64,000 nt of DNA from Lachnospiraceae bacterium 3-1 (GTDB lineage: Bacteria; Bacillota; Clostridia; Lachnospirales; Lachnospiraceae): assembly GCA_000403255.2 (NCBI GenBank), contig KE159572.1, positions 1-64,000 on the forward strand, written 5' to 3'. Below the pieces are notes generated by a model. It did no database searches. It saw nothing but the letters and a program-made list of their open reading frames with translations, and was not told the origin of the DNA. The position numbers were made by a program, and so were the translations under genes. This document shows, in pieces, positions 1-64,000 of the stretch. Each line of letters starts with the position of its first letter. Position 1 is the stretch's first letter.

Positions 1-49
1 CAATTGAGCGTAAGGGAGTTTTTCAACAGGAAAACGAGCAAGCGAAAGA

Positions 50-770
50 AAAAACCACCTGCTATGCAGGTGTGAGTAAATTAGCTTTAGCTTTAAGAAA
101 AAACCTCCTTTGCTATAATTAAGTATGGTTCGCCAACCGTACTGCAGAGCAAAGGAGGTTATCCAAATGGATAAGAATACATTAGCACATACGAGATGGG
201 AATGCAAATATCACATTGTATTTGCCCCCAAATATCGCAGGCAGGTAATTTATGGGAAAATACGTGAGGATATTTGTGAGATATTAAAAACATTGTGTAC
301 AAGAAAGGGCGTAGAAATTATTGAAGCAGAGTGGTGTCCTGACCATATTCATATGTTTGTGAGGATACCGCCAAGTTTGAGTGTATCAAGTTTTATGGGA
401 TACTTGAAAGGGAAGAGTGCATTGATGATTTTCGAGCGACATGCCAATTTGAAATATAAGTATGGCAACCGACATTTCTGGCGCAGGGGCTATTATGTGG
501 ATACGGTCGGTAAGAATGCAAAGAAAATCGAAGAGTATATTCGTAATCAGTTACAAGAAGATTTGGTATATGATCAAATGTCATTGAAAGAGTATATTGA
601 CCCGTTTACGGGTGAGCCAGTAAACGTAAGCAAGAAAAAATAAGCCCTTTAGGGCAAGCAGGTAAATGCAGTGCGTAAGGCGGACTTTTTCGACGAGCCT
701 TAAGGCTCAAGCAGGTAACAGCCCCTTATAGGGGCAGAGCAAGCCACCGGCTAAGCCGGTGGTCTTGACT
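50..770 (+). mobile_element. IS200/IS605-type insertion sequence
   Basis: A single-gene IS200-type element. Its transposase is flanked by subterminal hairpins rather than inverted repeats. The left hairpin pairs CACCTGC (56-62) with GCAGGTG (66-72). The right one pairs CCACCGG (744-750) with CCGGTGG (756-762). Smaller stem-loops lie at 644-655, 697-709 and 721-735. No tnpB is present. The MobV reading frame begins abruptly just after the right end, so the element or an associated rearrangement removed that gene's 5' part. The exact ends are inferred. Confidence 0.75.
167..643 (+). CDS. tnpA: IS200-type Y1 transposase TnpA
   Basis: A 158-residue single-strand DNA transposase of the IS200/IS605 Y1-HUH family, which moves DNA as single-stranded circles. 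The HUH metal site is H60-I-H62 within DHIHMF. The likely nucleophilic tyrosine is Y124 in EEYIRNQ. The length is normal for the family. The start chosen is the ATG at 167, preceded by AAAGGAGG at 151-158. An upstream in-frame ATG at 125 would place the start before this ribosome-binding site. The gene appears intact. Confidence 0.93.
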   Translation: MDKNTLAHTRWECKYHIVFAPKYRRQVIYGKIREDICEILKTLCTRKGVEIIEAEWCPDHIHMFVRIPPSLSVSSFMGYLKGKSALMIFERHANLKYKYGNRHFWRRGYYVDTVGKNAKKIEEYIRNQLQEDLVYDQMSLKEYIDPFTGEPVNVSKKK

Positions 771-775
771 TCTCA

Positions 776-2026
776 TTGCATTACGATTGCATTTTTCTAT
801 TTGAGAAGATACGCCAGGGCAAACAGGAAAAACTATTCCATGAGGTTATCTTCCAGATTGGCAATAAGGATGATATGAATGCCAAAGACTGGCAAGGGCA
901 GGTTGCAAAGGATATCTTAGTGGAATTTATGGCAGATTTCCAGGGGAGGAACCCAAACCTCCATGTATTTTCGGCGCATCTGCACATGGATGAGGAAACG
1001 CCGCACCTGCATATAGACTTTGTCCCTTTTATCCGTAACAGCAAGCGGGGGCTGGACACAAGGGTATCGTTAAAAGGCGCATTAGCAAAACAGGGATTCC
1101 AAGGCGGCACAAGAGGGGCTACGGAATGGAACCAATGGATAGAAGCAGAGAAACAGGAACTTTCAAAAGTCATGGAAAAGTATGGCATACGGTGGAAGAA
1201 ACTGGGGACGCACAGGAAACATTTGTCCGTGTTGGACTATGAAAAACAGGAAAGGGCAAAGGAAGTGGCAGAACTGGATAAGCAGATAGAAAAGTCTGAA
1301 ACTGCGCTCCATAGCGTAAAAAAACTGGTGGACAACCGACTGGAACGTGCGGAAAACCTGGCGCAAATCAACGAAAATCTAAGGAAATCCAATGACAGGC
1401 TGCACACGGACAATTCTAAGCTGGAAAATGCCTATACAGAAGCGGAGCAGCGCCATTCATCCCTGTCCGAGAAAAACAGGCTCTTACAAGCAGAAAATGA
1501 AAACCTGCGGGATAAAAATGCAAAATTGCAGTCTGGCAACAGCGATTTGGAGAAGCGGAGGGAACAGCTTCAGGAGGAACTATGTTTGATAGCAGATGTT
1601 CAAGCCAGGATGGAATTAGAGGTTCAGTCGTTTGAAAGGGAGAAGCGATGGCAGCTTCCAGAGCCAGGGTCGTTTACCAGTGCAAAATCCTATTGTGAAA
1701 ATACAGTAAAGCCTTTGGTTATCAAATTAAAAGAACTTGTCAAAAGCCTGATAACCAGTTGCGCCAGCCTTGGGGAACAGGTTAGGAGTTTGACGGATAA
1801 AGTAAAACAACAGGCATTGGATATTGACTGGTACAAAGGGAAGCTGCTGGAACAGGCGAACATTGCTGAGAAATTCCAGGAACAAGCAGCCGATTTGGAA
1901 CGTGTGAAGCTGTATGCCGGGGCAGACAAGGTGCAGGAGATGGTTGAAGCCATAAAGACGATTGAAAGGCTGGACAGCGAGCAGAAACGCATACAGAGAA
2001 GCTATGACAACAGACATTACAGATAA
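776..2026 (+). pseudogene. MobV-type relaxase, 5'-truncated
   Basis: The C-terminal ~400 residues of a plasmid recombination/mobilisation (Pre/MobV) relaxase, which nicks oriT of mobilisable elements. The catalytic region keeps the histidine cluster HLHMDEETPHLHIDF. It is followed by a long coiled coil from roughly residue 160 to 400, as expected for the family. Known relatives have about 100 more residues before this point, and no credible start codon or ribosome-binding site exists here. The first in-frame residues directly abut the IS200 right end. I infer that the N-terminal part was lost with the IS insertion. Confidence 0.85.
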
Positions 2027-2041
2027 GGAGATAATTGGAAG

Positions 2042-2464
2042 ATGGAAAAGGTAAAAGGATTGGAAAAATATATTACTGGGGAAAATGGCATAGGATATAC
2101 CCTTGGGGAAGATGGTCTGTATTACCCTGATTTAAAACTGCCAGAGGAGGGGCAATACAATATCGGCAAATACGGTCTGATGCGGTGGGAATATCTGAAA
2201 ACCTGCCGCAGATGGGAATATATTAGGATGCTGCTGGCAGGGGAACTCCATAGGCATCTGCATGAGGTTGACGAGGAATGCCACGAGAGGATAGAATTAG
2301 TGGTGGGGCAGATGAAAGCCAGTGCAGGAATTACAGAAGAATTGAAATCAATAGATTTTATGCAGTGGATTGGACTTGTAAATAATGTGAGGAACGCAGC
2401 AGAGGAAATTGTGCTGAAAGAGTTGGTGTATGTATTAGAAAAGTTTGTTTTGGGGAATACTTGA
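2042..2464 (+). CDS. tnpV: TnpV family transposon protein
   Basis: A 140-residue protein matching the TnpV family of clostridial mobilisable transposons. Recognisable segments are GKYGLMRWEYLK near residue 42 and RNAAEEIVLKELVYVLE near the C-terminus. Its biochemical role is not established, and it usually accompanies mobilisation genes, as here 15 bp after the MobV frame. AAGGAG precedes the ATG at 2042. It looks intact and probably shares a transcript with the relaxase remnant. Confidence 0.8.
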   Translation: MEKVKGLEKYITGENGIGYTLGEDGLYYPDLKLPEEGQYNIGKYGLMRWEYLKTCRRWEYIRMLLAGELHRHLHEVDEECHERIELVVGQMKASAGITEELKSIDFMQWIGLVNNVRNAAEEIVLKELVYVLEKFVLGNT

Positions 2465-2499
2465 TTTTCCTGGCATATTGTTTTCGGATGGTGCAAGAA

Positions 2500-2521
2500 G
2501 GGGCATTAAAAAAAGTGCCCC
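2500..2521. terminator. Bidirectional terminator between tnpV and the HTH gene
   Basis: GGGGCA (2500-2505) pairs with TGCCCC (2516-2521) around an A-rich loop. It lies between two convergent genes and overlaps the 3' end of the minus-strand HTH gene. Confidence 0.6.
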
Positions 2522-2736
2522 TATGCTTCATCAGGATTGCCTTTGATGTGCTGGCAAATATCCTCAACTTCACAATCCAGTATTTCACAAAGGCGGTCAA
2601 GGGTAATTGTCTTTATCACCTTATTTTTTCTCAGGCGGTGAAGCTGTGCTTCGTTTACATGGTAATCTTTAATAAGTGAATATTGTGAAATCCCCTTTTT
2701 CTTCATGGTTTCCCACAAACGGTCATATACAATCAT
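2521..2736 (-). CDS. Small Cro/C1-type HTH regulator
   Basis: A 71-residue Xre-family DNA-binding protein. The helix-turn-helix region is GISQYSLIKDYHVNEAQLHR, followed by KTITLDRLCEILDCEVEDI, typical of the short Cro-like proteins of mobile elements. A near-identical but frameshifted copy lies at 2863-3074. Both copies have the same palindromic element upstream, which suggests autoregulation. The start is the ATG at 2736, preceded on the minus strand by a purine-rich ribosome-binding site. Confidence 0.8.
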   Translation of the reverse strand: MIVYDRLWETMKKKGISQYSLIKDYHVNEAQLHRLRKNKVIKTITLDRLCEILDCEVEDICQHIKGNPDEA

Positions 2737-2791
2737 AGTCGTTCCTTTCTGGAAAGTATATAACTATTATTCCATGAGATTCAAAAATATA

Positions 2792-2815
2792 ATATTGTAC
2801 GTATGAGAACAATGT
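2792..2815. promoter_or_regulatory. Putative operator of the HTH gene (copy 1)
   Basis: ATATTGT (2792-2798), 10 bp, ACAATGT (2809-2815). The arrangement matches the site at 3131-3154 upstream of the duplicate gene, so it is a likely autoregulatory operator. Confidence 0.5.
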
Positions 2816-2862
2816 TTGCGCAAAAAAATAAAGGTATATATTTTTAAATTTAAAATATACCT

Positions 2863-3074
2863 TTACTCTGTGGGTTCATCTTTTACATATTGGCAGATAT
2901 CTTCCACGTTACAATCCAGGATTTTGCATAGGCGATCAATCGTGACTGTCTTTATAACGCTGTTTTTTCTGAAACGGTCTAACTGTGATTCGTTTATGTT
3001 GTAGTCGTGGATAAGTGAATATTGTGAAACTCCCTTTTTTCCATAGTTTTCCACAATCTGTCATATACAATCAT
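2863..3074 (-). pseudogene. Duplicate Cro-like HTH gene, frameshifted
   Basis: A tandem paralogue of the HTH gene at 2521-2736. Starting at the ATG at 3074, the product begins MIVYDRLWKTME, nearly identical to copy 1. It then leaves frame at a run of six A residues on the minus strand (3035-3040 on plus); seven would restore the frame. The rest (KKGVSQYSLIHDYNINESQL...) is in the shifted frame to a stop at 2863. Either a real loss of function or a homopolymer error. Confidence 0.75.
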
Positions 3075-3130
3075 TTTTTTACACCTTTCTATTGATTTAT
3101 TTTCATTATTGCATTAAAATAGGTGAAACA

Positions 3131-3154
3131 ACATTGTTCGTGTAAGGACAATGT
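3131..3154. promoter_or_regulatory. Putative operator of the HTH gene (copy 2)
   Basis: A perfect inverted repeat, ACATTGT (3131-3137), 10 bp, ACAATGT (3148-3154). It lies between the divergent HTH pseudogene and the gene at 3196 and could control both. Confidence 0.5.
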
Positions 3155-3195
3155 AGAAGCAAATTTCATTCAATAGAGAGGATAAGGGAAACTAT

Positions 3196-3657
3196 ATGAT
3201 GGATATTGAAAACTTTGCTTCCATGCTGTTAAAAAGCATGAGAAAGACAGGTCTGCCTATCGCAGAAGTAGAACAGTTACATGAGAACAAATGGTTGTTT
3301 GGGATAGAAATGTCTGATAAAAGTGAATTTTTGCTTAAAATTGGGAAGCGTGATGCGGAACAGGAAGCATATTTAATTGGAATGGATGAAACAAATAGTA
3401 AAATCCATGACATTTATGAACGGTATACAAATAGTTGGGAATTTAATCAAACCTTGATGCACAATGATTTTAATATAACATGGTTGCTGGAAGAATTGGA
3501 TTATGAGAATTATCGGAAGTTAGAAGATTATATTTTGTGTTATTGTTCCAGAAATGATGAACTTTTATTCAGGCTGGGATTTAAATATGCATGGTCTTTG
3601 TTTCATGAATGTATAACAGAGGAGAAGGTAGAAAATACTGATAAAACCAGGGGATAA
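3196..3657 (+). CDS. Hypothetical protein
   Basis: A 153-residue acidic, probably cytoplasmic protein that I do not recognise. There is no signal peptide or membrane segment. The start is one of two adjacent ATG codons (3196 or 3199) after the GGATAAGGG region. A degenerate partial copy of its middle part lies downstream at 3781-3911, so the gene has been duplicated locally. It is divergent from the HTH pseudogene, with a palindromic operator between them, suggesting phage-like or mobile-element accessory DNA. Confidence 0.6.
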   Translation: MMDIENFASMLLKSMRKTGLPIAEVEQLHENKWLFGIEMSDKSEFLLKIGKRDAEQEAYLIGMDETNSKIHDIYERYTNSWEFNQTLMHNDFNITWLLEELDYENYRKLEDYILCYCSRNDELLFRLGFKYAWSLFHECITEEKVENTDKTRG

Positions 3658-3780
3658 AAATGTCATAAAAACTTAGAAATGAGTATGTGAAAGGGTTCAG
3701 TGCTTGAGGACAGCCAGTTTTTAATGAAAAGTAGAAAAGAGTGTGCCAATATGGTTTTTGTGTAACTGAATAAATGGGCA

Positions 3781-3911
3781 GTGAGATTCATGATATTTAT
3801 GAGTGATATATAATAGGCAGAAATTAACGGGAATTTCGTTGTACAATGATTTTAACATAGAATGGTTGTAGGGAAGATTAGATTTTGAGAGTTATCGGTT
3901 GCTACAAGATT
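3781..3911 (+). pseudogene. Degenerate partial copy of the gene at 3196
   Basis: The DNA here aligns by eye with about 3397-3530. Shared segments include CATGATATTTATGA, ACAATGATTTTAACAT versus ...AATAT, and GAGAGTTATCGG versus GAGAATTATCGG. Stop codons and indels interrupt every frame. It is a decayed duplication, not a gene. Confidence 0.65.
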
Positions 3912-4053
3912 GAGGAGTAACGAACAAAAGTAAGAGCTTTGCAGGGTAATTTAGTGATTTTTGAATATAATAAAAAGTACATAGTGCAGGTGAGAAAAAG
4001 ACGATTGCTATAGAGATAGCCATAAATGATAGAAATCAAATGATAAAAAGTGA

Positions 4054-4081
4054 TTGCAATTTCTTGCAGTTCTGCTATACT
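4054..4081 (+). promoter_or_regulatory. Promoter of the type III antitoxin RNA
   Basis: TTGCAA (4054-4059), 16-bp spacer, TATACT (4076-4081). It is placed a few bases before the first RNA repeat and has near-consensus sigma-A geometry. Confidence 0.65.
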
Positions 4082-4090
4082 ATGGGTAAA

Positions 4091-4237
4091 GGTAAATGTT
4101 TGCCGTTGGCTATGCGACGGGGTAAAAGAAACATAGCAGGTAATTTTGCCACTTGCCGATGGTGTGGGGTATAAATGATTCGGTATGTAAATGCTTGCCA
4201 CTTGCTATATAGGTGGGATATAAGTAATATAGTTCGT
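4091..4237 (+). ncRNA. Type III antitoxin RNA (ToxI/CptI-like), three repeats
   Basis: Three tandem ~48-bp repeats begin at about 4091, 4139 and 4186. Each has the pattern GGTAAnTnnTTGCC, then a TTGC/TTGG segment, then GGTGGG/GGGGTA and a 3' A-rich part, consistent with a small pseudoknot per repeat. The promoter, repeat array, terminator and toxin gene follow in the canonical type III order, in which the toxin cuts the transcript into repeat units that inhibit it. The repeats differ at many positions, more than in ToxI of Pectobacterium. Confidence 0.75.
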
Positions 4238-4240
4238 TCA

Positions 4241-4273
4241 TAAATCCCCGTCATTTTTTGATGGGGATTTTTT
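4241..4273 (+). terminator. Attenuating terminator between antitoxin RNA and toxin
   Basis: AAATCCCC (4242-4249) pairs with GGGGATTT (4263-4270) and is followed by a T run. In type III systems a leaky terminator at this place sets the antitoxin-to-toxin ratio. Confidence 0.8.
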
Positions 4274-4283
4274 CTAAGGAGAA

Positions 4284-4769
4284 ATGATGGAAATAAAGCA
4301 AGGGTACTCTTATCATATCAAAGATGAATTTTTTGATTTCGTTCAAGATAAATATTTGATGGGAAATAAAGAGAATGGAAATTACCGACCACATTTTTTA
4401 GCAATTCAAGATAACAAAAATGAAGAATTGTATTGGATGATCCCGATTAGTTCCCAGGTGGACAAATATAAAATTATTATCGAAAAGAAAATAAAAAGAT
4501 ACGGAAAGTGCAATACAATCGTCATAGGAAAATTTGCAGGAAGGGACAATGCTTTTTTAATACAAAATGCCTTTCCGATTATAAAGAAGTTTTTTGACCA
4601 CGTACATACGATTGAAAATAACCCTATTATGATACACAGCAAACTGAACAGGGAATTGACTGTTAATTTACGGGAAGTGATAGCGATGTATAGAAGAGGG
4701 ATTCATCTGATTTTTCCAGATATTGATTATATACAAGGAAAAATGGAAGATCTGTTAAATGCAAGATAA
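4284..4769 (+). CDS. Type III toxin, CptN/ToxN-like endoribonuclease
   Basis: A 161-residue protein of the ToxN/AbiQ superfamily, probably the CptN branch first described in Lachnospiraceae. Family features are the N-terminal YRPHFLAIQ strand, the WMIPISSQVDKYK segment (equivalent to the PLSSPK active-site loop of ToxN), and the C-terminal helices. The known role is ribonuclease inhibited by the upstream RNA repeats, giving plasmid maintenance and abortive phage infection. Two adjacent ATGs (4284, 4287) follow AAGGAGAA. The family call rests on motif memory plus the diagnostic upstream repeats; subfamily is uncertain. Confidence 0.8.
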   Translation: MMEIKQGYSYHIKDEFFDFVQDKYLMGNKENGNYRPHFLAIQDNKNEELYWMIPISSQVDKYKIIIEKKIKRYGKCNTIVIGKFAGRDNAFLIQNAFPIIKKFFDHVHTIENNPIMIHSKLNRELTVNLREVIAMYRRGIHLIFPDIDYIQGKMEDLLNAR

Positions 4770-5040
4770 TGGTAGGGGTTAAAAATACGCTGCTTCTATT
4801 TTGCTTCTAAAAAAATCGAAAATGAAAAATAGGATAGGAAAATCCGTGTAATATAAGTAAATAAATGGACAAAAAAGATACAAAAGTATCTTATGCTAGA
4901 AACTGGGAAACGAGTTCGAGTGATGAAATGGGCTTTAAGAATCTAATATTTATGCGGTTTCTAAATAAATTTGTTTAGATGCTGGCAACGATTTGGCAAC
5001 ATTTTTCACATCACGCACTAAATAATTACATCAATGGCAT
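4770..5040. other. Intergenic region without a gene
   Basis: AT-rich, with no supported reading frame. It contains CGAGTTCGAGT (4911-4921), which recurs at 10505-10515, and CTGGCAACG / TTGGCAACA near 4981-5001. It could be an old element boundary, but nothing decisive is visible. Confidence 0.4.
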
Positions 5041-5045
5041 AAAGA

Positions 5046-5097
5046 AAACCTTGCTGATTTTCAGACATGGAAACTGAATATCGGCAAGGTCTTTTTT
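5046..5097. terminator. Terminator of the minus-strand fragment at 5096
   Basis: ACCTTGC (5048-5054) pairs with GCAAGGT (5084-5090), with T-rich tracts on both sides. It is appropriate for the minus-strand reading frame ending at 5096. Confidence 0.6.
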
Positions 5098-5278
5098 ATG
5101 CTTTCTTCTTTTTCTGTTTTTTCTTTTCGTCTTTCTCGATTTTCTGAAATTCTTCCATAAGCATATCGCTGACCGCCTGTGAGGGGACTTTTGCCCAATG
5201 CTTTGATGTGTCCAGTTCGGGGTACTTGTACCGCCACTGGTCGTATTCCTCTTTTGGGAGACAGTTGAAGTAAAGAAT
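5096..5278 (-). pseudogene. C-terminal fragment of an unidentified protein
   Basis: The minus frame encodes about 55 residues beginning near NCLPKEEYDQWRYKYPELD and ending in a lysine-rich tail, followed by a proper terminator. It has the look of a genuine C-terminus. Upstream the frame runs into the opposite strand of a signal peptidase fragment, so the N-terminal part is missing. I do not recognise the family. Confidence 0.45.
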
Positions 5279-5512
5279 GGTAAAGTGTATGCTGATGGTG
5301 TTGAACTGGATAATTCTTTCACCAATGGCCCCCAGAACAGGAGAGGGGATGGCATCTATAAAGTCCCTGATGGATGTTACTTTTTCCTTGGGGACAACAG
5401 GAATAACAGTAATGACAGCAGGTTTTGGAAGAACAAGCATGTGCCTGCTGCAAACATCAAAGCAAAAGCAAAGTTTATATGCTTTTCATTTACAAGGCTC
5501 ACTTGGCTGTGA
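5258..5512 (+). pseudogene. Signal peptidase I, C-terminal fragment
   Basis: About 85 residues from VEVKNGKVYADGVEL to the stop at 5512. The conserved box GDNRNNSNDSRFW of S26 leader peptidases is present. The membrane anchor and the catalytic Ser and Lys boxes are absent. The fragment abuts an unrelated minus-strand fragment near 5260-5278, marking a recombination junction. A second signal peptidase scrap lies at 13084-13269. Confidence 0.75.
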
Positions 5513-5568
5513 TGCCAATGCAGGAACAGAAGGATTGATGAAAATATGAGGAAAAGGGGGAGGAAGGC

Positions 5569-5892
5569 TTGGACAAACTGATAGATGATTTGCTGAAAAA
5601 AGGCTTGGGAAACTTTATTGACAGAAGCAGGGATGCCCTTATTTGGGATGATGAAATATATCAGAAATGCAGCAGGGAGGAGGATGTAGCAGAAGAAAAG
5701 TGTTTGAATATGAATCTCACAAAAGGGCAGAAAAAAATCATTATGAACTATGTTTCTGATGTCAGGGCCACAGATCATAGGTATGCTGACTTATCCTATT
5801 TAGCTGGGGTGAAGGACACTGTGGGTATGCTGGTTTCCTTGGAAATGATTAAAGGAGTGGAACTGGGAGAGGAGGATGATACAGTGGAATAA
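5569..5892 (+). CDS. Hypothetical protein
   Basis: A 107-residue acidic protein with no membrane segments. It starts at a TTG (5569) after GGGGAGGAAGG. The C-terminal half (TKGQKKIIMNYVSDVRA, then YLAGVKDTVGMLVSLE) resembles small helical Clostridia proteins of the DUF6809 type, but this is only an impression. It is followed by a good terminator, which supports it being a real transcription unit. Confidence 0.5.
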   Translation: MDKLIDDLLKKGLGNFIDRSRDALIWDDEIYQKCSREEDVAEEKCLNMNLTKGQKKIIMNYVSDVRATDHRYADLSYLAGVKDTVGMLVSLEMIKGVELGEEDDTVE

Positions 5893-5921
5893 TTGGTAAA
5901 AGGAGAATATGCAGGGAATGA

Positions 5922-5957
5922 TGGGAAGAGGAAGAAATGGCCTCTTCCTTTTTCCTT
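5922..5957 (+). terminator. Terminator after the gene at 5569
   Basis: GGAAGAGG pairs with CCTCTTCC and is followed by TTTTTCC. It lies 30 bp after the stop codon. Confidence 0.6.
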
Positions 5958-6068
5958 GCCTTTTCTGCATTTTCTCTGTACTGTTAAAAAGAAATAGCCC
6001 TGATGGATGATACCACCAGAGCTTTTGTGGTTATTTTATCATTTAGGATGCCTGGTTACCAGGCTTTA

Positions 6069-6718
6069 TTATTTGACAGCAGTTATCAAAACATCTTCCT
6101 TGGTTTGGAAGTTTTCAATGTTGGGCAGCAGGGACGCCAAATCTACACACCCAAAGGTTGGGAGGGCTGGTTCACCCTTTAAGCTGTCAATGTTGTTGAG
6201 GATGCCATCTTTACTCTTCCTGATAACAAAATGTCCATTTTCATCACAGTTTCCCTCATTATAAAAATAAGTCTGGACAATGGCATTGTGCTGGAAGCTC
6301 CCATTCCCACATACTGTTCTCTGGACTGTAAAATAACATCCTTCCCTGCCCCCCCATCAGGAGTGGTGTCCTGGTAATCCATCACAGCATAATAAATATC
6401 AGCATTTTCAAGGTTTTCATCCACTTTCCCATAAGTGTCAGAATGAATGAGGTATACTGCCCACTCCATGACACTATGGTTTTCCAATGGGATTTCAATG
6501 CTGTTATAGTCTGAAAATTCAAACTGGTGCTGTTCCAGATATAACAGAATAGCCCCTGGCATTTTCTCATATAGGCAGTTGCCCAAAGAAGAAAGCAGCT
6601 TTTTTAATTCTGCCTGAGGGATTTTTGCATTGAAAATGACAACATACAGCTTGCCATCAGTCCCAAAATCAAACCTGTATTTTTGCTGGCCCATAAATTC
6701 AATCACTTTACCTGACAT
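6069..6718 (-). pseudogene. Hypothetical protein gene, frameshifted near the 3' end
   Basis: From the ATG at 6718 the frame encodes about 140 residues of an unrecognised protein (MSGKVIEFMGQQKYRFDFG...). Near 6296 it leaves the coding frame after YVGMG. The correct continuation is one frame over: SFQHNAIVQTYFYNEGN, then ...LPTFGCVDLASLLPNIEN to a stop at 6069-6071. The combined length would be about 215 residues. The balanced composition of the second frame argues for a one-base deletion rather than a true C-terminus. No function assigned. Confidence 0.6.
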
Positions 6719-6921
6719 AAAAAATCAGCCTCCTTTTTATTTGATATGCCAAGCATAACACCCTTATTTTTGTTGTCTGTTCTGCAAAAATGCATGGAAA
6801 CAATATGGAAGGCTGCCTCCATATAGAATAACATTTTGTTGAAGTTTGTCAACATTTCAATATTACATTTCATATACTTTGTTGATAAAATTTCACAATA
6901 ATAAGAAAGGTGGAAGGAAAA

Positions 6922-7089
6922 ATGAATGTGGAACTGTACCTGAAGGAAATGGGGGAAAGAATTATGCAGAGGAGAAAGAAACTGGGACTGACCCAGAAGG
7001 CTCTGGCTGAACTGAGTGAGCTTACCACTCAATTTGTCAGCTATGCTGAGGCTGGAAAGAGGGGGATGAGAGGAGGCATATTGGCTTAG
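6922..7089 (+). pseudogene. Xre-type HTH protein, truncated
   Basis: 55 residues from the ATG at 6922, preceded by AAGGTGGAAGG. The HTH reads ERIMQRRKKLGLTQKALAEL, then SELTTQFVSYAEAGKRGM. The frame breaks off at GGILA before the end of a normal Xre domain, where unrelated sequence begins. It is a likely 3'-truncated regulator. Confidence 0.65.
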
Positions 7090-7202
7090 TTTTTCCTCTC
7101 CCCATTTTTCCAATTCCATAGTCCCACATTCCATGATAGAATGTATATAAACTTTATGGGGAAAAGAAGAGGAGGGAAGCATGCCTGCCTTATCCATGCA
7201 GC

Positions 7203-8048
7203 ATGCTGATTTTGAAATTGAAAATAAATATGATTCATGTTAATATTATATATAAGGAAGAGATTCATACAGGAGGTGAGTGGTTTGGGAGGGGAAAAAG
7301 AGAAGATGACTTGCAGGATGTCACCATCAGCAATGTGCTTGTGAATGACCTTTATAATGACATTGGGTTCAGGGTTGGGTCAACCGTACTGATTCTGATT
7401 GAAAGCCAGTCCACATGGACATCCAATATCACATTCAGGGCATTGATGTACCTGGTGCAGACATACAGGGAATATTTCAGTGAAACCAGGCAGAACATAT
7501 ATAACAGTAAAAAACTAAGGATGCCAAAGCCAGAGGTTTATGTCATCTATACTGGAGACAGGAAGACAAGGCCAGAAGAGATTTCATTTGCAGAGGAATT
7601 TTTTTGTGGGGAGCAGGTCTGCCTGGATTTAAAAGTGAAAATGATTTATGATGGCAGGGAAGGGGATATCATCAGCCAGTATGTGGCATTCACAAAAGTG
7701 TGCAATGAGCAGGTGAAGGCTTATGGCAGGACAAGGAAGGCAATCAGAGAAACCATCAGGATATGTAAGGATAAAAATGTATTAAAAGAATATCTGGAAA
7801 GCAGGGAACAGGAGGTGCTGAGCATGTTGATGGAGCTGTATGATCAGGAAGAAGTGATGAGGTCATATTTGGAGAGTGAGAGGTATGAGGCAGCACAAGA
7901 GGCAGCAAAAAAAGCTGAAAATGCAACAAAGATAGAAACAGCAAAGAGACTTCTAAGGATGGGGAAACTCTCCATTGAAGAGGTTGCAGCAGGCTCTGGG
8001 CTTACAGTGAAGGAAGTAGAAGAACTGGCAGGCTTGCAAACTGTATAA
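7203..8048 (+). CDS. Rpn-family PD-(D/E)XK nuclease-like protein, N-terminus atypical
   Basis: A 281-residue frame matching the Rpn/PDDEXK 'recombination-promoting nuclease' group common in Lachnospiraceae. The nuclease core is seen in YNDIGFRVGSTVLILIESQS, where the ESQ matches the E-x-Q/K strand. It is followed by the RALMYLVQTYREYF, YVIYTGDRKTRPEEIS and VCNEQVKAYGRTRKAIRE blocks. A Lys/Glu/Ala-rich helix and a C-terminal LSIEEVAAGSGLTVKEVEEL module close the protein. The first ~35 residues do not match the family and replace its usual ~50-residue N-terminus, so it may be 5'-truncated. Confidence 0.7.
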   Translation: MLILKLKINMIHVNIIYKEEIHTGGEWFGRGKREDDLQDVTISNVLVNDLYNDIGFRVGSTVLILIESQSTWTSNITFRALMYLVQTYREYFSETRQNIYNSKKLRMPKPEVYVIYTGDRKTRPEEISFAEEFFCGEQVCLDLKVKMIYDGREGDIISQYVAFTKVCNEQVKAYGRTRKAIRETIRICKDKNVLKEYLESREQEVLSMLMELYDQEEVMRSYLESERYEAAQEAAKKAENATKIETAKRLLRMGKLSIEEVAAGSGLTVKEVEELAGLQTV

Positions 8049-8080
8049 TAAAGCTTTTAATTTCATAATAATCTGAGATA

Positions 8081-8120
8081 AAAACAGGATTCACAGAGAG
8101 GTGGTGTCCTGTTTTTTTGA
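8081..8120 (+). terminator. Terminator after the Rpn-like gene
   Basis: AAACAGGA pairs with TCCTGTTT, followed by a run of T. It lies about 35 bp after the stop. Confidence 0.7.
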
Positions 8121-8329
8121 TAGGAAATTTTAAGGGGACTCCCTGATTTCTGTTAAATATGTTGGAATTTTTCTCAATGATGAGATAGCAGGGCAAAGGA
8201 GAATCACAAGCCTGCTCTTTGTGAAAGGAGGGGATGGTTAAATAACAGTTTTCTCTAAAATCCATAGAAATCCTTCTGTGCTATGCTGAAAAAGGAAAGA
8301 AAACCAAAGCATAGAGGAAGGAGGATTTC

Positions 8330-8858
8330 TTGGAGAAGTATTATTTTGAGAAGGAACTGAAGGAGGCAGTTCTGATAAGGAATGGTGGCAGGCCAACTGC
8401 CATGGTTCTGAATGGAGGTGGAAGTCTGCTGCCCTGAATTATGCAGCATGAATATTGGTGAAGATGGAAACCCCTGTTTGGTTTCTGAGGATAAAATTTC
8501 AAGTGATAAGAAATATGAAGTTGTGGCTTTCTCACTGGATTATCCAAACAGGGAAAACAAGGACTGGATTTGCTTGGAACCTGCCATTTTTGAGGATGCA
8601 CTTGAGTTTTTCCTTTTCAGCCATTGTATGGAAGGGATGGTTAATGGCTGTACATTTCAGAAGATGGAAAGCAGGGGGGATACAGGACCAGATTTTTTTG
8701 CAGAGGGTTCCTGTATTCAAATTAATGTCCCAGATGCTATCCTTAATCCAGTGGATGGTGAATGGTTTGAGATAAAGTCCCTGCTGCTGACTGGCAGGAA
8801 AATTGCAAGGCACAGAAACCTTATCCTGAATTATTCACGGCAGTATAACCACACATAA
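8330..8858 (+). pseudogene. SfsA-like protein gene, frameshifted
   Basis: A TTG start at 8330 follows GAGGAAGGAGG. It gives MEKYYFEKELKEAVLIRNGGRPTAMVLNGG, resembling the SfsA N-terminus, and then hits a stop at about 8428. The continuation is one frame over: EVCCPELCSMNIGEDGNPCLV, KYEVVAFSLDYPNRENKDWI and the DTGPDFF region, which parallel SfsA blocks. A one-base indel near 8412-8418 is likely. The usual acidic nuclease-like residues of the C-terminal domain are poorly conserved. A 60-bp imperfect inverted repeat (about 8269-8328) precedes the start. Confidence 0.5.
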
Positions 8859-8985
8859 AATCTGCCGTAGCTGCCATTACAACCACTCTTAATACCTTAC
8901 CCTGCCATAAGACAGCCTAAAAAGGGCAGACTTCTCCTGTGGCAGGCTTAAAGGTTTTGTGGCTGTCAAGGTTCGTTAACCGTTG

Positions 8986-10113
8986 TCACTCCAACTGTGG
9001 TTGTAGGTTTCGGATATTTTCCAGTGTTTCATAGAATTCTTTCTTGTAGGGACAGCTGCTGCACAGTTTGAAATATTTATATCGCGCTGATCTTACCACT
9101 CTTGCAGCTATTTTCAGCAGCTTTAAACGGATGGCATGTATACGCTGTTTCCTCATACTGGCAGCAAGCGCTAATCGCCTGAACCAATTGAACAGATTAT
9201 ATGCTAATGCATGGACCAGAAGGCGGTTCGCATTGACCAGCTTTGAGGAACTGCTTACAGAGGTAAAGTCAAATCCGCTTTTTCCTTCTTTGATGAAGTT
9301 CTCCATTTTGCCTCTTCCGCAATAGAACTGGATGACCTGATAAGGTTCCATTTCCAGTGTTGTGACAATAAAGGTATACAGATGGACCATCTGCCCATAC
9401 GGCTTTTCAATTTTAAAGACCACCCTGCGTGGATGGCTCCAGGAACCGGCCTGGTACAGGAATTCCCCATACTCGACGGCGTAATCCACCTGGTTGAATT
9501 TCGTTGCACGGTACAGTGCTTGGTTTTCCTCTTCTGCCAATTCACGGAGTTTTGCATTCTCCTTGAGCCGGATAGCATATTTGCAGTTTTTATCTTCAAG
9601 AACTTCATACAGGTCTGGTGATGCAAAGCCACTGTCACCGCGAAGAAAAAGCGGCATATCCGGGAAATCGCAGAGAAATTCATCCAGAAGGGACTTCATA
9701 AAAATATCCGCCTCTTTGCTGCAATACATGGCACCGTCACGGAGCTGTGCTTTTAGCAGGTCGCCAGTCAGTCCATCGTAACACAACAGCGGATGATAGC
9801 CATGCGCCTGATAATGGCAGTTGAAGCCTTCCCCTTCTTGATTCCCGTATGTGTCAAGAAGCGTGGAGTCAATATCAAAAAACATGAATTCCAGTTTCTT
9901 TATGGAATAGATGACTTTGCGGAGCTCACGGATAATCTGGTTTAACTGGCAGAGCGTATCCTCATCCATGCGGTTGATGAGCTTAACAGCCCCAATTTTA
10001 AACAGGAACTCTTTGAAGAGGAGAAGTCCTGCATCGGAGGATAAATCGCCTCCGTCAAAATTTATTTTAATTTGGCTATTGCTTTCTAAGCTTATGGTAT
10101 TTAAAATATCCAT
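8986..10113 (-). pseudogene. IS1380-family transposase with internal deletion
   Basis: A 375-residue DDE transposase of the IS1380 family. The blocks FDIDSTLLDTYGNQEGEGFN, FLRGDSGFASPDLYEVLE and YCGRGKMENFIKEGKSGFDF carry the catalytic Asp, Asp and Glu. IS1380 transposases are usually well over 420 residues. Here the sequence jumps in frame from GAVKLINRM to DEDTLCQLNQ at about position 9967. The family's N-terminal insertion between these blocks is missing (about 70-90 residues). The repeated NRM in both flanks suggests deletion between short homologies. Probably inactive. Confidence 0.8.
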
Positions 10114-10173
10114 AGAGAGACCTTCTTTCTGGGGTATTTGTTTGGATTTGACACCTAAATTTTACCACAGATA

Positions 10174-10527
10174 GAGGTCTTTTTCTATTCACTTAAAAGG
10201 TGAAAAGCGATAATCAATTAAAATACAGTAACTATGCGGATTTCAGCAGTTGATGTTGGTGTTCCGTGAATAATTCAGGATAAAAAATCATAATGAAACA
10301 TCTTGATTCTCTAAACGAAATCGCTTATAATTTAGAATATAGCATATAGCTATTATCCGCAGTTACAGAGCAAGTGTTATCAACACCGATAACAAAATGA
10401 TAACATTAGCCCATATAGGCAGGATAATATGGATATATCAAATAATCAAAAGATTTACATACTCGACAGAGAATAATTTCTAAACAAAATTAGTTAGGAA
10501 AAGTCGAGTTCGAGTAGATAGAAAAAG
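10174..10527. other. Intergenic region without a gene
   Basis: AT-rich DNA to the right of the IS1380 transposase start. I see no supported reading frame. It contains a second CGAGTTCGAGT (10505-10515), matching 4911-4921. Confidence 0.4.
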
Positions 10528-10566
10528 TCCGCAAAGCCAGTGTTTATGATGGTTTGCGGGCTTTAT
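10528..10566. terminator. Rho-independent terminator
   Basis: CCGCAAAGCC pairs with GGTTTGCGG around GTGTTTATGAT, followed by GCTTTATTTCTTT. Confidence 0.6.
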
Positions 10567-10671
10567 TTCTTTATAGAAAATTGCGATTTTTGAGCAATAA
10601 AAAAGGACGAAAGTTTACCGAACATACGTTAGATAAACTTTTGTCTGGGTATGACGATAAGACGATACGGC

Positions 10672-10812
10672 TTAGAAGATATAAAAACCTTCAACGCCAG
10701 CCTCGTCAGCAAACAAGTCGTCTTCATTTAAGAAATAATCCATATCCAGAAATTCATCTTTGCTCATACGGCGAATGTCCGTAGATGTCATTCCTTCTGG
10801 AGGATTTTCGAT
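10672..10812 (-). pseudogene. C-terminal scrap of an ICE accessory protein (YodL/DUF4316-like)
   Basis: The minus frame reads PPEGMTSTDIRRMSKDEF, then LDMDYFLNEDDLF and GVEGFYIF to a stop at 10672-10674. This tail is typical of YodL/DUF4316 proteins carried by Tn1549-like conjugative elements. The upstream part is absent and the frame ends at the MITE at 10816. Confidence 0.55.
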
Positions 10813-10815
10813 GTA

Positions 10816-10972
10816 TTACTCCGGCGGTTAAATATCGACGTTTTTACTTGCTTAAATTTCCATCTGCCGCGTTGTCATCAATCGTTGTAGCATTCGCTAC
10901 AACTCATTCTTCCGCCTTGCATATGAAGATTTGTTCTGTGCAATCTACTGCGATATTTAACCGCCGGAGTAA
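10816..10972. mobile_element. MITE-like element, copy 1
   Basis: A 157-bp noncoding element bounded by ~20-bp inverted repeats, TTACTCCGGCGGTTAAATAT at 10816 and its reverse complement ending at 10972. TA lies on both sides, as expected for a TA target duplication. An internal hairpin pairs GTTGTAGC with GCTACAAC (about 10884-10902). It interrupts the IS91-type transposase fragment. A second copy lies at 15065-15222. Confidence 0.8.
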
Positions 10973-10974
10973 TA

Positions 10975-11354
10975 GAAAACATACGTGAAACAACACTGCT
11001 GACAGAATGGAAGAGGCAGTTGAGCAGGGAACGGTCATACAAAAAGAAATCGCGAAGATTTTCATCAATAGTAAAGACGCAATGACGATGATGGACATGA
11101 ACCAGTTTAAAGGACATACTGGTGGAGCGTTCCATGGAATAGTTGTTACCACAAGAAGGGCAGAAACGGCTGTGGCAGCGAAAAGGAACGAATTTGAGTT
11201 TTCCGCAATGAGTGCAGGCGTACATGGCACCGCCAAAAGAAGGATTCCCACAGTTGATCATCTTATCGATATTTTCCATTTCAGTATCTCTGGGATGAAG
11301 AGTATATTTAATTTCTTCATAATAACCGGTAAAAATTTTCTGTAATACGTTCAT
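10975..11354 (-). pseudogene. IS91-family transposase, N-terminal fragment
   Basis: About 127 residues from the ATG at 11354. The IS91-type zinc-binding N-terminus is evident in YACTHCGKLKFVPFRCHSRF, then CPSCGNNYSMER, plus HRHCVFTIDENLRDFF. The reading frame runs into the MITE after SVVSRMF. The catalytic HUH/Y domain is not found on the other side, where an unrelated ICE scrap sits. Non-functional. Confidence 0.8.
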
Positions 11355-11369
11355 AAGACTATTATGAGG

Positions 11370-11720
11370 GAAAGAGATAAAAAAGAAACCCCTAATCCCC
11401 TCAAGATTGAGGGGCAGGGGAGTTGAAGTGTCGAAGACACTTTTTTATCTTATAGGAAAGACCGTGTCACTGTAAAGTGTTAAAGTCCATGACTTTCCTA
11501 TAAGATAAAAATAGAGATGCGCACTCGCACGAGGGGAATTATGTCGCTAAAGCGACCGTGCTCGGCGCGCAAAATGTGCAAGCCCCTCATGAGTGAGGGG
11601 GGAGAGGAGCTGAAGTGGGCTTGCCCACTTTGTTCTTATATTACAGACGCAAGCGTCTGTAATCGCCATTCGCCACTCGCCGAATGAGCAAGCCTGGTAT
11701 CTGGTAGGGATCAAGACAGA
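11370..11720. repeat. Hairpin-rich noncoding region
   Basis: No gene is visible. It contains several inverted repeats: CCCCTCAAGATTGAGGGG, AAGTGTC-GAA-GACACTT, and a perfect 18-bp pair TTTTATCTTATAGGAAAG (11443-11460) / CTTTCCTATAAGATAAAA (11493-11510). Later repeats are CCCCTCATGAGTGAGGGG and ACAGACGCAAGCGTCTGT. It resembles the hairpin-dense spacers of Tn1549-type elements. Confidence 0.6.
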
Positions 11721-11954
11721 TAACATTTCAGGACTGATTGTAAGGCTTTAGTTTTTTATCTGCCGGGCGGCGTCGTAGGCCTAAAAGAGCATACTGGGTA
11801 TGAAAAGCCGCACGAAAGCGCTGGAGACGCTTCAGGCGCTGCCAGAACTGGGGTATATCGAAGATAGTATAAGTATTCTGGATAAAATACGTATTTTGGG
11901 CGCGAATACGCAGAAAAAAGGTTCCGACCATGAATAGCTTAACCGTATCGTCAC

Positions 11955-12427
11955 ATGGTACAGCAGGAAGAAAAGATTTTGGTACAATCAGATGCATTTA
12001 TCAGCCTTTTGACAAAGAGGGGGATCCTTGCGGAGCAAAAGATTGACAGTGAGAAGGTTTGTTCTGCAAAGTGGGAGAAGACCAGGAACAACTATTACAA
12101 TACGCTTATGCTCCTTCTGCAGTACCGCACCATCGTCTGGATGATGGAATGTTTCCCGGAAACTATTGCGGAGAAGCTGGAAAAGCCCTTTGAGGGGGTG
12201 GATGTCCTGACCGGCATATGGATGTGGAAATGGCTATGGGGAACCGGAAGCTGGAGAACCGGATGGATGGTGCCCAGAAATCAAGGCTGCTCCTGGATCA
12301 GGTAAATGAAGCGCTTACGGTGCTGAAGAAAAAGCTGGAGAATGGGGAGAAGCTGTATCAACTGGTTTATTTGACTTACATATCGCCAGAGTATCTGAAC
12401 CATACGGAGATTCTCTATCGGCAGTAA
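11955..12427 (+). pseudogene. ICE-associated regulatory-type protein, frameshifted and 3'-truncated
   Basis: Frame one encodes VQQEEKILVQSDAFISLLTK to FEGVDVLT. Near 12205-12212 the coding frame shifts by one to DRHMDVEMAMGNRKLENR, then LTYISPEYLNHTEILYRQ and a stop at 12427. The composite matches a protein I associate with Clostridia conjugative elements, with a sigma-like helical C-terminus. Normal versions continue beyond YR. It is a remnant. Confidence 0.5.
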
Positions 12428-12740
12428 GGTGGCGTAGAAGTGGCAGTATAGAGCCGATGACATGCAAACGGAAAAGAGGTATACTAATATCGTCCAAAAT
12501 TAGGAGAGGGCGTAGGAGATGCCGTTTTGGGAGTAAGAGCTTTTGGAGCGGCATTTTTCATGCTATAAAAATCCTACGGATTTCCTATAGCACGAAAAAA
12601 ATTATTGCACTGCGGCAGTGAGGAAGGATATTGCTTAAGAAATCTGCCGCAGGCGGAAAATCCCGCTTTGCGAGATTTATCTGACGCTAAAAAATCAAAG
12701 GCGGTACTTCCCGGTCAAGCCACATGGGAGGTGGTGAAAG
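12428..12740. other. Intergenic region with hairpins
   Basis: No supported gene. TGCTATA (about 12560) and its complement TATAGCA (about 12585) form one stem-loop. The segment before 12741 resembles the leader found ahead of ICE membrane-protein genes and ends in GGGAGGTGG. The small Maff2-type gene often found here was not found. Confidence 0.4.
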
Positions 12741-13081
12741 ATGCTTGACTGGATATTTGAAGGGATTGTGAATTGGATTAGCAGTATCGTATTCCAAATG
12801 ATGGATGCGGTTTCCGGCCTATTTCTTCAGGCGCTTGGAACTGATATGACAGCAATGGAGGAATATTTCCATTTGTGGCCAAAGCCTTTACGGTTATACA
12901 GTACACAACGTGGGCGGTACTGTTCCTGATTACGGTATGGCAGCTCTTTCGTGTGTTTGGAGGCCCGATTACGGAAGCGGAGAATCCGTGGACACAGCTT
13001 GCAAGGGGTTCTATCTTTGTATTGCTGATAGGATATGCCCGGCAGATTTTTATAATATTGAAAGAAATGGGATCAGTATAA
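12741..13081 (+). pseudogene. Tn1549-type VirB6/TrbL-like membrane protein, frameshifted N-terminal part
   Basis: From the ATG at 12741 (after GGGAGGTGG) the product is MLDWIFEGIVNWISSIVFQM to TDMTAMEEYF. A missing base near 12869 then shifts the frame. The correct continuation is PFVAKAFTVIQYTTWAVLFL, then WQLFRVFGGPITEAENPW. Two hydrophobic segments fit the N-terminus of the conjugation channel protein of Tn1549-like ICEs. The sequence ends abruptly near 13065-13081, where a signal peptidase scrap begins, leaving out most of the protein. Confidence 0.7.
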
Positions 13082-13083
13082 AA

Positions 13084-13269
13084 GTTCTAGAAGGATGTTA
13101 TTATGTCTTGGGAGATAACGTGGATAATTCCTATGATCCTCGGTATTGGATAAATCCATTCATAAGGAAAAGGGATATTGTGGCAAGGCCGCTCTTTCAT
13201 GGAGAGATTGATTCTTTTGAATTAGTAAACAATCAAGCAGTTGGCAATTTTTTGCATAGAATCCCTTGA
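13084..13269 (+). pseudogene. Signal peptidase I, C-terminal scrap
   Basis: KVLEGCYYVLGDNVDNSYDP, then RYWINPFIRKRDIVARPLF. The GDNxxNSxDxRYW box of signal peptidase I is recognisable with drift. It is joined directly to the ICE membrane-protein fragment, so the junction is a deletion or recombination point. Confidence 0.65.
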
Positions 13270-13318
13270 CAGGGCACTTGAGGTATGTTATTATTTATGT
13301 GGTTAGCAATGACTAACC
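13266..13318 (+). promoter_or_regulatory. Promoter with palindromic operator (iron-type)
   Basis: TTGACA (13266-13271), 17 bp, TATTAT (13289-13294). A perfect inverted repeat GGTTAG-CAATGA-CTAACC (13301-13318) covers the expected start point. The TTAG...CTAA half-sites resemble DtxR/IdeR-family operators. The genes downstream often sit with ferrous-iron genes in Clostridia, so metal repression is a reasonable guess. Confidence 0.6.
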
Positions 13319-13361
13319 TTTCATTCTAAGAGAACCGTCCCTATAGGCAGGGATGATAGTA

Positions 13362-13384
13362 AAATGCTGAAAAGCATTTTTCTT
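13362..13384 (+). terminator. Leader hairpin or attenuator
   Basis: AAAATGCT-GAAA-AGCATTTTT followed by CTTT. It sits between the two operator palindromes and could stop or modulate read-through into the DUF2325 gene. Confidence 0.5.
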
Positions 13385-13393
13385 TAACACTAA

Positions 13394-13413
13394 TAGTTAG
13401 CAATAACTAACTA
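13394..13413. promoter_or_regulatory. Second copy of the palindromic operator
   Basis: TAGTTAG-CAATAA-CTAACTA. It has the same 6-bp-spaced half-site architecture as 13301-13318 and ends just ahead of the ribosome-binding site of the gene at 13430. Confidence 0.55.
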
Positions 13414-13429
13414 GGAAAGGAGCATATGA

Positions 13430-13708
13430 ATGAGCGTTGTAATCATAGGTGGGCATGAGAGGATGGAAAATCGGTACAAAGAAATCTGCAAAAAATACAG
13501 ACATAAGGCAAAAGTGTTTACGAAAATGCGGTCAGATTTAGGCCGCCAGATTGGTACACCGGATTTAGTGATTCTGTTCACAGCAACGGCATCCCATAAG
13601 ATGGTGCGTTGCGCAATTACAGAATCAGAACGTAGCAATGCGGTTCTGGAGCGTTCACATAGCAGCAGCGCAAGTGCGCTCATACATATACTGGAGGCTT
13701 ATGCATAA
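13430..13708 (+). CDS. DUF2325 domain protein
   Basis: A 92-residue protein beginning MSVVIIGGHERMENRYKEIC, the standard N-terminus of DUF2325 proteins (Rossmann-like GGH...Y). The body includes TPDLVILFTATASHKMVRCA. DUF2325 proteins are small and of unknown function, often beside iron-transport genes in Firmicutes. AGGAAAGGAG precedes the ATG. It overlaps the next gene by 8 bp, so the two are probably translationally coupled. Confidence 0.8.
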   Translation: MSVVIIGGHERMENRYKEICKKYRHKAKVFTKMRSDLGRQIGTPDLVILFTATASHKMVRCAITESERSNAVLERSHSSSASALIHILEAYA

Positions 13709-14288
13709 TTTTTTGAACAGTGAAAAGAAAAGTATTTCAGAAGAAGCGGTTGTGCTTCATTGTTCACCGACGATGGCAGGACTAAAAACAGGAAGCCTGT
13801 TTAGCTGCCCAGTAGAGGACAGTGAGATGCTGGCAGAGGGGATCCGCAGTTTGAATGGGCATCTTGTGCCTCGCGGCATACGTTTGGTTCCCTTGAGAGT
13901 TACAGAGCAGAGGGCGCTCATTTATATGTACCGCCCTGGAAGGTTGAAAAGGGATCTGAGTGACAGGACTGCAGAGAGGATTTTGTCAGAACGGGATTAT
14001 CCTGTTAAGCAGACGGAGAAATGTATTGTTGAATTGGCGCGCCGTTTGAATGGAGAGGAGGCATTTCCACATGAAATAGGGCTATTCCTTGGCTACCCAC
14101 CAGAAGATGTGGATGCTTTTATAAAAAATGGTGCGGCGGGAGAAAAATGTATTGGGATGTGGAAAGTATATGGGGATGTAGAAACAGCGAAGTGCAAATT
14201 TGCACAGTACAAAAAATGCACCCATCTATATTGTGAGGCATTCCAAAAATATCATTCGTTTGACAGGCTCATAGTGGGCTTATCATAA
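13701..14288 (+). CDS. DUF3793 family protein
   Basis: A 195-residue protein starting at the ATG at 13701 with GGAGG at 13692-13696. Family blocks include VVLHCSPTMAGLKTGSLFSC, GIRLVPLRVTEQRALIYMYR, and the C-terminal EIGLFLGYPPEDVDAFI then GMWKVYGDVETA. The function is unknown. DUF3793 genes commonly accompany FeoA/FeoB and flavodoxins in gut Clostridia. Feo genes are not present here; a conjugative-element scrap follows, so the rest of the operon was probably lost. Confidence 0.85.
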   Translation: MHNFLNSEKKSISEEAVVLHCSPTMAGLKTGSLFSCPVEDSEMLAEGIRSLNGHLVPRGIRLVPLRVTEQRALIYMYRPGRLKRDLSDRTAERILSERDYPVKQTEKCIVELARRLNGEEAFPHEIGLFLGYPPEDVDAFIKNGAAGEKCIGMWKVYGDVETAKCKFAQYKKCTHLYCEAFQKYHSFDRLIVGLS

Positions 14289-14325
14289 AAACAAAACAAA
14301 GCAAGAGACACCATGTGCATACACA

Positions 14326-14445
14326 GTTTGCTATCTGCTTGGAAAGCTGTTCTATCAGGGTGAACGGCTTCCGCAGGATTTGCCAAAAGCCATCCGTTAT
14401 CTTGAAAAAGCTGCCGCTCAGGAAAACTCTTATGATGCCTGGCTG
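14326..14445 (+). pseudogene. Sel1-repeat scrap of an ICE relaxase
   Basis: An in-frame segment VCYLLGKLFYQGERLPQDLP, then KAIRYLEKAAAQENSYDAW. This is a Sel1-type repeat like those at the C-terminus of Tn1549-family relaxases. No start or stop belongs to it, and it abuts the flavodoxin fragment. Confidence 0.55.
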
Positions 14446-14820
14446 TTACCCGTTATATATGTTTTTCACAAACTGGTAATAAGACGCTGCCTGTTCAAAC
14501 GTCCAGAAGAAATTGTCTGCTGAGATCATAAGCAGGGCACAATCTTTCACGGGATATGTTTCATAGCGGCCAAGGGGCGGGTTTGGCTCCTCCTCGGCGA
14601 TACAGTAAAAGCGTTCGATAAAAGCTTTTAACTGTGAGGATATCGTAAAGAAATAAAGTGGGGACGCAAATACGATCAGGTCTGCAGCTTTAATTTTAGG
14701 GATAAGGCTGTTAAAGCTGTCCTTTTGGATGCAGGCTTTCCCATAACGGCAGGCATTGCAGGCTTTACGAAAGGCAGGGCTCCTGAAAACTGAGCAGAGG
14801 TACCGCATGAAGGGCGGCAA
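14446..14820 (-). pseudogene. NADPH-dependent FMN reductase/flavodoxin, truncated
   Basis: The minus frame contains ACNACRYGKACIQKDSFNSL, then ADLIVFASPLYFFTISSQLK and AFIERFYCIAEEEPNPPLGR. These are the cysteine pair and flavin-binding blocks of the family. The N-terminal GSPR nucleotide loop is absent. Near the end it jumps from FEQAASYYQF to VKNIYNG, consistent with an internal deletion of the usual ~30 residues. Probably dead. Confidence 0.7.
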
Positions 14821-15064
14821 GAGCAGCCTGCTTTACAAAATCCAGAGAGGATAATCAAAAAAGATACCACCGACACCAAGGGGAATCGGCGGCTTTTTGG
14901 TGGAAGGTGGACCTGGCATGGCGGAAGGTGAAGGGAACTTCCCATGTGAAAATAATTACAGCAGAATAATAAACTTTTAAAACTATAGCAATAACAAGTA
15001 ATGAAGTAATAAAAAAGTTACTGAGATATAAAGGTTTGTTGCAGGATGTTTGTGTTGGATGTTA

Positions 15065-15222
15065 TTACTCCGACGGTTAAATATCACATCATTTTGCTTG
15101 CCCAAACCTCCATCTGCCGCGTTGTCGTCAATCGCTGTAGCCCTCGGTACAACTCAATCTTCCGCCTTGCATATGAAGATTTGTTCTGCTCAATCTACTG
15201 CGATATTTAACCGCCGGAGTAA
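15065..15222. mobile_element. MITE-like element, copy 2
   Basis: A 158-bp element nearly identical to 10816-10972, with the same terminal inverted repeats (TTACTCCGACGG... / ...CCGCCGGAGTAA) and TA on both sides. Its right end supplies the last codons (YYSGG) and the stop of the LysR gene. The internal hairpin is partly degenerate here. Confidence 0.8.
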
Positions 15223-16106
15223 TATTTATTCATAGGAAAATTCTTTTTCAATTCATCTAACAGTAATTCTGCAATCGGAGTGAATACCTGATATTTTTTC
15301 CATATGATATACATTTTCGTTTCGAGCCGTGGAAAAAGAGGCCGGAAACACAGGTCGCTGTCATCGCCTGTATTCATTAAGCGATCAAAGGTCAGCATAC
15401 ACCCAAGTCCTTCCTCTACAAATACGCCCCCATTATAACAAAGATTAAATGTGCCGCTAATCTTTAGCTGATCTGTTTTTTCCCCGCACCACCTTGAAAT
15501 ATCAAATTTCATTCCCTGTTCGGAGCAGATCAGATCAAGACCGATCAGATCGTCAAAAGATATTTCCACCTTATCTGACAGCGGATGCTCCTTCCGTATC
15601 ACCAGACCCCAAATATCAGTTCCTGGAATTTCAATGTAGTTATACCGTTCAAGATTCGGTGGTTCGGCAATAACTGCAAAGTCGATCAGTCCCCGGTCTA
15701 GGCGTTCTGCTACTTGTTCGGTGTTGCCGCTGGTAAGGTGATAACGGAACAGAGGGTATTTCTCTTTAAAATCCTTAATTGTCTGTGCAAGGTGTTTAAT
15801 TAAGTAGGATTCCGCACAGCCGATATGTACTTCTCCCCCGGTAATATTATCAAGCTCACGGAATTCCTCAGCGGTTTTGTCCACCATTGCAAGTATATCT
15901 TCCGCACGTTTTCGGAGCAGCATTCCCTCATCTGTTAGAGTAACACTGGTACTCCCACGACGGAAGAGTTTTTTCCCAAGTTCGAATTCTAACTCTTTCA
16001 TTTGTTTTGATAAAGTCGGCTGGGAAACATGAAGTGTCGCTGCCGCACGGGACATATTATTTTCCCTGGCAATTTCTAAAAAATAACGTAAAACACGAAT
16101 TTCCAT
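15207..16106 (-). CDS. LysR-family transcriptional regulator
   Basis: A 299-residue LysR-type regulator with an N-terminal winged HTH (RYFLEIARENNMSRAAATLH, then VSQPTLSKQMKELE) and a periplasmic-binding-like effector domain from about residue 90. It is divergent from the gene at 16239 and very likely controls the hydrolase/flavodoxin/alcohol dehydrogenase operon. The final residues and stop codon come from an inserted MITE. The natural C-terminus has therefore been replaced, with little length change. Confidence 0.92.
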   Translation of the reverse strand: MEIRVLRYFLEIARENNMSRAAATLHVSQPTLSKQMKELEFELGKKLFRRGSTSVTLTDEGMLLRKRAEDILAMVDKTAEEFRELDNITGGEVHIGCAESYLIKHLAQTIKDFKEKYPLFRYHLTSGNTEQVAERLDRGLIDFAVIAEPPNLERYNYIEIPGTDIWGLVIRKEHPLSDKVEISFDDLIGLDLICSEQGMKFDISRWCGEKTDQLKISGTFNLCYNGGVFVEEGLGCMLTFDRLMNTGDDSDLCFRPLFPRLETKMYIIWKKYQVFTPIAELLLDELKKNFPMNKYYSGG

Positions 16107-16238
16107 ACTTATCTCCTATTGTTTTTATTTAGCATAGCACAGATATGATATTCTTGTAAAGAATATCATGATATGAATTATAAGTATTAGAAATATCAAA
16201 AAATATCAGTATAATAACAAGTGTAGGAGGTGCAGAGA

Positions 16239-16472
16239 ATGGCAGAGGCGTCAGATACAATGGGAATTCTGTATCAAAATCTGATAGATGCAGGGTGCAG
16301 CGAAGAATTAATTGAAACCTGTATGGGGCTTGCAAAGGCCAATCAATGGAACCGCATTTTGCCCTTGCTTTCAAAGCAAAGAATCCATCTGCTGGACTCA
16401 GTACATGACGGACAAAAGCAGATTGACTGTCTGGATTTCTTGGTTTACAGAATTAACAAAAAACATAGTTAG
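16239..16472 (+). CDS. Small helical protein of unknown function
   Basis: A 77-residue protein starting at the ATG at 16239 with TAGGAGGTG upstream; an in-frame GTG at 16230 overlaps the ribosome-binding site. Text such as MGILYQNLIDAGCSEELIET, MGLAKANQWNRILPLLSKQR and KQIDCLDFLVYRI suggests a helical cytoplasmic protein. It is the first gene of the LysR-divergent operon, 13 bp before the hydrolase. It resembles small proteins annotated next to LysR/flavodoxin loci; the role is unknown. Confidence 0.65.
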   Translation: MAEASDTMGILYQNLIDAGCSEELIETCMGLAKANQWNRILPLLSKQRIHLLDSVHDGQKQIDCLDFLVYRINKKHS

Positions 16473-16485
16473 GAGGAATTGAATA

Positions 16486-17475
16486 ATGGAAACAAAATTG
16501 AATTTCGTACAGGAATGGGATAAGACTTTTCCGAAAAGTGAAGAAGTGAATCACAGCAAGGTTACTTTCCATAACCGATTTGGAATCACTTTGGCGGCGG
16601 ATCTGTATACACCGAAGAGCGCAGAAGGCAGATTGCCTGCGATTGCGGTATGCGGTCCGTTTGGCGCAGTCAAGGAGCAGGCGGCGGGCTTGTATGCGCA
16701 GACCATGGCAGAGAGAGGTTTTTTGACGGTTGCATTTGACCCGTCCTTTACAGGAGAAAGCGGCGGCGAGCCTCGTTATATGGCTTCTCCTGACATCAAC
16801 ACAGAGGATTTCATGGCGGCGGTGGATTTCCTTTCGTTACAAGACAATGTGGATTCGGAGAAAATCGGCGTTATCGGAATCTGCGGCTGGGGCGGCATGG
16901 CAATCCATACTGCGGCGCTCGACACCCGTATTAAGGCAACCGTAGCTTCTACGATGTATGATATGAGCCGTGTCAATGCTAATGGATATTTTGACAGCGA
17001 GAACAGCGAAGAAGCCCGCTACGAGAAACGCAAAGCGATGAATGCGCAGCGGCTTGAGGATTATAAAAACGGCACATATGCTCTTGGCGGTGGCGTGGCT
17101 GATCCCATGCCGGAAGATGCACCTTGGTATTTTCAGGACTATCATGCCTACTATAAAACAAAGCGCGGCTATCACCCTCGCTCCTTAAATTCCAACGGTG
17201 GATGGAATGTGATCGGCTGCCAGTCTTTCATGAATATGCCGATTCTTCATTACAGCAATGAAATCCGTAGTGCGGTAATGGTACTTCATGGCGATAAGGC
17301 GCACTCCTGTTATTTCGGCAAGGACGCCTATGCTGCCATGGTTGACAAAAACAAGTATCCGGATAACAAAGAATTGCTGCTTGTTCCGGGAGCAAGCCAC
17401 ACGGATTTGTACGATCAAACAGATATGATTCCATTTGATAAAATAGAGCAGTTTTTTAGCAAGAATCTGAAATGA
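16486..17475 (+). CDS. Alpha/beta hydrolase (dienelactone hydrolase-like)
   Basis: A 329-residue alpha/beta-hydrolase. The nucleophile elbow GICGWGG contains Cys instead of Ser, as in dienelactone hydrolases. The C-terminal VPGASHTDLYD supplies the catalytic His. The N-terminal half has GRLPAIAVCGPFGAVKEQAA and FDPSFTGESGG, typical of these enzymes. No signal peptide, so it is cytoplasmic. AGGAGG precedes the ATG. It sits in an operon with a flavodoxin and an iron alcohol dehydrogenase, suggesting detoxification or reduction of a small organic compound. The substrate is unknown. Confidence 0.85.
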   Translation: METKLNFVQEWDKTFPKSEEVNHSKVTFHNRFGITLAADLYTPKSAEGRLPAIAVCGPFGAVKEQAAGLYAQTMAERGFLTVAFDPSFTGESGGEPRYMASPDINTEDFMAAVDFLSLQDNVDSEKIGVIGICGWGGMAIHTAALDTRIKATVASTMYDMSRVNANGYFDSENSEEARYEKRKAMNAQRLEDYKNGTYALGGGVADPMPEDAPWYFQDYHAYYKTKRGYHPRSLNSNGGWNVIGCQSFMNMPILHYSNEIRSAVMVLHGDKAHSCYFGKDAYAAMVDKNKYPDNKELLLVPGASHTDLYDQTDMIPFDKIEQFFSKNLK

Positions 17476-17546
17476 CCTTGTGCAAATAGCTTGTGAACTG
17501 TCAAAAAGAGCATAATGCACTATGAATCATGTAAAGGAGAACCGAT

Positions 17547-18074
17547 ATGCGTATACTTGTGTTAAACGGAAGCCCCCGTTCAAAGGGCCATACAAAACAA
17601 ATGATTGAGGCGTTTCAGGAAGGTGCAGAAGCTGTCGGTCATCAGGTAGATGTGACTGGTGTGTGCCGAATGAAGATCGGAGGCTGCCTTGCCTGTGAAT
17701 ACTGTCATAGCAAAGGGAACGGTATTTGCATTCAAAAAGATGATATGCAGGCCATTTATGGGCTGCTGAAAGAAGCAGAAATGCTTGTGATTGCTTCCCC
17801 GATTTATTATCACGGCGTATCTGGACAGCTGAAATGCGTATTGGACAGATTCTATTCTGCCGCTTATCCTAAAAGACCGAAAAATCTGAAAAAGGTTGCA
17901 ATGATTTTAAGTTCGGGTGATGCGGATATGTATGACGGAGCAATGTTTTCGTATCAGGGTGATTTTCTCAATTATCTTGGACTGGAAGATATGGGTGTAT
18001 TTACCGCTTACGGAAGCCAAAATGGTTCTCCTCAGAAACTTGCAGAACTCAAAAAATTTGGCATGTCACTTTAA
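17547..18074 (+). CDS. Flavodoxin family NAD(P)H-dependent FMN reductase
   Basis: A 175-residue flavoprotein. The phosphate loop is LNGSPRSKGHTKQMIEAF. A cysteine pair, GGCLACEYCHSKGNGICIQK, resembles iron-sulfur flavoproteins but with fewer Cys. ASPIYYHGVSGQLK and LDRFYS are flavin-binding segments. It is slightly short but apparently complete. AAAGGAGA precedes the ATG. It is probably co-transcribed with the hydrolase (71 bp gap) and the alcohol dehydrogenase. Confidence 0.88.
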   Translation: MRILVLNGSPRSKGHTKQMIEAFQEGAEAVGHQVDVTGVCRMKIGGCLACEYCHSKGNGICIQKDDMQAIYGLLKEAEMLVIASPIYYHGVSGQLKCVLDRFYSAAYPKRPKNLKKVAMILSSGDADMYDGAMFSYQGDFLNYLGLEDMGVFTAYGSQNGSPQKLAELKKFGMSL

Positions 18075-18103
18075 TGTGTAACACATAGAGAGGAGATAAC
18101 ATT

Positions 18104-19270
18104 ATGTTAGGAAACTTTACTTACTGCAATCCCACAAAACTCTACTTCGGACAAAACGCTTTGGAGGGTCTGAACGAAGAACTGCCCAAATACGGAAAAA
18201 ATGTATTGCTGGTTTACGGCGGCGGATCAATCAAAAAGAACGGCATTTACGATAAAGTTGTTGCTGTTCTCAAAGCAAACAAAAAAGAGATCTACGAAGA
18301 TGCAGGAGTTATGCCCAACCCTACCGCCGATAAATTAAACGAAGGCATAGAGCGGGCGAAGGTGGCAAAAGCCGACTTGATCCTTGCTGTAGGCGGCGGA
18401 GCGGTGTGCGACTATGCGAAAGCCGTTTCGGTGTCGGTAAACTGTAACGACGATGCCTGGGATAAATATTTTATCCGCTTTGAAGATGTTACCTGCGATA
18501 TCATTCCCGTTGGCTGTGTGCTTACAATGGTAGGAACCGGCAGCGAAATGAACGGCGGTTCTGTCATTACAAATCACGGACAAAAACTTAAAATCGGACA
18601 CGTGTTCGGGGAAAAGGTATTCCCGAAGTTCTCGGTGCTCAATCCAGAATTTACTTATACATTACCGAAATATCAAATGGTGTCAGGCATTTACGACATT
18701 ATGTCACATATTTTGGAACAGTATTTTTCAGGAACAGACGACAATACGAGCGACTACATTATGGAAGGATTATTGCGTTCTCTTATTCACAGCGCCAATA
18801 TTGCCGTTGAAAAGCCGACTGATTACGAAGCGCGCTCCAACATTATGTGGATAGCGACTTGGGCACTTAATACGCTTGTAGCCAAAGGAAAAACCACTGA
18901 TTGGATGGTGCACATGCTTGGGCAGGCTGTAGCTGCATATACAGACGCTACGCATGGAATGACGCTCGCAGCTGTTTCAATGCCATATTACCGTTATATT
19001 TTATCTTATGGGACAGCGAAGTTTGCACGCTATGCCGTGAATGTATGGAATGTGAATCCTGAAGGTAAGACTGAGATACAAATTGCTAACGAAGGGCTTG
19101 ACATCATGGAAGCATGGATGAAGAAAATAGGGATTGTTATGAATATTACGGAACTTGGTGCAACAAAGGCCCTGCTTGATGGAATGGTAAAAAGCACGCT
19201 TATTATGGACGGCGGATATAAAGTGATGGATGCAGAAGATATTCGTGCAGTATTACAGGCAAGCTTTTAA
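18104..19270 (+). CDS. Iron-containing alcohol dehydrogenase (BdhA/YqhD-like)
   Basis: A 388-residue group III alcohol dehydrogenase, the usual length for the butanol dehydrogenase/YqhD branch. NAD(P) is bound by the N-terminal domain with LVYGGGSIKKNG and LAVGGGAVCDYAKA. Metal ligands are in GIYDIMSHILEQYF (Asp, His), VHMLGQAV (His) and DATHGMTLA (His). It reduces aldehydes to alcohols or the reverse. GAGAGGAG precedes the ATG. It is the last intact gene of the LysR-linked operon. Confidence 0.93.
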   Translation: MLGNFTYCNPTKLYFGQNALEGLNEELPKYGKNVLLVYGGGSIKKNGIYDKVVAVLKANKKEIYEDAGVMPNPTADKLNEGIERAKVAKADLILAVGGGAVCDYAKAVSVSVNCNDDAWDKYFIRFEDVTCDIIPVGCVLTMVGTGSEMNGGSVITNHGQKLKIGHVFGEKVFPKFSVLNPEFTYTLPKYQMVSGIYDIMSHILEQYFSGTDDNTSDYIMEGLLRSLIHSANIAVEKPTDYEARSNIMWIATWALNTLVAKGKTTDWMVHMLGQAVAAYTDATHGMTLAAVSMPYYRYILSYGTAKFARYAVNVWNVNPEGKTEIQIANEGLDIMEAWMKKIGIVMNITELGATKALLDGMVKSTLIMDGGYKVMDAEDIRAVLQASF

Positions 19271-19286
19271 CGGAGGAATACAGAAA

Positions 19287-20576
19287 ATGAAAAAGATAAC
19301 AGCAGCATTATTATGTGTATTCGTTCTGCTTGCTTTTACAGGTTGTGGCAAAGACACTCAGAAAACTGGAGATTATTCATTCCATAGTGATTCCGCTGAG
19401 AGTAATTCCAGCCGAGATGATGCTAGCCAGAATGGTACCGATTCCAGACAGGATGGAGAATCAAAAATCTTAATTGCCTACTTTTCCCGTGTAGGAAATA
19501 CAGATTTTCCTGATGGAATAGATGCTGTTGCTTCCGCAAGTCTCATTGTGAAGGGCAGTGAATTATACGGAAATACACAGTATATTGCCACGCTGATTCA
19601 AAGAGCCACAGACGGGGAGCTGTTTTTGATTGAAACAGAGGATAAATACCCTGCTGATTATGACGCTGCCGATCGTCAGGGGGCAAAGGAAAGTAAAGAA
19701 AAGTCCCGTCCGAAACTTGCCTCTCATGTGGAGAAGATGGATGGGTACGATATTGTGTATCTTGGTTTCCCAAATTGGTATTACGGTATGCCAATGGCGG
19801 TATATTCTTTCTTGGAAGAATATGATCTTTCCGGAAAAATAATTATTCCATTTGTTACCAGCGGCGGAAGCGGTTTTTCAAACGCCATATCAGAAATTCA
19901 GAACATACAGCTAGACGCAGCGGTACTTTTGCTTTTAATGACATATGAGTTAATCGGGCAGGTATCCCATGAACTGCTTGGTGCCGTTATGTTTGTGCTT
20001 TTTGTCCTGCACCATATTCTAAATAGCGGATGGACGAAAAATTTGATAAAGGGCAGATATACCGCCCTGCGAATCCTGCAAACCGTACTTGTTGTGTTGG
20101 TTTTGTTCTCAATGGCAGGTTCTATGTTAAGCGGTGTGATGTTATCCCGTCATATCTTTTCATTCCTGTCGTTTGGCAGCGGACTGCTATTTGCGAGAAA
20201 TCTGCATATGCTCTCAGCTTATTGGGGATTTGTCTTTATGAGCCTGCACTTGGGATTTCATTGGAATATGATGATGGGAATGGCAAAACGGCTGACAAAA
20301 AATCCGTCTGCCATGCGGACATGGGCGCTTCGTAGCATTGCCGCGCTGATTGCAGGATACGGTGTGAATGCGTTTGTAAAGCGGGGCATCGGCAGCTATT
20401 TGCTGCTCCAAAATCAATTTGCATTTTTTGATTTTGAAGAACCGATACTACAGTTTCTTTTGGATTACATAGTGGTAATGGGACTGTTCATAGCAATGGG
20501 ACATTATATATGCGGTACAATCAGGAAATTCAAAGGTGTTAAAAAACAAGAAAAACAGAAAGGAAGGTCATCATGA
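19287..20576 (+). CDS. Flavodoxin lipoprotein fused to DUF4405 membrane domain
   Basis: A 429-residue protein. Residues 1-20 form a lipoprotein signal ending in the lipobox FTGC. After a Ser/Asp-rich linker comes a flavodoxin domain (KILIAYFSRVGNTD, IVYLGFPNWYYGMPMAVYSF, VTSGGSGFSNAI). After SEIQ it switches in frame to a multi-pass DUF4405 cytochrome-like domain (LDAAVLLLLMTYELIG, VLHHILNSGW, MSLHLGFHWN with putative haem His). The flavodoxin lacks its last strand and helix, and DUF4405 lacks its usual start. I infer a fusion made by deletion. ATG at 19287 follows CGGAGG. Confidence 0.7.
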   Translation: MKKITAALLCVFVLLAFTGCGKDTQKTGDYSFHSDSAESNSSRDDASQNGTDSRQDGESKILIAYFSRVGNTDFPDGIDAVASASLIVKGSELYGNTQYIATLIQRATDGELFLIETEDKYPADYDAADRQGAKESKEKSRPKLASHVEKMDGYDIVYLGFPNWYYGMPMAVYSFLEEYDLSGKIIIPFVTSGGSGFSNAISEIQNIQLDAAVLLLLMTYELIGQVSHELLGAVMFVLFVLHHILNSGWTKNLIKGRYTALRILQTVLVVLVLFSMAGSMLSGVMLSRHIFSFLSFGSGLLFARNLHMLSAYWGFVFMSLHLGFHWNMMMGMAKRLTKNPSAMRTWALRSIAALIAGYGVNAFVKRGIGSYLLLQNQFAFFDFEEPILQFLLDYIVVMGLFIAMGHYICGTIRKFKGVKKQEKQKGRSS

Positions 20577-20801
20577 ACCGAAAGACTGTTGCCAAAGCAA
20601 AAGGGCTTATTTTTGTTATCGCTCTCTTTATATGAAGCGGGTCTTGTTGGAGAATCGCCGTCAGGAACGGATTACATGGACGGAAACGGTCATGCCGTTA
20701 CCAATCTCGGAGTACATGAGCATTGGAATAGTTCAATGCTCATGTACTCACGAAATCTTGGAAAAAGCGAAGGGATAGATCTTGTGCAGTTCGGCAGGTA
20801 A
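20573..20801 (+). pseudogene. Broken secreted-protein gene
   Basis: ATG at 20573 after GGAAGG encodes MNRKTVAKAKGLIFVIALFI, a signal-peptide-like start, then TGA. Further on, another frame reads GTDYMDGNGHAVTNLGVHEH, then WNSSMLMYSRNLGKSEGIDL to a stop at 20801. The GVHEHWN...YSRNLG motif is one I have seen at the ends of secreted DUF362-type proteins. The middle of the gene is missing. Low certainty on family. Confidence 0.45.
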
Positions 20802-20832
20802 CTGTTCAGTGATTGGGATTAGACATACTTGA

Positions 20833-20946
20833 CTATTGACCGTTCCGGTATTTTGTCCGAAGTGTAAAGAAGAAACATTAATAGATGTGAAACAATTTCA
20901 AATAACCATTGTTCAGGAGCCAGCCGCCTTTATTTTTCATTTTTGA
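20833..20946 (+). pseudogene. Cysteine-rich KTR protein, C-terminal fragment
   Basis: The frame LLTVPVFCPKCKEETLIDVK, then QFQITIVQEPAA matches the C-terminal half of the small cysteine-rich KTR proteins. The N-terminal CPxCxxKTR part is missing. A fuller but interrupted copy lies at 38085-38258. Confidence 0.65.
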
Positions 20947-21257
20947 GTGTATCTGCCTGCTGGCAAAGCATGATATATTTTTGAGTTTCCATTTCGCTTT
21001 TATCTGAAAAGAAGTCTACCACGCTTTTGGATACCGGAGTGACTGTGGAATCCGGGAATACAATCGCATCCAGACTGATTTAATTCTTTTGCCAGCAGTG
21101 CGATTGTTTCGAATTTTGGATTGCTGTGTCCACATTCCGCCTCAATGATTGTGCGGACACTCATGTGTAATATTTCTGCAAGCTCTTTTTGCGTAAGATT
21201 CCGCTCTTTTCTTGCGGTTCGCAGAGCCATGTCAAAGGAATCAACTGGATTCTGCAT
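20930..21257 (-). pseudogene. Xre-family HTH regulator, frameshifted
   Basis: From the ATG at 21257 the product has a clean HTH (LRTARKERNLTQKELAEILH, then MSVRTIIEAECGHSNPKFET). It leaves frame after AKELN near 21083. The true continuation in the next frame is SLDAIVFPDSTVTPVSKSVV, then DFFSDKSEMETQKYIMLCQQ to a stop at 20930. The full protein would be about 108 residues. A one-base change inactivates the C-terminal part, though the HTH could still be made. Confidence 0.7.
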
Positions 21258-21410
21258 TTTACCTTACCTCATAGTTATAAGGACATGTTTTGCAATGCGG
21301 GTTCTCCTGTTGTTACAGGAACCCTCAGTCTTCCAGATCAGTCGGTTTGAACAATTAAAAAACGATTGATAAATGCCTGCATTAGCACAATGGACAAAGT
21401 TAGCCTTAAT

Positions 21411-22313
21411 CTATTTTTTTCGATATTCTTTAGGCAGGATTTTAAAATATGTTTTAAATGCCGCAGTAAATTTGCTTTGGCTGTCATAGCCGACAGCCCG
21501 TGCAATCTCCGCAATGCTTTTATCGGTTTCTTTTAGCATTTTTGCAGCCTGTTCCATGCGGTGTTCTTTGATGTGGGCGGCAATCGAAGTTCCGTAAATG
21601 GACTTGAAGGCGGTTTTTAAAGTGGTTGGGTTGATCAGATATTTTTTGGATAGTTCTTCTATCGTGATTCGCTGCTCCATATGCCGGGTCAGCTGGTCGT
21701 GGATTTCCCGGATAATGCGAATCTGTTCGGTTTTGTATTCGGATAACTGCTGGCTGGAGGTAAGTTCTGTTTTGCTAAGATAAAGAAGCAGCTCCATAGT
21801 CTTTATTTTCTGATAAGGCAGTTTTAGGCTTTCTGGCTGGTTAAAAAATGCAGAAAAAATACTCTCTGTCTGTTCATTTCCGGCAAGAAAAACAGGAGAG
21901 TCATTCCTGCAAAATTTTTCTGGTAATATAGTTTCAAAGATATTACTGCCTTTTAACAGTTCAGGCGGATGAACGGAAACTTCCTGTAAATCAATGTAGA
22001 TGGAAAGCCCCTGGTATATACCATTTGGAAAGGTAAGCACGGAATCCGTACAGGTTTTCATGGTATGCAAAGAGAAATCTCCCGGATTCAAATAAATTCG
22101 GTTTCCGCTTTTCATCTCCCACATCATCTGTCCGGCTTTGCAGTAGTTAATCTGAATGATGTGTGATAGAGCCTTATGCTGCACAGAAAAAGAATCGGTT
22201 GAAAAAGTGAGATAACATAACTCTATACCATGATAAAGCGGAATGACAGCATTTGCCACCTTTTGATGAAATCTTTCCATTTCTTTTTGTATTTTTACCA
22301 ATTCACCATTCAT
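21411..22313 (-). CDS. AraC-family transcriptional regulator
   Basis: About 300 residues. It has an N-terminal cupin-like ligand domain and a C-terminal AraC DNA-binding domain with two HTHs (ITIEELSKKYLINPTTLKTA and KSIAEIARAVGYDSQSKFTA). The start is taken as the ATG at 22313 (MNGELVKIQ), because the longer frame overlaps the ArsR gene. It is 10 bp downstream of ArsR on the same strand, so probably one operon that senses metal plus a second signal. Confidence 0.88.
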   Translation of the reverse strand: MNGELVKIQKEMERFHQKVANAVIPLYHGIELCYLTFSTDSFSVQHKALSHIIQINYCKAGQMMWEMKSGNRIYLNPGDFSLHTMKTCTDSVLTFPNGIYQGLSIYIDLQEVSVHPPELLKGSNIFETILPEKFCRNDSPVFLAGNEQTESIFSAFFNQPESLKLPYQKIKTMELLLYLSKTELTSSQQLSEYKTEQIRIIREIHDQLTRHMEQRITIEELSKKYLINPTTLKTAFKSIYGTSIAAHIKEHRMEQAAKMLKETDKSIAEIARAVGYDSQSKFTAAFKTYFKILPKEYRKK

Positions 22314-22323
22314 AAGACAGACC

Positions 22324-22692
22324 TCACAATTCAGGGCAGGTGATTTCCATAACCTGCTCAATCATTTGATGCAGCAGACGTCCTTGTTCTGTATCTGCGG
22401 CTCGATAATATACTTCTTTTCCTTCACGCCGGCAAATAATCAGACCGCTGTTTTTCAATGGTCTAAGATGATGTGAAACTGCCGGGCTTGACATATGGAG
22501 CATGCCTGAAATATTGAGGACACATTCCTCCTGGTGGCATAGGAGCCAGAAAATCCGGATTCTGGTGGTGTCGCCAAGCTGTTTAAAAACTTCAGCTACG
22601 GTTTGGAAATAGTCTACATGGTCTAATTGTTTCTGGATTAGTGCGGTCTGCGGTCCTTCTCCATGTTGGTGTGGTAATTTCATATTGTCCAT
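22324..22692 (-). CDS. ArsR/SmtB-family metal-responsive repressor
   Basis: A 122-residue ArsR-type winged-helix repressor. It reads FKQLGDTTRIRIFWLLCHQE, then ECVLNISGMLHMSSPAVSHH with recognition helix SSPAVSHHLRPLKNSGLI. Cys in the LLCHQEEC segment recalls the ELCVCDL metal site of CadC/ArsR. The start is the ATG at 22692; the longer frame runs into the promoter region. It is divergent from the HMA and P1B-ATPase genes, with a palindrome between them, so CadC-like control is likely. Confidence 0.9.
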   Translation of the reverse strand: MDNMKLPHQHGEGPQTALIQKQLDHVDYFQTVAEVFKQLGDTTRIRIFWLLCHQEECVLNISGMLHMSSPAVSHHLRPLKNSGLIICRREGKEVYYRAADTEQGRLLHQMIEQVMEITCPEL

Positions 22693-22806
22693 ACTATTTT
22701 CCTTTCGTTTGCATTTCGCCCAAACGGAAATACTTTTCGCCCATTTGGGAGGGAATGCACCAGAGCTATTGACGCTTTCCTTCATGTGCATTATACTACA
22801 GTCAAG

Positions 22807-22830
22807 ATGATTAAACAAGTACTTAATCAT
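22807..22830. promoter_or_regulatory. ArsR/CadC-type operator
   Basis: A perfect inverted repeat ATGATTAA-8 bp-TTAATCAT, in the form of SmtB/CadC operators. It is in the divergent region before the HMA gene. A related sequence, GATTAAACAGTTAAGCAT, precedes the ATPase gene (about 23158-23175) and may be a second site. Confidence 0.65.
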
Positions 22831-22862
22831 TAAATTTTTGAAATAGCAAGGAGGACTTTACA

Positions 22863-23081
22863 ATGAAAAAGACTTACAAGATTGAGGTGGACTGTGCCAA
22901 CTGTGCAAACCTGATGGAAGATGCAGCCCGTAAAACAGCAGGAGTACAGAGCGCAACGGTCAATTTCATGACACAGAAGATGATCGTGGAATTTGACGAA
23001 GGGCAGGAGCCGAAAGATGTTATGAAGAACGTGCTGGATGCCTGCAAGAAAGTGGAGCCGGACTGCGAGATTTTCCTGTAA
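22863..23081 (+). CDS. Heavy-metal-associated (HMA) domain protein
   Basis: A 72-residue single HMA domain with the ferredoxin-like pattern and metal site C11-A-N-C14. Such proteins carry soft metal ions and pass them to P-type ATPases. A strong AAGGAGG precedes the ATG. It lies upstream of the ATPase gene, separated by a terminator, so the small chaperone would be made in excess. Confidence 0.92.
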   Translation: MKKTYKIEVDCANCANLMEDAARKTAGVQSATVNFMTQKMIVEFDEGQEPKDVMKNVLDACKKVEPDCEIFL

Positions 23082-23103
23082 GCCAGAGCTGCCCATGAAA
23101 AGG

Positions 23104-23147
23104 TGACACCCTGAAAATGCCTGGCTGCAGTTTTTGGGTGTCTTTTT
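23104..23147 (+). terminator. Terminator between HMA gene and ATPase
   Basis: GACACCC (23104-23110) pairs with GGGTGTC (23135-23141), followed by TTTTTT. Confidence 0.8.
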
Positions 23148-23196
23148 TATCAGAAACGATTAAACAGTTAAGCATATTTTGAAAGGAGCTTTTACC

Positions 23197-25212
23197 ATGC
23201 AGGAATTAGTAATCAGCATATTGCTGACAGTTGTTATTATAATGGCTGCTGCACTTCTTATTTTTGTCGGCAGCCGCAAGGATGGTATGACAAAAAAACA
23301 GAGGGTTATGATGATACGTATTTTGATTAGCGCCGGAATCTTACTGGCACTCCAGTTTGTTTCAGCAGAGATATTTGATACAGTTGACAGTTATTTATTT
23401 CCGTCCGCAGGAAGGTGGATTCGTTTTGCGTGCTATCTGATAAATTATTTTATCATCGGATATGACATTTTAAGGAAAGCGGCAAAAGGCATCAGAAACC
23501 GTCAGGTATTTGATGAAAGTTTTCTGATGGCAGTGGCTACGATTGGGGCGATGGCGCTTGCTATTTATGAGAACGGTGATTATCTGGAAGCGATTGCCGT
23601 TATGCTGTTTTACCAGATCGGAGAATGGTTCCAGAGCTATGCTGTGGGCAAGAGCCGCCGCAATATCAGTAACCTGATGGATATTCGCCCTGATTATGCA
23701 AATGTTGAGAGAAATGGGAAATTAGAGCAGGTTGATCCAGATGAGGTAGGGATTGGCAGCGTGATCGTTGTACAGCCAGGCGAGAAAGTGCCGATTGATG
23801 GCAATGTAGTTGAGGGAGCTTCCAGTCTGAATACCAGCGCATTGACCGGGGAAAGTCTGCCCAGAGAGGCAAAAGTTGGTGATGAGGTAATCAGTGGATG
23901 CATCAGTATGACAGGGGTTTTAAAGATACAGACAACAAAAGAGTTTGGAGAATCTACGGTTTCTAAGATTTTGGATTTGGTGGAAAATGCAAGCTCACGC
24001 AAATCAAAATCAGAAGATTTTATCTCAAAGTTTGCGAAAGTATATACTCCGGCTGTATGCTACTCAGCATTGGCGTTGGCGTTCCTCCCTCCAGTTGTCA
24101 GAATGCTTTTTATGGGATTGTCTGCTGACCCCGGTGTTTGGATTTACCGGGCATTGACATTCCTTGTTATCAGCTGCCCCTGTGCGCTTGTTATCAGTAT
24201 TCCTTTGAGTTTCTTTGCAGGAATAGGAGGCGCAAGCAAAGAGGGCGTGCTGGTAAAGGGTTCCAACTATCTGGAAATCCTTTCACAGACCAAGTATGTT
24301 GTTTTTGACAAAACCGGGACGATGACAAAGGGCGTCTTTGAAGTAAATGGCATTCATCATTCCACCATAGACAATGAGAAACTGTTGGAATATGCGGCGC
24401 TTGCAGAGAGCGCTTCTTCCCACCCAATCAGCAAGAGCTTACAGCGGGCATATGGAAAAGAGATTGACAGAACCCGTGTGGCAGATATACAGGAAATCAG
24501 TGGAAATGGCGTGACTGCAAAAGTAGACGGCGTAAAGGTTGCCGCTGGTAACGACAAATTGATGAAGCGCTTAAACATTCCTTATCAGGATTGTCATCAG
24601 ACAGGTACGATTATTCACATGGCAGTGGGTGGGAAATATGCGGGACATATCGTAATCTCCGATATTATAAAACCTCATTCTAAGGCGGCAATTGCGGAAT
24701 TAAAGAAAGCTGGGGTAGATAAGACCGTCATGCTGACTGGGGATGCAAAGAAAGTGGCAAATCAGGTTGCTGCCTCACTTGAAATTGATGAGGTTTACAG
24801 TGAGCTTCTTCCGGCTGACAAGGTAGAAAAGGTAGAAGAACTTCTGCGGGTGAAGTTAGGCAAAGCAAAGCTGGCATTTGTTGGCGATGGTATCAATGAT
24901 GCGCCAGTGCTTTCCAGAGCGGATATTGGTATCGCTATGGGCGCAATGGGTTCCGATGCGGCAATCGAAGCGGCTGACATTGTTCTGATGGATGACGATC
25001 CGATCAAGATAGCAAAGGCAATCAAGATTTCAAGGAAATGCCTGCGGATTGTTTATCAGAATATTTCAATGGCGCTTGTAGTGAAATTTGCCTGCCTTGC
25101 ATTAGGGGCTGTGGGAATCGCAAATATGTATTTGGCTATTTTTGCAGATGTAGGTGTTATGATTCTTGCGGTGCTGAATGCGATCCGCTGCCTGTTTGTG
25201 AAAAATCTGTAG
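23197..25212 (+). CDS. P1B-type heavy-metal translocating ATPase (CadA/ZntA-like)
   Basis: A 671-residue metal efflux ATPase. Landmarks in order are the actuator loop TGES, the transmembrane metal site SCPCALVIS, the phosphorylation site DKTGTMTKG, the SSHPIS nucleotide motif and the hinge GDGINDAP. The CPC motif with an acidic end of helix 8 fits Zn/Cd/Pb exporters. There is no N-terminal HMA domain; the separate HMA protein upstream probably fills that role. The start is the ATG at 23197 after AAAGGAGC. Confidence 0.95.
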   Translation: MQELVISILLTVVIIMAAALLIFVGSRKDGMTKKQRVMMIRILISAGILLALQFVSAEIFDTVDSYLFPSAGRWIRFACYLINYFIIGYDILRKAAKGIRNRQVFDESFLMAVATIGAMALAIYENGDYLEAIAVMLFYQIGEWFQSYAVGKSRRNISNLMDIRPDYANVERNGKLEQVDPDEVGIGSVIVVQPGEKVPIDGNVVEGASSLNTSALTGESLPREAKVGDEVISGCISMTGVLKIQTTKEFGESTVSKILDLVENASSRKSKSEDFISKFAKVYTPAVCYSALALAFLPPVVRMLFMGLSADPGVWIYRALTFLVISCPCALVISIPLSFFAGIGGASKEGVLVKGSNYLEILSQTKYVVFDKTGTMTKGVFEVNGIHHSTIDNEKLLEYAALAESASSHPISKSLQRAYGKEIDRTRVADIQEISGNGVTAKVDGVKVAAGNDKLMKRLNIPYQDCHQTGTIIHMAVGGKYAGHIVISDIIKPHSKAAIAELKKAGVDKTVMLTGDAKKVANQVAASLEIDEVYSELLPADKVEKVEELLRVKLGKAKLAFVGDGINDAPVLSRADIGIAMGAMGSDAAIEAADIVLMDDDPIKIAKAIKISRKCLRIVYQNISMALVVKFACLALGAVGIANMYLAIFADVGVMILAVLNAIRCLFVKNL

Positions 25213-25690
25213 GAGGTGAATACCTGTTCCAATCCTATGATTATCGGCATACCAGCGGGGGCAGACAATATGCAGACAGACCTGTTCATAATGAACTGGT
25301 AAATGACCTGATTCCGGCGGTGGAAGGTAAATACAGCACTTATGGGGAAGATACCACGCTGGAAGGGTTAAGAGAGTCCCGCCGACCACAGAGGGGTTGG
25401 TGTCTTTTCAATGGGTTCTGTCAATATATTGTGTACTTTCCAGTATGCGCTTGATTATTTCCGGTATTTTATGCCTAATATTTGCTGCTTCTGGTACGGA
25501 TGATTTCACGTACAGTGCATTTAAGGAGCAGATCATGGCAATGGGGAGTGTTTCGGATGGCACATTCCGTTTTGCCGACAATGAGGCGGATGGGAATCTG
25601 TCATTTTTGGAACGGGAGGGATATGTTCATGATGGGATAGCCAGTGATGAATATACCTACAATGGACTTAGTTTTTTTGGAACAGGGAAC
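25213..25690 (+). pseudogene. Putative esterase (Fes/feruloyl-type) gene, broken
   Basis: Several frames together spell an alpha/beta esterase: HNELVNDLIPAVEGKYSTYG and EDTTLEGLRESR, then FSMGSVN (nucleophile region GFSMGS, drifted), and ASGTDDFTYSAFKEQIMAMG, ADNEADGNLSFLEREGYVHD with the catalytic His. At least two frameshifts separate these pieces. It begins directly after the ATPase stop and its N-terminus is missing. Confidence 0.6.
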
Positions 25691-25985
25691 AATAATTTAC
25701 AAAATAAAGGAGTCGGAAGTGATTGTGATTGGCCCCCGCTGTATTGGCACAATATCTGCGGCTCTGCACGTAATATGCTGGATCGCTTTTATGGTCTGGC
25801 AGAGGAAGGAGCTTTATCGGGAAAGTCGCTGCGTTTTCTCTTTCAGGGAGCAGCTCCGGAAAAGTGGATGATGGAGGCCGAGGAATATACAATGAAGCGT
25901 TTTGCAGGGCTTTATGGGATGGAGTATGCGGGAATGGCACCAATCGCTCCGAGGCAGGCAGATTGTCGGAGAAATTATGAGAATA
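25690..25985 (+). pseudogene. NADPH-dependent FMN reductase, C-terminal fragment
   Basis: After a frame change the sequence reads VIVIGPRCIG / PLYWHNICGSARNMLDRFYG, then LAEEGALSGKSLRFLFQGAA and YTMKRFAGLYGMEYAG. This is the C-terminal half of a flavodoxin-family reductase. The N-terminal nucleotide loop is absent. Confidence 0.6.
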
Positions 25986-26015
25986 TTTTCATCAATGTTA
26001 TAGGAGGAATACAGC

Positions 26016-26663
26016 ATGGCGGTAAAACAAACAGCAGGAAGGACTGCACTTGGGGAATTTGCCCCTAAATTTGCAGAGTTGAATGATGATGTGCTTTTTG
26101 GGCAGGTGTGGAGCCGGGAAGATAAAATGTCTCTCCGTGATCGTTCTCTTATCACGGTTGTATCGTTGCTTTCTCAGGGGCTTACCGATACCTCTTTTGT
26201 TCATCATCTTGAAGCGGCAAAAGCAAACGGCATAACAAAAACTGAAATTGCCGAGATCATTACACATGCGGCTTTTTACGCAGGGTGGCCAAAGGCGTGG
26301 GCGGCGTTCCGTCTGGCGAAGGAAATCTGGAATAATGAAACGGACGGAACAGATGAAAAGGCTCTGCATGAAAAGTCTTTTGTTTTTCCAATCGGCCAAC
26401 CAAACGATGCGTTTGCGCAGTATTTTTCAGGGCAGAGCTATCTGAACCCGATTTCCAAAGAGCAGGTGGGTATTTTTAATGTGACCTTTGAGCCGGGCTG
26501 CCGGAACAACTGGCACATCCATCATGCCGATAAGGGCGGCGGACAGATTCTGGTCTGCGTGGCAGGCAGGGGCTTTTATCAGGAATGGGAAAAAGAGCCG
26601 ATCTGCATGACGGCGGGGGATACCGTTAATATTCCGGCAGACTGTTTTTCTCCTTATATGTGA
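26016..26663 (+). CDS. Carboxymuconolactone decarboxylase-cupin protein, C-terminally truncated
   Basis: 215 residues. The N-terminal ~110 form an AhpD/CMD-like domain (DKMSLRDRSLITVVSLLSQG, AEIITHAAFYAGWPKAWAAF), though without the CxxC redox pair. Then comes a cupin with NNWHIHHADKGGGQI and GDTVNIPA. Normal relatives continue with a second cupin His motif after NIPA. Here the frame runs off into DCFSPYM and stops where an ICE remnant begins, so about 35 residues are lost. ATAGGAGG precedes the ATG. Confidence 0.75.
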   Translation: MAVKQTAGRTALGEFAPKFAELNDDVLFGQVWSREDKMSLRDRSLITVVSLLSQGLTDTSFVHHLEAAKANGITKTEIAEIITHAAFYAGWPKAWAAFRLAKEIWNNETDGTDEKALHEKSFVFPIGQPNDAFAQYFSGQSYLNPISKEQVGIFNVTFEPGCRNNWHIHHADKGGGQILVCVAGRGFYQEWEKEPICMTAGDTVNIPADCFSPYM

Positions 26664-26985
26664 GTATGCCGTTGTAAAGTTTGCGTATCTTTTTCAGTGC
26701 AGTTTCCCTGATACCCCGGATTTCCGGTCTGACTGTCCGATGCTCTCTGCATATTCTGCTGGGGAATAATCACGCAGGAACAGATAATAGAGCATATTTT
26801 TCAGGTGCGGCTTTAGTTCCTTCAATATTTTTGATAAATCCGCATCCGTGACAAACCCGTGTACTGCTTCGGGATGGTCAAATATAATATCAAGGAAATT
26901 TCCCGCAAGCAGAAGCCTTCTTAAAATCATGTTATAGGAAGGCTTGCCGGAAACATAAAATTCATCTGCGTTATTGATTAGTGAG
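26655..26985 (-). pseudogene. ICE sigma-factor-like HTH protein, C-terminal fragment, frameshifted
   Basis: The minus frame reads RRLLLAGNFLDIIFDHPEAV, HGFVTDADLSKILKELKPHL, then YSPAEYAESIGQSDR. After a frame change near 26725 it continues EIRGIRETALKKIRKLYNGI. This resembles the sigma-like regulatory proteins of Clostridia conjugative elements. It is joined to the TetR fragment upstream. Confidence 0.5.
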
Positions 26986-27310
26986 GATGTTATCGCTATA
27001 AAATCCGAGAAAAAAAGCGTTTTATTTCATCACGTCCGATCGCATCATAGGCGCAACTGATAATATAGTCATTTTCATCTACATAATCCATGATAAAGCG
27101 GATAGCATCTTCGTAATCCACCAACAGATCAAAATGCTTCACTACTTCAATGGCTTCCTCGGTCAGCATCCAGCGGAGCAACGCATATATATCATCAAAA
27201 TGATAATAAAAAGTATTTCGGTTTACGTCGCAGTACTGTATGATTTCTTTTACAGTAATTTTTGAAAAGTTCTTATGGCGCATGGCTTTTTTTAGGGAAA
27301 GAGCCAGTGC
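26975..27310 (-). pseudogene. TetR-family regulator, truncated at both ends
   Basis: The core ALALSLKKAMRHKNFSKITV, then KEIIQYCDVNRNTFYYHFDD is a TetR HTH. The frame lacks a start codon before KALALS. After GRDEIKRFF the frame shifts; the next frame gives SDFIAITSSLINNADE before unrelated ICE sequence. It is divergent from the MMPL exporter genes and was probably their repressor. Confidence 0.65.
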
Positions 27311-27414
27311 CTTGCAGGCTCATTGTCTGTTTTATTTTGTATCCCATTCTATATAATCAATGACGTACCAGAAAAATGGCAGGAAGAAAATGAAAGCAAC
27401 AGGAGGGGAATCTT

Positions 27415-27732
27415 ATGCCAAAACAGTCCTATGAAATAGTAATGCAGACTTCCATAGGCAAAAGATATGGAACAATGATTGTGGAATGGGAAGGGGAACA
27501 GATTAGCGGGCTTATGGAAATTTTAGGCCATACGAAAGCTTTTCATGGAGAAATAGATAAAACAGGAAATTGCCGTATTGAGGGGAGGATGATTTCTTTG
27601 ACCCGGACGATTCCATACATTGCAGTAGGAAAAATCATTCCCTCAATGCTAAAGCTCTCCCTGCGTGGAGAACGGAATATTTTTGAAGTGGCAGGTGTGC
27701 CGTGTAAAGTGAATGGAGGAGTAACATTGTGA
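27415..27732 (+). CDS. Hypothetical protein upstream of an MMPL exporter
   Basis: A 105-residue protein without membrane segments. It reads MQTSIGKRYGTMIVEWEGEQ, then LMEILGHTKAFHGEID, probably a small beta-rich domain. AGGAGGGG precedes the ATG. It overlaps the following exporter gene by 4 bp, so the two were made together. Function unknown. Confidence 0.7.
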   Translation: MPKQSYEIVMQTSIGKRYGTMIVEWEGEQISGLMEILGHTKAFHGEIDKTGNCRIEGRMISLTRTIPYIAVGKIIPSMLKLSLRGERNIFEVAGVPCKVNGGVTL

Positions 27733-29715
27733 GAAAGTTCTATACGGGTGTTGTCAGGCGCCGAAAAAGTATTCTGATCTTTTTTATCGCATCAGTGGTA
27801 TTATGCGCCATATTAAAAAATTTCGTATCTGTTAATTATGATATGAATGATTATCTGCCAGAGGATGCGAAATCGACTGTTGCATTGGACATGATGGAAC
27901 AGGAATTTGAGGGCGGGATTCCAAATACCTGCGTTATGATAAATCATGTGACAATTCCAGAGGCTTTAGAGTATAAGGAAAAACTGAAAGCAGTGGATGG
28001 TGTTACGGAAGTAACATGGCTGGATGATGCAGTGGATCTTACGCTCCCTATCAGCGCGATTGATAAGGACATTCTGGAAACGTATTATGCTGACAATACG
28101 GCATTGCTTACTGTGACAATTGAAAAGACAAGCCGGATCAGTGCAGTGGCTGATATTCGTGAGATTATCGGTGATGAAAATGCAATGTCCGGAAGCGCTG
28201 TTTCTACGGCAACAGCCACATTGAATACGGTTTCAGAAATTCAAAAAATTACAGTAATTGCCGTGCTGTTTGTGCTTATTGTACTGATTCTGACAACAAG
28301 CTCATGGGTAGAGCCAATCATTATATTAGCTGGATTATTCTGTATTTTTGATTCACCGTTTTGAAGAATGCCGGAAAGAGACAACAGATGTACAGGAGGC
28401 TATGGTAGATGCCTTATGCAAATCTACAACGTCTATCCTTTCCAGCGGATTGACGACAGTGATTGGTTTTTTGGCGCTGGTGTTAATGCAGTTTCAAATC
28501 GGGCCGGATTTGGGCCTTGCACTGGCAAAAGGCGTGGCGGTAAGTCTTATTATAGTGTTTCTATTTATGCCTTCTCTTGTTTTATCTGCTTATAAATTCT
28601 TAGATAAAACAAAGCGCCGTCCGCTTATGCCAAGTTTCAGAAAATTTGGGGCAGCAGTCAACCGCATAGCAGTCCCTATGGTGTGCCTGTTTGCTATTAT
28701 TGTTATTCCGGCGTATCTGGGATCAAATGCAAATGAATATTATTACGGATCATCAAAGATTTTCAATGAGGAAACACAGCTTGGCAGGGATGTTGAATCT
28801 ATCGAAGAAGTATTCGGGCAGCGTGACACCTATGTATTGCTTGTTCCTCGTGGCAATACTGCTACAGAAACAGCGCTTTCGGATGAGCTCCATGAACTTC
28901 CTCAGATTACAAGCATTATATCCTATGTTGATATGGCAGGGGCAGAAATCCCTTTGGAATATCTGGATGAAGATACCCTGTCCCAGCTAATGAGCGAAAA
29001 TTACAGCCGGATGGTGCTTTCCGTGGATGCTTCCTATGAAGGAGAAGAAACATTTTCACTTGTAGAAACAATACGTGACATTGCACAATCTTATTATCCA
29101 GATACATGGCATCTCGCCGGAGAAGGAGTGAGTACATACGATTTGATGGATACGGTAACGACAGATATGGTGAAAGTAAATTTGGTTGCTATTGCTGCTG
29201 TTTTTATTGTACTTCTTCTGACAATGAAATCTGTTACTTTACCTGTCATTCTGGTATTGAGTATAGAAACGGCAATCTGGCTGAATCTGTCATGTCCGTA
29301 TTTTATGGATCAGACCATTTTCTATATCGCATACCTGATTATCAGTTCGATTCAGTTAGGCGCGACGGTTGATTATGCAATCTTAATGACAGACCGTTAT
29401 AAAGAGAACCGACAGAGTTTATCGAAAAAAGAAGCTGTGCGCCAGACGATTTCAGATGTTACGGTATCCATACTTACATCGGGCAGTGTCCTGACCGTAG
29501 TCGGATTGTTGCTTGGGTATATCTCTACGAACCAGCTTTTGGCACAGCTTGGTATTTTTGTAGGCCGTGGGGCAATCCTTTCATTAGCGATAGTGCTGCT
29601 GATTCTTCCGGGACTCCTATTCCTGTTTGATAAACTGATTACAGGAACGAGGAAAAAGCATGAACGTAAAAAATTTTTGTTTCACAGGGAGGTAATAAAC
29701 CATGAATCACTTTAA
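27729..29715 (+). pseudogene. MMPL/RND-type exporter with internal deletion
   Basis: The 5' part (27729-28364) encodes the first membrane segment, a periplasmic loop (NYDMNDYLPEDAKSTVALDM) and VLFVLIVLILTTSSWVEPII. It then jumps at about 28345 into another frame at VFLIHRFEECRKETTDVQEA, continuing to 29715 with a second repeat including QLGATVDYAILMTDRYKENR. The family normally has about 35-40 more residues, including the LDYSVF segment, between these parts. An out-of-frame deletion splits a protein of ~700 residues. Confidence 0.8.
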
Positions 29716-30978
29716 TCTAAAAAATCCACATCCGTAATTCTTGCAACTGCCCTTCTTGTCTCTGCTTTACCGGTTTCTGCGTCTGCTATGGAAGCAAATA
29801 CAGACAAGGAAGAAGTTGTCTATGTAAATCTAGGCAATGATGGATCGGTCAGGGAAATCAATGTTGTCAATATTTTTGGAGGAAATGCAGAGGGCTTAAT
29901 CATTGACTATGGAAAATATCTGGATGTGCGGAATATGACAACAACAGACACGATTGACCTTTCCGGTGATGCTATAAAGATCAATTCGTTTGCCGAAAAG
30001 CTATATTATGAGGGGAAACTTGAAAGTACTCGGATGCCGTGGGATATTCAGATACGTTATTTTTTAGATGTCAGAGAGTATGCCGCAGAAGAAATTGTGG
30101 GTAAAAGCGGTGAAATAAAAATAACAATCTGCATTGCGCAGAATCAGAAATACAGGGGAGATTTCTACGACAATTATGCTCTGCAGGCTTCTCTGTCATT
30201 TGATACAGATAAATGTAAAAATATTGTGGCCCCGGATGCTACGGTTGCAAATGTTGGAAGCAATAAGCAGCTTACCTACACGATTCTGCCCGGAAAAGGA
30301 GCGGATATTGAGATTACAGCGGAAGTGTCTGAATTTGAAATGGATGGAATATCTATCAATGGAATCCCGCTGAACCTTAATATTGAGGTGGATGATGAGG
30401 AATTGATGGGACAGGTTACAGAATTGCTGGATGCAATCAGCCAGTTAGATGACGGCGTGGCAGAATTGCAGGATGGCGCCTCTGATTTACAGGATGGCGC
30501 ACAGTCTGACCTGAAAGGCGGCGTGAATGATTTGAAGGATGGTGCCGAGCAGCTTCACAGGGGTGCTGCCGATATGAAAACGGATGATATGCTGTACTCT
30601 GGCGGTAATGGGACAGGACTGTCCTTCTATATCAAATATGCGGAAGGTTCAACAGAGGATAATCCGACTGTGATTGCAAAAGGTGTTGATGAGAATGGGA
30701 ATGAATTTGAGCAGACCATACATATCAACAAGATAAATCCGAAATGTGCAACGGTTGTGGAGATGCGGGTTTTGGAAGCGCATCTTGGCGTAGATAAAAA
30801 CGGAGGTCTTTCTTCTCTTCCACTGGAGACAGGAGAGATGGGATTGCATGACAGGGCAGACTTTATGGATATGTTTCAAAAGCAGATCAGTGCTATGAGG
30901 CTGTTAGGGCAGCAAAAACTGGCGGCATACTACCAGTACAGTATGCAGGCGTATTGGGATTTCATGAACAAGAAATAA
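29702..30978 (+). pseudogene. Chimera: YhgE-like heptad protein joined to an ICE protein tail
   Basis: ATG at 29702 starts MNHFNLKNPHP. One base is then out of frame, and the next frame gives a signal peptide (SVILATALLVSALPVSASA) and an extracellular domain. A repeat region follows (DDGVAELQDGASDLQDG, GVNDLKDGAEQLHRGA), typical of YhgE/Pip partners of MMPL exporters. Near 30575 it switches to GTGLSFYIKYAEGSTEDNPT, ...GEMGLHDRADF and YYQYSMQAYWDFMNKK, a tail I associate with Tn1549-type elements. Confidence 0.65.
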
Positions 30979-31002
30979 ATTCTATCGGCTACATATCCCC
31001 TA

Positions 31003-31152
31003 ATAAGCCACAGAGGGCAGGCACATGAAAAAGAGAACAGCTTTGACTTTGACATAAGGGAGGCGAGAAAAGTCGGTGCGGACTTCCGCAATGACCTGTG
31101 CAACGGCATGATGCAGTTTTACCTGGATTATTTCAATTTCGCCGGATTCTAA
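31003..31152 (+). pseudogene. C-terminal scrap of an unidentified protein
   Basis: One frame reads SHRGQAHEKENSFDFDIREA, then RKVGADFRNDLCNGMMQFYL and a stop at about 31152. It has no start and follows the chimeric gene. It looks like protein-coding remnant DNA of the same mobile element. Confidence 0.35.
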
Positions 31153-31184
31153 AAAATGCAGTTGATTTTCAGATACAGAAATGT

Positions 31185-31282
31185 TATATTATAGAAAAGG
31201 AGCAACCGCCCACAAAGTGGTTTACCCCCGTAGTTGGCAATAAGCCTACCTGTTCTCGGCAAAGTACAAGGTAGGCTTATTT
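31185..31282 (+). ncRNA. Probable antisense antitoxin RNA (RatA-like)
   Basis: This is the plus strand opposite the 3' end of the toxin gene. TATATTATAG (31193-31201) could act as a promoter. The region ends in the shared stem-loop, ATAAGCCTACCT pairing with AGGTAGGCTTAT (about 31240-31281), followed by TTATTTT. This is the layout of TxpA/RatA-type I systems. The RNA itself is inferred. Confidence 0.55.
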
Positions 31283-31376
31283 ATTTTCGCTTGTTATTCC
31301 TATCTATGTAGGCAAACAGTGAAATGAGAAAAGTGCCAAAAAGAATCAGCAATGTCAATACTTCGTATGTACTCAT
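31281..31376 (-). CDS. Type I toxin, TxpA/holin-like membrane peptide
   Basis: A 31-residue peptide: MSTYEVLTLLILFGTFLISL, then FAYIDRNNKRK. One transmembrane helix is followed by a basic tail, exactly the putative holin-like toxin pattern found in Firmicutes type I toxin-antitoxin loci. A strong GGGAGGTGG precedes the ATG at 31376. Its 3' end overlaps a symmetrical terminator shared with the probable antisense RNA. Overproduction would depolarise the membrane. Confidence 0.85.
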   Translation of the reverse strand: MSTYEVLTLLILFGTFLISLFAYIDRNNKRK

Positions 31377-31479
31377 GTTCACCACCTCCCTTCCCTTTCG
31401 AGTTAGGGAGGCTCACCACCTTGTAGCACGACCGCTCCTACAGAAGATTATAGCATACAAAAAATTATCCAGCAATCTG

Positions 31480-31872
31480 TTTTTCCAGCCAAGCTGGACA
31501 CAAAAGAGCCAATGAGCCTGTCAACCCCTTTATTGGATGGCACTTGCAAAGCAAGTGGGGGTTACAGAGCGGATTCCCGGCAGAAATGCCCCAATCATGG
31601 AAAAAGGGATGTTCCAAATGCACTTTATTGGAATATCCCTTGGTTATAATAAATCTTTTCCGTTTATTGTTTCCGTGGTGAAAGAGGAAAGCTGTCTGCT
31701 TATGTGGGCTTTTATAGCTGTTATGCAAAAAATACCCTGCTGATTTTCCATGACTGCATAAGATAACGCCATGACAGCTTCTAAAAAATAGAACAGGGTA
31801 TGCATAAACCGGGACAGTCCTGCATACCTTAGAGTAAAGAGTAGGTTGTTAATTACTTGTACCCGTTACCTC
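31480..31872. other. Intergenic region without a supported gene
   Basis: It contains a hairpin around GCACTTGCAAAGCAAGTG (about 31542-31558) and unremarkable sequence. No reading frame has both a ribosome-binding site and plausible composition. Confidence 0.4.
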
Positions 31873-32253
31873 TCAAGTTTTATACCCACCGTGAAACTGC
31901 TGGTTTGAAAGCTCTTCCAAAGATAACACTATAGGATTAAGTTTAGCATTAGACTCATCAACATGTTTATCTAACAAAGCTAATAACTCTTCAAACTCAT
32001 TGGTTCCGCTTCATGTCTTACCGCAACTACATTGTACATAGTAGGTTGTGTACGTATGAACAGCCTTACCCTTAACCGTTGCCAGCTTAGACCAGTTGCT
32101 CTTGCCATCGAACCGAACGCTGGCTGTTTGGATGCCTCCGAACACGACAGCAACCGCAATGGCTGTCACTGCAATCCTCTTGGCAATCCATTTATTTTCG
32201 TTTTCACATAAATCCCTCCATCCTTTTTCATCTGTGCCATGCCGGATACCCAC
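31873..32253 (-). pseudogene. Small secreted protein gene with internal TGA
   Basis: The minus frame gives CENENKWIAKRIAVTAIAVA, then VVFGGIQTASVRFDGKSNWS (a signal-anchor-like hydrophobic stretch), and HTYTTYYVQCSCGKT. It meets TGA (32011-32013), then continues in the same frame with SGTNEFEELLALLDKHVDES and LEELSNQQFHGGYKT to a second stop at 31873. The continuation looks coding, so the TGA is a likely nonsense mutation. Family unknown; start uncertain (GTG 32253 or nearer). Confidence 0.5.
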
Positions 32254-32472
32254 TCATATCTTTTATCATATGCGCCCGGCATTTTTTGTGCCCACTTCTA
32301 TGCCTAAAATTATAAGACTTAGTAAATGGTTTGTTAATTTATTTTTTCGGCACCCTTCGACAAGCCCTGTCTGTTTCCGTCCTTTCCCACACCCTGTGGG
32401 GCAATTTCCACCATACTGAACCTGTGCCAGAGTTTCCGTGTAAACCAACAAAAAATTTTTTAAGGAGGATAT

Positions 32473-32535
32473 ATGTTTCCGTCCCCCTGCACAAAACCGT
32501 TCCACACAGCCATAGCCTGTCTGTCCGGCGTGTAG
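32473..32535 (+). CDS. Possible 20-residue peptide
   Basis: ATG at 32473 stands 4 bp after the strong site AAGGAGG and encodes MFPSPCTKPFHTAIACLSGV. I cannot assign a function. It could be a leader peptide for the Bce-type operon or a chance frame. Confidence 0.25.
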   Translation: MFPSPCTKPFHTAIACLSGV

Positions 32536-32681
32536 AAACTCCTAAAGCGGACAAAATTTTTCTACCCTTCCATAGAATTTTTTTATCCAGAATTTTATGA
32601 TAATTCCATAAAGCAAATACATATCAAGGCTGACTGCTTTATGGAAAGCGAGGAAAAATGTCATATGAAATTTCTATAGAC

Positions 32682-32710
32682 TTGCTTTAGTTCGCTTAAC
32701 CGACTATAAT
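32682..32710 (+). promoter_or_regulatory. Promoter of the HTH/two-component operon
   Basis: TTGCTT (32682-32687), 17 bp, TATAAT (32705-32710). It lies 36 bp before the HTH gene. Confidence 0.6.
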
Positions 32711-32745
32711 AAAGAATACTTTTAGTTGATTTTGGGAGGTATCTT

Positions 32746-32934
32746 ATGTTTGATTACATGGCAGTGCAGGAAACCGCAAAATTATGGGGGATATCCGAAC
32801 GGCAAGTCCAGAAATTATGCAAGGCAAACCGCATTGAGGGCGTTATCCACCTAACCCGTGTATGGCTTATCCCACGGGACACAGAAAAGCCAGCGGATAT
32901 GCGTCGGAAAAATTACAAGGAGATGGGAAAATGA
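32746..32934 (+). CDS. Small excisionase/MerR-type HTH protein
   Basis: A 62-residue winged-helix-like protein. It reads MAVQETAKLWGISERQVQKL, then CKANRIEGVIHLTRVWLIPR, the pattern of excisionase/helix_turn_helix_17 domains. GGGAGG precedes the ATG. It overlaps the response regulator start by 4 bp, so it is translated with the two-component genes. It probably tunes the operon or bends DNA. Confidence 0.75.
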   Translation: MFDYMAVQETAKLWGISERQVQKLCKANRIEGVIHLTRVWLIPRDTEKPADMRRKNYKEMGK

Positions 32935-33602
32935 TAGAAATCTATTATATTGAAGATGATGAAAATATTGCAATGGCTGTAAAAGAATATCTAAGCCAAA
33001 AAGGGTATGCCGTTTCTATATTTGGAACATTGGAAAGCGGAAAGAAGGCATTGGAGCGCCATATTCCAAACTTTGCACTGATTGACTGGAATATGCCAGA
33101 CGGCGAGGGAAACAGCTTTTGCAGATGGATACGCTCAAGATGGAAAGAACTGCCAGTCATTTTTCTAACTGTCCGAGATGACACTTGTGATATTATTTCT
33201 GGTTTTGAATATGGGGCAGATGATTATGTGACAAAACCTTTTGAATTAGAAGTTCTGTATTCCCGCATTCACGCACTGTTGCGCAGGGCGGGGAATGTGC
33301 AGAGCCAGTATCTTTCCTGTGGTTCTATTTCAATTGATAAAAATAAAACAGCAGTATTTTGTGGCGAAGAAGAAATTACTGTTAGCCAAGCAGAATACCA
33401 GCTTTTGCAGATTTTAATGGAAAATAAGGGGAAAACCGTCACAAGAGAACGGCTGCTGACTCAAATCTGGGACAACAACGGGAATTATGTCAATGATAAT
33501 ACGTTGACCGTGACAATCAAACGGCTTAGAGAAAAGCTCCATCATCCGTCCTGCTTAAAAACAATACGGAGCTTTGGCTACCGTATGGAGGATGAGATAT
33601 GA
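32931..33602 (+). CDS. OmpR-family response regulator (BceR-like)
   Basis: A 223-residue response regulator. The receiver has YIEDDENIAMAV and the phosphorylation Asp in FALIDWNMPDGEG. The C-terminal winged helix ends in NDNTLTVTIKRLREKL, RSFGYRME. The start is the ATG at 32931 (MIEIYYIEDD) after AAGGAGATGGG. It is translationally coupled to the kinase (4 bp overlap). By context it activates the ABC transporter at 35182-38057 in response to cell-envelope-active peptides. Confidence 0.92.
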   Translation: MIEIYYIEDDENIAMAVKEYLSQKGYAVSIFGTLESGKKALERHIPNFALIDWNMPDGEGNSFCRWIRSRWKELPVIFLTVRDDTCDIISGFEYGADDYVTKPFELEVLYSRIHALLRRAGNVQSQYLSCGSISIDKNKTAVFCGEEEITVSQAEYQLLQILMENKGKTVTRERLLTQIWDNNGNYVNDNTLTVTIKRLREKLHHPSCLKTIRSFGYRMEDEI

Positions 33603-34825
33603 GCAAAAAATCAAATATAAAGATAATGGTTCTGTTTGTGTTGTCGGTCAGTCTTATTGTAGTGGCAATGACTACATACCTTCTTACCCTTTACTATCGC
33701 CATGTGTATTTTCAAATATTGGGAGGATTTTGTGAAAGTATGATTGAAAATAATCCAGATTCAAGGCAGGCTGTTTTGGAATTATTGAAAACGCACGACT
33801 TCCATGTGACAGGCGAAAATATATTATCAAATTTTGGTTATTATCCATCGAATTTAGGGATTACGGACACGACAGCTCTTTGGATTGCCGTTTTAGCTTT
33901 TTTTGTGGGCGGCATATTATTCCTTTTTACTTTCTGTTATTGGCATAGGAAATCATATACCCGTATCCAAGCTCTGACGAGATATTTGGAAAAAATAAAT
34001 ACAGGCGTTCAAGGATTGGTTTTTGAATCTTCAGATGATGAATTTTCAAAACTGCAAGATGAAATATATAAAACGGTAACGGAACTTTACCAGACAAGGG
34101 AAGAAGCCCTGACAGCACGAAACAATTTTGCAGAAAATCTTTCTAATATTGCCCATCAGCTTAAAACACCGATTACGTCTATTTCCTTAACTGTCCAGAT
34201 GGCGAAAGAACATTTGGGCGATATTCGTACCGCAGAAACACCACAAGGGCATACCTCTTTGGCGTGTAAAATGCACGCCAATATCAAGGATATAGGGCGG
34301 CAGATAAACAGGCTCATGTACTTAGAAGAAGCGTTATTGCTATTGTCCCGCATTGATGTGGGAACGCTTGTACTTGACAAGAAACCAACAGATGTTTTTA
34401 CAATTCTTTCTCTGGCATCGGACAATTTATATGAATTGTTCATTCAGAATGGCGTTCTGATTGATATTCCAGAAATGGGTGAGATGAATATCAATGTGGA
34501 TTTAAACTGGACGATGGAAGCGGTCATGAATTTGATGAAAAATTGTATGGAAGCAACAGAAGCAGGCGCTGCTGTTCATTGTTCCTATGAAAAAAATCCT
34601 CTTTATGTACAGATACGGATATGGGATGAGGGGGAGGGATTTACAAAAGAGGACTTGCCACATTTGTTTGAGCGGTTCTATCGTGGGGAAAAAACTGAAA
34701 ATACTGGAATCGGAATAGGACTTTCCCTTTCAAAAGCAATTATAGAAATGCAGAACGGAATTATCCGTGCATTCAATCTTCCGAATGGCGGGGCTTGTTT
34801 TGAAGTTCGTTTTTATATTTCGTGA
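33599..34825 (+). CDS. Sensor histidine kinase (BceS-like context)
   Basis: A 408-residue kinase with two transmembrane helices (about residues 8-32 and 100-122) around a ~65-residue outer loop. Then come a HAMP-like linker, the H-box SNIAHQLKTPITSISL, and an ATPase domain with NLMKNCMEATEAG and GIGIGLSLSKAI. The loop is longer than in intramembrane-sensing BceS proteins, so the sensing mode may differ. A segment of this gene (34235-34280) is strikingly similar to the two direct repeats at 35051-35154. Confidence 0.92.
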   Translation: MSKKSNIKIMVLFVLSVSLIVVAMTTYLLTLYYRHVYFQILGGFCESMIENNPDSRQAVLELLKTHDFHVTGENILSNFGYYPSNLGITDTTALWIAVLAFFVGGILFLFTFCYWHRKSYTRIQALTRYLEKINTGVQGLVFESSDDEFSKLQDEIYKTVTELYQTREEALTARNNFAENLSNIAHQLKTPITSISLTVQMAKEHLGDIRTAETPQGHTSLACKMHANIKDIGRQINRLMYLEEALLLLSRIDVGTLVLDKKPTDVFTILSLASDNLYELFIQNGVLIDIPEMGEMNINVDLNWTMEAVMNLMKNCMEATEAGAAVHCSYEKNPLYVQIRIWDEGEGFTKEDLPHLFERFYRGEKTENTGIGIGLSLSKAIIEMQNGIIRAFNLPNGGACFEVRFYIS

Positions 34826-35050
34826 AAATAATGCGAAGCACATAAAATGATGGTATGTTTGGGGTGTAGTCACTGAGATGTCACTTTCATTTGTTATAAT
34901 AAAAAGACTTTGAGAAATCTCAAATCAAAAACCATGTTGCAAGCAACAGGGTTTTTGACCCTCGCGGCATTCGTCAAATAACCATGTAAACATGGCTATT
35001 TTCCTCATTGCTCGCGGGAATAATAGAAAGATTTATATCGAGGTATAGAA
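34826..35050 (+). promoter_or_regulatory. Promoter region of the ABC transporter genes
   Basis: TATAAT at 34895-34900. Just upstream, TCACTGAGA-TGTCACTTT contains a direct TCACT repeat that may be the response regulator site. The -35 is weak, consistent with activation. Further on, hairpins pair CATGT-AAACATG and CCCTCGCGG / CTCGCGGG. Confidence 0.45.
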
Positions 35051-35154
35051 AAATACCACAAGGGTATACCTCTATGGAGTGAGGGACACGCCAGTAATAA
35101 GGAAATACCACAAGGGTATACCTCTATGGCGTGAGGGACACGCCAGTAATAAGG
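35051..35154 (+). repeat. Two 52-bp direct repeats before the ABC ATPase gene
   Basis: Copies at 35051-35102 and 35103-35154 differ at one or two bases. Each contains ATACCACAAGGGTATACCTC, then ATGG-GTGAGGGACACGCC. The core also matches about 34235-34280 inside the histidine kinase gene (CCACAAGGGCATACCTCTTT). They end 27 bp before the ATPase start and could be regulatory or a small duplication scar. Confidence 0.75.
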
Positions 35155-35181
35155 AAATAACAAACAGGAGGATTTGACAAC

Positions 35182-35862
35182 ATGGAAATACTAAGATGTA
35201 ACGGTATTGAAAAAGTATTTGGGAAAGGCGGTAATCAAGTTACTGCTTTAAATGGAATCAGCCTATCTATTGGAAAAGGTGAATTTGTCGCAATTATTGG
35301 GGCATCTGGCTCTGGAAAATCAACGCTCCTGCATATTTTGGGCAGCGTGGACAAGCCGACAAAAGGCACTGTAACAATAGACGGTGTTGGCCTTGGCGGG
35401 CTAAATGCTACGGATGCCGCAATTTTCAGAAGAAGAAAGGTTGGATTGGTTTACCAGTTTTACAATCTGATTCCCACTCTTACAGCAGAGAAAAATATCC
35501 TTATGCCTATGCTGCTTGACAAAAGAAAGCCAGATTTGGATTACTTTAAAATGATTGTAAAGACATTGGGTATAGAGGACAAACTGGAAAGCCTGCCGAG
35601 CCAACTATCTGGAGGACAGCAGCAGCGTGTCGCAATCGCAAGGTCTTTGATTTACCGCCCTGCCATCCTTTTTGCTGATGAACCGACGGGAAACCTTGAC
35701 CAAAAAAATTCAAAGGAAATTATTGACCTCTTAAAGCTGTCAAACCGAAATTTAAAACAGACAATACTCCTTATTACCCATGATGAAAAAATTGCATTGG
35801 AAGCTGACCGGATTGTAACCATCGAAGACGGACAAATTGTCAGCGACCAGAAGCGGAGGTGA
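35182..35862 (+). CDS. ABC transporter ATPase (BceA/MacB type)
   Basis: A 226-residue nucleotide-binding protein. Walker A is GASGSGKST, the signature is LSGGQQQRVAIARSL, Walker B is ILFADEPTGNLD, and the H-loop is ITHDE. It belongs to the LolD/MacB/BceA group that pairs with FtsX-like permeases. AACAGGAGG precedes the ATG. Together with the next gene and the two-component system it forms a peptide-antibiotic resistance or detoxification module. Confidence 0.95.
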   Translation: MEILRCNGIEKVFGKGGNQVTALNGISLSIGKGEFVAIIGASGSGKSTLLHILGSVDKPTKGTVTIDGVGLGGLNATDAAIFRRRKVGLVYQFYNLIPTLTAEKNILMPMLLDKRKPDLDYFKMIVKTLGIEDKLESLPSQLSGGQQQRVAIARSLIYRPAILFADEPTGNLDQKNSKEIIDLLKLSNRNLKQTILLITHDEKIALEADRIVTIEDGQIVSDQKRR

Positions 35863-35867
35863 GCGGC

Positions 35868-38057
35868 ATGTGGAAAGACTACTCCAAAAGCTATATTAAA
35901 AATAACCGTGCCTCCAGTATATCAATTATGGCGGCTGCTCTTGTTGCTACCATGTTTTTGTCGCTGTTGTGCAGCATAGCTTACAATTTTTGGGCGTATG
36001 ATGTGGAACAAATCATATTAGAGGAGGGCGACTGGCAGGGGCGCATTGTTTGTGAAGCATTAAGTTCTGATGATTTATCTATGGTATGTCAATTTGCGAA
36101 TGTAGAAAAAGCAGTTATCAACAAGGAATTATCCAAAAAAGAAAAAATAGTGGCGGATGTTTATTTGAAGAATGCCCGAACGATTTATCGTGATATGCCA
36201 CTAATTGCAGCACAGCTTGGTCTAAATAAAGATTCCATCCAATACAACTCATTGCTCCTGTCCCGCTATTTTATACATGACCCAGTGGATGAGTCGCCGC
36301 CAATGCTTTTGGCACTGTATGTGGTGATACTGATTATTGTGGCAGTGTCGTTAATCTTAATTATCCGAGGCTCTTTTGAATTATCCATGAATGCCAGAAT
36401 CCATCAATTTGGTATATTTTCGAGTATTGGGGCTACACCAAGGCAAATTAGAACCTGTCTGTTGCAGGAAGCGATGGCTTTAAGTATACTGCCAATGCTA
36501 CTTGGCAGTATATTCGGGATTTCAATAAGCTATGGGGTTATAAAAGCAATCAATTTTTTTGCTTCAGATGTATCTGGACGTCACGAATCTGTTTTCCAGT
36601 ATCATCCGTCCATATTTGTGGTTACGGTTTTCATTTCGGTCTTAACCGTAATTTTTTCTGCGTGGATTCCCGCAAGAAAACTGAGCAGAATGACACCGCT
36701 TGAAGCAATCAGAAATACAAGCGGTCTATTGTTAAAGAAAAAGAAACATTCTCGGTTTTTATCTTGTATTTTTGGCATGAAAGGAGAACTTGCAGGAAAC
36801 GCATTAAAAGCCCGAAAGAAACACTTACGGATATCCACATTATCATTATTGCTGTCTTTTCTGGGTTTTTCCATCATGATTTGCTTTACTACCCTAGCAG
36901 ATATCAGTACCAGATATACATATTTTGAACGGTATCAGGATGTGTGGGATATCATGATAACTTTAAAGGACGCGGAAATATCGGATTTTGGCTTAACAGA
37001 TGAATTGCAGGATATTTCGGGGATAAAAGATGCCACGGTATATCAAAAGGCCAAAGCTTTGACATTTTTGCCAGAGGGATTACAGAGCGATGAACTGTCA
37101 TCACTTGGCGGGCTTGAATCAGTTGCGGGAACGCCGAATGAAAATGGGCAGTTTCAAGTATCTGCACCGATTGTTGTTTTGGATGACAGGAGCTTTTTAA
37201 ACTTCTGTTCACAGATTGGGATTACGCCAAGTCTTGATGGCGCAATCGTATTAAATCAGATTTGGGACAGTATCAACAGCAATTTCCGCTACAAAGAATA
37301 TGTTCCATTTGTAAGGGAGGGTAACCAGAAAACAATACTTTATAAAAATGATAAAACCGTAGAAATTCCTGTTTTATCCTATACACAGAAATCCCCCGCA
37401 TTGAGGGAAGAATATGATAATTATGCCCTTGTACATTTTATCCCGCTTTCTATGTGGAATAAAACTTTGGGAGAGGTATGTGAAGCTGAATCCGACAGTT
37501 ATATCCGTATTCTTTCAAACAAAACTGCAAATCTTGCGGATTTAAACGCTCTGGAACAGGAAATCGTGCGGCTTGTATTGGAGCAGTATGAAATTGAAAG
37601 TGAAAACCGAATACAAGAAAGATTGTCTAATGACAGTTTAATCCAAGGCATGGTAATGATTTTGGGAGCTTTTTGTGTATTGCTTGCCATTATTGGAATT
37701 GCGAATGTCTTTTCAAATACGTTAGGGTTTCTCCGTCAAAGGAAGCGGGAATTTGCGGGGTATATGTCCATTGGATTGACACCGCAGGAAATGAGGAAAA
37801 TGTTCTGTATTGAAGCGTTTGTGATTGCAGGGAAACCGCTTTTGATTACATTGCCGCTTACCCTATTATTTGTGCAATTTGCCGTAACCGCAAGTTATTT
37901 AGACCCGATGGCATTCTGGTCGGAAGCCCCGATTCTGCCTATTTTGATATTTGCGGCTGCGATAGTATTGTTTGTTGCGCTTGCTTATTATATTGGCGGA
38001 AAGCGTCTTTTACAGTGTGACTTGAATGAAACATTGCGGAACGATGCGTTGATTTAG
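35868..38057 (+). CDS. ABC transporter permease (FtsX/BceB type)
   Basis: About 729 residues with FtsX-like membrane blocks: one helix near the N-terminus, a cluster around residues 145-285, and a final three-helix cluster after residue 600, with a large extracytoplasmic domain between. ARIHQFGIFSSIGATPRQIR and REFAGYMSIGLTPQEMRKMF are the characteristic coupling helices. The start is the ATG at 35868 after GCGGAGGTGAG; an in-frame GTG at 35859 overlaps the ATPase stop. Confidence 0.92.
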   Translation: MWKDYSKSYIKNNRASSISIMAAALVATMFLSLLCSIAYNFWAYDVEQIILEEGDWQGRIVCEALSSDDLSMVCQFANVEKAVINKELSKKEKIVADVYLKNARTIYRDMPLIAAQLGLNKDSIQYNSLLLSRYFIHDPVDESPPMLLALYVVILIIVAVSLILIIRGSFELSMNARIHQFGIFSSIGATPRQIRTCLLQEAMALSILPMLLGSIFGISISYGVIKAINFFASDVSGRHESVFQYHPSIFVVTVFISVLTVIFSAWIPARKLSRMTPLEAIRNTSGLLLKKKKHSRFLSCIFGMKGELAGNALKARKKHLRISTLSLLLSFLGFSIMICFTTLADISTRYTYFERYQDVWDIMITLKDAEISDFGLTDELQDISGIKDATVYQKAKALTFLPEGLQSDELSSLGGLESVAGTPNENGQFQVSAPIVVLDDRSFLNFCSQIGITPSLDGAIVLNQIWDSINSNFRYKEYVPFVREGNQKTILYKNDKTVEIPVLSYTQKSPALREEYDNYALVHFIPLSMWNKTLGEVCEAESDSYIRILSNKTANLADLNALEQEIVRLVLEQYEIESENRIQERLSNDSLIQGMVMILGAFCVLLAIIGIANVFSNTLGFLRQRKREFAGYMSIGLTPQEMRKMFCIEAFVIAGKPLLITLPLTLLFVQFAVTASYLDPMAFWSEAPILPILIFAAAIVLFVALAYYIGGKRLLQCDLNETLRNDALI

Positions 38058-38084
38058 CAGATGGAGTTTCGGAAAGGTTTGATT

Positions 38085-38258
38085 ATGAAACAGACAGAAT
38101 GGGTATTGTGTCCTGTTTGCGGCGGCAAAACCCGCAATAAAATTAGGGAGGATACTGTTCTGATAAATTATCCTCTTTACTGTCCGAAATGAAGGAAGGA
38201 AACATTGATTGAAGAAAAAATGTTACAAGTAACAGTCATCACAGAGCCAGACGCATAA
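38085..38258 (+). pseudogene. Cysteine-rich KTR protein with TGA replacing a cysteine
   Basis: A 57-codon frame: MKQTEWVLCPVCGGKTRNKI, REDTVLINYPLYCPK, then TGA (38190-38192), RKETLIEEKMLQVTVITEPD. Relatives have CPKC at this place, so Cys TGC/TGT has become TGA and the second zinc knuckle is destroyed. Such small zinc-ribbon proteins accompany conjugative elements. Confidence 0.75.
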
Positions 38259-38261
38259 GAC

Positions 38262-38312
38262 GCAGAGCCGATGAACAGGTAAGCAATCACCGTTTGTTGG
38301 CTCTGTTTTGTT
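38262..38312 (+). terminator. Terminator after the KTR gene
   Basis: GCAGAGCC pairs with GGCTCTG, followed by TTTTGTTT. A second hairpin (CGCCCACCA / TGGTGGGCG) follows at about 38332-38368. Confidence 0.65.
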
Positions 38313-38435
38313 TCATAAGGATTTAAGGCGAACGCCCACCATATAAAAAACGGTGTGTGGTGGGCGGTATTGCTATGCCCGAAAAGACCTAACAGACACT
38401 CTCCAGACCTGTTTTAAAGTTTGGAGGGATTATTT

Positions 38436-40115
38436 CAATGTCATTTAGATAAGGACGATGCAAAGAACAGTGTATGTAGAAATATGTACCCTGTTCTTTT
38501 TTTGTATAATTTCATAAAGCACTTGACAGGATAAACCAAATGTGTGGCCGCTCTGACTATCTAAAAAGAAAGATAGTCAGAGCGGCCCTTGTAATCAAGA
38601 AAACATCTTGGTTGCAAGGAGGATTACACAATGAATTATTCTACAGAGGTAAAGCAAAAACTATTATCCATTATTACAGAGATGGATTCTTACCGTCGGT
38701 TGTTTACAAAGAATCCAGAAACGGATTTTTCACGTAAAAAGAAATGGTCATTTGAAGAGATAATGAAGTTTATGCTTACAATGGAGGGCAAAGCATTAAG
38801 AGATGAATTGTTGGAATATTTTGATTTTGACAGTTCCACGCCATCGGATTCAGCATTTAACCAGCGCAGGGCACAGATATTGCCAGAAGCATTTGAGTTC
38901 TTATTTCAAGAATTCACGAAATCTTTTAATGATAATGCTGCATATAAAGGACTTAGATTAATTGCCTGTGATGGTTCGGATTTATGCATTGCCTGCAATC
39001 CTAAAGATGAAACAACCTATTTTCAACCGCTTCCTGACAGCAAAGGCTTCAACCAGCTGCATTTAAACGCTTTTTATGATTTATGCAGCAGAAGATACAC
39101 AGATGCAATTATCCAACCTGCCCGATTAAAAAATGAAAATAGTGCTATGTGTGAATTGATTGACAGATACCGTGGCCAGCCTGATGTTTTTATCGCAGAC
39201 AGGGGTTATGAGAACTACAATATATTTGCGCATGCGGAACATAAAGGAATGTATTGCTTAATACGCGTCAAAGATGTAACAAGTAATGGAATAGCTTCGA
39301 AACTAACAATGTTGCCAGAGAGTGATGAATTTGACGAATGGGTTAATCTTACACTCACAAAAAAGCAGACAAATGAAGTAAAAGCAAATCCCCAAAAATA
39401 CAGAATTATTATGAAAAAAACACCTTTTGATTATCTTGACCTGCATTTTAATAAGTTTTACGAAATAAAAATGAGAGTAGCGCGTTTTCCAATCTCGCAA
39501 GACTCTTATGAATGTATTATTACAAATCTGCCACAAGAAAAATTTAGTTCTGGTGAAATCAAACAGTTATATGCGAAACGCTGGGGAATAGAAACCTCTT
39601 TTCGCGAGTTAAAATATGCATTAGGATTAACACGGTTTCATGCAAAGAAACCAGAATATATTGTGCAGGAAATATGGTCAAGAATGACTCTGTATAATTT
39701 CTGTGAGATTATAGCGACTAATGTGGTTGTCAAGCAGAAAGTTGGCTGCAAATATATATATCAGCTGAATTATACCCGTGCGATGCGAATTTGCTGTCAT
39801 TTTCTATCAATAAAAGAAGAAAAAGCTCCACCCGATGTAGAGTATCTAATCGGACATGAGCTTCTTCCTGTACGTTCTGGGAGAACAGACCCTCGCAAAG
39901 TCAAACCCCAGTCCGCGATAAGCTTTCTATATAGAGCAGCCTAATCAAATATTAGTATATACCATTTTTAAGACAGATGAAAGCATCTGTCTGTTTGTCG
40001 TACAAATTTATTACGTTGAATGCTTTTAAATATAGAAAAACAGCGGATAAACAAAATGTTTACTCGCTGTAAAAAGAATCCTAACTGCAATGTTGTCCTT
40101 ATCTAAATGACATTG
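38436..40115 (+). mobile_element. IS4-family insertion sequence, 1.68 kb
   Basis: Perfect 21-bp terminal inverted repeats start CAATGTCATTTAGATAAGGA at 38436 and mirror it, ending at 40115. They enclose a single intact transposase gene. No clear target duplication is visible next to the ends. Confidence 0.88.
38631..39944 (+). CDS. IS4-family transposase
   Basis: A 437-residue DDE transposase. Catalytic positions are in LIACDGSDLC (Asp), DVFIADRGYENY (Asp) and YAKRWGIETSFRELK (Glu, with the IS4 signature Y-x2-R-x3-E-x6-K). GGAGGATTACACA precedes the ATG at 38631. It is full length and the element ends are intact, so it may still be active. Confidence 0.93.
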   Translation: MNYSTEVKQKLLSIITEMDSYRRLFTKNPETDFSRKKKWSFEEIMKFMLTMEGKALRDELLEYFDFDSSTPSDSAFNQRRAQILPEAFEFLFQEFTKSFNDNAAYKGLRLIACDGSDLCIACNPKDETTYFQPLPDSKGFNQLHLNAFYDLCSRRYTDAIIQPARLKNENSAMCELIDRYRGQPDVFIADRGYENYNIFAHAEHKGMYCLIRVKDVTSNGIASKLTMLPESDEFDEWVNLTLTKKQTNEVKANPQKYRIIMKKTPFDYLDLHFNKFYEIKMRVARFPISQDSYECIITNLPQEKFSSGEIKQLYAKRWGIETSFRELKYALGLTRFHAKKPEYIVQEIWSRMTLYNFCEIIATNVVVKQKVGCKYIYQLNYTRAMRICCHFLSIKEEKAPPDVEYLIGHELLPVRSGRTDPRKVKPQSAISFLYRAA

Positions 40116-40236
40116 CTCAAATGAGATGCTTCTTTTTTTGTGTATTTTTTATCGTCCACAGGAAACGCACAGATTGGACAAAGGTTTTTCACAGATTCTA
40201 TCCATATACTCATAGGTTAGATATTGTTAGAAAAAG

Positions 40237-40590
40237 TTAATCGGAATGCTCTTTTTCATTTAATGCAGAAAGAAGTTCACGCAATGTACGAAGGGCAATC
40301 TGGCGATCATCTTCGGAACAGGTTTGCAGCTCTTTCATGATTTGATATGTGGTAGTATCTGCTTCATCTTCCTGAACAACGGAATCAATAGAAATTCTCA
40401 AATACTGGGTAAGAGGAATCAAAGTAGCAAGCTCTGGATTTCCATTGCAGGTTTCAATATCAGAGATTGTTCGTGTGGAAACTCCTGCCCGTTCTGCCAG
40501 ACTGGACTGTGACAGGCCAAGCCGTTCTCTTTCGCTTCTTACCGTGTAGCCTAATTTTTTCTTGACGGTATCCATCCGCATCCGCATCAC
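40237..40590 (-). CDS. Xre-family HTH regulator
   Basis: A 117-residue repressor-type protein. The HTH is RSERERLGLSQSSLAERAGV, then STRTISDIETCNGNPELATL. A C-terminal extension (about residues 75-117) is probably for oligomerisation. It is divergent from the ICE-type sigma genes. A GTG or ATG start near 40590 follows a GAGGTGATGCGG site. Confidence 0.85.
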   Translation of the reverse strand: MMRMRMDTVKKKLGYTVRSERERLGLSQSSLAERAGVSTRTISDIETCNGNPELATLIPLTQYLRISIDSVVQEDEADTTTYQIMKELQTCSEDDRQIALRTLRELLSALNEKEHSD

Positions 40591-40712
40591 CTCACTTATT
40601 GTTTTATTTTAACGTAGATTGATAGTAAGAGAAACGCATTATAGCACATGATAAAACGCAATATAGTGTGAGTAAGCGGTGCTTTAGAACCTGTAAAAGG
40701 AGGAAAGCACCC

Positions 40713-40814
40713 ATGCTGCAAGCAAGGAAAAGGCATTCGTGTAGCGATTCATCAAAAAAATTCTTCCATTATGGGGAAACGAAGAGAGTCATTTATATGC
40801 AGGATATGCGTTAA
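40713..40814 (+). CDS. Possible small basic protein
   Basis: ATG at 40713 after AAAAGGAGG encodes 33 residues: MLQARKRHSCSDSSKKFFHY, then GETKRVIYMQDMR. A good ribosome-binding site and basic composition make it plausible. I recognise no family. It lies ahead of the ICE-type sigma gene. Confidence 0.35.
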   Translation: MLQARKRHSCSDSSKKFFHYGETKRVIYMQDMR

Positions 40815-40988
40815 GTGTTAGATGTTCCGTGCAGTATCCTGCATGGTTTAGAAGAAATGTCGGATTAGTTGAATGCTGGTTCGGCTTTTTCTTTTATCAT
40901 GGAAGGAAACTATTTTTTTATCCTGGCTGCAGATCGCCACCTTTAGAAATTTGGAAACTAATTCATTTTCAAATTTCGGAGGTAAAGG

Positions 40989-41435
40989 ATGAAAGAAGAG
41001 AAAAAATACAGTGGTTCTAAAACAAGAAACTATTTTACGGCATATTTGTTGGCATCTATTCAGGGGAGAAGACTCCGGTATCTGGAAAAGCAGCAGAAAA
41101 TATTATTTGCGGAGGAGAATCTGGAGGATAAAGAAATCACAGATATAGACATTTCTTTGGAGGAACGGTTAGAACTTGAGAAAAAGGAACAGTTACTTCT
41201 GGATGAATCCAAGGGAATTTATCCAGAGTGGAATGAGATGACGGACATAAACCTTATGGAAGCCATGTTTTCTTTGCAGGAGGAAGAACGAAAGCTTATC
41301 TATCAGCATGTATTTGAGGAACGTACATTTAAAGAAATGAGCATCTTGAATCAGATGCCGGAAGAACGGTGTAAAGGTGCATATTATTGGGCTATCCGGA
41401 AAATACGCAAGAGAATGGGAGGAAAGAAATCATGA
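40989..41435 (+). CDS. ICE-type sigma-70-like regulator
   Basis: A 148-residue protein. Region-4-like sequence lies at the C-terminus (FSLQEEERKLIYQHVFEERT, FKEMSILNQMPEERCKGAYY, AIRKIRKRMG). The N-terminal RNYFTAYLLASIQGRRLRYL resembles regulators of Tn916/Tn1549-like elements. GGAGG precedes the ATG. It overlaps the next gene by 4 bp, as in intact elements where the pair controls conjugation functions. Confidence 0.75.
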   Translation: MKEEKKYSGSKTRNYFTAYLLASIQGRRLRYLEKQQKILFAEENLEDKEITDIDISLEERLELEKKEQLLLDESKGIYPEWNEMTDINLMEAMFSLQEEERKLIYQHVFEERTFKEMSILNQMPEERCKGAYYWAIRKIRKRMGGKKS

Positions 41436-41620
41436 ATTTTAAAGAATTGTTATACCGGGCAAGGCAAGGGGATGAAGATGCTATTCTGGAAATATTTGAA
41501 ATGTACTGACCACTTTTAAGTAAAAATGCTTTGATAGATGGAATCTTTGATGAAGATCTGTACCAGGAATTGACAGCAGAATTGTTGAAGTGCATACGGT
41601 ATTTTAAAGATGTAGAATAG
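41432..41620 (+). pseudogene. ICE helix-turn-helix gene with internal TGA
   Basis: A 63-codon frame: MNFKELLYRARQGDEDAILE, IFEMY, then TGA (41507-41509), PLLSKNALIDGIFDEDLYQE, LTAELLKCIRYF. In intact relatives the motif is MYRPLL, so Arg CGA has mutated to TGA by one transition. The rest is well preserved, so the change is recent. It is the sigma region 2-like partner of the gene at 40989. Confidence 0.8.
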
Positions 41621-41627
41621 CATAATC

Positions 41628-41673
41628 AAAGCCTTCTGTAATTATCATATACATTTCAATTACAGAAGGCTTT
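41628..41673 (+). terminator. Strong terminator before the RiPP region
   Basis: AAAGCCTTCTGTAATT (41628-41643) pairs perfectly with AATTACAGAAGGCTTT (41658-41673). It separates ICE remnants from the RiPP locus. Confidence 0.8.
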
Positions 41674-41721
41674 ATAGATAAAGGCATTATAACAGTTATA
41701 GGATCATCTATACAAGAAAAA

Positions 41722-41770
41722 GTGCAAAGGAGACAAAAAATATAGAAAAAAAATATGCTATTAGTATAAT
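41722..41770 (+). promoter_or_regulatory. RiPP-regulon promoter 1 (24-bp element plus -10)
   Basis: The element at 41722-41745 has C at position 4, A at 10, C at 13 and TAT at 20-22. Its start is 43 bp before the -10 TATAAT (41765-41770). It drives the small gene at 41802 and the first LytTR regulator. Confidence 0.6.
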
Positions 41771-41801
41771 TATTAAAAATATGTGTATGGGAGAAAATAA
41801 A

Positions 41802-41978
41802 ATGGATAAGAGAAAAGAAAAAAGTATTGGTGAAGTTCTTTCAGAACATGAAAAGGAAGTAATAAAAGTATATAGACAGTTGTCGGAAGATAATAAATTG
41901 ACAATAGATATTTTGATTATGAGACTTAGAAAGCATGAACAGGAGGTGATGACTGATGCTGAAAGTGGCAATATGTGA
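41802..41978 (+). CDS. Small helical protein related to Xre-protein C-termini
   Basis: 58 residues from ATG 41802 (GGGAGA upstream). Its core VIKVYRQLSEDNKLTIDILI, then MRLRKHEQ parallels the C-terminal part of the Xre regulators at 63178 (MRLYRSLDRYNRETWVILGK) and 45514-45624, but it has no HTH of its own. It overlaps the LytTR regulator by 23 bp, so they are coupled. It may be an anti-regulator or dimerisation partner; this is inference. Confidence 0.65.
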   Translation: MDKRKEKSIGEVLSEHEKEVIKVYRQLSEDNKLTIDILIMRLRKHEQEVMTDAESGNM

Positions 41979-42675
41979 TGATAACGAAGACTTTACTAAG
42001 AGGATTGAGGAGCATACAGAGCATTTTTCGCATGAAAATAATATAGAGGTAAAAGTTAGTCGCTTTATAAGTGGTCCCCAATTGATGTTATCATATTTTT
42101 ATAAAAAATATGATATAATATTTTTGGATATTACAATGCCAGAAATGGATGGTTTTGAGACTGCAGAGAGAATACGCAAGATAGATTCAAATGTTGTTAT
42201 TATATTTTGTAGTTCATTTTATAATCTTCCAAATTTACAGAAATGTGTACAAGTTGAAGCAAAAGATTTTTTGGGAAAACCTGTGCTATATAGAAAAATT
42301 GAACTGATTTTGAATAAGGTCTACAATAAAAAAATTATAAATGCTGAGGAAAAACTTATGCTGAAAACCCAAGAAGGAATTATTGCATTACAAATTTCCG
42401 ACATTATTTATATGGAAACTGAAAATAAGGCAGTTGTAATACATACAGCAAATAGAAATATTGCTACGTATAAAAAATTATATGAATTTGAGAAAAGATT
42501 GGGAGATAGGTTATTTTATCGTTGTCATCAGGGGTATTTAGTTAATTTAGATTATGTAGAACGAGTACAGGAGGATTCATTGATATTGAAGGAAGAAGTC
42601 ACTATTCCAGTGAGCAAATCCAAAAAGGAAGAACTGCTAAAAAAAATGGCAAAATATGTGGCGTATCAGTTATAA
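41956..42675 (+). CDS. LytTR-family response regulator RR1
   Basis: A 239-residue regulator. The receiver has AICDDNEDF and phospho-acceptor D58 in YDIIFLDITMPEMDG. The LytTR DNA-binding domain is recognisable from IIYMETENKAVVIHT, FYRCHQGYLVNLDYVERVQE and IPVSKSKKEELL. It is AgrA/VirR-like. There is no kinase gene next to it; the kinase at 46343 may serve both regulators. It is a candidate for binding the shared 24-bp element. Confidence 0.92.
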   Translation: MLKVAICDDNEDFTKRIEEHTEHFSHENNIEVKVSRFISGPQLMLSYFYKKYDIIFLDITMPEMDGFETAERIRKIDSNVVIIFCSSFYNLPNLQKCVQVEAKDFLGKPVLYRKIELILNKVYNKKIINAEEKLMLKTQEGIIALQISDIIYMETENKAVVIHTANRNIATYKKLYEFEKRLGDRLFYRCHQGYLVNLDYVERVQEDSLILKEEVTIPVSKSKKEELLKKMAKYVAYQL

Positions 42676-42694
42676 GCATTCTAAGCATAAAAAA

Positions 42695-42718
42695 AGACGT
42701 TTTATACAATGTTTATTG
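42695..42718 (+). promoter_or_regulatory. 24-bp regulon element before precursor A1
   Basis: It contains GACGTTTTATAC, identical to the element before precursor A4, and all invariant positions (C4, A10, C13, T20-A21-T22). The -10 is less clear here (TATCCT at 42739 or TATATT at 42744), so the spacing differs from the other five. Confidence 0.5.
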
Positions 42719-42775
42719 AGAGCAAGAACAAAAAAATTTATCCTATATTATAAAAAACGAAAGGAGGAACGCCTA

Positions 42776-42937
42776 ATGGACAATGAAACAATAAATGAAA
42801 TGGAACAAACAACAAAAGAGTTAGATTTATCTGCTGAAGAAATTCAAGGATATATTGCATGCTCAAATAGAACGCAATATTGCTTGACAGATTGTCCTTG
42901 GCCTTTTGATGGGGCATATTTATCAGGAATTGATTAA
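42776..42937 (+). CDS. RiPP precursor peptide A1
   Basis: A 53-residue peptide with an AAAGGAGG site before the ATG. The acidic leader is about 28 residues (LDLSAEEIQGYIA). The core is CSNRTQYCLTDCPWPFDG, then AYLSGID. The cysteines follow C-x6-C-x3-C with Asp before the third, as in A2-A4. It is directly upstream of radical SAM enzymes RS1 and RS2, its likely maturases. No transmembrane segment or double-Gly motif. Confidence 0.85.
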   Translation: MDNETINEMEQTTKELDLSAEEIQGYIACSNRTQYCLTDCPWPFDGAYLSGID

Positions 42938-42995
42938 TTTGAAAGAGCTACATGGATTAAAAAATCTGTGTGGCTTTTTTAGCAGGAGGATTTTT

Positions 42996-44135
42996 ATGGA
43001 ATGTACAATATATTTAGCAGAAGGATGTAATTTGAAATGTACATATTGTTATGAAGGAATAGATAAGAAGACGGGGAAAATGGATATAAGAACATTTGAT
43101 CAAACTTTAGCATTTATTATGAAGAACAGAGTGGAAAACGATAAAATACATATTGTATTTTTGGGGGGAGAGCCATTGCTAAATAAACCCCTGTTTTTTT
43201 ATGCGATTAATAAGATTAATTCAGATTACAAAGAAATTAGAGATCAATTCAAATTAGAAATGACAACGAATGGAGTATTTTTAGATGATAATGTAATAAA
43301 GGTTGTAAAGGAAGAAAATATTAATTTATCATTAAGTATCGATGGAGAAGAACATACACAAAAAAGGAATCGACGTTCGGTATATGGAGATGATACTTTT
43401 AGTACAATCAGCAAGAACCTTCAGAAGCTAATTGAGCAGCAGGTTATGTTTAATGTACGCATGACAGTAACATGTAATAATGTGGAAGATATGTACAATA
43501 ATGTTTGTTACTTCTTAGAGAGAGGCGTAAACAGGATTTATATAGCATATAATTATTTTGACAATTGGGATGAGATTAAATTAAAGATTCTTCATGAACA
43601 GATGGAGTTATTGGATTCGTTATATATTCACAATATTGCATTAACGGGTTGTAAAGTTATAAACCTTTATGATTTTAAGTACACTACATTTTTAGCGAAA
43701 AGACCCATTGTATTTTGTTCAGCTGGTACAACAGGGCATTTTGTAGTAAATACAGAGGGAGATATTTATCCCTGTGGCTATGTAGCTAATGACGAAGATT
43801 GGAAAATAGGAACTGTATGGACAGGCATAGAAAAAGAAAAGTTCATGTTCAAGGTAGAGAAATCTGTAAAAAAAATACATGAATGCCAAAAATGTGAGAA
43901 AGCATTTACTTGTATGTCTACACGATGCGGTTTCCTTAATTATAAGGCAAGTGGATGGTTAAATAAGCCTGATGTAGCTATATGTAAATTAGAGCAGGTA
44001 TTATATTGGCATAATTTGAAAGTTTTTAATGCATTATACCAGAACAAGTGTCCAAGACTTTTAGAGTATGTAGAAATTGCGAAGCAATATCAACTGGAAC
44101 CTAATGATTGTGTAAAATATATGATAGAAGAGTGA
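42996..44135 (+). CDS. Radical SAM/SPASM maturase RS1
   Basis: A 379-residue radical SAM enzyme. The [4Fe-4S] motif is C11-NLK-C15-TY-C18 and the SAM-binding strand has FLGGEPLL. The C-terminal SPASM-type region has Cys in FCSAGTTGHF, IYPCGY, HECQKCEKAFTC, TRCGF and VAICKLE, enough for auxiliary clusters. AGGAGG at 42984-42989 selects the ATG at 42996 over an upstream in-frame start. It is most similar to RS3 in this window. Expected to install a thioether or C-C crosslink on a precursor; which one is unknown. Confidence 0.92.
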   Translation: MECTIYLAEGCNLKCTYCYEGIDKKTGKMDIRTFDQTLAFIMKNRVENDKIHIVFLGGEPLLNKPLFFYAINKINSDYKEIRDQFKLEMTTNGVFLDDNVIKVVKEENINLSLSIDGEEHTQKRNRRSVYGDDTFSTISKNLQKLIEQQVMFNVRMTVTCNNVEDMYNNVCYFLERGVNRIYIAYNYFDNWDEIKLKILHEQMELLDSLYIHNIALTGCKVINLYDFKYTTFLAKRPIVFCSAGTTGHFVVNTEGDIYPCGYVANDEDWKIGTVWTGIEKEKFMFKVEKSVKKIHECQKCEKAFTCMSTRCGFLNYKASGWLNKPDVAICKLEQVLYWHNLKVFNALYQNKCPRLLEYVEIAKQYQLEPNDCVKYMIEE

Positions 44136-44142
44136 TATAAAA

Positions 44143-45207
44143 ATGTATTCGATAACATTAGAAGTAAATCAAATATGTAATTTTAGTTGTGATTACTGCT
44201 ATCTGGGAAAATTATCTAGTAAGAGAATGGATTTTGTGACGGCTTATCAGGCAATGGAAATAGCATTTTTAAATGCACAGAGACATGCAGATCGTATGGT
44301 TTGGATTGACTTTGTAGGAGGAGAGACTTTGCTAAGCTATGAATTCATACGAAAAGTATCTGATTGGATTGATTTAGAAGCACAAAAAAGAAATTTGGCA
44401 GTTAAATATTCTATTACAACAAATGGAAGTATTATAAATCAAGATATTTTAGAGTGGCTTATTCGCAAGAAGGTGCAGGTGAAAATTAGCATTGATGGAG
44501 GAAAAGAAGTACAAGATAAAAATCGTAAATATTGCGATGGAAGTGGAACACATGACAAAATAATTGATAATATTGCTCAATTTCATGAGTACGAGAATAG
44601 AACTAAGATGCGTATGCAAGCAACACACGTTGTAACGAGAAACAATTATGAAGATTTATATAATAGCGTCAAATATCTAGTAGAGGATCTAGAAATGCAA
44701 GTGATAGATTCTGCACTAGATTTGTCTGTAGAATGGAATTATGAACAGTTGGACTTTATAGCTAAAGAATGGGAAAAGGTTATAGAATACAATTTGATGA
44801 GAATTCATAAGGGAAAGCCTTTTATGTGGGGACTCATAATAGATATGCAACAATATTTTGCACCGTCTGTATGTAAAGGTTGCGGTGTCGGAGCCATACG
44901 AATTTATGTGAGGACTGATGGAAGTATCTATGGGTGTGCATCTAATTTAACAGAGACGGGTTATCTTGGAGATGTAAAGGGCGGATTGATTATTCAGAAG
45001 GTAAAGCATTATTTGGGTAATGAGCAAGAATGTTTGAAATGCAATCATTGTATTTTCAAGAGAAAGTGTTTAGCAAAAATTTGTTTGATGAATAGAACTA
45101 GGCAGGAAAATGGAGACGAAATACCCAATTGGGTGATGTGTTATTTAGAGGGAAAAAAACAGACATTGTGGAATAAATATAAAGAATACATAAGAATACT
45201 TGTATAG
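44143..45207 (+). CDS. Radical SAM/SPASM maturase RS2
   Basis: A 354-residue radical SAM enzyme with C12-NFS-C16-DY-C19, GGET in place of GGEP, and SPASM cysteines in CKGCGVGAI, YGCASNL, CLKCNHCIFKRKCLAKIC and MCYLEGK. It starts 7 bp after RS1, so the two are co-translated and probably act on A1. It is paralogous to RS4 (both begin MYSITLEVNQ / MYTLSLEIIN and share CYLG). No N-terminal RRE domain is visible. Confidence 0.92.
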   Translation: MYSITLEVNQICNFSCDYCYLGKLSSKRMDFVTAYQAMEIAFLNAQRHADRMVWIDFVGGETLLSYEFIRKVSDWIDLEAQKRNLAVKYSITTNGSIINQDILEWLIRKKVQVKISIDGGKEVQDKNRKYCDGSGTHDKIIDNIAQFHEYENRTKMRMQATHVVTRNNYEDLYNSVKYLVEDLEMQVIDSALDLSVEWNYEQLDFIAKEWEKVIEYNLMRIHKGKPFMWGLIIDMQQYFAPSVCKGCGVGAIRIYVRTDGSIYGCASNLTETGYLGDVKGGLIIQKVKHYLGNEQECLKCNHCIFKRKCLAKICLMNRTRQENGDEIPNWVMCYLEGKKQTLWNKYKEYIRILV

Positions 45208-45288
45208 TGAGTTAAATTTATAAATAATACCACTTATCTATGTAAAATGCCTTCGGAAGTATGTTATAATAGTATCGGAGGTATAGAG

Positions 45289-45624
45289 ATGAATGTTATA
45301 CGTCAATTAAGAAAAAAGGTCGGCATTTCACAAAAAGAATTAAGCATCCAGCTGAAACTTAGTCAACAATCAATTAGTAGAATAGAAAACATGGATAGTT
45401 TGGATACTGTTCCTGGATATCTATTATTACGGTTTGCAGATTTTTTTAATGTTACAATTGATAAATTGATTGGGAAAGACGAGCTGGATTTGTCTGAAGA
45501 ACAAGAAGACTAGATGTGGCAGATATACAGACAATTGGATTCTGTCAATAGGGAAACTTTATTAGTTATGGGAAGAAGGTTATTTGATACGCAGGAATCC
45601 GATACAAAGATAAGTGGTAGGTGA
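45289..45624 (+). pseudogene. Xre-type regulator split by an in-frame TAG
   Basis: ATG 45289 (GGAGGT upstream) encodes a 74-residue HTH protein: VIRQLRKKVGISQKELSIQL, then KLSQQSISRIENMDSL. It ends at TAG 45511-45513. The next codon is ATG, and the same frame continues 36 residues: MWQIYRQLDSVNRETLLVMG, then RRLF. This matches the C-terminus of the intact paralogue at 63178. The stop therefore separates the HTH from its conserved helical tail. It may be a mutation, or two coupled products. It precedes RR2 and the kinase. Confidence 0.75.
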
Positions 45625-45630
45625 GCATAC

Positions 45631-46341
45631 GTGATAAAAATTGCAATATGTGATGATGAAGAAGTATTCTTGAATACTCTTGAAAGAATGATTAGGAATT
45701 ATGAGAAGACTATAAAGGAAAAATTATTAATAAAAAGATATACCAAGCCATTATATTTAATGGATTCACTGGCAGAAGATTTTCAAGTATTTTTCTTGGA
45801 TATGCAGATGCCTAATATGGATGGATTTGAATTGGCTAGGGTAATAAGAAAATATGATGAAAAATCAACAATTATTTTTGTGACATCCCATAGAGAGTAT
45901 GGGTTAGGGTGTTTCGAATTTGAGCCAGCGAATTATATAATTAAACCTATTACCCAAATTCAAGTTGATTGTGAATTGAATCGTGTTATACGAAAAATTA
46001 ATTCAGGAGAACGAGAATATATTGGAGTGAAAAGTAACGCAGGTTTCATGAAATTGTTTCTTTCAGATATCCAGTACATTGAGACGGTAGATAGGAATGT
46101 AGTATTCCATACGGTTAGTAAAGGAGATGTAATAGGACGATTTAAGATGCAGGATTTGGAAGTCCGTTTAGAAAAATATGCGTTTTATAGATGTCATAAC
46201 GGTGTGATTGTTAATTTGGATTATGTTGATTATGTCCAAGAATTTATGATTGTGTTGGTAAGTGGAGAAAAAATTTATACGACAAAATCTAGGAAAAAAG
46301 AACTGATTAAAAAATTAGCGGAACGGACTGGAAGTGCATAA
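45631..46341 (+). CDS. LytTR-family response regulator RR2
   Basis: A 236-residue AgrA-like regulator starting at GTG 45631 after GGTGAGC. The receiver has AICDDEEVF and D57 in FFLDMQMPNMDGFELA. The LytTR domain has IQYIETVDRNVVFHT, FYRCHNGVIVNLDYVDYVQE and TTKSRKKELIKKLA. It is clearly paralogous to RR1. It is followed at once by its kinase, so this is the cognate pair; probable targets are the 24-bp elements upstream of the cluster genes. Confidence 0.93.
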   Translation: MIKIAICDDEEVFLNTLERMIRNYEKTIKEKLLIKRYTKPLYLMDSLAEDFQVFFLDMQMPNMDGFELARVIRKYDEKSTIIFVTSHREYGLGCFEFEPANYIIKPITQIQVDCELNRVIRKINSGEREYIGVKSNAGFMKLFLSDIQYIETVDRNVVFHTVSKGDVIGRFKMQDLEVRLEKYAFYRCHNGVIVNLDYVDYVQEFMIVLVSGEKIYTTKSRKKELIKKLAERTGSA

Positions 46342-46342
46342 A

Positions 46343-47656
46343 ATGAATATAGAGATATTGAAAGATTTATTTTCTGCCTTTAATATTATATTACTTTTTT
46401 ATATATTAGGCGAGAGAATGGAAAAAAGAGTAACCAAGAAATTGAGACTTGTTTTGGGTCTTGTTATTGCAATAATGCTTTCAATTATAGAAAACAGTTT
46501 ACATACACATATTATCTATAGTTTTATTTTAATAACCATAATTTCTTTGAGTGCAGGAAGAATTATATGGAAATATAGTTTGAAATACTGTTTTATTATA
46601 AATTGTATTTTTCTTTCCTTTATATCATTGGCACAGGTGCTTGCGTGTACGATTGAATATATACAAACAGAAAAATTTTTATTGGAACTTCCAGACAATT
46701 ACCAAATACAAATGTTAATAATGTCTGAGATTATTATTACGATAGGTGTATTGATTAGTGTTAAATTAATCCGGAAAATACCTACGCAAATTAACACCCT
46801 AAATTTTATCACTATTGTAATTCCAAATCTGATAAGTATAATTGTAATGTTACTATTAGGGGATAAGTTATATTATAGTACGTATATGTTTACTAATATA
46901 GAGTCTGTGATAACGATTATGCTAGCGGGTTTTGTTTTGATTATAGGAAGCATGTGCAATGTTGTGTTATTAGAATATTATCTAAATGCAAAACAGATTG
47001 AAAGTGAGAAGAAATTGCAGCTAAAGGAAATGAGTCTTCAATATGATTATTATGTAAGGTTGGAGAGAGATATGGATGGTGTAAGGCGTATTGCACATGA
47101 TATACGAAATCATTTGGAAGCTTTACGAGGAAGCAAGGATGAGAAGGAGAAAGAAGAATATATTGGCAGTATAGAGAATAAATTGGATCGATATGAGAGT
47201 TATTATAACACAGGAAATGCTTTTATTGACAGTATATTGCATAGGAAAAAAATAGATGCAATAGAGCAAGGGATTGAACTAAAAATTCTTGCGGATTTAC
47301 GTCCATTTGCTAATATGAAAAATGAGGATTTATGTGTTGTTATCTCAAATATTTTGGATAATGCTTTAAGAGAATGTGAATTGAGGAAAAAAGAGGAGCC
47401 AGGAAAAGAAAATTTAATTCAATTACGAGCTGGTAAATTTAGAGGTTTTTTATCAATTGTATGTGAAAATAGTATAAGAAAAAATCAGGCAAAATATGTT
47501 GTATCAAGTAGGGAAATCCAAACAACAAAGCCAGATAAGAGCCATCATGGATATGGTATTAAAAATGTAAAAAATATAGTACGAAAATATGGTGGAGAAT
47601 ATTCTATACAAGTGAGAGATGGTATGTTTTGTTTTTCAATTATTGTACCTTTGTGA
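46343..47656 (+). CDS. AgrC-like sensor histidine kinase
   Basis: A 437-residue kinase with about six hydrophobic segments in the first 200 residues, then a GHKL kinase domain. The phospho-acceptor is in RRIAHDIRNHLEALRG, followed by VISNILDNALRECELRK and HGYGIKNVKNIVRKYGG. This layout is that of peptide-pheromone sensors of the AgrC/ComD type (HPK10). No agrB/agrD genes are present, so a mature cluster peptide may be the signal. The start is ATG 46343, or GTG 46334 overlapping RR2. Confidence 0.9.
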   Translation: MNIEILKDLFSAFNIILLFYILGERMEKRVTKKLRLVLGLVIAIMLSIIENSLHTHIIYSFILITIISLSAGRIIWKYSLKYCFIINCIFLSFISLAQVLACTIEYIQTEKFLLELPDNYQIQMLIMSEIIITIGVLISVKLIRKIPTQINTLNFITIVIPNLISIIVMLLLGDKLYYSTYMFTNIESVITIMLAGFVLIIGSMCNVVLLEYYLNAKQIESEKKLQLKEMSLQYDYYVRLERDMDGVRRIAHDIRNHLEALRGSKDEKEKEEYIGSIENKLDRYESYYNTGNAFIDSILHRKKIDAIEQGIELKILADLRPFANMKNEDLCVVISNILDNALRECELRKKEEPGKENLIQLRAGKFRGFLSIVCENSIRKNQAKYVVSSREIQTTKPDKSHHGYGIKNVKNIVRKYGGEYSIQVRDGMFCFSIIVPL

Positions 47657-47660
47657 CTAA

Positions 47661-47688
47661 AAAAAAGAGAGCGCATGCTCTCTTTTTT
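47661..47688 (+). terminator. Terminator after the kinase gene
   Basis: AAAAAAGAGAGC-GCAT-GCTCTCTTTTTT, a perfect stem with a T run. Confidence 0.9.
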
Positions 47689-47704
47689 GTTTAGAAAATA
47701 AAAG

Positions 47705-47753
47705 AGTCAAAATAAGCAATAATTATTGAAATATGTAACAAATTTTTTATACT
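47705..47753 (+). promoter_or_regulatory. RiPP-regulon promoter of the phospholipase gene
   Basis: The element at 47705-47728 begins AGTCAAAATAAGCAATAATT. The -10 TATACT is at 47748-47753, 43 bp from the element start. A -35-like TTGAAA (47726-47731) overlaps the element's end. Confidence 0.65.
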
Positions 47754-47781
47754 GAAGAAAAAAGTATAGGAGGTAATAGGT

Positions 47782-48624
47782 ATGAAGAAAAAACTAAAAA
47801 TCATGGTATCGCTAATAGGAGTTTTAGCGATGATTTCAGCTAATGTGGTATTTGCAGCAGAATCACAGAAAGTTCCCCAGAAGATTCAAGAAATAGCAAA
47901 TGGTTCCGACGATATCTATGGTGATGGTGCACCTCTGGAGCATGTTGAAAATGGGGATGAACGTTTTCAATCGGGCGGTATTGATCATACTCATCAGTAC
48001 ATAGTAGCAAATGCACTTACCATTTTGAATAATGATAAAGGGGGAAGCTTATTTAATGATGAATTAAATGCAAGAATATTAATGGAGGCGACAGATTGGC
48101 CTGATAAGGTTGGAAATGAGACGGACTTTGGTACATTTGCAGGGCACTTTTATGATCCAGATACCGGAAAAAACTGGATGGGACAGACATCACCAACTGC
48201 CCGGACAAGAGCAGAGACATATTATGAGAATGCAGTTATCATGTATCAGGCTGGAGATATAAATAGGGCAATGGATTATCTTGGAAAAGGAACGCACTAT
48301 GTATCTGATTTGAATGAACCGCACCATGCTTCAAATTTAACGGCGGTAAATAGTAATCATTCAGCGTTTGAAAAGTATGTAGACAAAAATAGAACATCTT
48401 ACACGATTTCAGGTAATTCGTTTTCTTCTCAAATCTATAATGATGCAGTTTCTCTATCAGTAGGAGATTTGATGTATTCAGCTGCGAAGCATGCAAAAGG
48501 ACTGGTTGATATGGCACAAAATGAAAGTACATATTCAAATGCAGGAAATCAATCAGTACAGTATGCAATTAGAACAGTCACACAATATATCTATAAATTT
48601 GGAAAAGAAGTGGGAATTTACTAA
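47782..48624 (+). CDS. Secreted zinc-dependent phospholipase C
   Basis: 280 residues with a signal peptide (about 1-26, ending VVFAA). It matches the bacterial zinc-metallophospholipase C family: H69-T-H71, D105/D108, H122 in AGHFYDP, H172-x3-D176, H182 in HYVSDLNEPHHASN, and H193-x3-E197. Nearly all zinc ligands of Bacillus cereus PLC have counterparts. It lacks the C-terminal lipid-binding domain of Clostridium perfringens alpha-toxin. It carries the same promoter element as the RiPP genes, so it is probably co-induced. AGGAGG precedes the ATG. Confidence 0.9.
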   Translation: MKKKLKIMVSLIGVLAMISANVVFAAESQKVPQKIQEIANGSDDIYGDGAPLEHVENGDERFQSGGIDHTHQYIVANALTILNNDKGGSLFNDELNARILMEATDWPDKVGNETDFGTFAGHFYDPDTGKNWMGQTSPTARTRAETYYENAVIMYQAGDINRAMDYLGKGTHYVSDLNEPHHASNLTAVNSNHSAFEKYVDKNRTSYTISGNSFSSQIYNDAVSLSVGDLMYSAAKHAKGLVDMAQNESTYSNAGNQSVQYAIRTVTQYIYKFGKEVGIY

Positions 48625-48673
48625 AGTTATATTACGGTATGAATAGTAGTATACGTTTGATTCTTTGTTTATG

Positions 48674-48716
48674 AACCAACTGCAATTATGTATTTATTAC
48701 ATAATTGCGGTTGGTT
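48674..48716 (+). terminator. Terminator after the phospholipase gene
   Basis: AACCAACTGCAATTATGTA pairs with TACATAATTGCGGTTGGTT around TTTAT, followed by GTTGTTTT. Confidence 0.85.
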
Positions 48717-48749
48717 GTTGTTTTAAAGAGGACAATCAATCAACTAAAA

Positions 48750-48798
48750 AGTCAAATTAAGCAAAAATTATAGAAAAAAATAGGATAAAGAGTACACT
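48750..48798 (+). promoter_or_regulatory. RiPP-regulon promoter of the RS3 operon
   Basis: The element at 48750-48773 begins AGTCAAATTAAGCAAAAATT. The -10 TACACT is at 48793-48798, again 43 bp from the element start. Confidence 0.65.
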
Positions 48799-48833
48799 GA
48801 ATTATATTATTACATTTAGGAATAGGAGGACAT

Positions 48834-49997
48834 ATGTACAATTTTACATTATATATGACAACAGATTGCAATTTTAAATGCCAGTATTGTTATGAAGACT
48901 ACCATAACCATTATCAGTTGAATGAAAAAACACTTGTGGACTCGTTGGAGTTTATGATGAATTATGGGGATAGAGGGAAAATCTTGCTTGATTTTTTGGG
49001 CGGTGAGCCTTTGCTGAAGAAAGATTTAATTTACCAGGCAGTAGCCTATATCAAAGATAATTATCCGGAAAGGGAAGTAAAGTATTATATTACTACCAAT
49101 TGTTCCCTGATGGATGATCGGTTCATTGCATTTATGAAAGAAAATCATTTTACAGTACGTCTTAGTTTTGATGGGAATAAGGAAACCCATGATTTGAACA
49201 GAGTTGCGAAAGATGGAGTTTCTTGCTATGACAAAATTTTTGAGAATATCATGAAGGTAAAGGATAGTGGATTGAATTTTTCTGTAAGAATGACGGTCAC
49301 AGAAAATACCATTCCGCATATGTTCGAAAACATCTGTTACCTGCATGAGCATGGTCTGGATAACATCTGTATGATTATGGATGTATATTTAAAAATATCT
49401 GATGAACTGAAGGTAGACTTTGAAAACCAGGTAGAACAAATTTTACAGTACTATTTGGATGAGGCAGCAGCGGGCAGAGCTTTTACCATAGATCAATTTG
49501 ATGGAAAAATGTTTAATATGCTGTGTGATTTTGGAAATTGTTTTAGCATGTGCGATGCCGGAATTGGAAATTTCAAGATATTTCCGAATGGTCAGATATA
49601 CCCATGCGGTTTTCTTACAAGTAATGAAAAATATTGTATAGGAAATATTAAGGAAGGCGTTGATATAAGAAAGTCAAAATCAATAGCAATGTCTAACTTT
49701 GATAAAACCGATCCGAAGTGTAAGGGATGCACAATTCGAGATTTTTGTCATGGTATGAAATGCGGATATATGAATTTTATCAATACAGGGAAAATTAATG
49801 TACCATCGGATGCAGAGTGTATTTTTGAACACATCTTTTATAAGGCAATGGTGCAGATCCTTGAATATTATTTGCAGCAGCCGATTGAAATAGTTAGAGA
49901 TAAATTAGGAATGTATGTGGGCTATATCCAGGAGAAATATTTAAAATTAAGTGAGTTCGGAGAGAAGATTGCCAAGAGGTTAAGAGATGAAATGTAA
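48834..49997 (+). CDS. Radical SAM/SPASM maturase RS3
   Basis: A 387-residue radical SAM enzyme with C12-NFK-C16-QY-C19, FLGGEPLL, and SPASM cysteines in MLCDFGNCFSMCDAG, YPCGF, CKGCTIRDFCHGMKCGY and AECIFEH. It is paralogous to RS1. It is the first gene of the RS3-ABC-S8-RS4-RS5 operon and has its own regulon promoter. AGGAGG precedes the ATG. It overlaps the exporter gene by 11 bp. Substrate most likely A2/A3; crosslink type unknown. Confidence 0.92.
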   Translation: MYNFTLYMTTDCNFKCQYCYEDYHNHYQLNEKTLVDSLEFMMNYGDRGKILLDFLGGEPLLKKDLIYQAVAYIKDNYPEREVKYYITTNCSLMDDRFIAFMKENHFTVRLSFDGNKETHDLNRVAKDGVSCYDKIFENIMKVKDSGLNFSVRMTVTENTIPHMFENICYLHEHGLDNICMIMDVYLKISDELKVDFENQVEQILQYYLDEAAAGRAFTIDQFDGKMFNMLCDFGNCFSMCDAGIGNFKIFPNGQIYPCGFLTSNEKYCIGNIKEGVDIRKSKSIAMSNFDKTDPKCKGCTIRDFCHGMKCGYMNFINTGKINVPSDAECIFEHIFYKAMVQILEYYLQQPIEIVRDKLGMYVGYIQEKYLKLSEFGEKIAKRLRDEM

Positions 49998-51648
49998 AGA
50001 AAGTCGTCCGTATCTTGGATTTTTACAAGAGTATGCTTTTAAGAAAAAGTTACTTTCTTCCTACATGTTAACAATAACAATGATTGTGTTAACGGCTGGG
50101 GTTTCGTTGGTACGTCCAGAACTGCAGGGAAAAGTGATAGATGATCTGGGAAATCCGCATAGTACCAGTTTATCTGCATTTATGATTCTTTTGGCAGTGT
50201 TCCTGGGAATATTGTTGCTGAATTATCTTATGAATTATATACAGCGTTATATTGTGGCTGTTATATCGGAAGAAATAGCAGCAGATATGCGACAAAAGAT
50301 AGAAGATAAATTGTCAACGGTTAGTGTGAATTTTTTTGAGAAAGTAAAGCTAAGTGACATTTTGCTGAAAGTAGATAAAGATGTATCAGCAGTGAAACAA
50401 TGTGGAATCACAAGTATTATCACATTGGTTTCCAATATTGTTATTCTGGTGGTTGTGCCTCCATATATGTTTTCTATCCATAAGGGAATTGCCGCATCCA
50501 ATATTATTTTACTTGTTAGCGTTCCTTTTATTAGTAGAATTCTAGGGGAATTGATACAAGAAACCAGTGGTCAAGTTCTGGAAGGATATAACAGTATCAC
50601 CAATGTTCTGACAAACACTTATGATAATTGGTTTATTACAAGACTCTTTCAATGTGGGCAATATGTGCATGATATGTACTTTGAGAAAAATCAGAAATAC
50701 AAAAAAGAGACGAATCGCCAGAATTTGTTGTACATATTGAATACATCTACGATACTCGTGATCCAGTTTATAGGAACAGTCATAATTTGGGTAGTCGGTG
50801 CACAAGAAGTATTTAAAGGGAATATGACCATAGGTACCATTATGGCCTTGATGAATTACCAGACAATTATTATGAATCCTATTATTGGAATTGCACAGTT
50901 TGCTAACGAGTATCATACAGCTGTAGTTTCCTTAAAGGATATTAATGGTCTGCTTCAGTATCCGGATCAGAAACAAGGAGACGGAAAGAAAGTAACAACA
51001 GTTAACAACATTTCCTTAGAAGAGATGAGCTTTTCTTATCCAGAGTCAAATAAGAAGGTATTTGACCGGCTCAATTTGAAGTTCGAAAAAGGAACTCTTT
51101 ACGGAGTTCATGGAAAAAGTGGACAAGGTAAAAGCACTCTGTTCAAAATTATAACAGGTGTGTATCAACCGACAGAAGGAAAAGTGGTTGTGAACGACAC
51201 TGATTTGCAGGAATTAGATATTAACAGTTATTGGGAAAATACAGGATATGTTATGCAGCGTACACAGTTCTTCAATGATACAGTAAGACGGAACATGGAA
51301 TTACTACATATTGCTTCAGAGGAAGAAATGGATACGGTGGCGAAGTGCTTGGATTTGCAGGATGAAATACATTCATTAAAAGCGGGATGGGATACAGAAA
51401 TACAAGTAGACCCATGTAATTTTTCTGAAGGACAGATGCGGCGTTTGGATATTATGAGAAATATTTTGAAAAATTCACAAATTTTAGTCTTTGATGAAGC
51501 AACAGCTAACATTGACGGAAAACGTAGGAAAAGTTTTTATCAGTTGTTACATGAATTATCTGTAGATAAAATAGTTATTTTTGCAACTCACAATTTAGAG
51601 GAGCTAGAAGAAGCAGATGTGATAATTGATTTAAATAAGTTTTCATAA
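49987..51648 (+). CDS. ABC exporter (fused TMD-NBD), without peptidase domain
   Basis: A 553-residue half-transporter: six membrane segments within about residues 20-300, then an ATPase. Walker A is GKSGQGKST, the signature is a variant FSEGQMRRLD, Walker B is ILVFDEATANID, and the H-loop is FATHN. It has no N-terminal C39 peptidase, unlike many bacteriocin exporters. Leader removal must be done elsewhere, plausibly by the S8 protein encoded next. It probably exports the modified peptide. Confidence 0.9.
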   Translation: MKCKESRPYLGFLQEYAFKKKLLSSYMLTITMIVLTAGVSLVRPELQGKVIDDLGNPHSTSLSAFMILLAVFLGILLLNYLMNYIQRYIVAVISEEIAADMRQKIEDKLSTVSVNFFEKVKLSDILLKVDKDVSAVKQCGITSIITLVSNIVILVVVPPYMFSIHKGIAASNIILLVSVPFISRILGELIQETSGQVLEGYNSITNVLTNTYDNWFITRLFQCGQYVHDMYFEKNQKYKKETNRQNLLYILNTSTILVIQFIGTVIIWVVGAQEVFKGNMTIGTIMALMNYQTIIMNPIIGIAQFANEYHTAVVSLKDINGLLQYPDQKQGDGKKVTTVNNISLEEMSFSYPESNKKVFDRLNLKFEKGTLYGVHGKSGQGKSTLFKIITGVYQPTEGKVVVNDTDLQELDINSYWENTGYVMQRTQFFNDTVRRNMELLHIASEEEMDTVAKCLDLQDEIHSLKAGWDTEIQVDPCNFSEGQMRRLDIMRNILKNSQILVFDEATANIDGKRRKSFYQLLHELSVDKIVIFATHNLEELEEADVIIDLNKFS

Positions 51649-51670
51649 GTAGTAGAAGGGAGGGAAGCTA

Positions 51671-52663
51671 ATGAAAATTGGTGTCTTAGATACAGATGGG
51701 GATTTTAAACATAGATTTTTTAGAGATAAGAAACTAGATATAAGAAGAAAAAGTACCAATGGAGAATATAGAAAATATGGTATTGGATTTACTCATGGAG
51801 AAATTGTTTGTTCAATGATTTTAAAAGAAAATCCACAAGCGGAAATTATATTATATCCTATTATTTCGGAGAATATGAAATGTTCTGTCTTGGAATTGAT
51901 TAGGGGAATCGAATCACTAATTGAATCCGGTGTTGATATCATTAATTTAAGTGTAGGAGATGAATATAATTACCACCCAGAACTAGAAAGTATCTGCAAA
52001 GACGCTCAAAGACAAGGGATACTAATAGTAGCAGCACATTCAAACAGGAACGTATATGCAACATATCCGGCTGATTTATCATTTGTAGTAGGTGTAAAAT
52101 GCACTGACAAAAACTCACCTGAAAAAATTATGTTGTTCGATGAAAGTCGCAATGAAGTTATCTTCTCTTCAAGCTATTTTTCTTTGTATCATTTGGAAAT
52201 TCCCAGATTGATACAGGGAAATAGTTTTGCATGTGCCAAAATTTCAGGATTATTGAGTTGGCATAAGGATAGTTTTAGAGAAGCGTTAAAGAATTTAGAA
52301 CATAGTTTTTTGAATCATTATTATCCATGTGAAACTTTAAAACAAAAACAATGCTTATTTTGTACCAATCGTCCGAATGATCAGATGGAGCAGAGATTTA
52401 TAAATGAAGTAACAAATACGATTGCAAATTTTACAATTGAGGATATGGATTCAGAAATGGTTAGACAATTGCACGACTGGGAAATACTTTTTATAGATTG
52501 CGATAGTTATCAGGCTGTTTTACCATATAAAGATAAAATACGAGATTTTAAAATTTTGCACCAAGAAAAAGAAATTGTTTTACGGTATCCATTATTTAGT
52601 TTGGAAGAACGTATGAATTTAGATTTACAATACAGAGTTTTGATTCATCAATTTTTTATATGA
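51671..52663 (+). CDS. Subtilisin-like (S8) protease, intracellular type
   Basis: 330 residues. Catalytic triad positions are visible: D7 in IGVLDTD, H42 in FTHGEIV, S185 in QGNSFACAKISG (variant of GTSxA), plus oxyanion N125 in AAHSN. There is no signal peptide or propeptide. After about residue 210 comes a family-specific C-terminal domain of unknown role. It lies between the exporter and RS4, so it is the best candidate for precursor leader cleavage in the cytoplasm. AGGGAGGGAAG precedes the ATG. Confidence 0.85.
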   Translation: MKIGVLDTDGDFKHRFFRDKKLDIRRKSTNGEYRKYGIGFTHGEIVCSMILKENPQAEIILYPIISENMKCSVLELIRGIESLIESGVDIINLSVGDEYNYHPELESICKDAQRQGILIVAAHSNRNVYATYPADLSFVVGVKCTDKNSPEKIMLFDESRNEVIFSSSYFSLYHLEIPRLIQGNSFACAKISGLLSWHKDSFREALKNLEHSFLNHYYPCETLKQKQCLFCTNRPNDQMEQRFINEVTNTIANFTIEDMDSEMVRQLHDWEILFIDCDSYQAVLPYKDKIRDFKILHQEKEIVLRYPLFSLEERMNLDLQYRVLIHQFFI

Positions 52664-52674
52664 GGAGGAATAAA

Positions 52675-53781
52675 ATGTACACACTATCATTGGAGATAAT
52701 AAATAAATGTAATTTGAATTGCACATATTGCTATCTTGGCGAAAAGAAAAATACCTATATGAGTGTAGAAAGTGCTAAGAAGGCAGTTGATATAGCAGTT
52801 CATGAGGCACAAAAGCAATATGATAAAATGCTGATAGTTTATTTTATTGGGGGAGAGCCTTTGATGGCTTTTGAAACAATGAAAAGTATAGTTGATTATG
52901 CAAATGGAATTGGTGAAAAGAATGGTCTAAAAGTAAAATTTAGCACAACGATAAATGGAACGTTGATAACAAGAGAAAATGTAGAATTTTTTATTAAAAA
53001 TGATTTTGAAATAAAGGTAAGTATAGATGGTCCCCAATTTGTACACGACTTAAATAGGCATGATTACGTAGGGAATGGAAGTTATAACAGAATTTTGGAA
53101 AGACTACCTTATTTAAGAGAGTATGAGGAAAAAACGGGAAAGACAGTTGCGTATGCCCATGTAGTAACAAAGAATAATTATCAGTTTTTTGAACAGAGTT
53201 TTCGGTTTTTACTAGATTTGAAGGCTGATAAGATTGAATCAGGTATAGATCATTATTGTCAGTGGGAGCCATCAGAAATATTAGAATTGAAGGAACAAAT
53301 AAGACGCACTTTCAATTTGTTTAAGGAAGAAGTTAAAAAGAGGGGAAAAAGCTTCTATTGGAATTTATTTGAGCAACACCTGCAAGCATTTTTAGTGCCT
53401 TGTGACTTTTATGCCTGTAAAGCTGGTTTAAATAATGTTTATGTAGCAACGGATGGTAATATCTACACATGTATAGAGTTACCAGAATTTAAGATAGGGA
53501 ATGTAAATGAAGGATTAGATGTTATGCAGATTAGAAAAATTGCATATAGAGAAGATGTTAAATATGAAACATGTAAGAATTGTAAATATGTTAAGCATTG
53601 CAAGACACGAGGATGTCAAGCATCTAATTATGAAATACATAGAGATATTTACCATCCAGTTGAGGTGAGTTGTCATGTGAATAAAACAATGTTTGATTTA
53701 TTCAACGAAAATTTTACAGAACAGCAAAAAGAAGCGATGAGAGATATTTTAAAAAGGAGAAGAGATTATGGAAAAAAATAA
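52675..53781 (+). CDS. Radical SAM/SPASM maturase RS4
   Basis: A 368-residue radical SAM enzyme with C12-NLN-C16-TY-C19, FIGGEPLM, and SPASM cysteines in CDFYACKAG, YTCIELP, CKNCKYVKHCKTRGCQ and SCHVNK. It is paralogous to RS2. The start is ATG 52675, placed by AGGAGG overlapping the S8 stop; a 5-codon-longer frame begins inside that site. It overlaps RS5 by 14 bp. It belongs to the A2/A3-processing operon. Confidence 0.92.
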   Translation: MYTLSLEIINKCNLNCTYCYLGEKKNTYMSVESAKKAVDIAVHEAQKQYDKMLIVYFIGGEPLMAFETMKSIVDYANGIGEKNGLKVKFSTTINGTLITRENVEFFIKNDFEIKVSIDGPQFVHDLNRHDYVGNGSYNRILERLPYLREYEEKTGKTVAYAHVVTKNNYQFFEQSFRFLLDLKADKIESGIDHYCQWEPSEILELKEQIRRTFNLFKEEVKKRGKSFYWNLFEQHLQAFLVPCDFYACKAGLNNVYVATDGNIYTCIELPEFKIGNVNEGLDVMQIRKIAYREDVKYETCKNCKYVKHCKTRGCQASNYEIHRDIYHPVEVSCHVNKTMFDLFNENFTEQQKEAMRDILKRRRDYGKK

Positions 53782-55030
53782 TATACCCGAATTTGAAAAG
53801 ATAATACGGAATGAAAAAGTTGTATTAGTTGATCCTGTATCTAAAGTTTATTTGGGTGTAAGTAATAAAATTGCAAACAACCTTGATAAACAAGAAGTTA
53901 AAGAATTTCTTTATCCTATATGGAAAAAGCAAGCTTCTATTCAACAGAAAATTATTCAGCGACATGAAAAATTTAATACGGTGTATTTGATGATAACCCG
54001 TAAGTGTAATATGAATTGTGATTTTTGTGCAATTAATGCTAATCATGGAATGAACTTAGATGCAGAAATAAATATAGATGATATTAAGAAAAAAATAATT
54101 CCGTTTTTAAACGAATGTAGTCCTCATAAATTTATAATAACAGGGGGAGAACCGTTTGTTAAGGATAACATATTACAAATTATAGAAGAAATTCATAAAG
54201 GAACATCTATTCCTATTATAGTACAAAGTAATGGAATTGCGGTTAATACAAGTGTAATAGAGAAATTAAAAGGCAAGGTAAAAGAAATTGATTTCAGTAC
54301 AAAACATATGTTTGGAGAAATGGGAAAGGCAGATGAGTTAATTAGCAATATTGAAATATGTCAACAATCTGGAATTGATGTTGTTTTAAGTTTTATCTAT
54401 GAAAAGAGCAATAAAAAGGAATTATATGAAGTAATAGATATCGCAGCAAAATATAATACGGGGTTGTTAGTTAATATTGTGGCACCAGTAGGGAGAGCCA
54501 GGGAGAAAGTAGATTTTTTGACAGATTTAGATAAGATTCAAATGAATTTAGATATTGCAAAATATATTTATGACCATGATTATGAAGAAAAGGCACTATG
54601 TGGTGTTATTGATTCACACTTGCAAGTTCGAAATGCTTGCGGAGGGTATGGAAAAGTGTTAGCAATTTTTCCGGAGGGTAATATATATATGTGCCAGTGC
54701 CTAGAAAATGATACGTATAGATTAGGTAATGTTTTATATGATGAGGTAGAAACTATAGAAAATAATCTGTGCGATAAAATGGGAGAGAGAGTAATTCAGA
54801 AGACCTTTTGTGTAGACGATAAAGATATATGCAATAAATGTGAATATAGATATTTTTGTACTGGAAAGTGTCCGACATCGGTAGATAAGGATGATTATAC
54901 ATGTTACTTTGTAAAAAAAATGATAGATTATCAGCTTTTTTATAAAAAAATGGGAACGCCAAAGAAAGTTTTAGAAGAGTATATTACTTATATGAATCAG
55001 TGTCTTTTAGAATATACTAATAGAAAATAA
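53768..55030 (+). CDS. Radical SAM/SPASM maturase RS5 with N-terminal RRE-like region
   Basis: A 420-residue enzyme. Residues 1-70 precede the cluster and contain KVVLVDPVSKVYLGVSNKIA, which looks like a PqqD-type RiPP recognition element (inference). The radical SAM motif is C80-NMN-C84-DF-C87, with ITGGEPF. SPASM-type Cys lie in NACGGYGK, YMCQCLEN, ICNKCEYRYFCTGKC and TCYF. It differs from the RS1-RS4 pairs and is the only one with such an extension, so it may recruit the peptide for the others. It is directly upstream of A2 and A3. Confidence 0.9.
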   Translation: MEKNNIPEFEKIIRNEKVVLVDPVSKVYLGVSNKIANNLDKQEVKEFLYPIWKKQASIQQKIIQRHEKFNTVYLMITRKCNMNCDFCAINANHGMNLDAEINIDDIKKKIIPFLNECSPHKFIITGGEPFVKDNILQIIEEIHKGTSIPIIVQSNGIAVNTSVIEKLKGKVKEIDFSTKHMFGEMGKADELISNIEICQQSGIDVVLSFIYEKSNKKELYEVIDIAAKYNTGLLVNIVAPVGRAREKVDFLTDLDKIQMNLDIAKYIYDHDYEEKALCGVIDSHLQVRNACGGYGKVLAIFPEGNIYMCQCLENDTYRLGNVLYDEVETIENNLCDKMGERVIQKTFCVDDKDICNKCEYRYFCTGKCPTSVDKDDYTCYFVKKMIDYQLFYKKMGTPKKVLEEYITYMNQCLLEYTNRK

Positions 55031-55033
55031 AAA

Positions 55034-55082
55034 GGTCATTTTAGACAATAACTATTATTTTTTAATATTATAGGTTTAAAAT
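55034..55082 (+). promoter_or_regulatory. RiPP-regulon promoter of precursors A2/A3
   Basis: The element at 55034-55057 begins GGTCATTTTAGACAATAACT. The -10 TAAAAT is at 55077-55082, 43 bp from the element start. It allows the precursors to be made in excess over the enzymes. Confidence 0.65.
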
Positions 55083-55115
55083 AGTAACAACAAAAAAAAG
55101 CAGGAGGTGATTAAG

Positions 55116-55127
55116 ATGAGCACATAA
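55116..55127 (+). other. Three-codon minimal reading frame with strong RBS
   Basis: GCAGGAGGTGATTAAG is followed by ATG AGC ACA TAA in the transcript leader before A2. It could be a dead precursor start or a translational leader. Confidence 0.35.
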
Positions 55128-55199
55128 AATTAAAAACAAGCTATTTTGTAGATAGTTAGTGTAGAAAATTAATATCCGTAATGTTGAGGAGGTTACTGT

Positions 55200-55331
55200 A
55201 TGATGTCTGAAAAAAATAATATTGAATTAGAGGAACAGGAAGTAAATACATATGGTGAATGTGGTGATCCTAGATATGGATGTCTAGTAGATTGTTTAGA
55301 TATGTCACCGTGGCTTACAGCAACAAATTAG
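55200..55331 (+). CDS. RiPP precursor peptide A2
   Basis: 43 residues from ATG 55200 (or 55203) after GAGGAGG. The leader is acidic and ends EEQEVNTYGE. The core is CGDPRYGCLVDCLDMSPWLT, then ATN, with C-x6-C-x3-C. It is closely related to A4 (shared DCLDxSxWLT) and A3 (shared VNxYGxCGDP). It stands immediately downstream of RS4 and RS5. Too short and variable to be found by ordinary gene callers. Confidence 0.88.
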   Translation: MMSEKNNIELEEQEVNTYGECGDPRYGCLVDCLDMSPWLTATN

Positions 55332-55342
55332 GAGGAATTGTT

Positions 55343-55489
55343 ATGAATACACAGCAGAAGGAAAAGGACGAGTTGCAGAATTTGTCAATCGAAGAAGTTA
55401 ATGTCTATGGTAGTTGTGGAGATCCCAAAATTCATTGTTTATATGATTGCTTCTTCTGGAATGACTGTTTTATAACCTGTAATAACTAG
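55343..55489 (+). CDS. RiPP precursor peptide A3
   Basis: 48 residues from ATG 55343 after GGAGG. The leader contains LSIEEVNVYGS. The core is CGDPKIHCLYDCFFWNDCFI, then TCNN. It has the common C-x6-C-x3-C plus two extra cysteines, so it could carry more crosslinks or a different topology. It is 11 bp after A2, the same transcript. A longer upstream frame starting at 55280 overlaps A2 and is not credible. Confidence 0.88.
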   Translation: MNTQQKEKDELQNLSIEEVNVYGSCGDPKIHCLYDCFFWNDCFITCNN

Positions 55490-55501
55490 AATTGAAAATA
55501 T

Positions 55502-55544
55502 AAAACCTTCAAGTTGTCTTGCATATTGACAACTTGGAGGTTTT
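55502..55544 (+). terminator. Terminator after precursors A2/A3
   Basis: AAAACCTTCAAGTTGTC (55502-55518) pairs with GACAACTTGGAGGTTTT (55528-55544). Confidence 0.88.
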
Positions 55545-55736
55545 ATAATTATTCAAGATTTTTTTAAAATTTGAATCAAATCCTGAGTTCAAGATTATAG
55601 ACATATACTGTTTTTAGGAAAAATAGAGTAATAAGATTGAAAATGAAAAGTAGAGGTTATCCATTCCCTTAATCGCATCACAAACAAGCCATCTTTCGGT
55701 GGCTGCTTTAAAAATTGAATATTGAGAATGTTAAGG

Positions 55737-56984
55737 TTATGCAGTAGCTGACTTGATCTTATAACCTTGATTCCTTGCTATGATGATTGCCTGCTCTATC
55801 GTAATCTCACGGTCTGCAGGCGGCAGGTCAGATTTCCGGTAAAGTTCCGCATTATAGTTTTCTCCGTTCTTCAACATATGGTATAATGCAGTCAGAAGCA
55901 TTCTTGCTATGGCAATGATTGCTTTCTTGTGGCCGCGACGCTTTTTGAGACGGAGATAGCGGTTGCGAATCTCGGGATGCTTTTTGCTGGTAACAACAGC
56001 ATTGGCGCACTGCGCGAGCAGCGGCTTGATGCAGCATCCTGCTTTGGAGACCCGGACAGATTTTTTCTTCCCTGCGCTTTCATTGTTGGTCGGTGTAAGA
56101 CCAGCCCATGAGCACAAGTGTTTCGCCGAAGGAAAAGCCTCCATGTTGGTACCGATCTCGAAAATGATTCCGATGGCAGTGAAAATACTGCTGATACCAG
56201 GAGCGGTTTGGAGAATGGCAAGTTCCTGCTGATAGGGAGCGGCGAGCGCAAGAATGAGTTCTTCAAGCTCTGCCTTCCGGGATTCAAGGTCTTCAAAGTG
56301 ACCTTTGATCACCTTAAGTTTACCGGCTTGCTCCGGTGTGATAAAGCCGTCAATGGCATCACGGAGTTCAGGGAGTTTCTTTTTCAAACTTTTGTAGACG
56401 AGAGGTTCAAGGTCAAAGGAAGTGTCTGCGGGATTTTCCAAAAGTTTATCCAGTATCGCCTGAGCAGATTTGCCGAAGGTGTCCGAGACAACGTTTCCCA
56501 ACTGGATATTGGAAACCGTGAGACAGTTCTGCAAACGGTTCTTTTCACTTGATTTAAAGCAGGTCAGTTTGAAACGGTAACGCATAAGGTCGCGGAGCTG
56601 ACGAATGTCAGCGGGGGGCATAAAGCTACCGGCAACAAGGTCATGCTTAAACAGGTCAGCAATCCATTTGGCATCTTTCTTGTCAGTTTTCTTTCCACGG
56701 ATAGCCTTAACATATTTGGGATGAGCAAGGACGATCGTACAATCATTTTCCAAAATGTTGTAAACAGGAATCCAGTATTTACCGGTGGATTCCATACAGA
56801 CATCTTTGCAATTCCGGTCGAGAAGCCATTGTAACAAATCCTTCAGACCCTTCGTGTAGGTCGAAAAACGGTGGCTCTCATAGGTGGTCACACCTTTGCT
56901 GTTAGTAGAAGCAATGCAGGCCACTACAAAAGTTTTGTGGACATCAATGCCACAACAGATTTTGTACACGATTTTTAAAGCCAT
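55737..56984 (-). CDS. IS110-family DEDD transposase
   Basis: A 415-residue recombinase. The N-terminal RuvC-like DEDD domain shows GIDVHKTFVVAC, CMESTGKYW and KTDKKDAKWIADL. A long coiled linker follows. The C-terminal Tnp_20 domain with catalytic Ser has LAILQTAPGISSIFTAIGII, CSWAGLTPTNNESAGKKKS and CCIKPLLAQCA. It is full length. IS110 enzymes use a bridge RNA from a noncoding end, here probably upstream (56985-57235). The element splits the RiPP cluster. Confidence 0.93.
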   Translation of the reverse strand: MALKIVYKICCGIDVHKTFVVACIASTNSKGVTTYESHRFSTYTKGLKDLLQWLLDRNCKDVCMESTGKYWIPVYNILENDCTIVLAHPKYVKAIRGKKTDKKDAKWIADLFKHDLVAGSFMPPADIRQLRDLMRYRFKLTCFKSSEKNRLQNCLTVSNIQLGNVVSDTFGKSAQAILDKLLENPADTSFDLEPLVYKSLKKKLPELRDAIDGFITPEQAGKLKVIKGHFEDLESRKAELEELILALAAPYQQELAILQTAPGISSIFTAIGIIFEIGTNMEAFPSAKHLCSWAGLTPTNNESAGKKKSVRVSKAGCCIKPLLAQCANAVVTSKKHPEIRNRYLRLKKRRGHKKAIIAIARMLLTALYHMLKNGENYNAELYRKSDLPPADREITIEQAIIIARNQGYKIKSATA

Positions 56985-57235
56985 AGGGACTCCTTTCAGA
57001 ACCTAAAGGTTCGACAAAGATTATAGGGAGAGACGGCATTGACTGAACGCCTAAGCCATAAACGAGATTGTTTATACAAAGATAAGATTACGTGCTAGGA
57101 GCCACACTTATTTGTGCTTGAAAAGGCGGACTACACATATAAATATACGGTCATCCGGCACACCGAAGGCGTACCTTGGTAAGCCGGACAGCCCACTCAC
57201 CTCCCCGTGATTTGTAGTATACCGAACTCCCTACA
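56985..57235 (-). ncRNA. Candidate IS110 bridge-RNA region
   Basis: About 250 bp of structured-looking noncoding DNA upstream of the minus-strand transposase start. The long 5' noncoding end is where IS110-group elements encode their bridge RNA. Several complementary segments are visible, for example GAACCTAAAGGTTC and GTCATCCGGCACACC / GGTAAGCCGGAC. Boundaries and loops cannot be set by eye. Confidence 0.5.
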
Positions 57236-57641
57236 AGAAGAATTATAAAGAAAAAATACGCTCAGGCAAACCATTTTCATTACGTTTTGTGCCTGAGCGA
57301 AGCGAAAGGAATGGATATAAATATGAAAATATGTGGAGAAGAATTTACACTAGAAAAGAAATTTGATTGAGCTGAGATGTCCTTACCATAACCAGGGAAA
57401 CAAGATTGAGGTGTAGATGCCTTTTTAAGTATTATTCCCATTAGTATTATGTCATGTCAAAAAGTATGTTTTTGACTGCTTGTTTCATTTTGAAATATTA
57501 GTTGATAAAATCTGAACCTATGGTTCTAGAGTTTAATAGAATAAGTAAAAATATTAAAAGATAAGAATAATTACTTTAAGTAGGTTATTTATTTTTCTGC
57601 AATATTATACTGATATTATAAAAGAAAAAGGAGTAAAAAGG
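57236..57641. other. Intergenic region left of the ABC genes
   Basis: It contains a hairpin pairing CGCTCAGGCA with TGCCTGAGCG (about 57252-57298) and a 15-codon frame (ATG 57322, MKICGEEFTLEKKFD) without a convincing role. TATACT at 57606-57611 may be the -10 of the downstream ABC operon. Confidence 0.45.
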
Positions 57642-58307
57642 ATGGAAATTTTAAAAACCCAGGATTTAAAAAAGTATTATGGAACAGAGCCAAATATAGT
57701 ACGTGCAATTGATGGCATTAATTTTAGCGTTGAGGAAGGAGAGTTTGTCGCTGTAGTTGGCACATCAGGTTCAGGAAAGTCCACACTGTTGCATATGGTT
57801 GGTGGATTAGATATACCAACTTCAGGAACAGTATTTGTAAGGAATAGAAATCTTTCTGAATTGAATGATAATGAACTGACAATTTTTAGAAGAAGAAATA
57901 TAGGTTTTATTTTTCAAAATTATAATCTTATTCCAACACTTAATGTGTATGAAAATATTGTATTGCCGGTGAATTTAGATGGTAATACAGTAGATGAAAA
58001 TTTCATGCAAGGCATTGTTTCAATGCTTGGTTTAAGAGATAAGTTATTATCTATGCCTAGTAATTTGTCAGGAGGTCAACAACAAAGAGTAGCTATTGCA
58101 AGAGCATTAGTCACGAAACCAGCTATAGTTCTAGCGGATGAACCAACAGGGAATCTTGATAGTAAAACTAGTTCTGATGTTTTGGGATTATTACAGCAAA
58201 CAAGTCGAGCATATAATCAGACAATGGTAATGATTACACATAATAATAAAATTGCTCAATTAGCCGATAGGATAATACGCATTGAGGATGGGAAAATAAC
58301 TGACTAA
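57642..58307 (+). CDS. ABC transporter ATPase (BceA/MacB type)
   Basis: A 221-residue ATPase with GTSGSGKST, LSGGQQQRVAIARAL, IVLADEPTGNLD and ITHNN. It is of the same class as the one at 35182 but clearly divergent and much richer in AT codons. AAAGGAG precedes the ATG. It pairs with the permease 17 bp downstream. Inside the RiPP locus, a role in self-immunity or peptide sensing is plausible. Confidence 0.94.
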   Translation: MEILKTQDLKKYYGTEPNIVRAIDGINFSVEEGEFVAVVGTSGSGKSTLLHMVGGLDIPTSGTVFVRNRNLSELNDNELTIFRRRNIGFIFQNYNLIPTLNVYENIVLPVNLDGNTVDENFMQGIVSMLGLRDKLLSMPSNLSGGQQQRVAIARALVTKPAIVLADEPTGNLDSKTSSDVLGLLQQTSRAYNQTMVMITHNNKIAQLADRIIRIEDGKITD

Positions 58308-58323
58308 AAGGGGAGGTGAGACA

Positions 58324-60720
58324 ATGTTACAAAATGTAAATGGCAAATTTATCAAGAATCTAGCAAAAAAAAATCTGAAATCTGATAGAATTAGGAATCT
58401 TTTTCTGGTAAGTACAATTTTTTTTGCAGTATGCCTTATGTCTTCGTTGGCATTATATGTTTTTGCAAAATCATATGAGCTTAATAACTTTTTGAGAGGG
58501 AGGTATCAGGCAGCAATAATTAGTATTGATGACGATAAAGTAAAAAATATTTCAAAAGATGAAGACATTGAAGCAATTGGCAAGGAAATGTTTATTGGAA
58601 AAATACGAGTAAAGAATTTTGATACTAGTATTTATTATCGTGATCAAAAGAATATTGAATTAACCTCAACTAAAATATCAGGTTCTCTCCCAAAGAAATA
58701 TAATGAAATAGTTATTTCTGAATCATTATTAAAAAAGATTAATATTCAAAAGGGTTTAAATGATTTAATAAAACTATCATTACCAAATTCTGTGGAAGAT
58801 GAGTATAAAATAAGTGGAATAATAGAAGATGATGAAATTAATCAAAATTATCAATTGCTAATTTCATCTGAGTATTTATATAAGAATTATACCAAAGAAT
58901 TCGTGTACAACGGTCTTATTAGACTAAGGGATAGTAGTGATTTGAAAGCAGAAGAATTGAAAGCGGCAATAATATCATGTTTATCGAAATATGGCATAAG
59001 TGAACAGGACATTGCATTTAGTTCTTCGTATTTTAACAGTGTCGATAATTCTACACGGGATACAATATCAGTCATTGTTTTATGTTTATTAATTGCCTTT
59101 TCGTGTTCATTAGTAATATATAGTATATTTTATATTTCTGTAATTGGGAAGGTACAAGAATATGGGAGACTAAGGCTGATTGGCATGACATCAAAGCAAA
59201 TAAAGAAAATGGTAAAAAATGAAGGTATCTATTTAGCACTACGTTCTATTCCAATAGGAATATTAGTTAGTTGTGTATTAGTTTATATACTTATTCCAAA
59301 TGGGTGGAATTGGTCTAATGTAATAAAGTGTATTTTTGTAGTGACAGTTTTAACCCTATTTACAATACTGCTCTCTATAAGAAAACCTATAAAAATAGCA
59401 TCGTCTATTTCTCCAATTGAAGCTGTCCGTATAGTTACGACAAACAATAGGACTATTGCTGTTAAAGCGAGAAAGAAATGCACCTTTATAACACCTAAAA
59501 TTTTAGCAAAGAAAAATTTCACACAAAACAGAAAAAAGATTATACTAACTATGTTTTCTTTAGGATTCACAGGAGTGTTTTTGATGACAGCAGCAACATA
59601 TTTGAATTCTTTAGATGCTGAGAATATGGCACGTCAGACTTTTGGAGATAGAGAAATAAAAATCTCTCTTGAGTATGATGGAGCAACGGACGACGAAAAA
59701 CAGTATGTTGAAAAGTATACTGATTTGCAAGAAAGTAATCCTTTAAATGAGGATCTTGTAAATAAGTTGTCCGAGAATCCAGCAATCACTGGTATAACAT
59801 CAGTTGAAAGTTGTCAATCCTTTTTTTATTTGCCAAATAATTTAAATGTGGAACGTATGCCCCAGTCTCATATTGGTGGAATAAAGGAAGAAGATATTAG
59901 TAAATATCATGAATATTTAAAAGAAGGAACCATAGATTACGAACAACTTCTTAATAATCACGGTATACTTGTTGATGATAGTGCAGGTATATTAAAACAA
60001 TTTTGCAATTATGATGTTAAACTAAATGATAAAATACAGCTGGAAACAAACACCGGACAAATGATTACCTTTACGGTTATGGGAATTGTTGATTGGAAGA
60101 ATAGCGATTATTCTGGATTTTATTTTGTCATTCCACAGGATTATTTAAAGGAGTTAAAAACTAATGTAAGTAATTTTAATTCCAGATTATTGATTGATAG
60201 TGAGGATGTAAAATCAGCAGAAAAATATATTAAGGAAGAATGCTCATCGTTAAATAATTTGGTTATTGAAAGTTTTTCAACCAGTTTAGAGTATATGCAA
60301 TTAAATATTGACAGATATAAAGGTCCTATATATATATTAGTTTTATTTGTAGGTATTTTTGCGATTATAAACTTAGTTAATACCCTTATGACAAATTTAG
60401 TTTCGAGACGACGAGAACTTGTTATTTTGCGATCGGTAGGTTTAGCGAAGGAACAATTGTTTAGGACACTATGGATAGAATGTTTCTATTATGTTATGGG
60501 AACGATAGTAATTACTTTGACCATAGGATCATTAAGTGGTTATGCAATTTGTTTGATTCTTGATCAAATCGGAATATTTGGTAAATCAAGTTATCACTAT
60601 CCATTTTTAGAAACAATTATTTTTTGTATTGCTTTGTTTTTTATATTAATAATATATTCCTATGTAGCGACTTTTTATTGCAACCGACAGTCTATTGTAG
60701 CAAATTTAAAAAACGATTAA
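58324..60720 (+). CDS. ABC transporter permease (FtsX/MacB-like)
   Basis: A 798-residue FtsX-type permease. An N-terminal helix near residues 24-48 and a large extracytoplasmic domain are followed by a helix cluster at about 245-365, a second domain, and three terminal helices after about 655. GKVQEYGRLRLIGMTSKQIK and SRRRELVILRSVGLAKEQLF are the two coupling segments. GGGGAGGTGAG precedes the ATG. It probably forms an immunity or resistance transporter with the ATPase, regulated by the two-component system at 61131-62859. Confidence 0.9.
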   Translation: MLQNVNGKFIKNLAKKNLKSDRIRNLFLVSTIFFAVCLMSSLALYVFAKSYELNNFLRGRYQAAIISIDDDKVKNISKDEDIEAIGKEMFIGKIRVKNFDTSIYYRDQKNIELTSTKISGSLPKKYNEIVISESLLKKINIQKGLNDLIKLSLPNSVEDEYKISGIIEDDEINQNYQLLISSEYLYKNYTKEFVYNGLIRLRDSSDLKAEELKAAIISCLSKYGISEQDIAFSSSYFNSVDNSTRDTISVIVLCLLIAFSCSLVIYSIFYISVIGKVQEYGRLRLIGMTSKQIKKMVKNEGIYLALRSIPIGILVSCVLVYILIPNGWNWSNVIKCIFVVTVLTLFTILLSIRKPIKIASSISPIEAVRIVTTNNRTIAVKARKKCTFITPKILAKKNFTQNRKKIILTMFSLGFTGVFLMTAATYLNSLDAENMARQTFGDREIKISLEYDGATDDEKQYVEKYTDLQESNPLNEDLVNKLSENPAITGITSVESCQSFFYLPNNLNVERMPQSHIGGIKEEDISKYHEYLKEGTIDYEQLLNNHGILVDDSAGILKQFCNYDVKLNDKIQLETNTGQMITFTVMGIVDWKNSDYSGFYFVIPQDYLKELKTNVSNFNSRLLIDSEDVKSAEKYIKEECSSLNNLVIESFSTSLEYMQLNIDRYKGPIYILVLFVGIFAIINLVNTLMTNLVSRRRELVILRSVGLAKEQLFRTLWIECFYYVMGTIVITLTIGSLSGYAICLILDQIGIFGKSSYHYPFLETIIFCIALFFILIIYSYVATFYCNRQSIVANLKND

Positions 60721-60878
60721 TGAAAATCTTCTGTTTTAAAACAGAGTAAATCCGATTATCGGAATTTGGTTTGAGATAACTTGATTCCTCATAGCATATT
60801 ATTCGCTGATTTTTTAATAAAGGTCTGGTGATAGAAAACAATCAAAATAATTAATTATATCTGAATAGAAAGGAAAAA

Positions 60879-60927
60879 TGACGTTTTATACCCAAAATAT
60901 GTGATAATAGGTGTAATGAGATATAAT
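60879..60927 (+). promoter_or_regulatory. RiPP-regulon promoter of precursor A4
   Basis: The element at 60879-60902 begins TGACGTTTTATACCCAAAAT. The -10 TATAAT is at 60922-60927, 43 bp from the element start. It shares GACGTTTTATAC with the element before A1. Confidence 0.62.
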
Positions 60928-60959
60928 TAAATTATAAATAGATAAGGAGGTAAGCAAAG

Positions 60960-61079
60960 ATGGATCAGTACGAATTACAGAAAGAAGAAGTTAATGTTTA
61001 TTCTGGATGTGGAGAGCCTCGTTTCGATTGCTTTGTAGATTGTCTTGATGGAAGTGCGTGGCTTACAACAGCAGAATAG
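60960..61079 (+). CDS. RiPP precursor peptide A4
   Basis: 39 residues from ATG 60960 after AAGGAGG. The leader is MDQYELQKEEVNVYSG. The core is CGEPRFDCFVDCLDGSAWLT, then TAE, with C-x6-C-x3-C. It is nearly superimposable on A2. It stands alone, 5.5 kb from A2/A3, across an IS110 element and the ABC transporter, with its own regulon promoter and terminator. Presumably modified in trans by the RS enzymes. Confidence 0.87.
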   Translation: MDQYELQKEEVNVYSGCGEPRFDCFVDCLDGSAWLTTAE

Positions 61080-61105
61080 GTACGTAGCAAAAACTAAGAA
61101 AAATG

Positions 61106-61141
61106 GGATTGTGCAATAAATGTAGATTTATTACACAATCC
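61106..61141. terminator. Bidirectional terminator between A4 and the kinase gene
   Basis: GGATTGTGCAATAAA (61106-61120) pairs with TTTATTACACAATCC (61127-61141). It overlaps the kinase stop codon on the minus strand. Confidence 0.8.
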
Positions 61142-62156
61142 TATTTTCATGAGTACGATATTTGGGTAAGTATATAGAAAAGCAAGAACCTTTATAAATA
61201 GCAGAGTCTACCAAAATAAATCCATTATGTAATGCCACAATTTTTTGACAGAGGTATAGTCCTATGCCATTGCCATCTGTTTTAGTTTCAGATCCTCTCC
61301 AAAATCTTTTAAATATATATGGAAGTTTTTCCTCAGTTATGCCGATTCCGGTATCTTGTATTGATAGGATTATATAATCTTTTGTTGTGGTTACAAGAAT
61401 AGATACTTTACCATTTGGTAGAGTATACTTGATGGCATTGTCTAAGAGGTTTATAATAGCTTCTCCGAGCCATTTTTTGTCATGTGCTACTATATAATCA
61501 TTTGTTGTATTATAGACTATAGAAATATTTTTGGATTCTGCAGCTCCGATGATTGCTTCTATAGAAGAGAAAATAGTGTCATTAATTGATTGGTATTTTG
61601 GACTCAAATTTATGATACCATTTTCTAATTTTGACGATTTTAATAGAGCTTGGATTAAAAAATTTAATTTTTCAATTTGACTTAATTGAAGGTTTAAATA
61701 TTCAATTCTCTTATTAGGAGACAGTATATCTTGCATAAGGGTTTCTTGTATCAGATTTAGATTAGTTAAAGGAGTTTTAATTTGGTGAGAGATATCAGAT
61801 ATAAAGGATTGTAGTTTATCTCTTTCATCTTCTATCCTCTGTTGTTTTGACTGCAATATGTTATACAGTTTGTATAGTTTGTGGTACACCTGGGAGATGA
61901 AAGTATCTTCCAAGGTTTCCTGCTCATCAATAGTATAACCATCTATCATCTGATCCATGTATATAAGAAGAACTTTGAATATTTTTTGCATGGCTTTTTT
62001 GTGTGTAAAGTAGTATAAAGTTCCGCTGAAAAAAAAACTTATTTGGCAAAGTAGTAACATTAATGTACATATTGGTGAAATCCTATATGTGAAACAAATA
62101 CATATAAAATTGATTAAGCAAAGTACTAAAGGTAACAAGATGTTTAATTTATTCAT
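61131..62156 (-). CDS. Sensor histidine kinase of the OmpR type
   Basis: A 341-residue kinase. Two closely spaced N-terminal helices (about 5-22 and 30-50) leave almost no outer loop, as in intramembrane-sensing kinases of the BceS group. The H-box is SDISHQIKTPLTNLNL. The ATPase has NLLDNAIKYT, DTGIGITEEKLPYIFKRFWR and GNGIGLYLCQKI. It is 22 bp after its response regulator. By position it controls the ABC transporter at 57642-60720. Confidence 0.92.
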   Translation of the reverse strand: MNKLNILLPLVLCLINFICICFTYRISPICTLMLLLCQISFFFSGTLYYFTHKKAMQKIFKVLLIYMDQMIDGYTIDEQETLEDTFISQVYHKLYKLYNILQSKQQRIEDERDKLQSFISDISHQIKTPLTNLNLIQETLMQDILSPNKRIEYLNLQLSQIEKLNFLIQALLKSSKLENGIINLSPKYQSINDTIFSSIEAIIGAAESKNISIVYNTTNDYIVAHDKKWLGEAIINLLDNAIKYTLPNGKVSILVTTTKDYIILSIQDTGIGITEEKLPYIFKRFWRGSETKTDGNGIGLYLCQKIVALHNGFILVDSAIYKGSCFSIYLPKYRTHENRIV

Positions 62157-62178
62157 AGCTTTCGAAATTTCCTCCCTA

Positions 62179-62859
62179 TCATTGATCCATCCACATATAT
62201 CCAGTTCCGTAAATGGTTTTTATATAATGAAATTCTTTAGTATCAATTCGATTTCTAATTCTACAGATCATGCTATTTAGTGATGATTCATCTACATAAT
62301 TTCCTCTCTTATCCCAAATAACATCTAGAATACGTTGGCGGGTAACAATGTGACCTTTGTTTTGGATTAATAGTTCCAAAAGTTGAAATTCAAGCGGTGT
62401 GAATTCGACAAGTTTATTATCAATGTGTGCAGTATATGAAGAGAAATTTAGCTGGAGCCGATGGTCTGAATATGTTTTGGTAGGTTCATGTAACGCAATT
62501 CGATTAAGGATAGCGTTCAATTTTTTTTCTAATATAAGAATAGAAAAGGGTTTTGTTATATAGTCATCAGCACCTAAATTGTATCCTTTAAGGATATCTT
62601 GTTCGATATCATCTGCAGTTAAAAAGATAATTGCTGTGTTTAAATTGATAGTTTGACGTATGTTACGGCATATAGAGAAACCATTGCCATCCGGCAAAGA
62701 AACATCAAGAAGAACTGCGTCAAAGAGTATACTTTTTAATTTTGTTAAAGCTTCTTTTTGGTTTTGGGCAGATTGAATAATATATCCTTTTTGCTGTAGA
62801 TTGAAAGACAGTGTTTCGTTCAATATAGTATCATCTTCTACAATTAAAATATGTTTCAT
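62179..62859 (-). CDS. OmpR-family response regulator
   Basis: A 226-residue regulator. The receiver has LIVEDDTILNE with the acceptor Asp in AVLLDVSLPDGNG and TADDIEQD. The winged helix has EFTPLEFQLLELLIQNKG, RILDVIWDKRGNYVDESSLN and YIKTIYGTGYMW. It is the first gene of the two-component pair on the minus strand, preceded by a GGAGATATTC site. Confidence 0.93.
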   Translation of the reverse strand: MKHILIVEDDTILNETLSFNLQQKGYIIQSAQNQKEALTKLKSILFDAVLLDVSLPDGNGFSICRNIRQTINLNTAIIFLTADDIEQDILKGYNLGADDYITKPFSILILEKKLNAILNRIALHEPTKTYSDHRLQLNFSSYTAHIDNKLVEFTPLEFQLLELLIQNKGHIVTRQRILDVIWDKRGNYVDESSLNSMICRIRNRIDTKEFHYIKTIYGTGYMWMDQ

Positions 62860-63177
62860 GTGAATATCTCCCTAGTTTGTTTGATGGTGTCAAGATAGGT
62901 TTGAGTGGCTTCCCGGTAATGGCTCATCCATAACTGCAATTTTTAAGGTTCGATTGAAATTTTCTTTTGACTCGGTTTTGATTGCTTACTTGACGTACCT
63001 TTATTTTAAGTAAATATACTAGAAAATATAGATTTTTTGCTTAGAACGCCATAAATCTTGTTTAAATGGAAGTCATTGTTACAACTAAAATACAATGAAA
63101 AGTAGTGAATATACTACTAATAGAAGTAAATACAAGGCGTTAAAGAGTGTAATATTGATGTATTGGAGGTGAGACAT
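62860..63177. other. Divergent intergenic region
   Basis: AT-rich promoter region between the two-component genes and the Xre gene. TATACT at 63110-63115 may be the -10 for the Xre gene. AGTCATTGTTACAAC (63071) weakly resembles the regulon element but has different spacing. Confidence 0.4.
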
Positions 63178-63513
63178 GTGAATCGAACTGCGGAACTCAG
63201 AAAAAAGATAGGACTTAGCCAAAATGCGCTTGGTGAGATACTTGGAGTAAGTCAACAAACAATTAGTAAATATGAAAAATCGGATTTGAATGTACCTGCC
63301 GATATATTGGCAAAAATGTCTAGGGTGTTTAAAGTATCTATTGAGTATATTTTAAGAAATGAATTAAATGAAAAGGAAGAAGATGTAAAATCTGAGATTA
63401 TGAGGCTTTATAGAAGCTTGGATCGGTATAATAGGGAGACCTGGGTGATTCTAGGTAAGAGGCTTTTGGGCGGACAAATACAGGATTATACGGAAATTAT
63501 AGAAAAGAGTTAA
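63178..63513 (+). CDS. Xre-family regulator with helical tail
   Basis: 111 residues from GTG 63178, chosen because GGAGGTGAG (63165-63173) stands just before it; a longer TTG frame overlaps this site. The HTH is RTAELRKKIGLSQNALGEIL, then GVSQQTISKYEKSDLNVPAD. The C-terminal segment (MRLYRSLDRYNRETWVILGK) is shared with the split gene at 45289 and the small protein at 41802. It is the intact reference copy for the amber-split paralogue. Confidence 0.88.
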   Translation: MNRTAELRKKIGLSQNALGEILGVSQQTISKYEKSDLNVPADILAKMSRVFKVSIEYILRNELNEKEEDVKSEIMRLYRSLDRYNRETWVILGKRLLGGQIQDYTEIIEKS

Positions 63514-63522
63514 TAGATGCAG

Positions 63523-63556
63523 AAAAAGAAGCATTGCGTCATGCTTCTTTTTTTTG
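63523..63556 (+). terminator. Terminator after the Xre gene
   Basis: AAAAAGAAGCAT (63523-63534) pairs with ATGCTTCTTTTT (from 63541), followed by a T run. Confidence 0.88.
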
Positions 63557-63666
63557 TTATATTTTAGCAATAATTGCATGAGAAAATATAAATACAGAGA
63601 GTTATAATAATGAAACGCAAATATTGGGATATTTTGAAATAATAAAAATGAAGCAGGAGATTCAAT

Positions 63667-64000
63667 ATGAAAAAAATATTATTAGTTGATGATGATAGTA
63701 ACTATATATGGTTATTGAAAAATTTTTTGCAGCGAAAAGGCTATGAAGTAATAACAGCGTGTTCTGTAGAAGATGCCTCACATATTATAGAAGAACAGGA
63801 ACTATTATATATAACTTCTGACTTAGATTTGCCGGATGGGGATGGTTTTAAATTATTGGAGATAATGCGTTTAAAAAAATTTCAAGTACCATTTCTTTTT
63901 TTATCATGTCATGAAAAGGAGGAATATGAAACAAGGGCATTAGAGAAAGGGGCAAATTTGTGTATGAATAAGCTTAGCTCAGAGTTAGTTAAGGAGACTC
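63667..64000 (+). CDS. Response regulator receiver domain, cut by window end
   Basis: The first 111 residues of a response regulator. MKKILLVDDDSNYIWLLKNF, the acceptor Asp in ITSDLDLPDGDG and the switch region FLFLSCHEKEEYE are present. The conserved Lys follows in CMNKLSS. AGCAGGAGA precedes the ATG. The output domain lies beyond the window. It may belong to another signalling module of the same locus. Confidence 0.85.
   Translation, partial: MKKILLVDDDSNYIWLLKNFLQRKGYEVITACSVEDASHIIEEQELLYITSDLDLPDGDGFKLLEIMRLKKFQVPFLFLSCHEKEEYETRALEKGANLCMNKLSSELVKET

Follow-up and report, generated by a model that had tools for sequence, protein, structure and literature searches.

Two related peptide systems in the window

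The window, that is, the whole 64,000-nt stretch of DNA analysed here, holds two related peptide systems, one made of the precursor A1 with the radical SAM enzymes RS1 and RS2, and the other of the precursors A2 to A4 with RS3, RS4 and RS5. As judged from sequence, the small cross-linked peptides that this gut-type clostridial bacterium would produce probably form a family that had no name so far, made by three kinds of radical enzyme that have co-evolved with their substrates. The first-pass annotation had placed four peptides, five radical SAM proteins, a protease, an exporter and regulators within 41722..61079, at positions that were borne out, and had read them as one RiPP family. The conservation of the precursors supported a single family, but the four precursors and five enzymes form two related systems and not one. 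The features are the following:

41956..42675 (+), LytTR response regulator upstream of A1 (Pfam Response_reg and LytTR)
42776..42937 (+), precursor A1, 53 aa, "EGY" subtype (leader ending EEIQGY, core C-x6-C-x2-D-C)
42996..44135 (+), RS1, radical SAM type a, "EGY" sublineage (ORF listed from 42906)
44143..45207 (+), RS2, radical SAM type b, "EGY" sublineage (family models and trees)
45247..45513 (+), HTH regulator (Pfam HTH_3)
45631..46341 (+), LytTR response regulator
46334..47656 (+), AgrC-like GHKL sensor kinase (Pfam HATPase_c_5)
47782..48624 (+), zinc-dependent phospholipase C-like protein, putatively secreted
48834..49997 (+), RS3, radical SAM type a, "VNVY" sublineage (family models and trees)
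49987..51648 (+), MsbA/QhpF-like ABC exporter without C39 domain (Pfam)
51671..52663 (+), S8 (subtilisin-like) protease (closest NCBIfam model QhpE, below cut-off)
52660..53781 (+), RS4, radical SAM type b, "VNVY" sublineage (family models and trees)
53768..55030 (+), RS5, radical SAM type c, with ~70 extra N-terminal residues
55200..55331 (+), precursor A2, 43 aa (EVNTY, CGDP-x3-C-x2-D-C)
55343..55489 (+), precursor A3, 48 aa (tail with two additional Cys, a feature shared with G304_3)
55737-56984, IS110 transposase, inside the locus
57642..58307 (+), ABC ATPase (LolD-like)
58324..60720 (+), FtsX-type permease, probable self-protection
60960..61079 (+), precursor A4, 39 aa (EVNVY, CGEP-x3-C-x2-D-C)
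61131..62156 (-), sensor histidine kinase
62179..62859 (-), OmpR-type response regulator

RS1 probably starts at 42996 (MECTIY...) rather than at 42906. The A1 locus itself lacks a type c enzyme, a protease and an exporter. A sensor kinase/regulator pair lies at 61131-62859, a little beyond the 61079 end of the first-pass annotation, and is found again next to relatives.

Precursors A1 to A4 and their relatives

The C-x6-C-x3-C pattern with an Asp before the third Cys, originally described for A1 to A4, was present in all four sequences, and reading of A2 to A4 likewise bore out VN-x-Y before the core and CG(D/E)P at its start. Among the 525 window ORFs of 30-110 aa, exactly these four carried C-x6-C-x2-[DE]-C, a motif that occurred 0.03 times on average (maximum 1) in 60 first-order Markov shuffles of the window. 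The sequence AAAGGAGG lies immediately upstream of A1. Comparison of 16 upstream stretches for a shared regulatory motif returned only A/T-rich words, and there was no Rfam match in 38-64 kb of the window.

Conservation of the precursors beside these enzymes in other genomes had been set beforehand as the refutation test. Such precursors were found in G304, of the same genus as the window, in G372 and G433, which belong to a different genus, and, within the window's own genome (G000), in a second locus. The family comprised 17 precursors in 4 genomes (seven in G000, seven in G304, two in G372 and one in G433), with lengths of 39-63 aa (39-53 aa in the window) and none lying farther than ~9 kb from radical SAM genes. 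The two G372 precursors were recovered with a model built without them (E=4e-15 and 1.5e-11) and the G433 precursor with a model that excluded it (E=9e-9); the six precursors on contig C23 of G304 were chosen by motif within the locus retrieved for its RS4 ortholog. The closest core to A1 was that of a precursor on G304:C32, and the closest to A2 was G372_1.

The leaders are acidic and end in EVN-x-Y or E-x-x-G-Y, with a Tyr before C1 in 17/17 precursors, and the cores have three invariant Cys. C1 and C2 are spaced as C-x6 in 16 precursors and as C-x7 in one, and C2-x2-[D/E]-C3 is found in all 17 (D in 16, E in one). The invariant acidic site is single, with the constant spacings C2-x2-[D/E] and C1-x9/10-[D/E]. 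The precursor alignment revealed tails of 11-14 residues and no invariant aromatic acceptor in the cores. By eye, a Ser/Thr stands near the tail end of every precursor, and such residues could be cross-link acceptors. None of A1 to A4 matched an NCBIfam family at E<=0.01.

Three enzyme types that parallel the precursor subtypes

RS1 to RS5 had been described as radical SAM proteins with SPASM-like tails. All five scored over the gathering cut-off of PF04055 and, as inspection by eye and alignment showed, end in Cys-rich tails, but the Pfam SPASM model passed only RS3 and RS4; it was sub-threshold for RS1, with RS2 and RS5 absent among the matches listed. RS5 was over the cut-off of TIGR04085.

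The enzymes fall into three types, a, b and c, present in 5/5 complete loci, a complete locus being one of the precursor family that also holds the S8 gene and the exporter. Each type formed a clade, with support of 99/99, 100/98 and 100/100, respectively, in tree 1 and of 96/89, 100/99 and 100/99 in tree 2, and these clades stood apart from the PapB, SCIFF, CcpM and QhpD enzymes (one "PapB" row, L139, scores just under the PapB cut-off). The VNVY and EGY loci separated inside a and b in tree 1 and inside a, b and c in tree 2, a split that parallels that of the precursors (leader VN-x-Y vs x-x-G-Y). The broad hallmark of a RiPP, a short precursor gene kept in the vicinity of genes for modification, cleavage and export, was found for 17 precursors, 4 genomes and 5 complete loci.

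The nearest NCBIfam model for RS1 to RS4 was PapB (NF047865; 167-202 bits), with RS1 to RS5 at 189.5, 167.1, 201.5, 196 and 37.5 bits, below the cut-off of 340. These scores are a weak pointer for RS1 to RS4, because SCIFF maturases outscored them on the same model (288-299 bits, 7/7 tested). The nearest solved structure to RS4 was 5wgg (E 2e-33), which we take to be the SCIFF maturase CteB.

Type c formed the most distant clade in both trees, and the WgkB and ScmE models gave RS5 its highest scores, both below cut-off. Together with its PapB score of just 37.5 bits and the extra N-terminal residues that the alignments show in type c and not in a and b, this is compatible with a mixed chemistry, in which a and b would form thioethers and c another bond (e.g., C-C or C-O at an aromatic or Ser/Thr) or would mainly bind the leader. 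We regard this as somewhat less likely than not, since the cores offer no invariant aromatic acceptor and Pfam detected no known leader-binding (PqqD-like) domain in the N-terminal stretch of five type c enzymes.

The peptides might instead be sactipeptides, with Cys sulfurs linked to alpha-carbons as in thuricin CD and ruminococcin C, and with tail acceptors including the end Ser/Thr present in all 17 precursors. For thuricin CD, two radical SAM enzymes were recently shown to cooperate on a single peptide (PMC12093266), and two such enzymes are known for RumC. We consider this reading quite unlikely: RS2 to RS4 reach 167-202 bits on the PapB model against 64-110 bits on RumMC, a tail of 11-14 residues seems too short for three nested bridges from Cys 7 and 4 apart, and the Asp/Glu before C3 would have no evident role.

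Protease, exporter, phospholipase and regulators

The catalytic triad of the S8 protease, earlier reported as intact, consists of Asp7, His42 and Ser185; none of these residues varies across an alignment of 6 sequences, one of which is the window's protein. By eye, the protein has no signal peptide. Its best model was QhpE (NF049966), with 97.7 bits against a cut-off of 165. The exporter had been described as lacking C39, in agreement with Pfam matches to ABC_membrane and ABC_tran and none to C39, and relatives of it were found in all 5 complete loci.

The phospholipase-like protein shows, within the aligned part, the His/Asp/Glu spacing of B. cereus PLC. Its gene occurred in 5/45 genomes (two genera plus G380), these being the four carriers and the genome with a relic of the system. 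Exclusive linkage to the cluster was rejected in a sample of 348 genomes, where three of the five holders had no radical SAM-like gene within 18 kb. It is a probable, but not exclusive, partner of the cluster.

The LytTR regulators and the AgrC-like kinase at 46334 were confirmed, the regulator upstream of A1 by Pfam Response_reg and LytTR domains and the kinase by a GHKL ATPase domain. LytTR and GHKL genes flank both A1 and its relative on G304:C32, and an AgrB is encoded in the second locus of the window's genome (L059:13557-14195), which would suit peptides acting as signals read by the GHKL kinase and LytTR regulators instead of as bacteriocins. Such a role appears somewhat unlikely. No AgrB was seen among the window proteins scanned by Pfam (a subset of the ORFs), the FtsX-type ABC pairs, also found near relatives, and the kinase/regulator pair of the window, G372 and G433 look like self-protection, and up to six diverse precursors per locus better fit an attack repertoire. 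The product is probably a multi-peptide bacteriocin, and less likely a signal.

Proposed pathway

From the gene content, its conservation and the matched enzyme and precursor lineages, we infer a pathway of cross-linking, cleavage, export, immunity and activity. The best joint explanation, which we hold with somewhat better than even confidence, is a three-enzyme Cys-thioether RiPP with leader removal by the S8 protease and MsbA/QhpF-like export. In the main system, RS3 (a), RS4 (b) and RS5 (c) would work as a set on A2 to A4; RS1 (a) and RS2 (b) would act on A1, perhaps with a protease, exporter and type c enzyme borrowed from another locus. Radical chemistry would join Cys sulfurs to side-chain carbons of other residues, and for at least one bridge the acceptor would most likely be the invariant Asp/Glu before the third Cys, in a ranthipeptide- or Qhp-like S-to-methylene bond. 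As there is one acidic position and three Cys, Cys-Asp bonds to this site cannot explain all bridges. After modification, the cytoplasmic, QhpE-like S8 protease would remove the leader and the MsbA/QhpF-like exporter would secrete the product, with the FtsX-type ABC pair and the kinase/regulator protecting the producer and LytTR/GHKL regulators controlling expression.

A bolder version, rather unlikely as a whole, would have the three radical SAM enzymes co-evolve as a single assembly, making a different bond at each of the three Cys of a 40-50-residue peptide, with release by a QhpE-like intracellular protease, joint action with a secreted zinc phospholipase C that travels with the cluster, and the protease-RS4-RS5-precursor block swapped as a specificity cassette. 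Such an exchange is suggested by a sharp drop in identity at ~51.45 kb of the window.

Distribution

Within the samples searched, the family is rare and patchy and restricted to one bacterial family. An S8-led search gave matches in 61/299 family genomes, by frame length mostly larger subtilases. Of six places inspected, those in G287, G171 and G282 had no radical SAM-like gene within 14-16 kb, that on contig C22 of the window's genome was the second locus, and G278 and G139 carried S8, radical SAM and exporter layouts of other kinds. The precursor model matched 155 of 397 family genomes at a loose E<=0.5, of which G000, G372, the G380 relic and four more were inspected; the latter (G084, G371, G282 and G263) were dismissed as chance matches, with no radical SAM-like gene within 3 kb or, in the case of G084 and G371, within 18 kb. 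Among 391 class genomes, besides the window's genome, there were three weak matches, in long frames or with a stop.

The strict DNA pattern Y-x2-CG(D/E)P-x3-C-x2-D-C was searched in a species-genome collection described as covering 84,980 species. None of its 26 stretches was precursor-like: 21 lay in one iron-sulfur membrane protein, presumably NosR-like, and five in short unrelated frames. This result is no proof of absence, because the pattern misses the true precursors of G372 and near relatives of the window genome were possibly excluded. Viral contigs yielded no strict-pattern match and a single weak match to type b, and the window DNA had no match among plasmids. No description of this peptide family was found in open-licence papers.

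In five loci the three enzyme types have remained associated, and the precursor subtypes match them, so that how radical SAM enzymes share out their work can be tested directly on a small substrate; G433, with a single precursor and three enzymes, offers a minimal set. The family also connects ordinary peptide products of gut-type Firmicutes with a protease of the QhpE kind, which is known from a pathway for an enzyme cofactor. If the thioethers are real, it would add a new core motif missed by the ranthipeptide rule (TIGR03973) of one mining paper (PMC13289728), because NCBIfam precursor models give A1 to A4 no match.

Comparison with known systems

The PapB/freyrasin ranthipeptides share with the present systems the nearest model for RS1 to RS4 and short precursors with Cys and Asp. 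They differ in having one enzyme, against three types here in separate clades, and a core of six C-x3-D, whereas the cores described here have one invariant Asp/Glu, as C-x2-[D/E], and lack the repeated Cys-x3-Asp/Glu. SCIFF (six Cys in forty-five) also has a PapB-like radical SAM enzyme, in contrast with the three-Cys core found here. RS1 to RS4 scored 119.5-144.7 bits on TIGR03974 (cut-off 425), versus 724-813 bits for true SCIFF maturases, and the same genome holds its own SCIFF maturase (L156, 810 bits).

Thuricin CD and ruminococcin C likewise use more than one radical SAM enzyme per precursor set and several precursors, and TrnC/TrnD are two radical SAM enzymes acting as one complex (PMC12093266). 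They are unlike the present systems in core motif, enzyme families and S8/ABC layout. On the RumMC model (NF035951, cut-off 720), RS2 to RS4 reached 74.9, 63.8 and 109.9 bits, with RS1 and RS5 absent among the matches listed, a list that extends to scores far under 720.

The CLI_3235/CcpM bacteriocin system (TIGR04068/TIGR04065) has the same radical SAM, S8 and ABC layout, and one such cluster lies on contig C23 of the window's genome, with two members scoring 556 and 576 on TIGR04068. RS1 to RS4 scored 91.2-155 bits on that model (cut-off 500), and the CcpM cluster differs in its precursor family and in its ACP-like genes (by eye).

The layout of S8 protease and exporter is thus not itself new, being present in that cluster and in the qhp operon for quinohemoprotein amine dehydrogenase (as described in PMC7876137). 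Unlike qhp, whose substrate is an enzyme subunit, the present systems have precursors of 39-63 aa and three radical SAM types; RS1 to RS4 scored 115.3-139.7 bits on the QhpD model TIGR03906 (cut-off 453), and no dehydrogenase subunit appeared among the best matches listed for 20 window proteins scanned. Aligned over 99% of its length, RS4 shares 25.8% identity with an annotated QhpD from Leisingera, and in both systems a radical SAM enzyme, a cytoplasmic S8 protease and an ABC exporter (QhpD, QhpE and QhpF in qhp) serve, or here would serve, one polypeptide. The qhp operon provides the radical SAM-S8-ABC precedent for making Cys-Asp/Glu thioethers (PMC7876137).

Precursor peptides and their core motif

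The four short Cys-containing peptides (A1 to A4) and five radical SAM genes (RS1 to RS5) of the first-pass annotation are present in the window as claimed. The window occupies C2:1-64000 in its genome (G000; 5,080,585 bases, 27 contigs). The motif C-x6-C-x2-[DE]-C occurred in four of the 525 window ORFs of 30-110 aa, namely A1 to A4, against a mean of 0.03 and a maximum of 1 in 60 first-order Markov shuffles. Across 14 other fetched loci (219,111 bases), it was found in two small ORFs, both from loci chosen for weak precursor-like matches.

The co-occurrence of this motif with radical SAM genes, for which that annotation had proposed a wider search, was found beyond the window in a second locus of the same genome and in three further genomes (G304, G372 and G433). 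The second locus, on contig C22 (~196.3-211.9 kb; L059, L079), holds three more precursors, two of them nearly identical, with three radical SAM genes, an S8 protease gene, an exporter and AgrB, LytTR and GHKL genes. G304, of the same genus, carries on its contig C23 a cluster orthologous to that of the window, with six precursors, and on C32 a type-b enzyme (see below) accompanied by a single A1-like precursor. G372, of another genus, has two precursors, three radical SAM genes, S8, exporter, an FtsX pair, a kinase/regulator and a phospholipase-like gene. The G433 locus has one precursor, three radical SAM genes, exporter, phospholipase-like gene and S8 consecutively on one strand, adjoined by a kinase/regulator and an FtsX pair. 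A precursor can lie as far as ~8.4 kb (for G304_1) or ~6.5 kb (for the first precursor on C22) from the nearest radical SAM gene.

In the 17 precursors, C1 and C2 are spaced as C-x6-C in 16 and as C-x7-C in one, followed in all by x2-[D/E]-C. By eye, a Tyr precedes C1 in 17/17, and the tail of 11-14 residues after the core has a Ser/Thr near its end in 17/17. Two additional tail Cys are common to A3 and G304_3. The A2 core scored higher to G372_1 than to any G304 precursor, and the best partner of the G304_1 core was G372_2; some precursor types therefore seem to be common to different genera, with the caution that pairings of such short peptides are weak.

Radical SAM types and the two systems of the window

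All of RS1 to RS5 passed the radical SAM Pfam cut-off. Two trees were built, of 32 and 31 radical SAM proteins, including 18 enzymes from loci of this family. These 18 fall in three clades, each supported in both trees:

clade a: RS1, RS3 and four others
clade b: RS2, RS4 and five others
clade c: RS5 and four others

None of the 18 groups with the reference SCIFF, PapB, CcpM or QhpD enzymes, which were seven SCIFF maturases (all above their own cut-off), three PapB-like proteins (L169 and L195 above cut-off, L139 just below), two CcpM enzymes above cut-off and one annotated QhpD. The second tree omitted three long-branched enzymes of other layouts (G278, G139, G304:C20) that the first had included; in the first, the G139 enzyme attached to the c group through a long branch flagged as doubtful by the program. 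Types a and b begin at the radical SAM domain and type c is ~70 residues longer at its N-terminus, a stretch in which no Pfam leader-binding domain was matched.

The loci also divide by precursor leader into a VN-x-Y subtype (VNVY: window A2-A4, G304:C23 and G372) and an x-x-G-Y subtype (EGY: window A1, C22, G304:C32 and G433). This split was recovered inside all three clades in one tree and only inside a and b in the other; the placement of the G372 type c enzyme was not settled in the second tree. Exporters were 52% (window-G372) and 47% (C22-G433) identical within subtype and 27-31% across subtypes; for the S8 proteases the split was weak (39% and 32% for the same pairs, 26-33% across). The division of enzymes, exporters and, weakly, proteases argues that the window is composed of a main system (RS3, exporter, S8, RS4, RS5 and A2-A4) and a satellite (A1, RS1 and RS2) that lacks its own genes for a type c enzyme, an S8 protease and an exporter.

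S8 protease and a sharp edge in the cassette

The S8 and ABC proteins passed their Pfam cut-offs. The S8 triad, previously described as intact, is Asp7/His42/Ser185 and is unchanged in all six aligned sequences. By eye, the protein begins straight with the catalytic domain and is therefore probably cytoplasmic. Its nearest NCBIfam model is QhpE, below cut-off, and its nearest solved structures are cyanobactin-type proteases (E ~1e-6). It was also aligned with a candidate Leisingera QhpE, the product of a short unannotated gene that follows the ABC gene in a qhp operon and that we assumed to be QhpE; identity was 23% across 91 aa, and the alignment exceeded shuffled sequences by 8 standard deviations.

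Aligned in 200-base bins to G304 DNA (L075/L076), the window is 84-96% identical from 48,832 to ~51,350, covering RS3 and most of the exporter, and 62-72% from 51,554 onward, across S8, RS4 and the greater part of RS5. Between these two species of one genus (window 48832-54708 compared), the sharp fall in identity, from ~94% to ~66%, lies within the exporter gene at ~51.45 kb. The proteins are 92% (RS3), 92% over 426 aa (exporter), 48% (S8), 58% (RS4) and 50% (RS5) identical; the SCIFF maturases of the two genomes, one reference protein, are 89.8% identical. Recombination has probably exchanged one side of this edge, which could be either.

Distribution and neighboring genes

Family members were found in 2 of 29 genomes of the window's genus and in 2 of 15 of that of G372. 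Among the matches inspected in a 397-genome sample of the bacterial family, which included a minority of the weak ones, they were limited to G000 and G372, with a decayed copy in G380; 391 genomes sampled from the class added no convincing member. Two further genera keep decayed remnants of EGY-type loci (L113 of G380, ~5.2-5.7 kb, and L185 of G113), and no precursor was seen in 12 kb at the decayed G113 locus. This sparse and patchy distribution suggests horizontal spread and loss.

Mobile and regulatory genes in and beside the window locus include:

32862-38057: further regulator/kinase and FtsX-type ABC module, just upstream of the locus (by eye)
38631-39944 (+): DDE transposase, upstream of the locus
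55737-56984 (-): IS110-type transposase, inside the locus

A phospholipase-like protein is encoded at 47782-48624: it aligns to the PDB entry for phospholipase C from Bacillus cereus (E ~2e-15), and its start is signal-peptide-like by eye. Over the aligned part, the spacing of the His/Asp/Glu ligands of that enzyme is preserved. The gene occurs in 5 of 45 genomes (two genera plus G380), comprising the relic genome and all four carriers; in G304 the gene sits close to one end of a different contig. It also occurs in five genomes of a 348-genome family sample, and in three of these five (G054, G082 and G278) no radical SAM-like gene was found in the surrounding 18 kb, so the protein is a probable partner of the system and not a defining part.

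Other cassettes were encountered. L168 (G000:C23:146000-164000), in the genome of the window itself, is a CLI_3235/CcpM bacteriocin cluster with two CcpM enzymes above cut-off and, by eye, an S8 protease, exporter and ACP-like genes. A related but different cassette, L078:8237-12525 (G304:C20), has one PapB-like radical SAM protein below cut-off, two near-identical C-x2-D-C peptides, a QhpE-like S8 protease and an ABC exporter. L063:7019-12449 (G278) combines, by eye, S8, radical SAM, ACP-like, Cys peptide and ABC exporter genes; its radical SAM protein has TIGR04463 as best model, below cut-off. On the Paraclostridium bifermentans plasmid CP124692.1 (L195), a radical SAM protein above the PapB cut-off (390 bits) adjoins ABC exporter, kinase/regulator and FtsX-type ABC genes, and no precursor with the core motif of this family was seen in 9 kb.

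Possible chemistry and comparison with known systems

PapB is the nearest NCBIfam model to RS1-RS4, below cut-off. The PapB and QhpE results serve only as pointers: on the PapB model, SCIFF maturases reach 288-299 bits and outscore RS1-RS4, the solved structure nearest to RS4 is 5wgg, and those nearest to the S8 protein are the cyanobactin-type proteases named above. PapB is described as linking Cys to Asp/Glu and accepting Cys-x0-6-Asp (PMC9413430), and a stricter spacing is reported in a review (PMC8172795). In the qhp pathway, QhpD installs three Cys-Asp/Glu bonds, QhpE removes a leader of 28 residues and QhpF is the exporter (PMC7876137). By analogy with PapB and QhpD, C2-x2-[D/E] or C1-x9-[D/E] thioethers would be the most likely first guess, with other acceptors needed for the remaining Cys. 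Two radical SAM enzymes can act as a complex in which only one is strictly required as catalyst (PMC12093266); by that precedent, one of the three types may be structural.

No NCBIfam precursor model matched A1-A4, and the literature searched, mostly outside the subscription journals, held no description of the system. As a published radical SAM network includes >250 enzyme clusters (PMC9062424), an unnamed family is in itself no great surprise. What is distinctive is the triple enzyme set, the way it corresponds to the precursor subtypes, and the presence in a peptide system of a QhpE-like protease.
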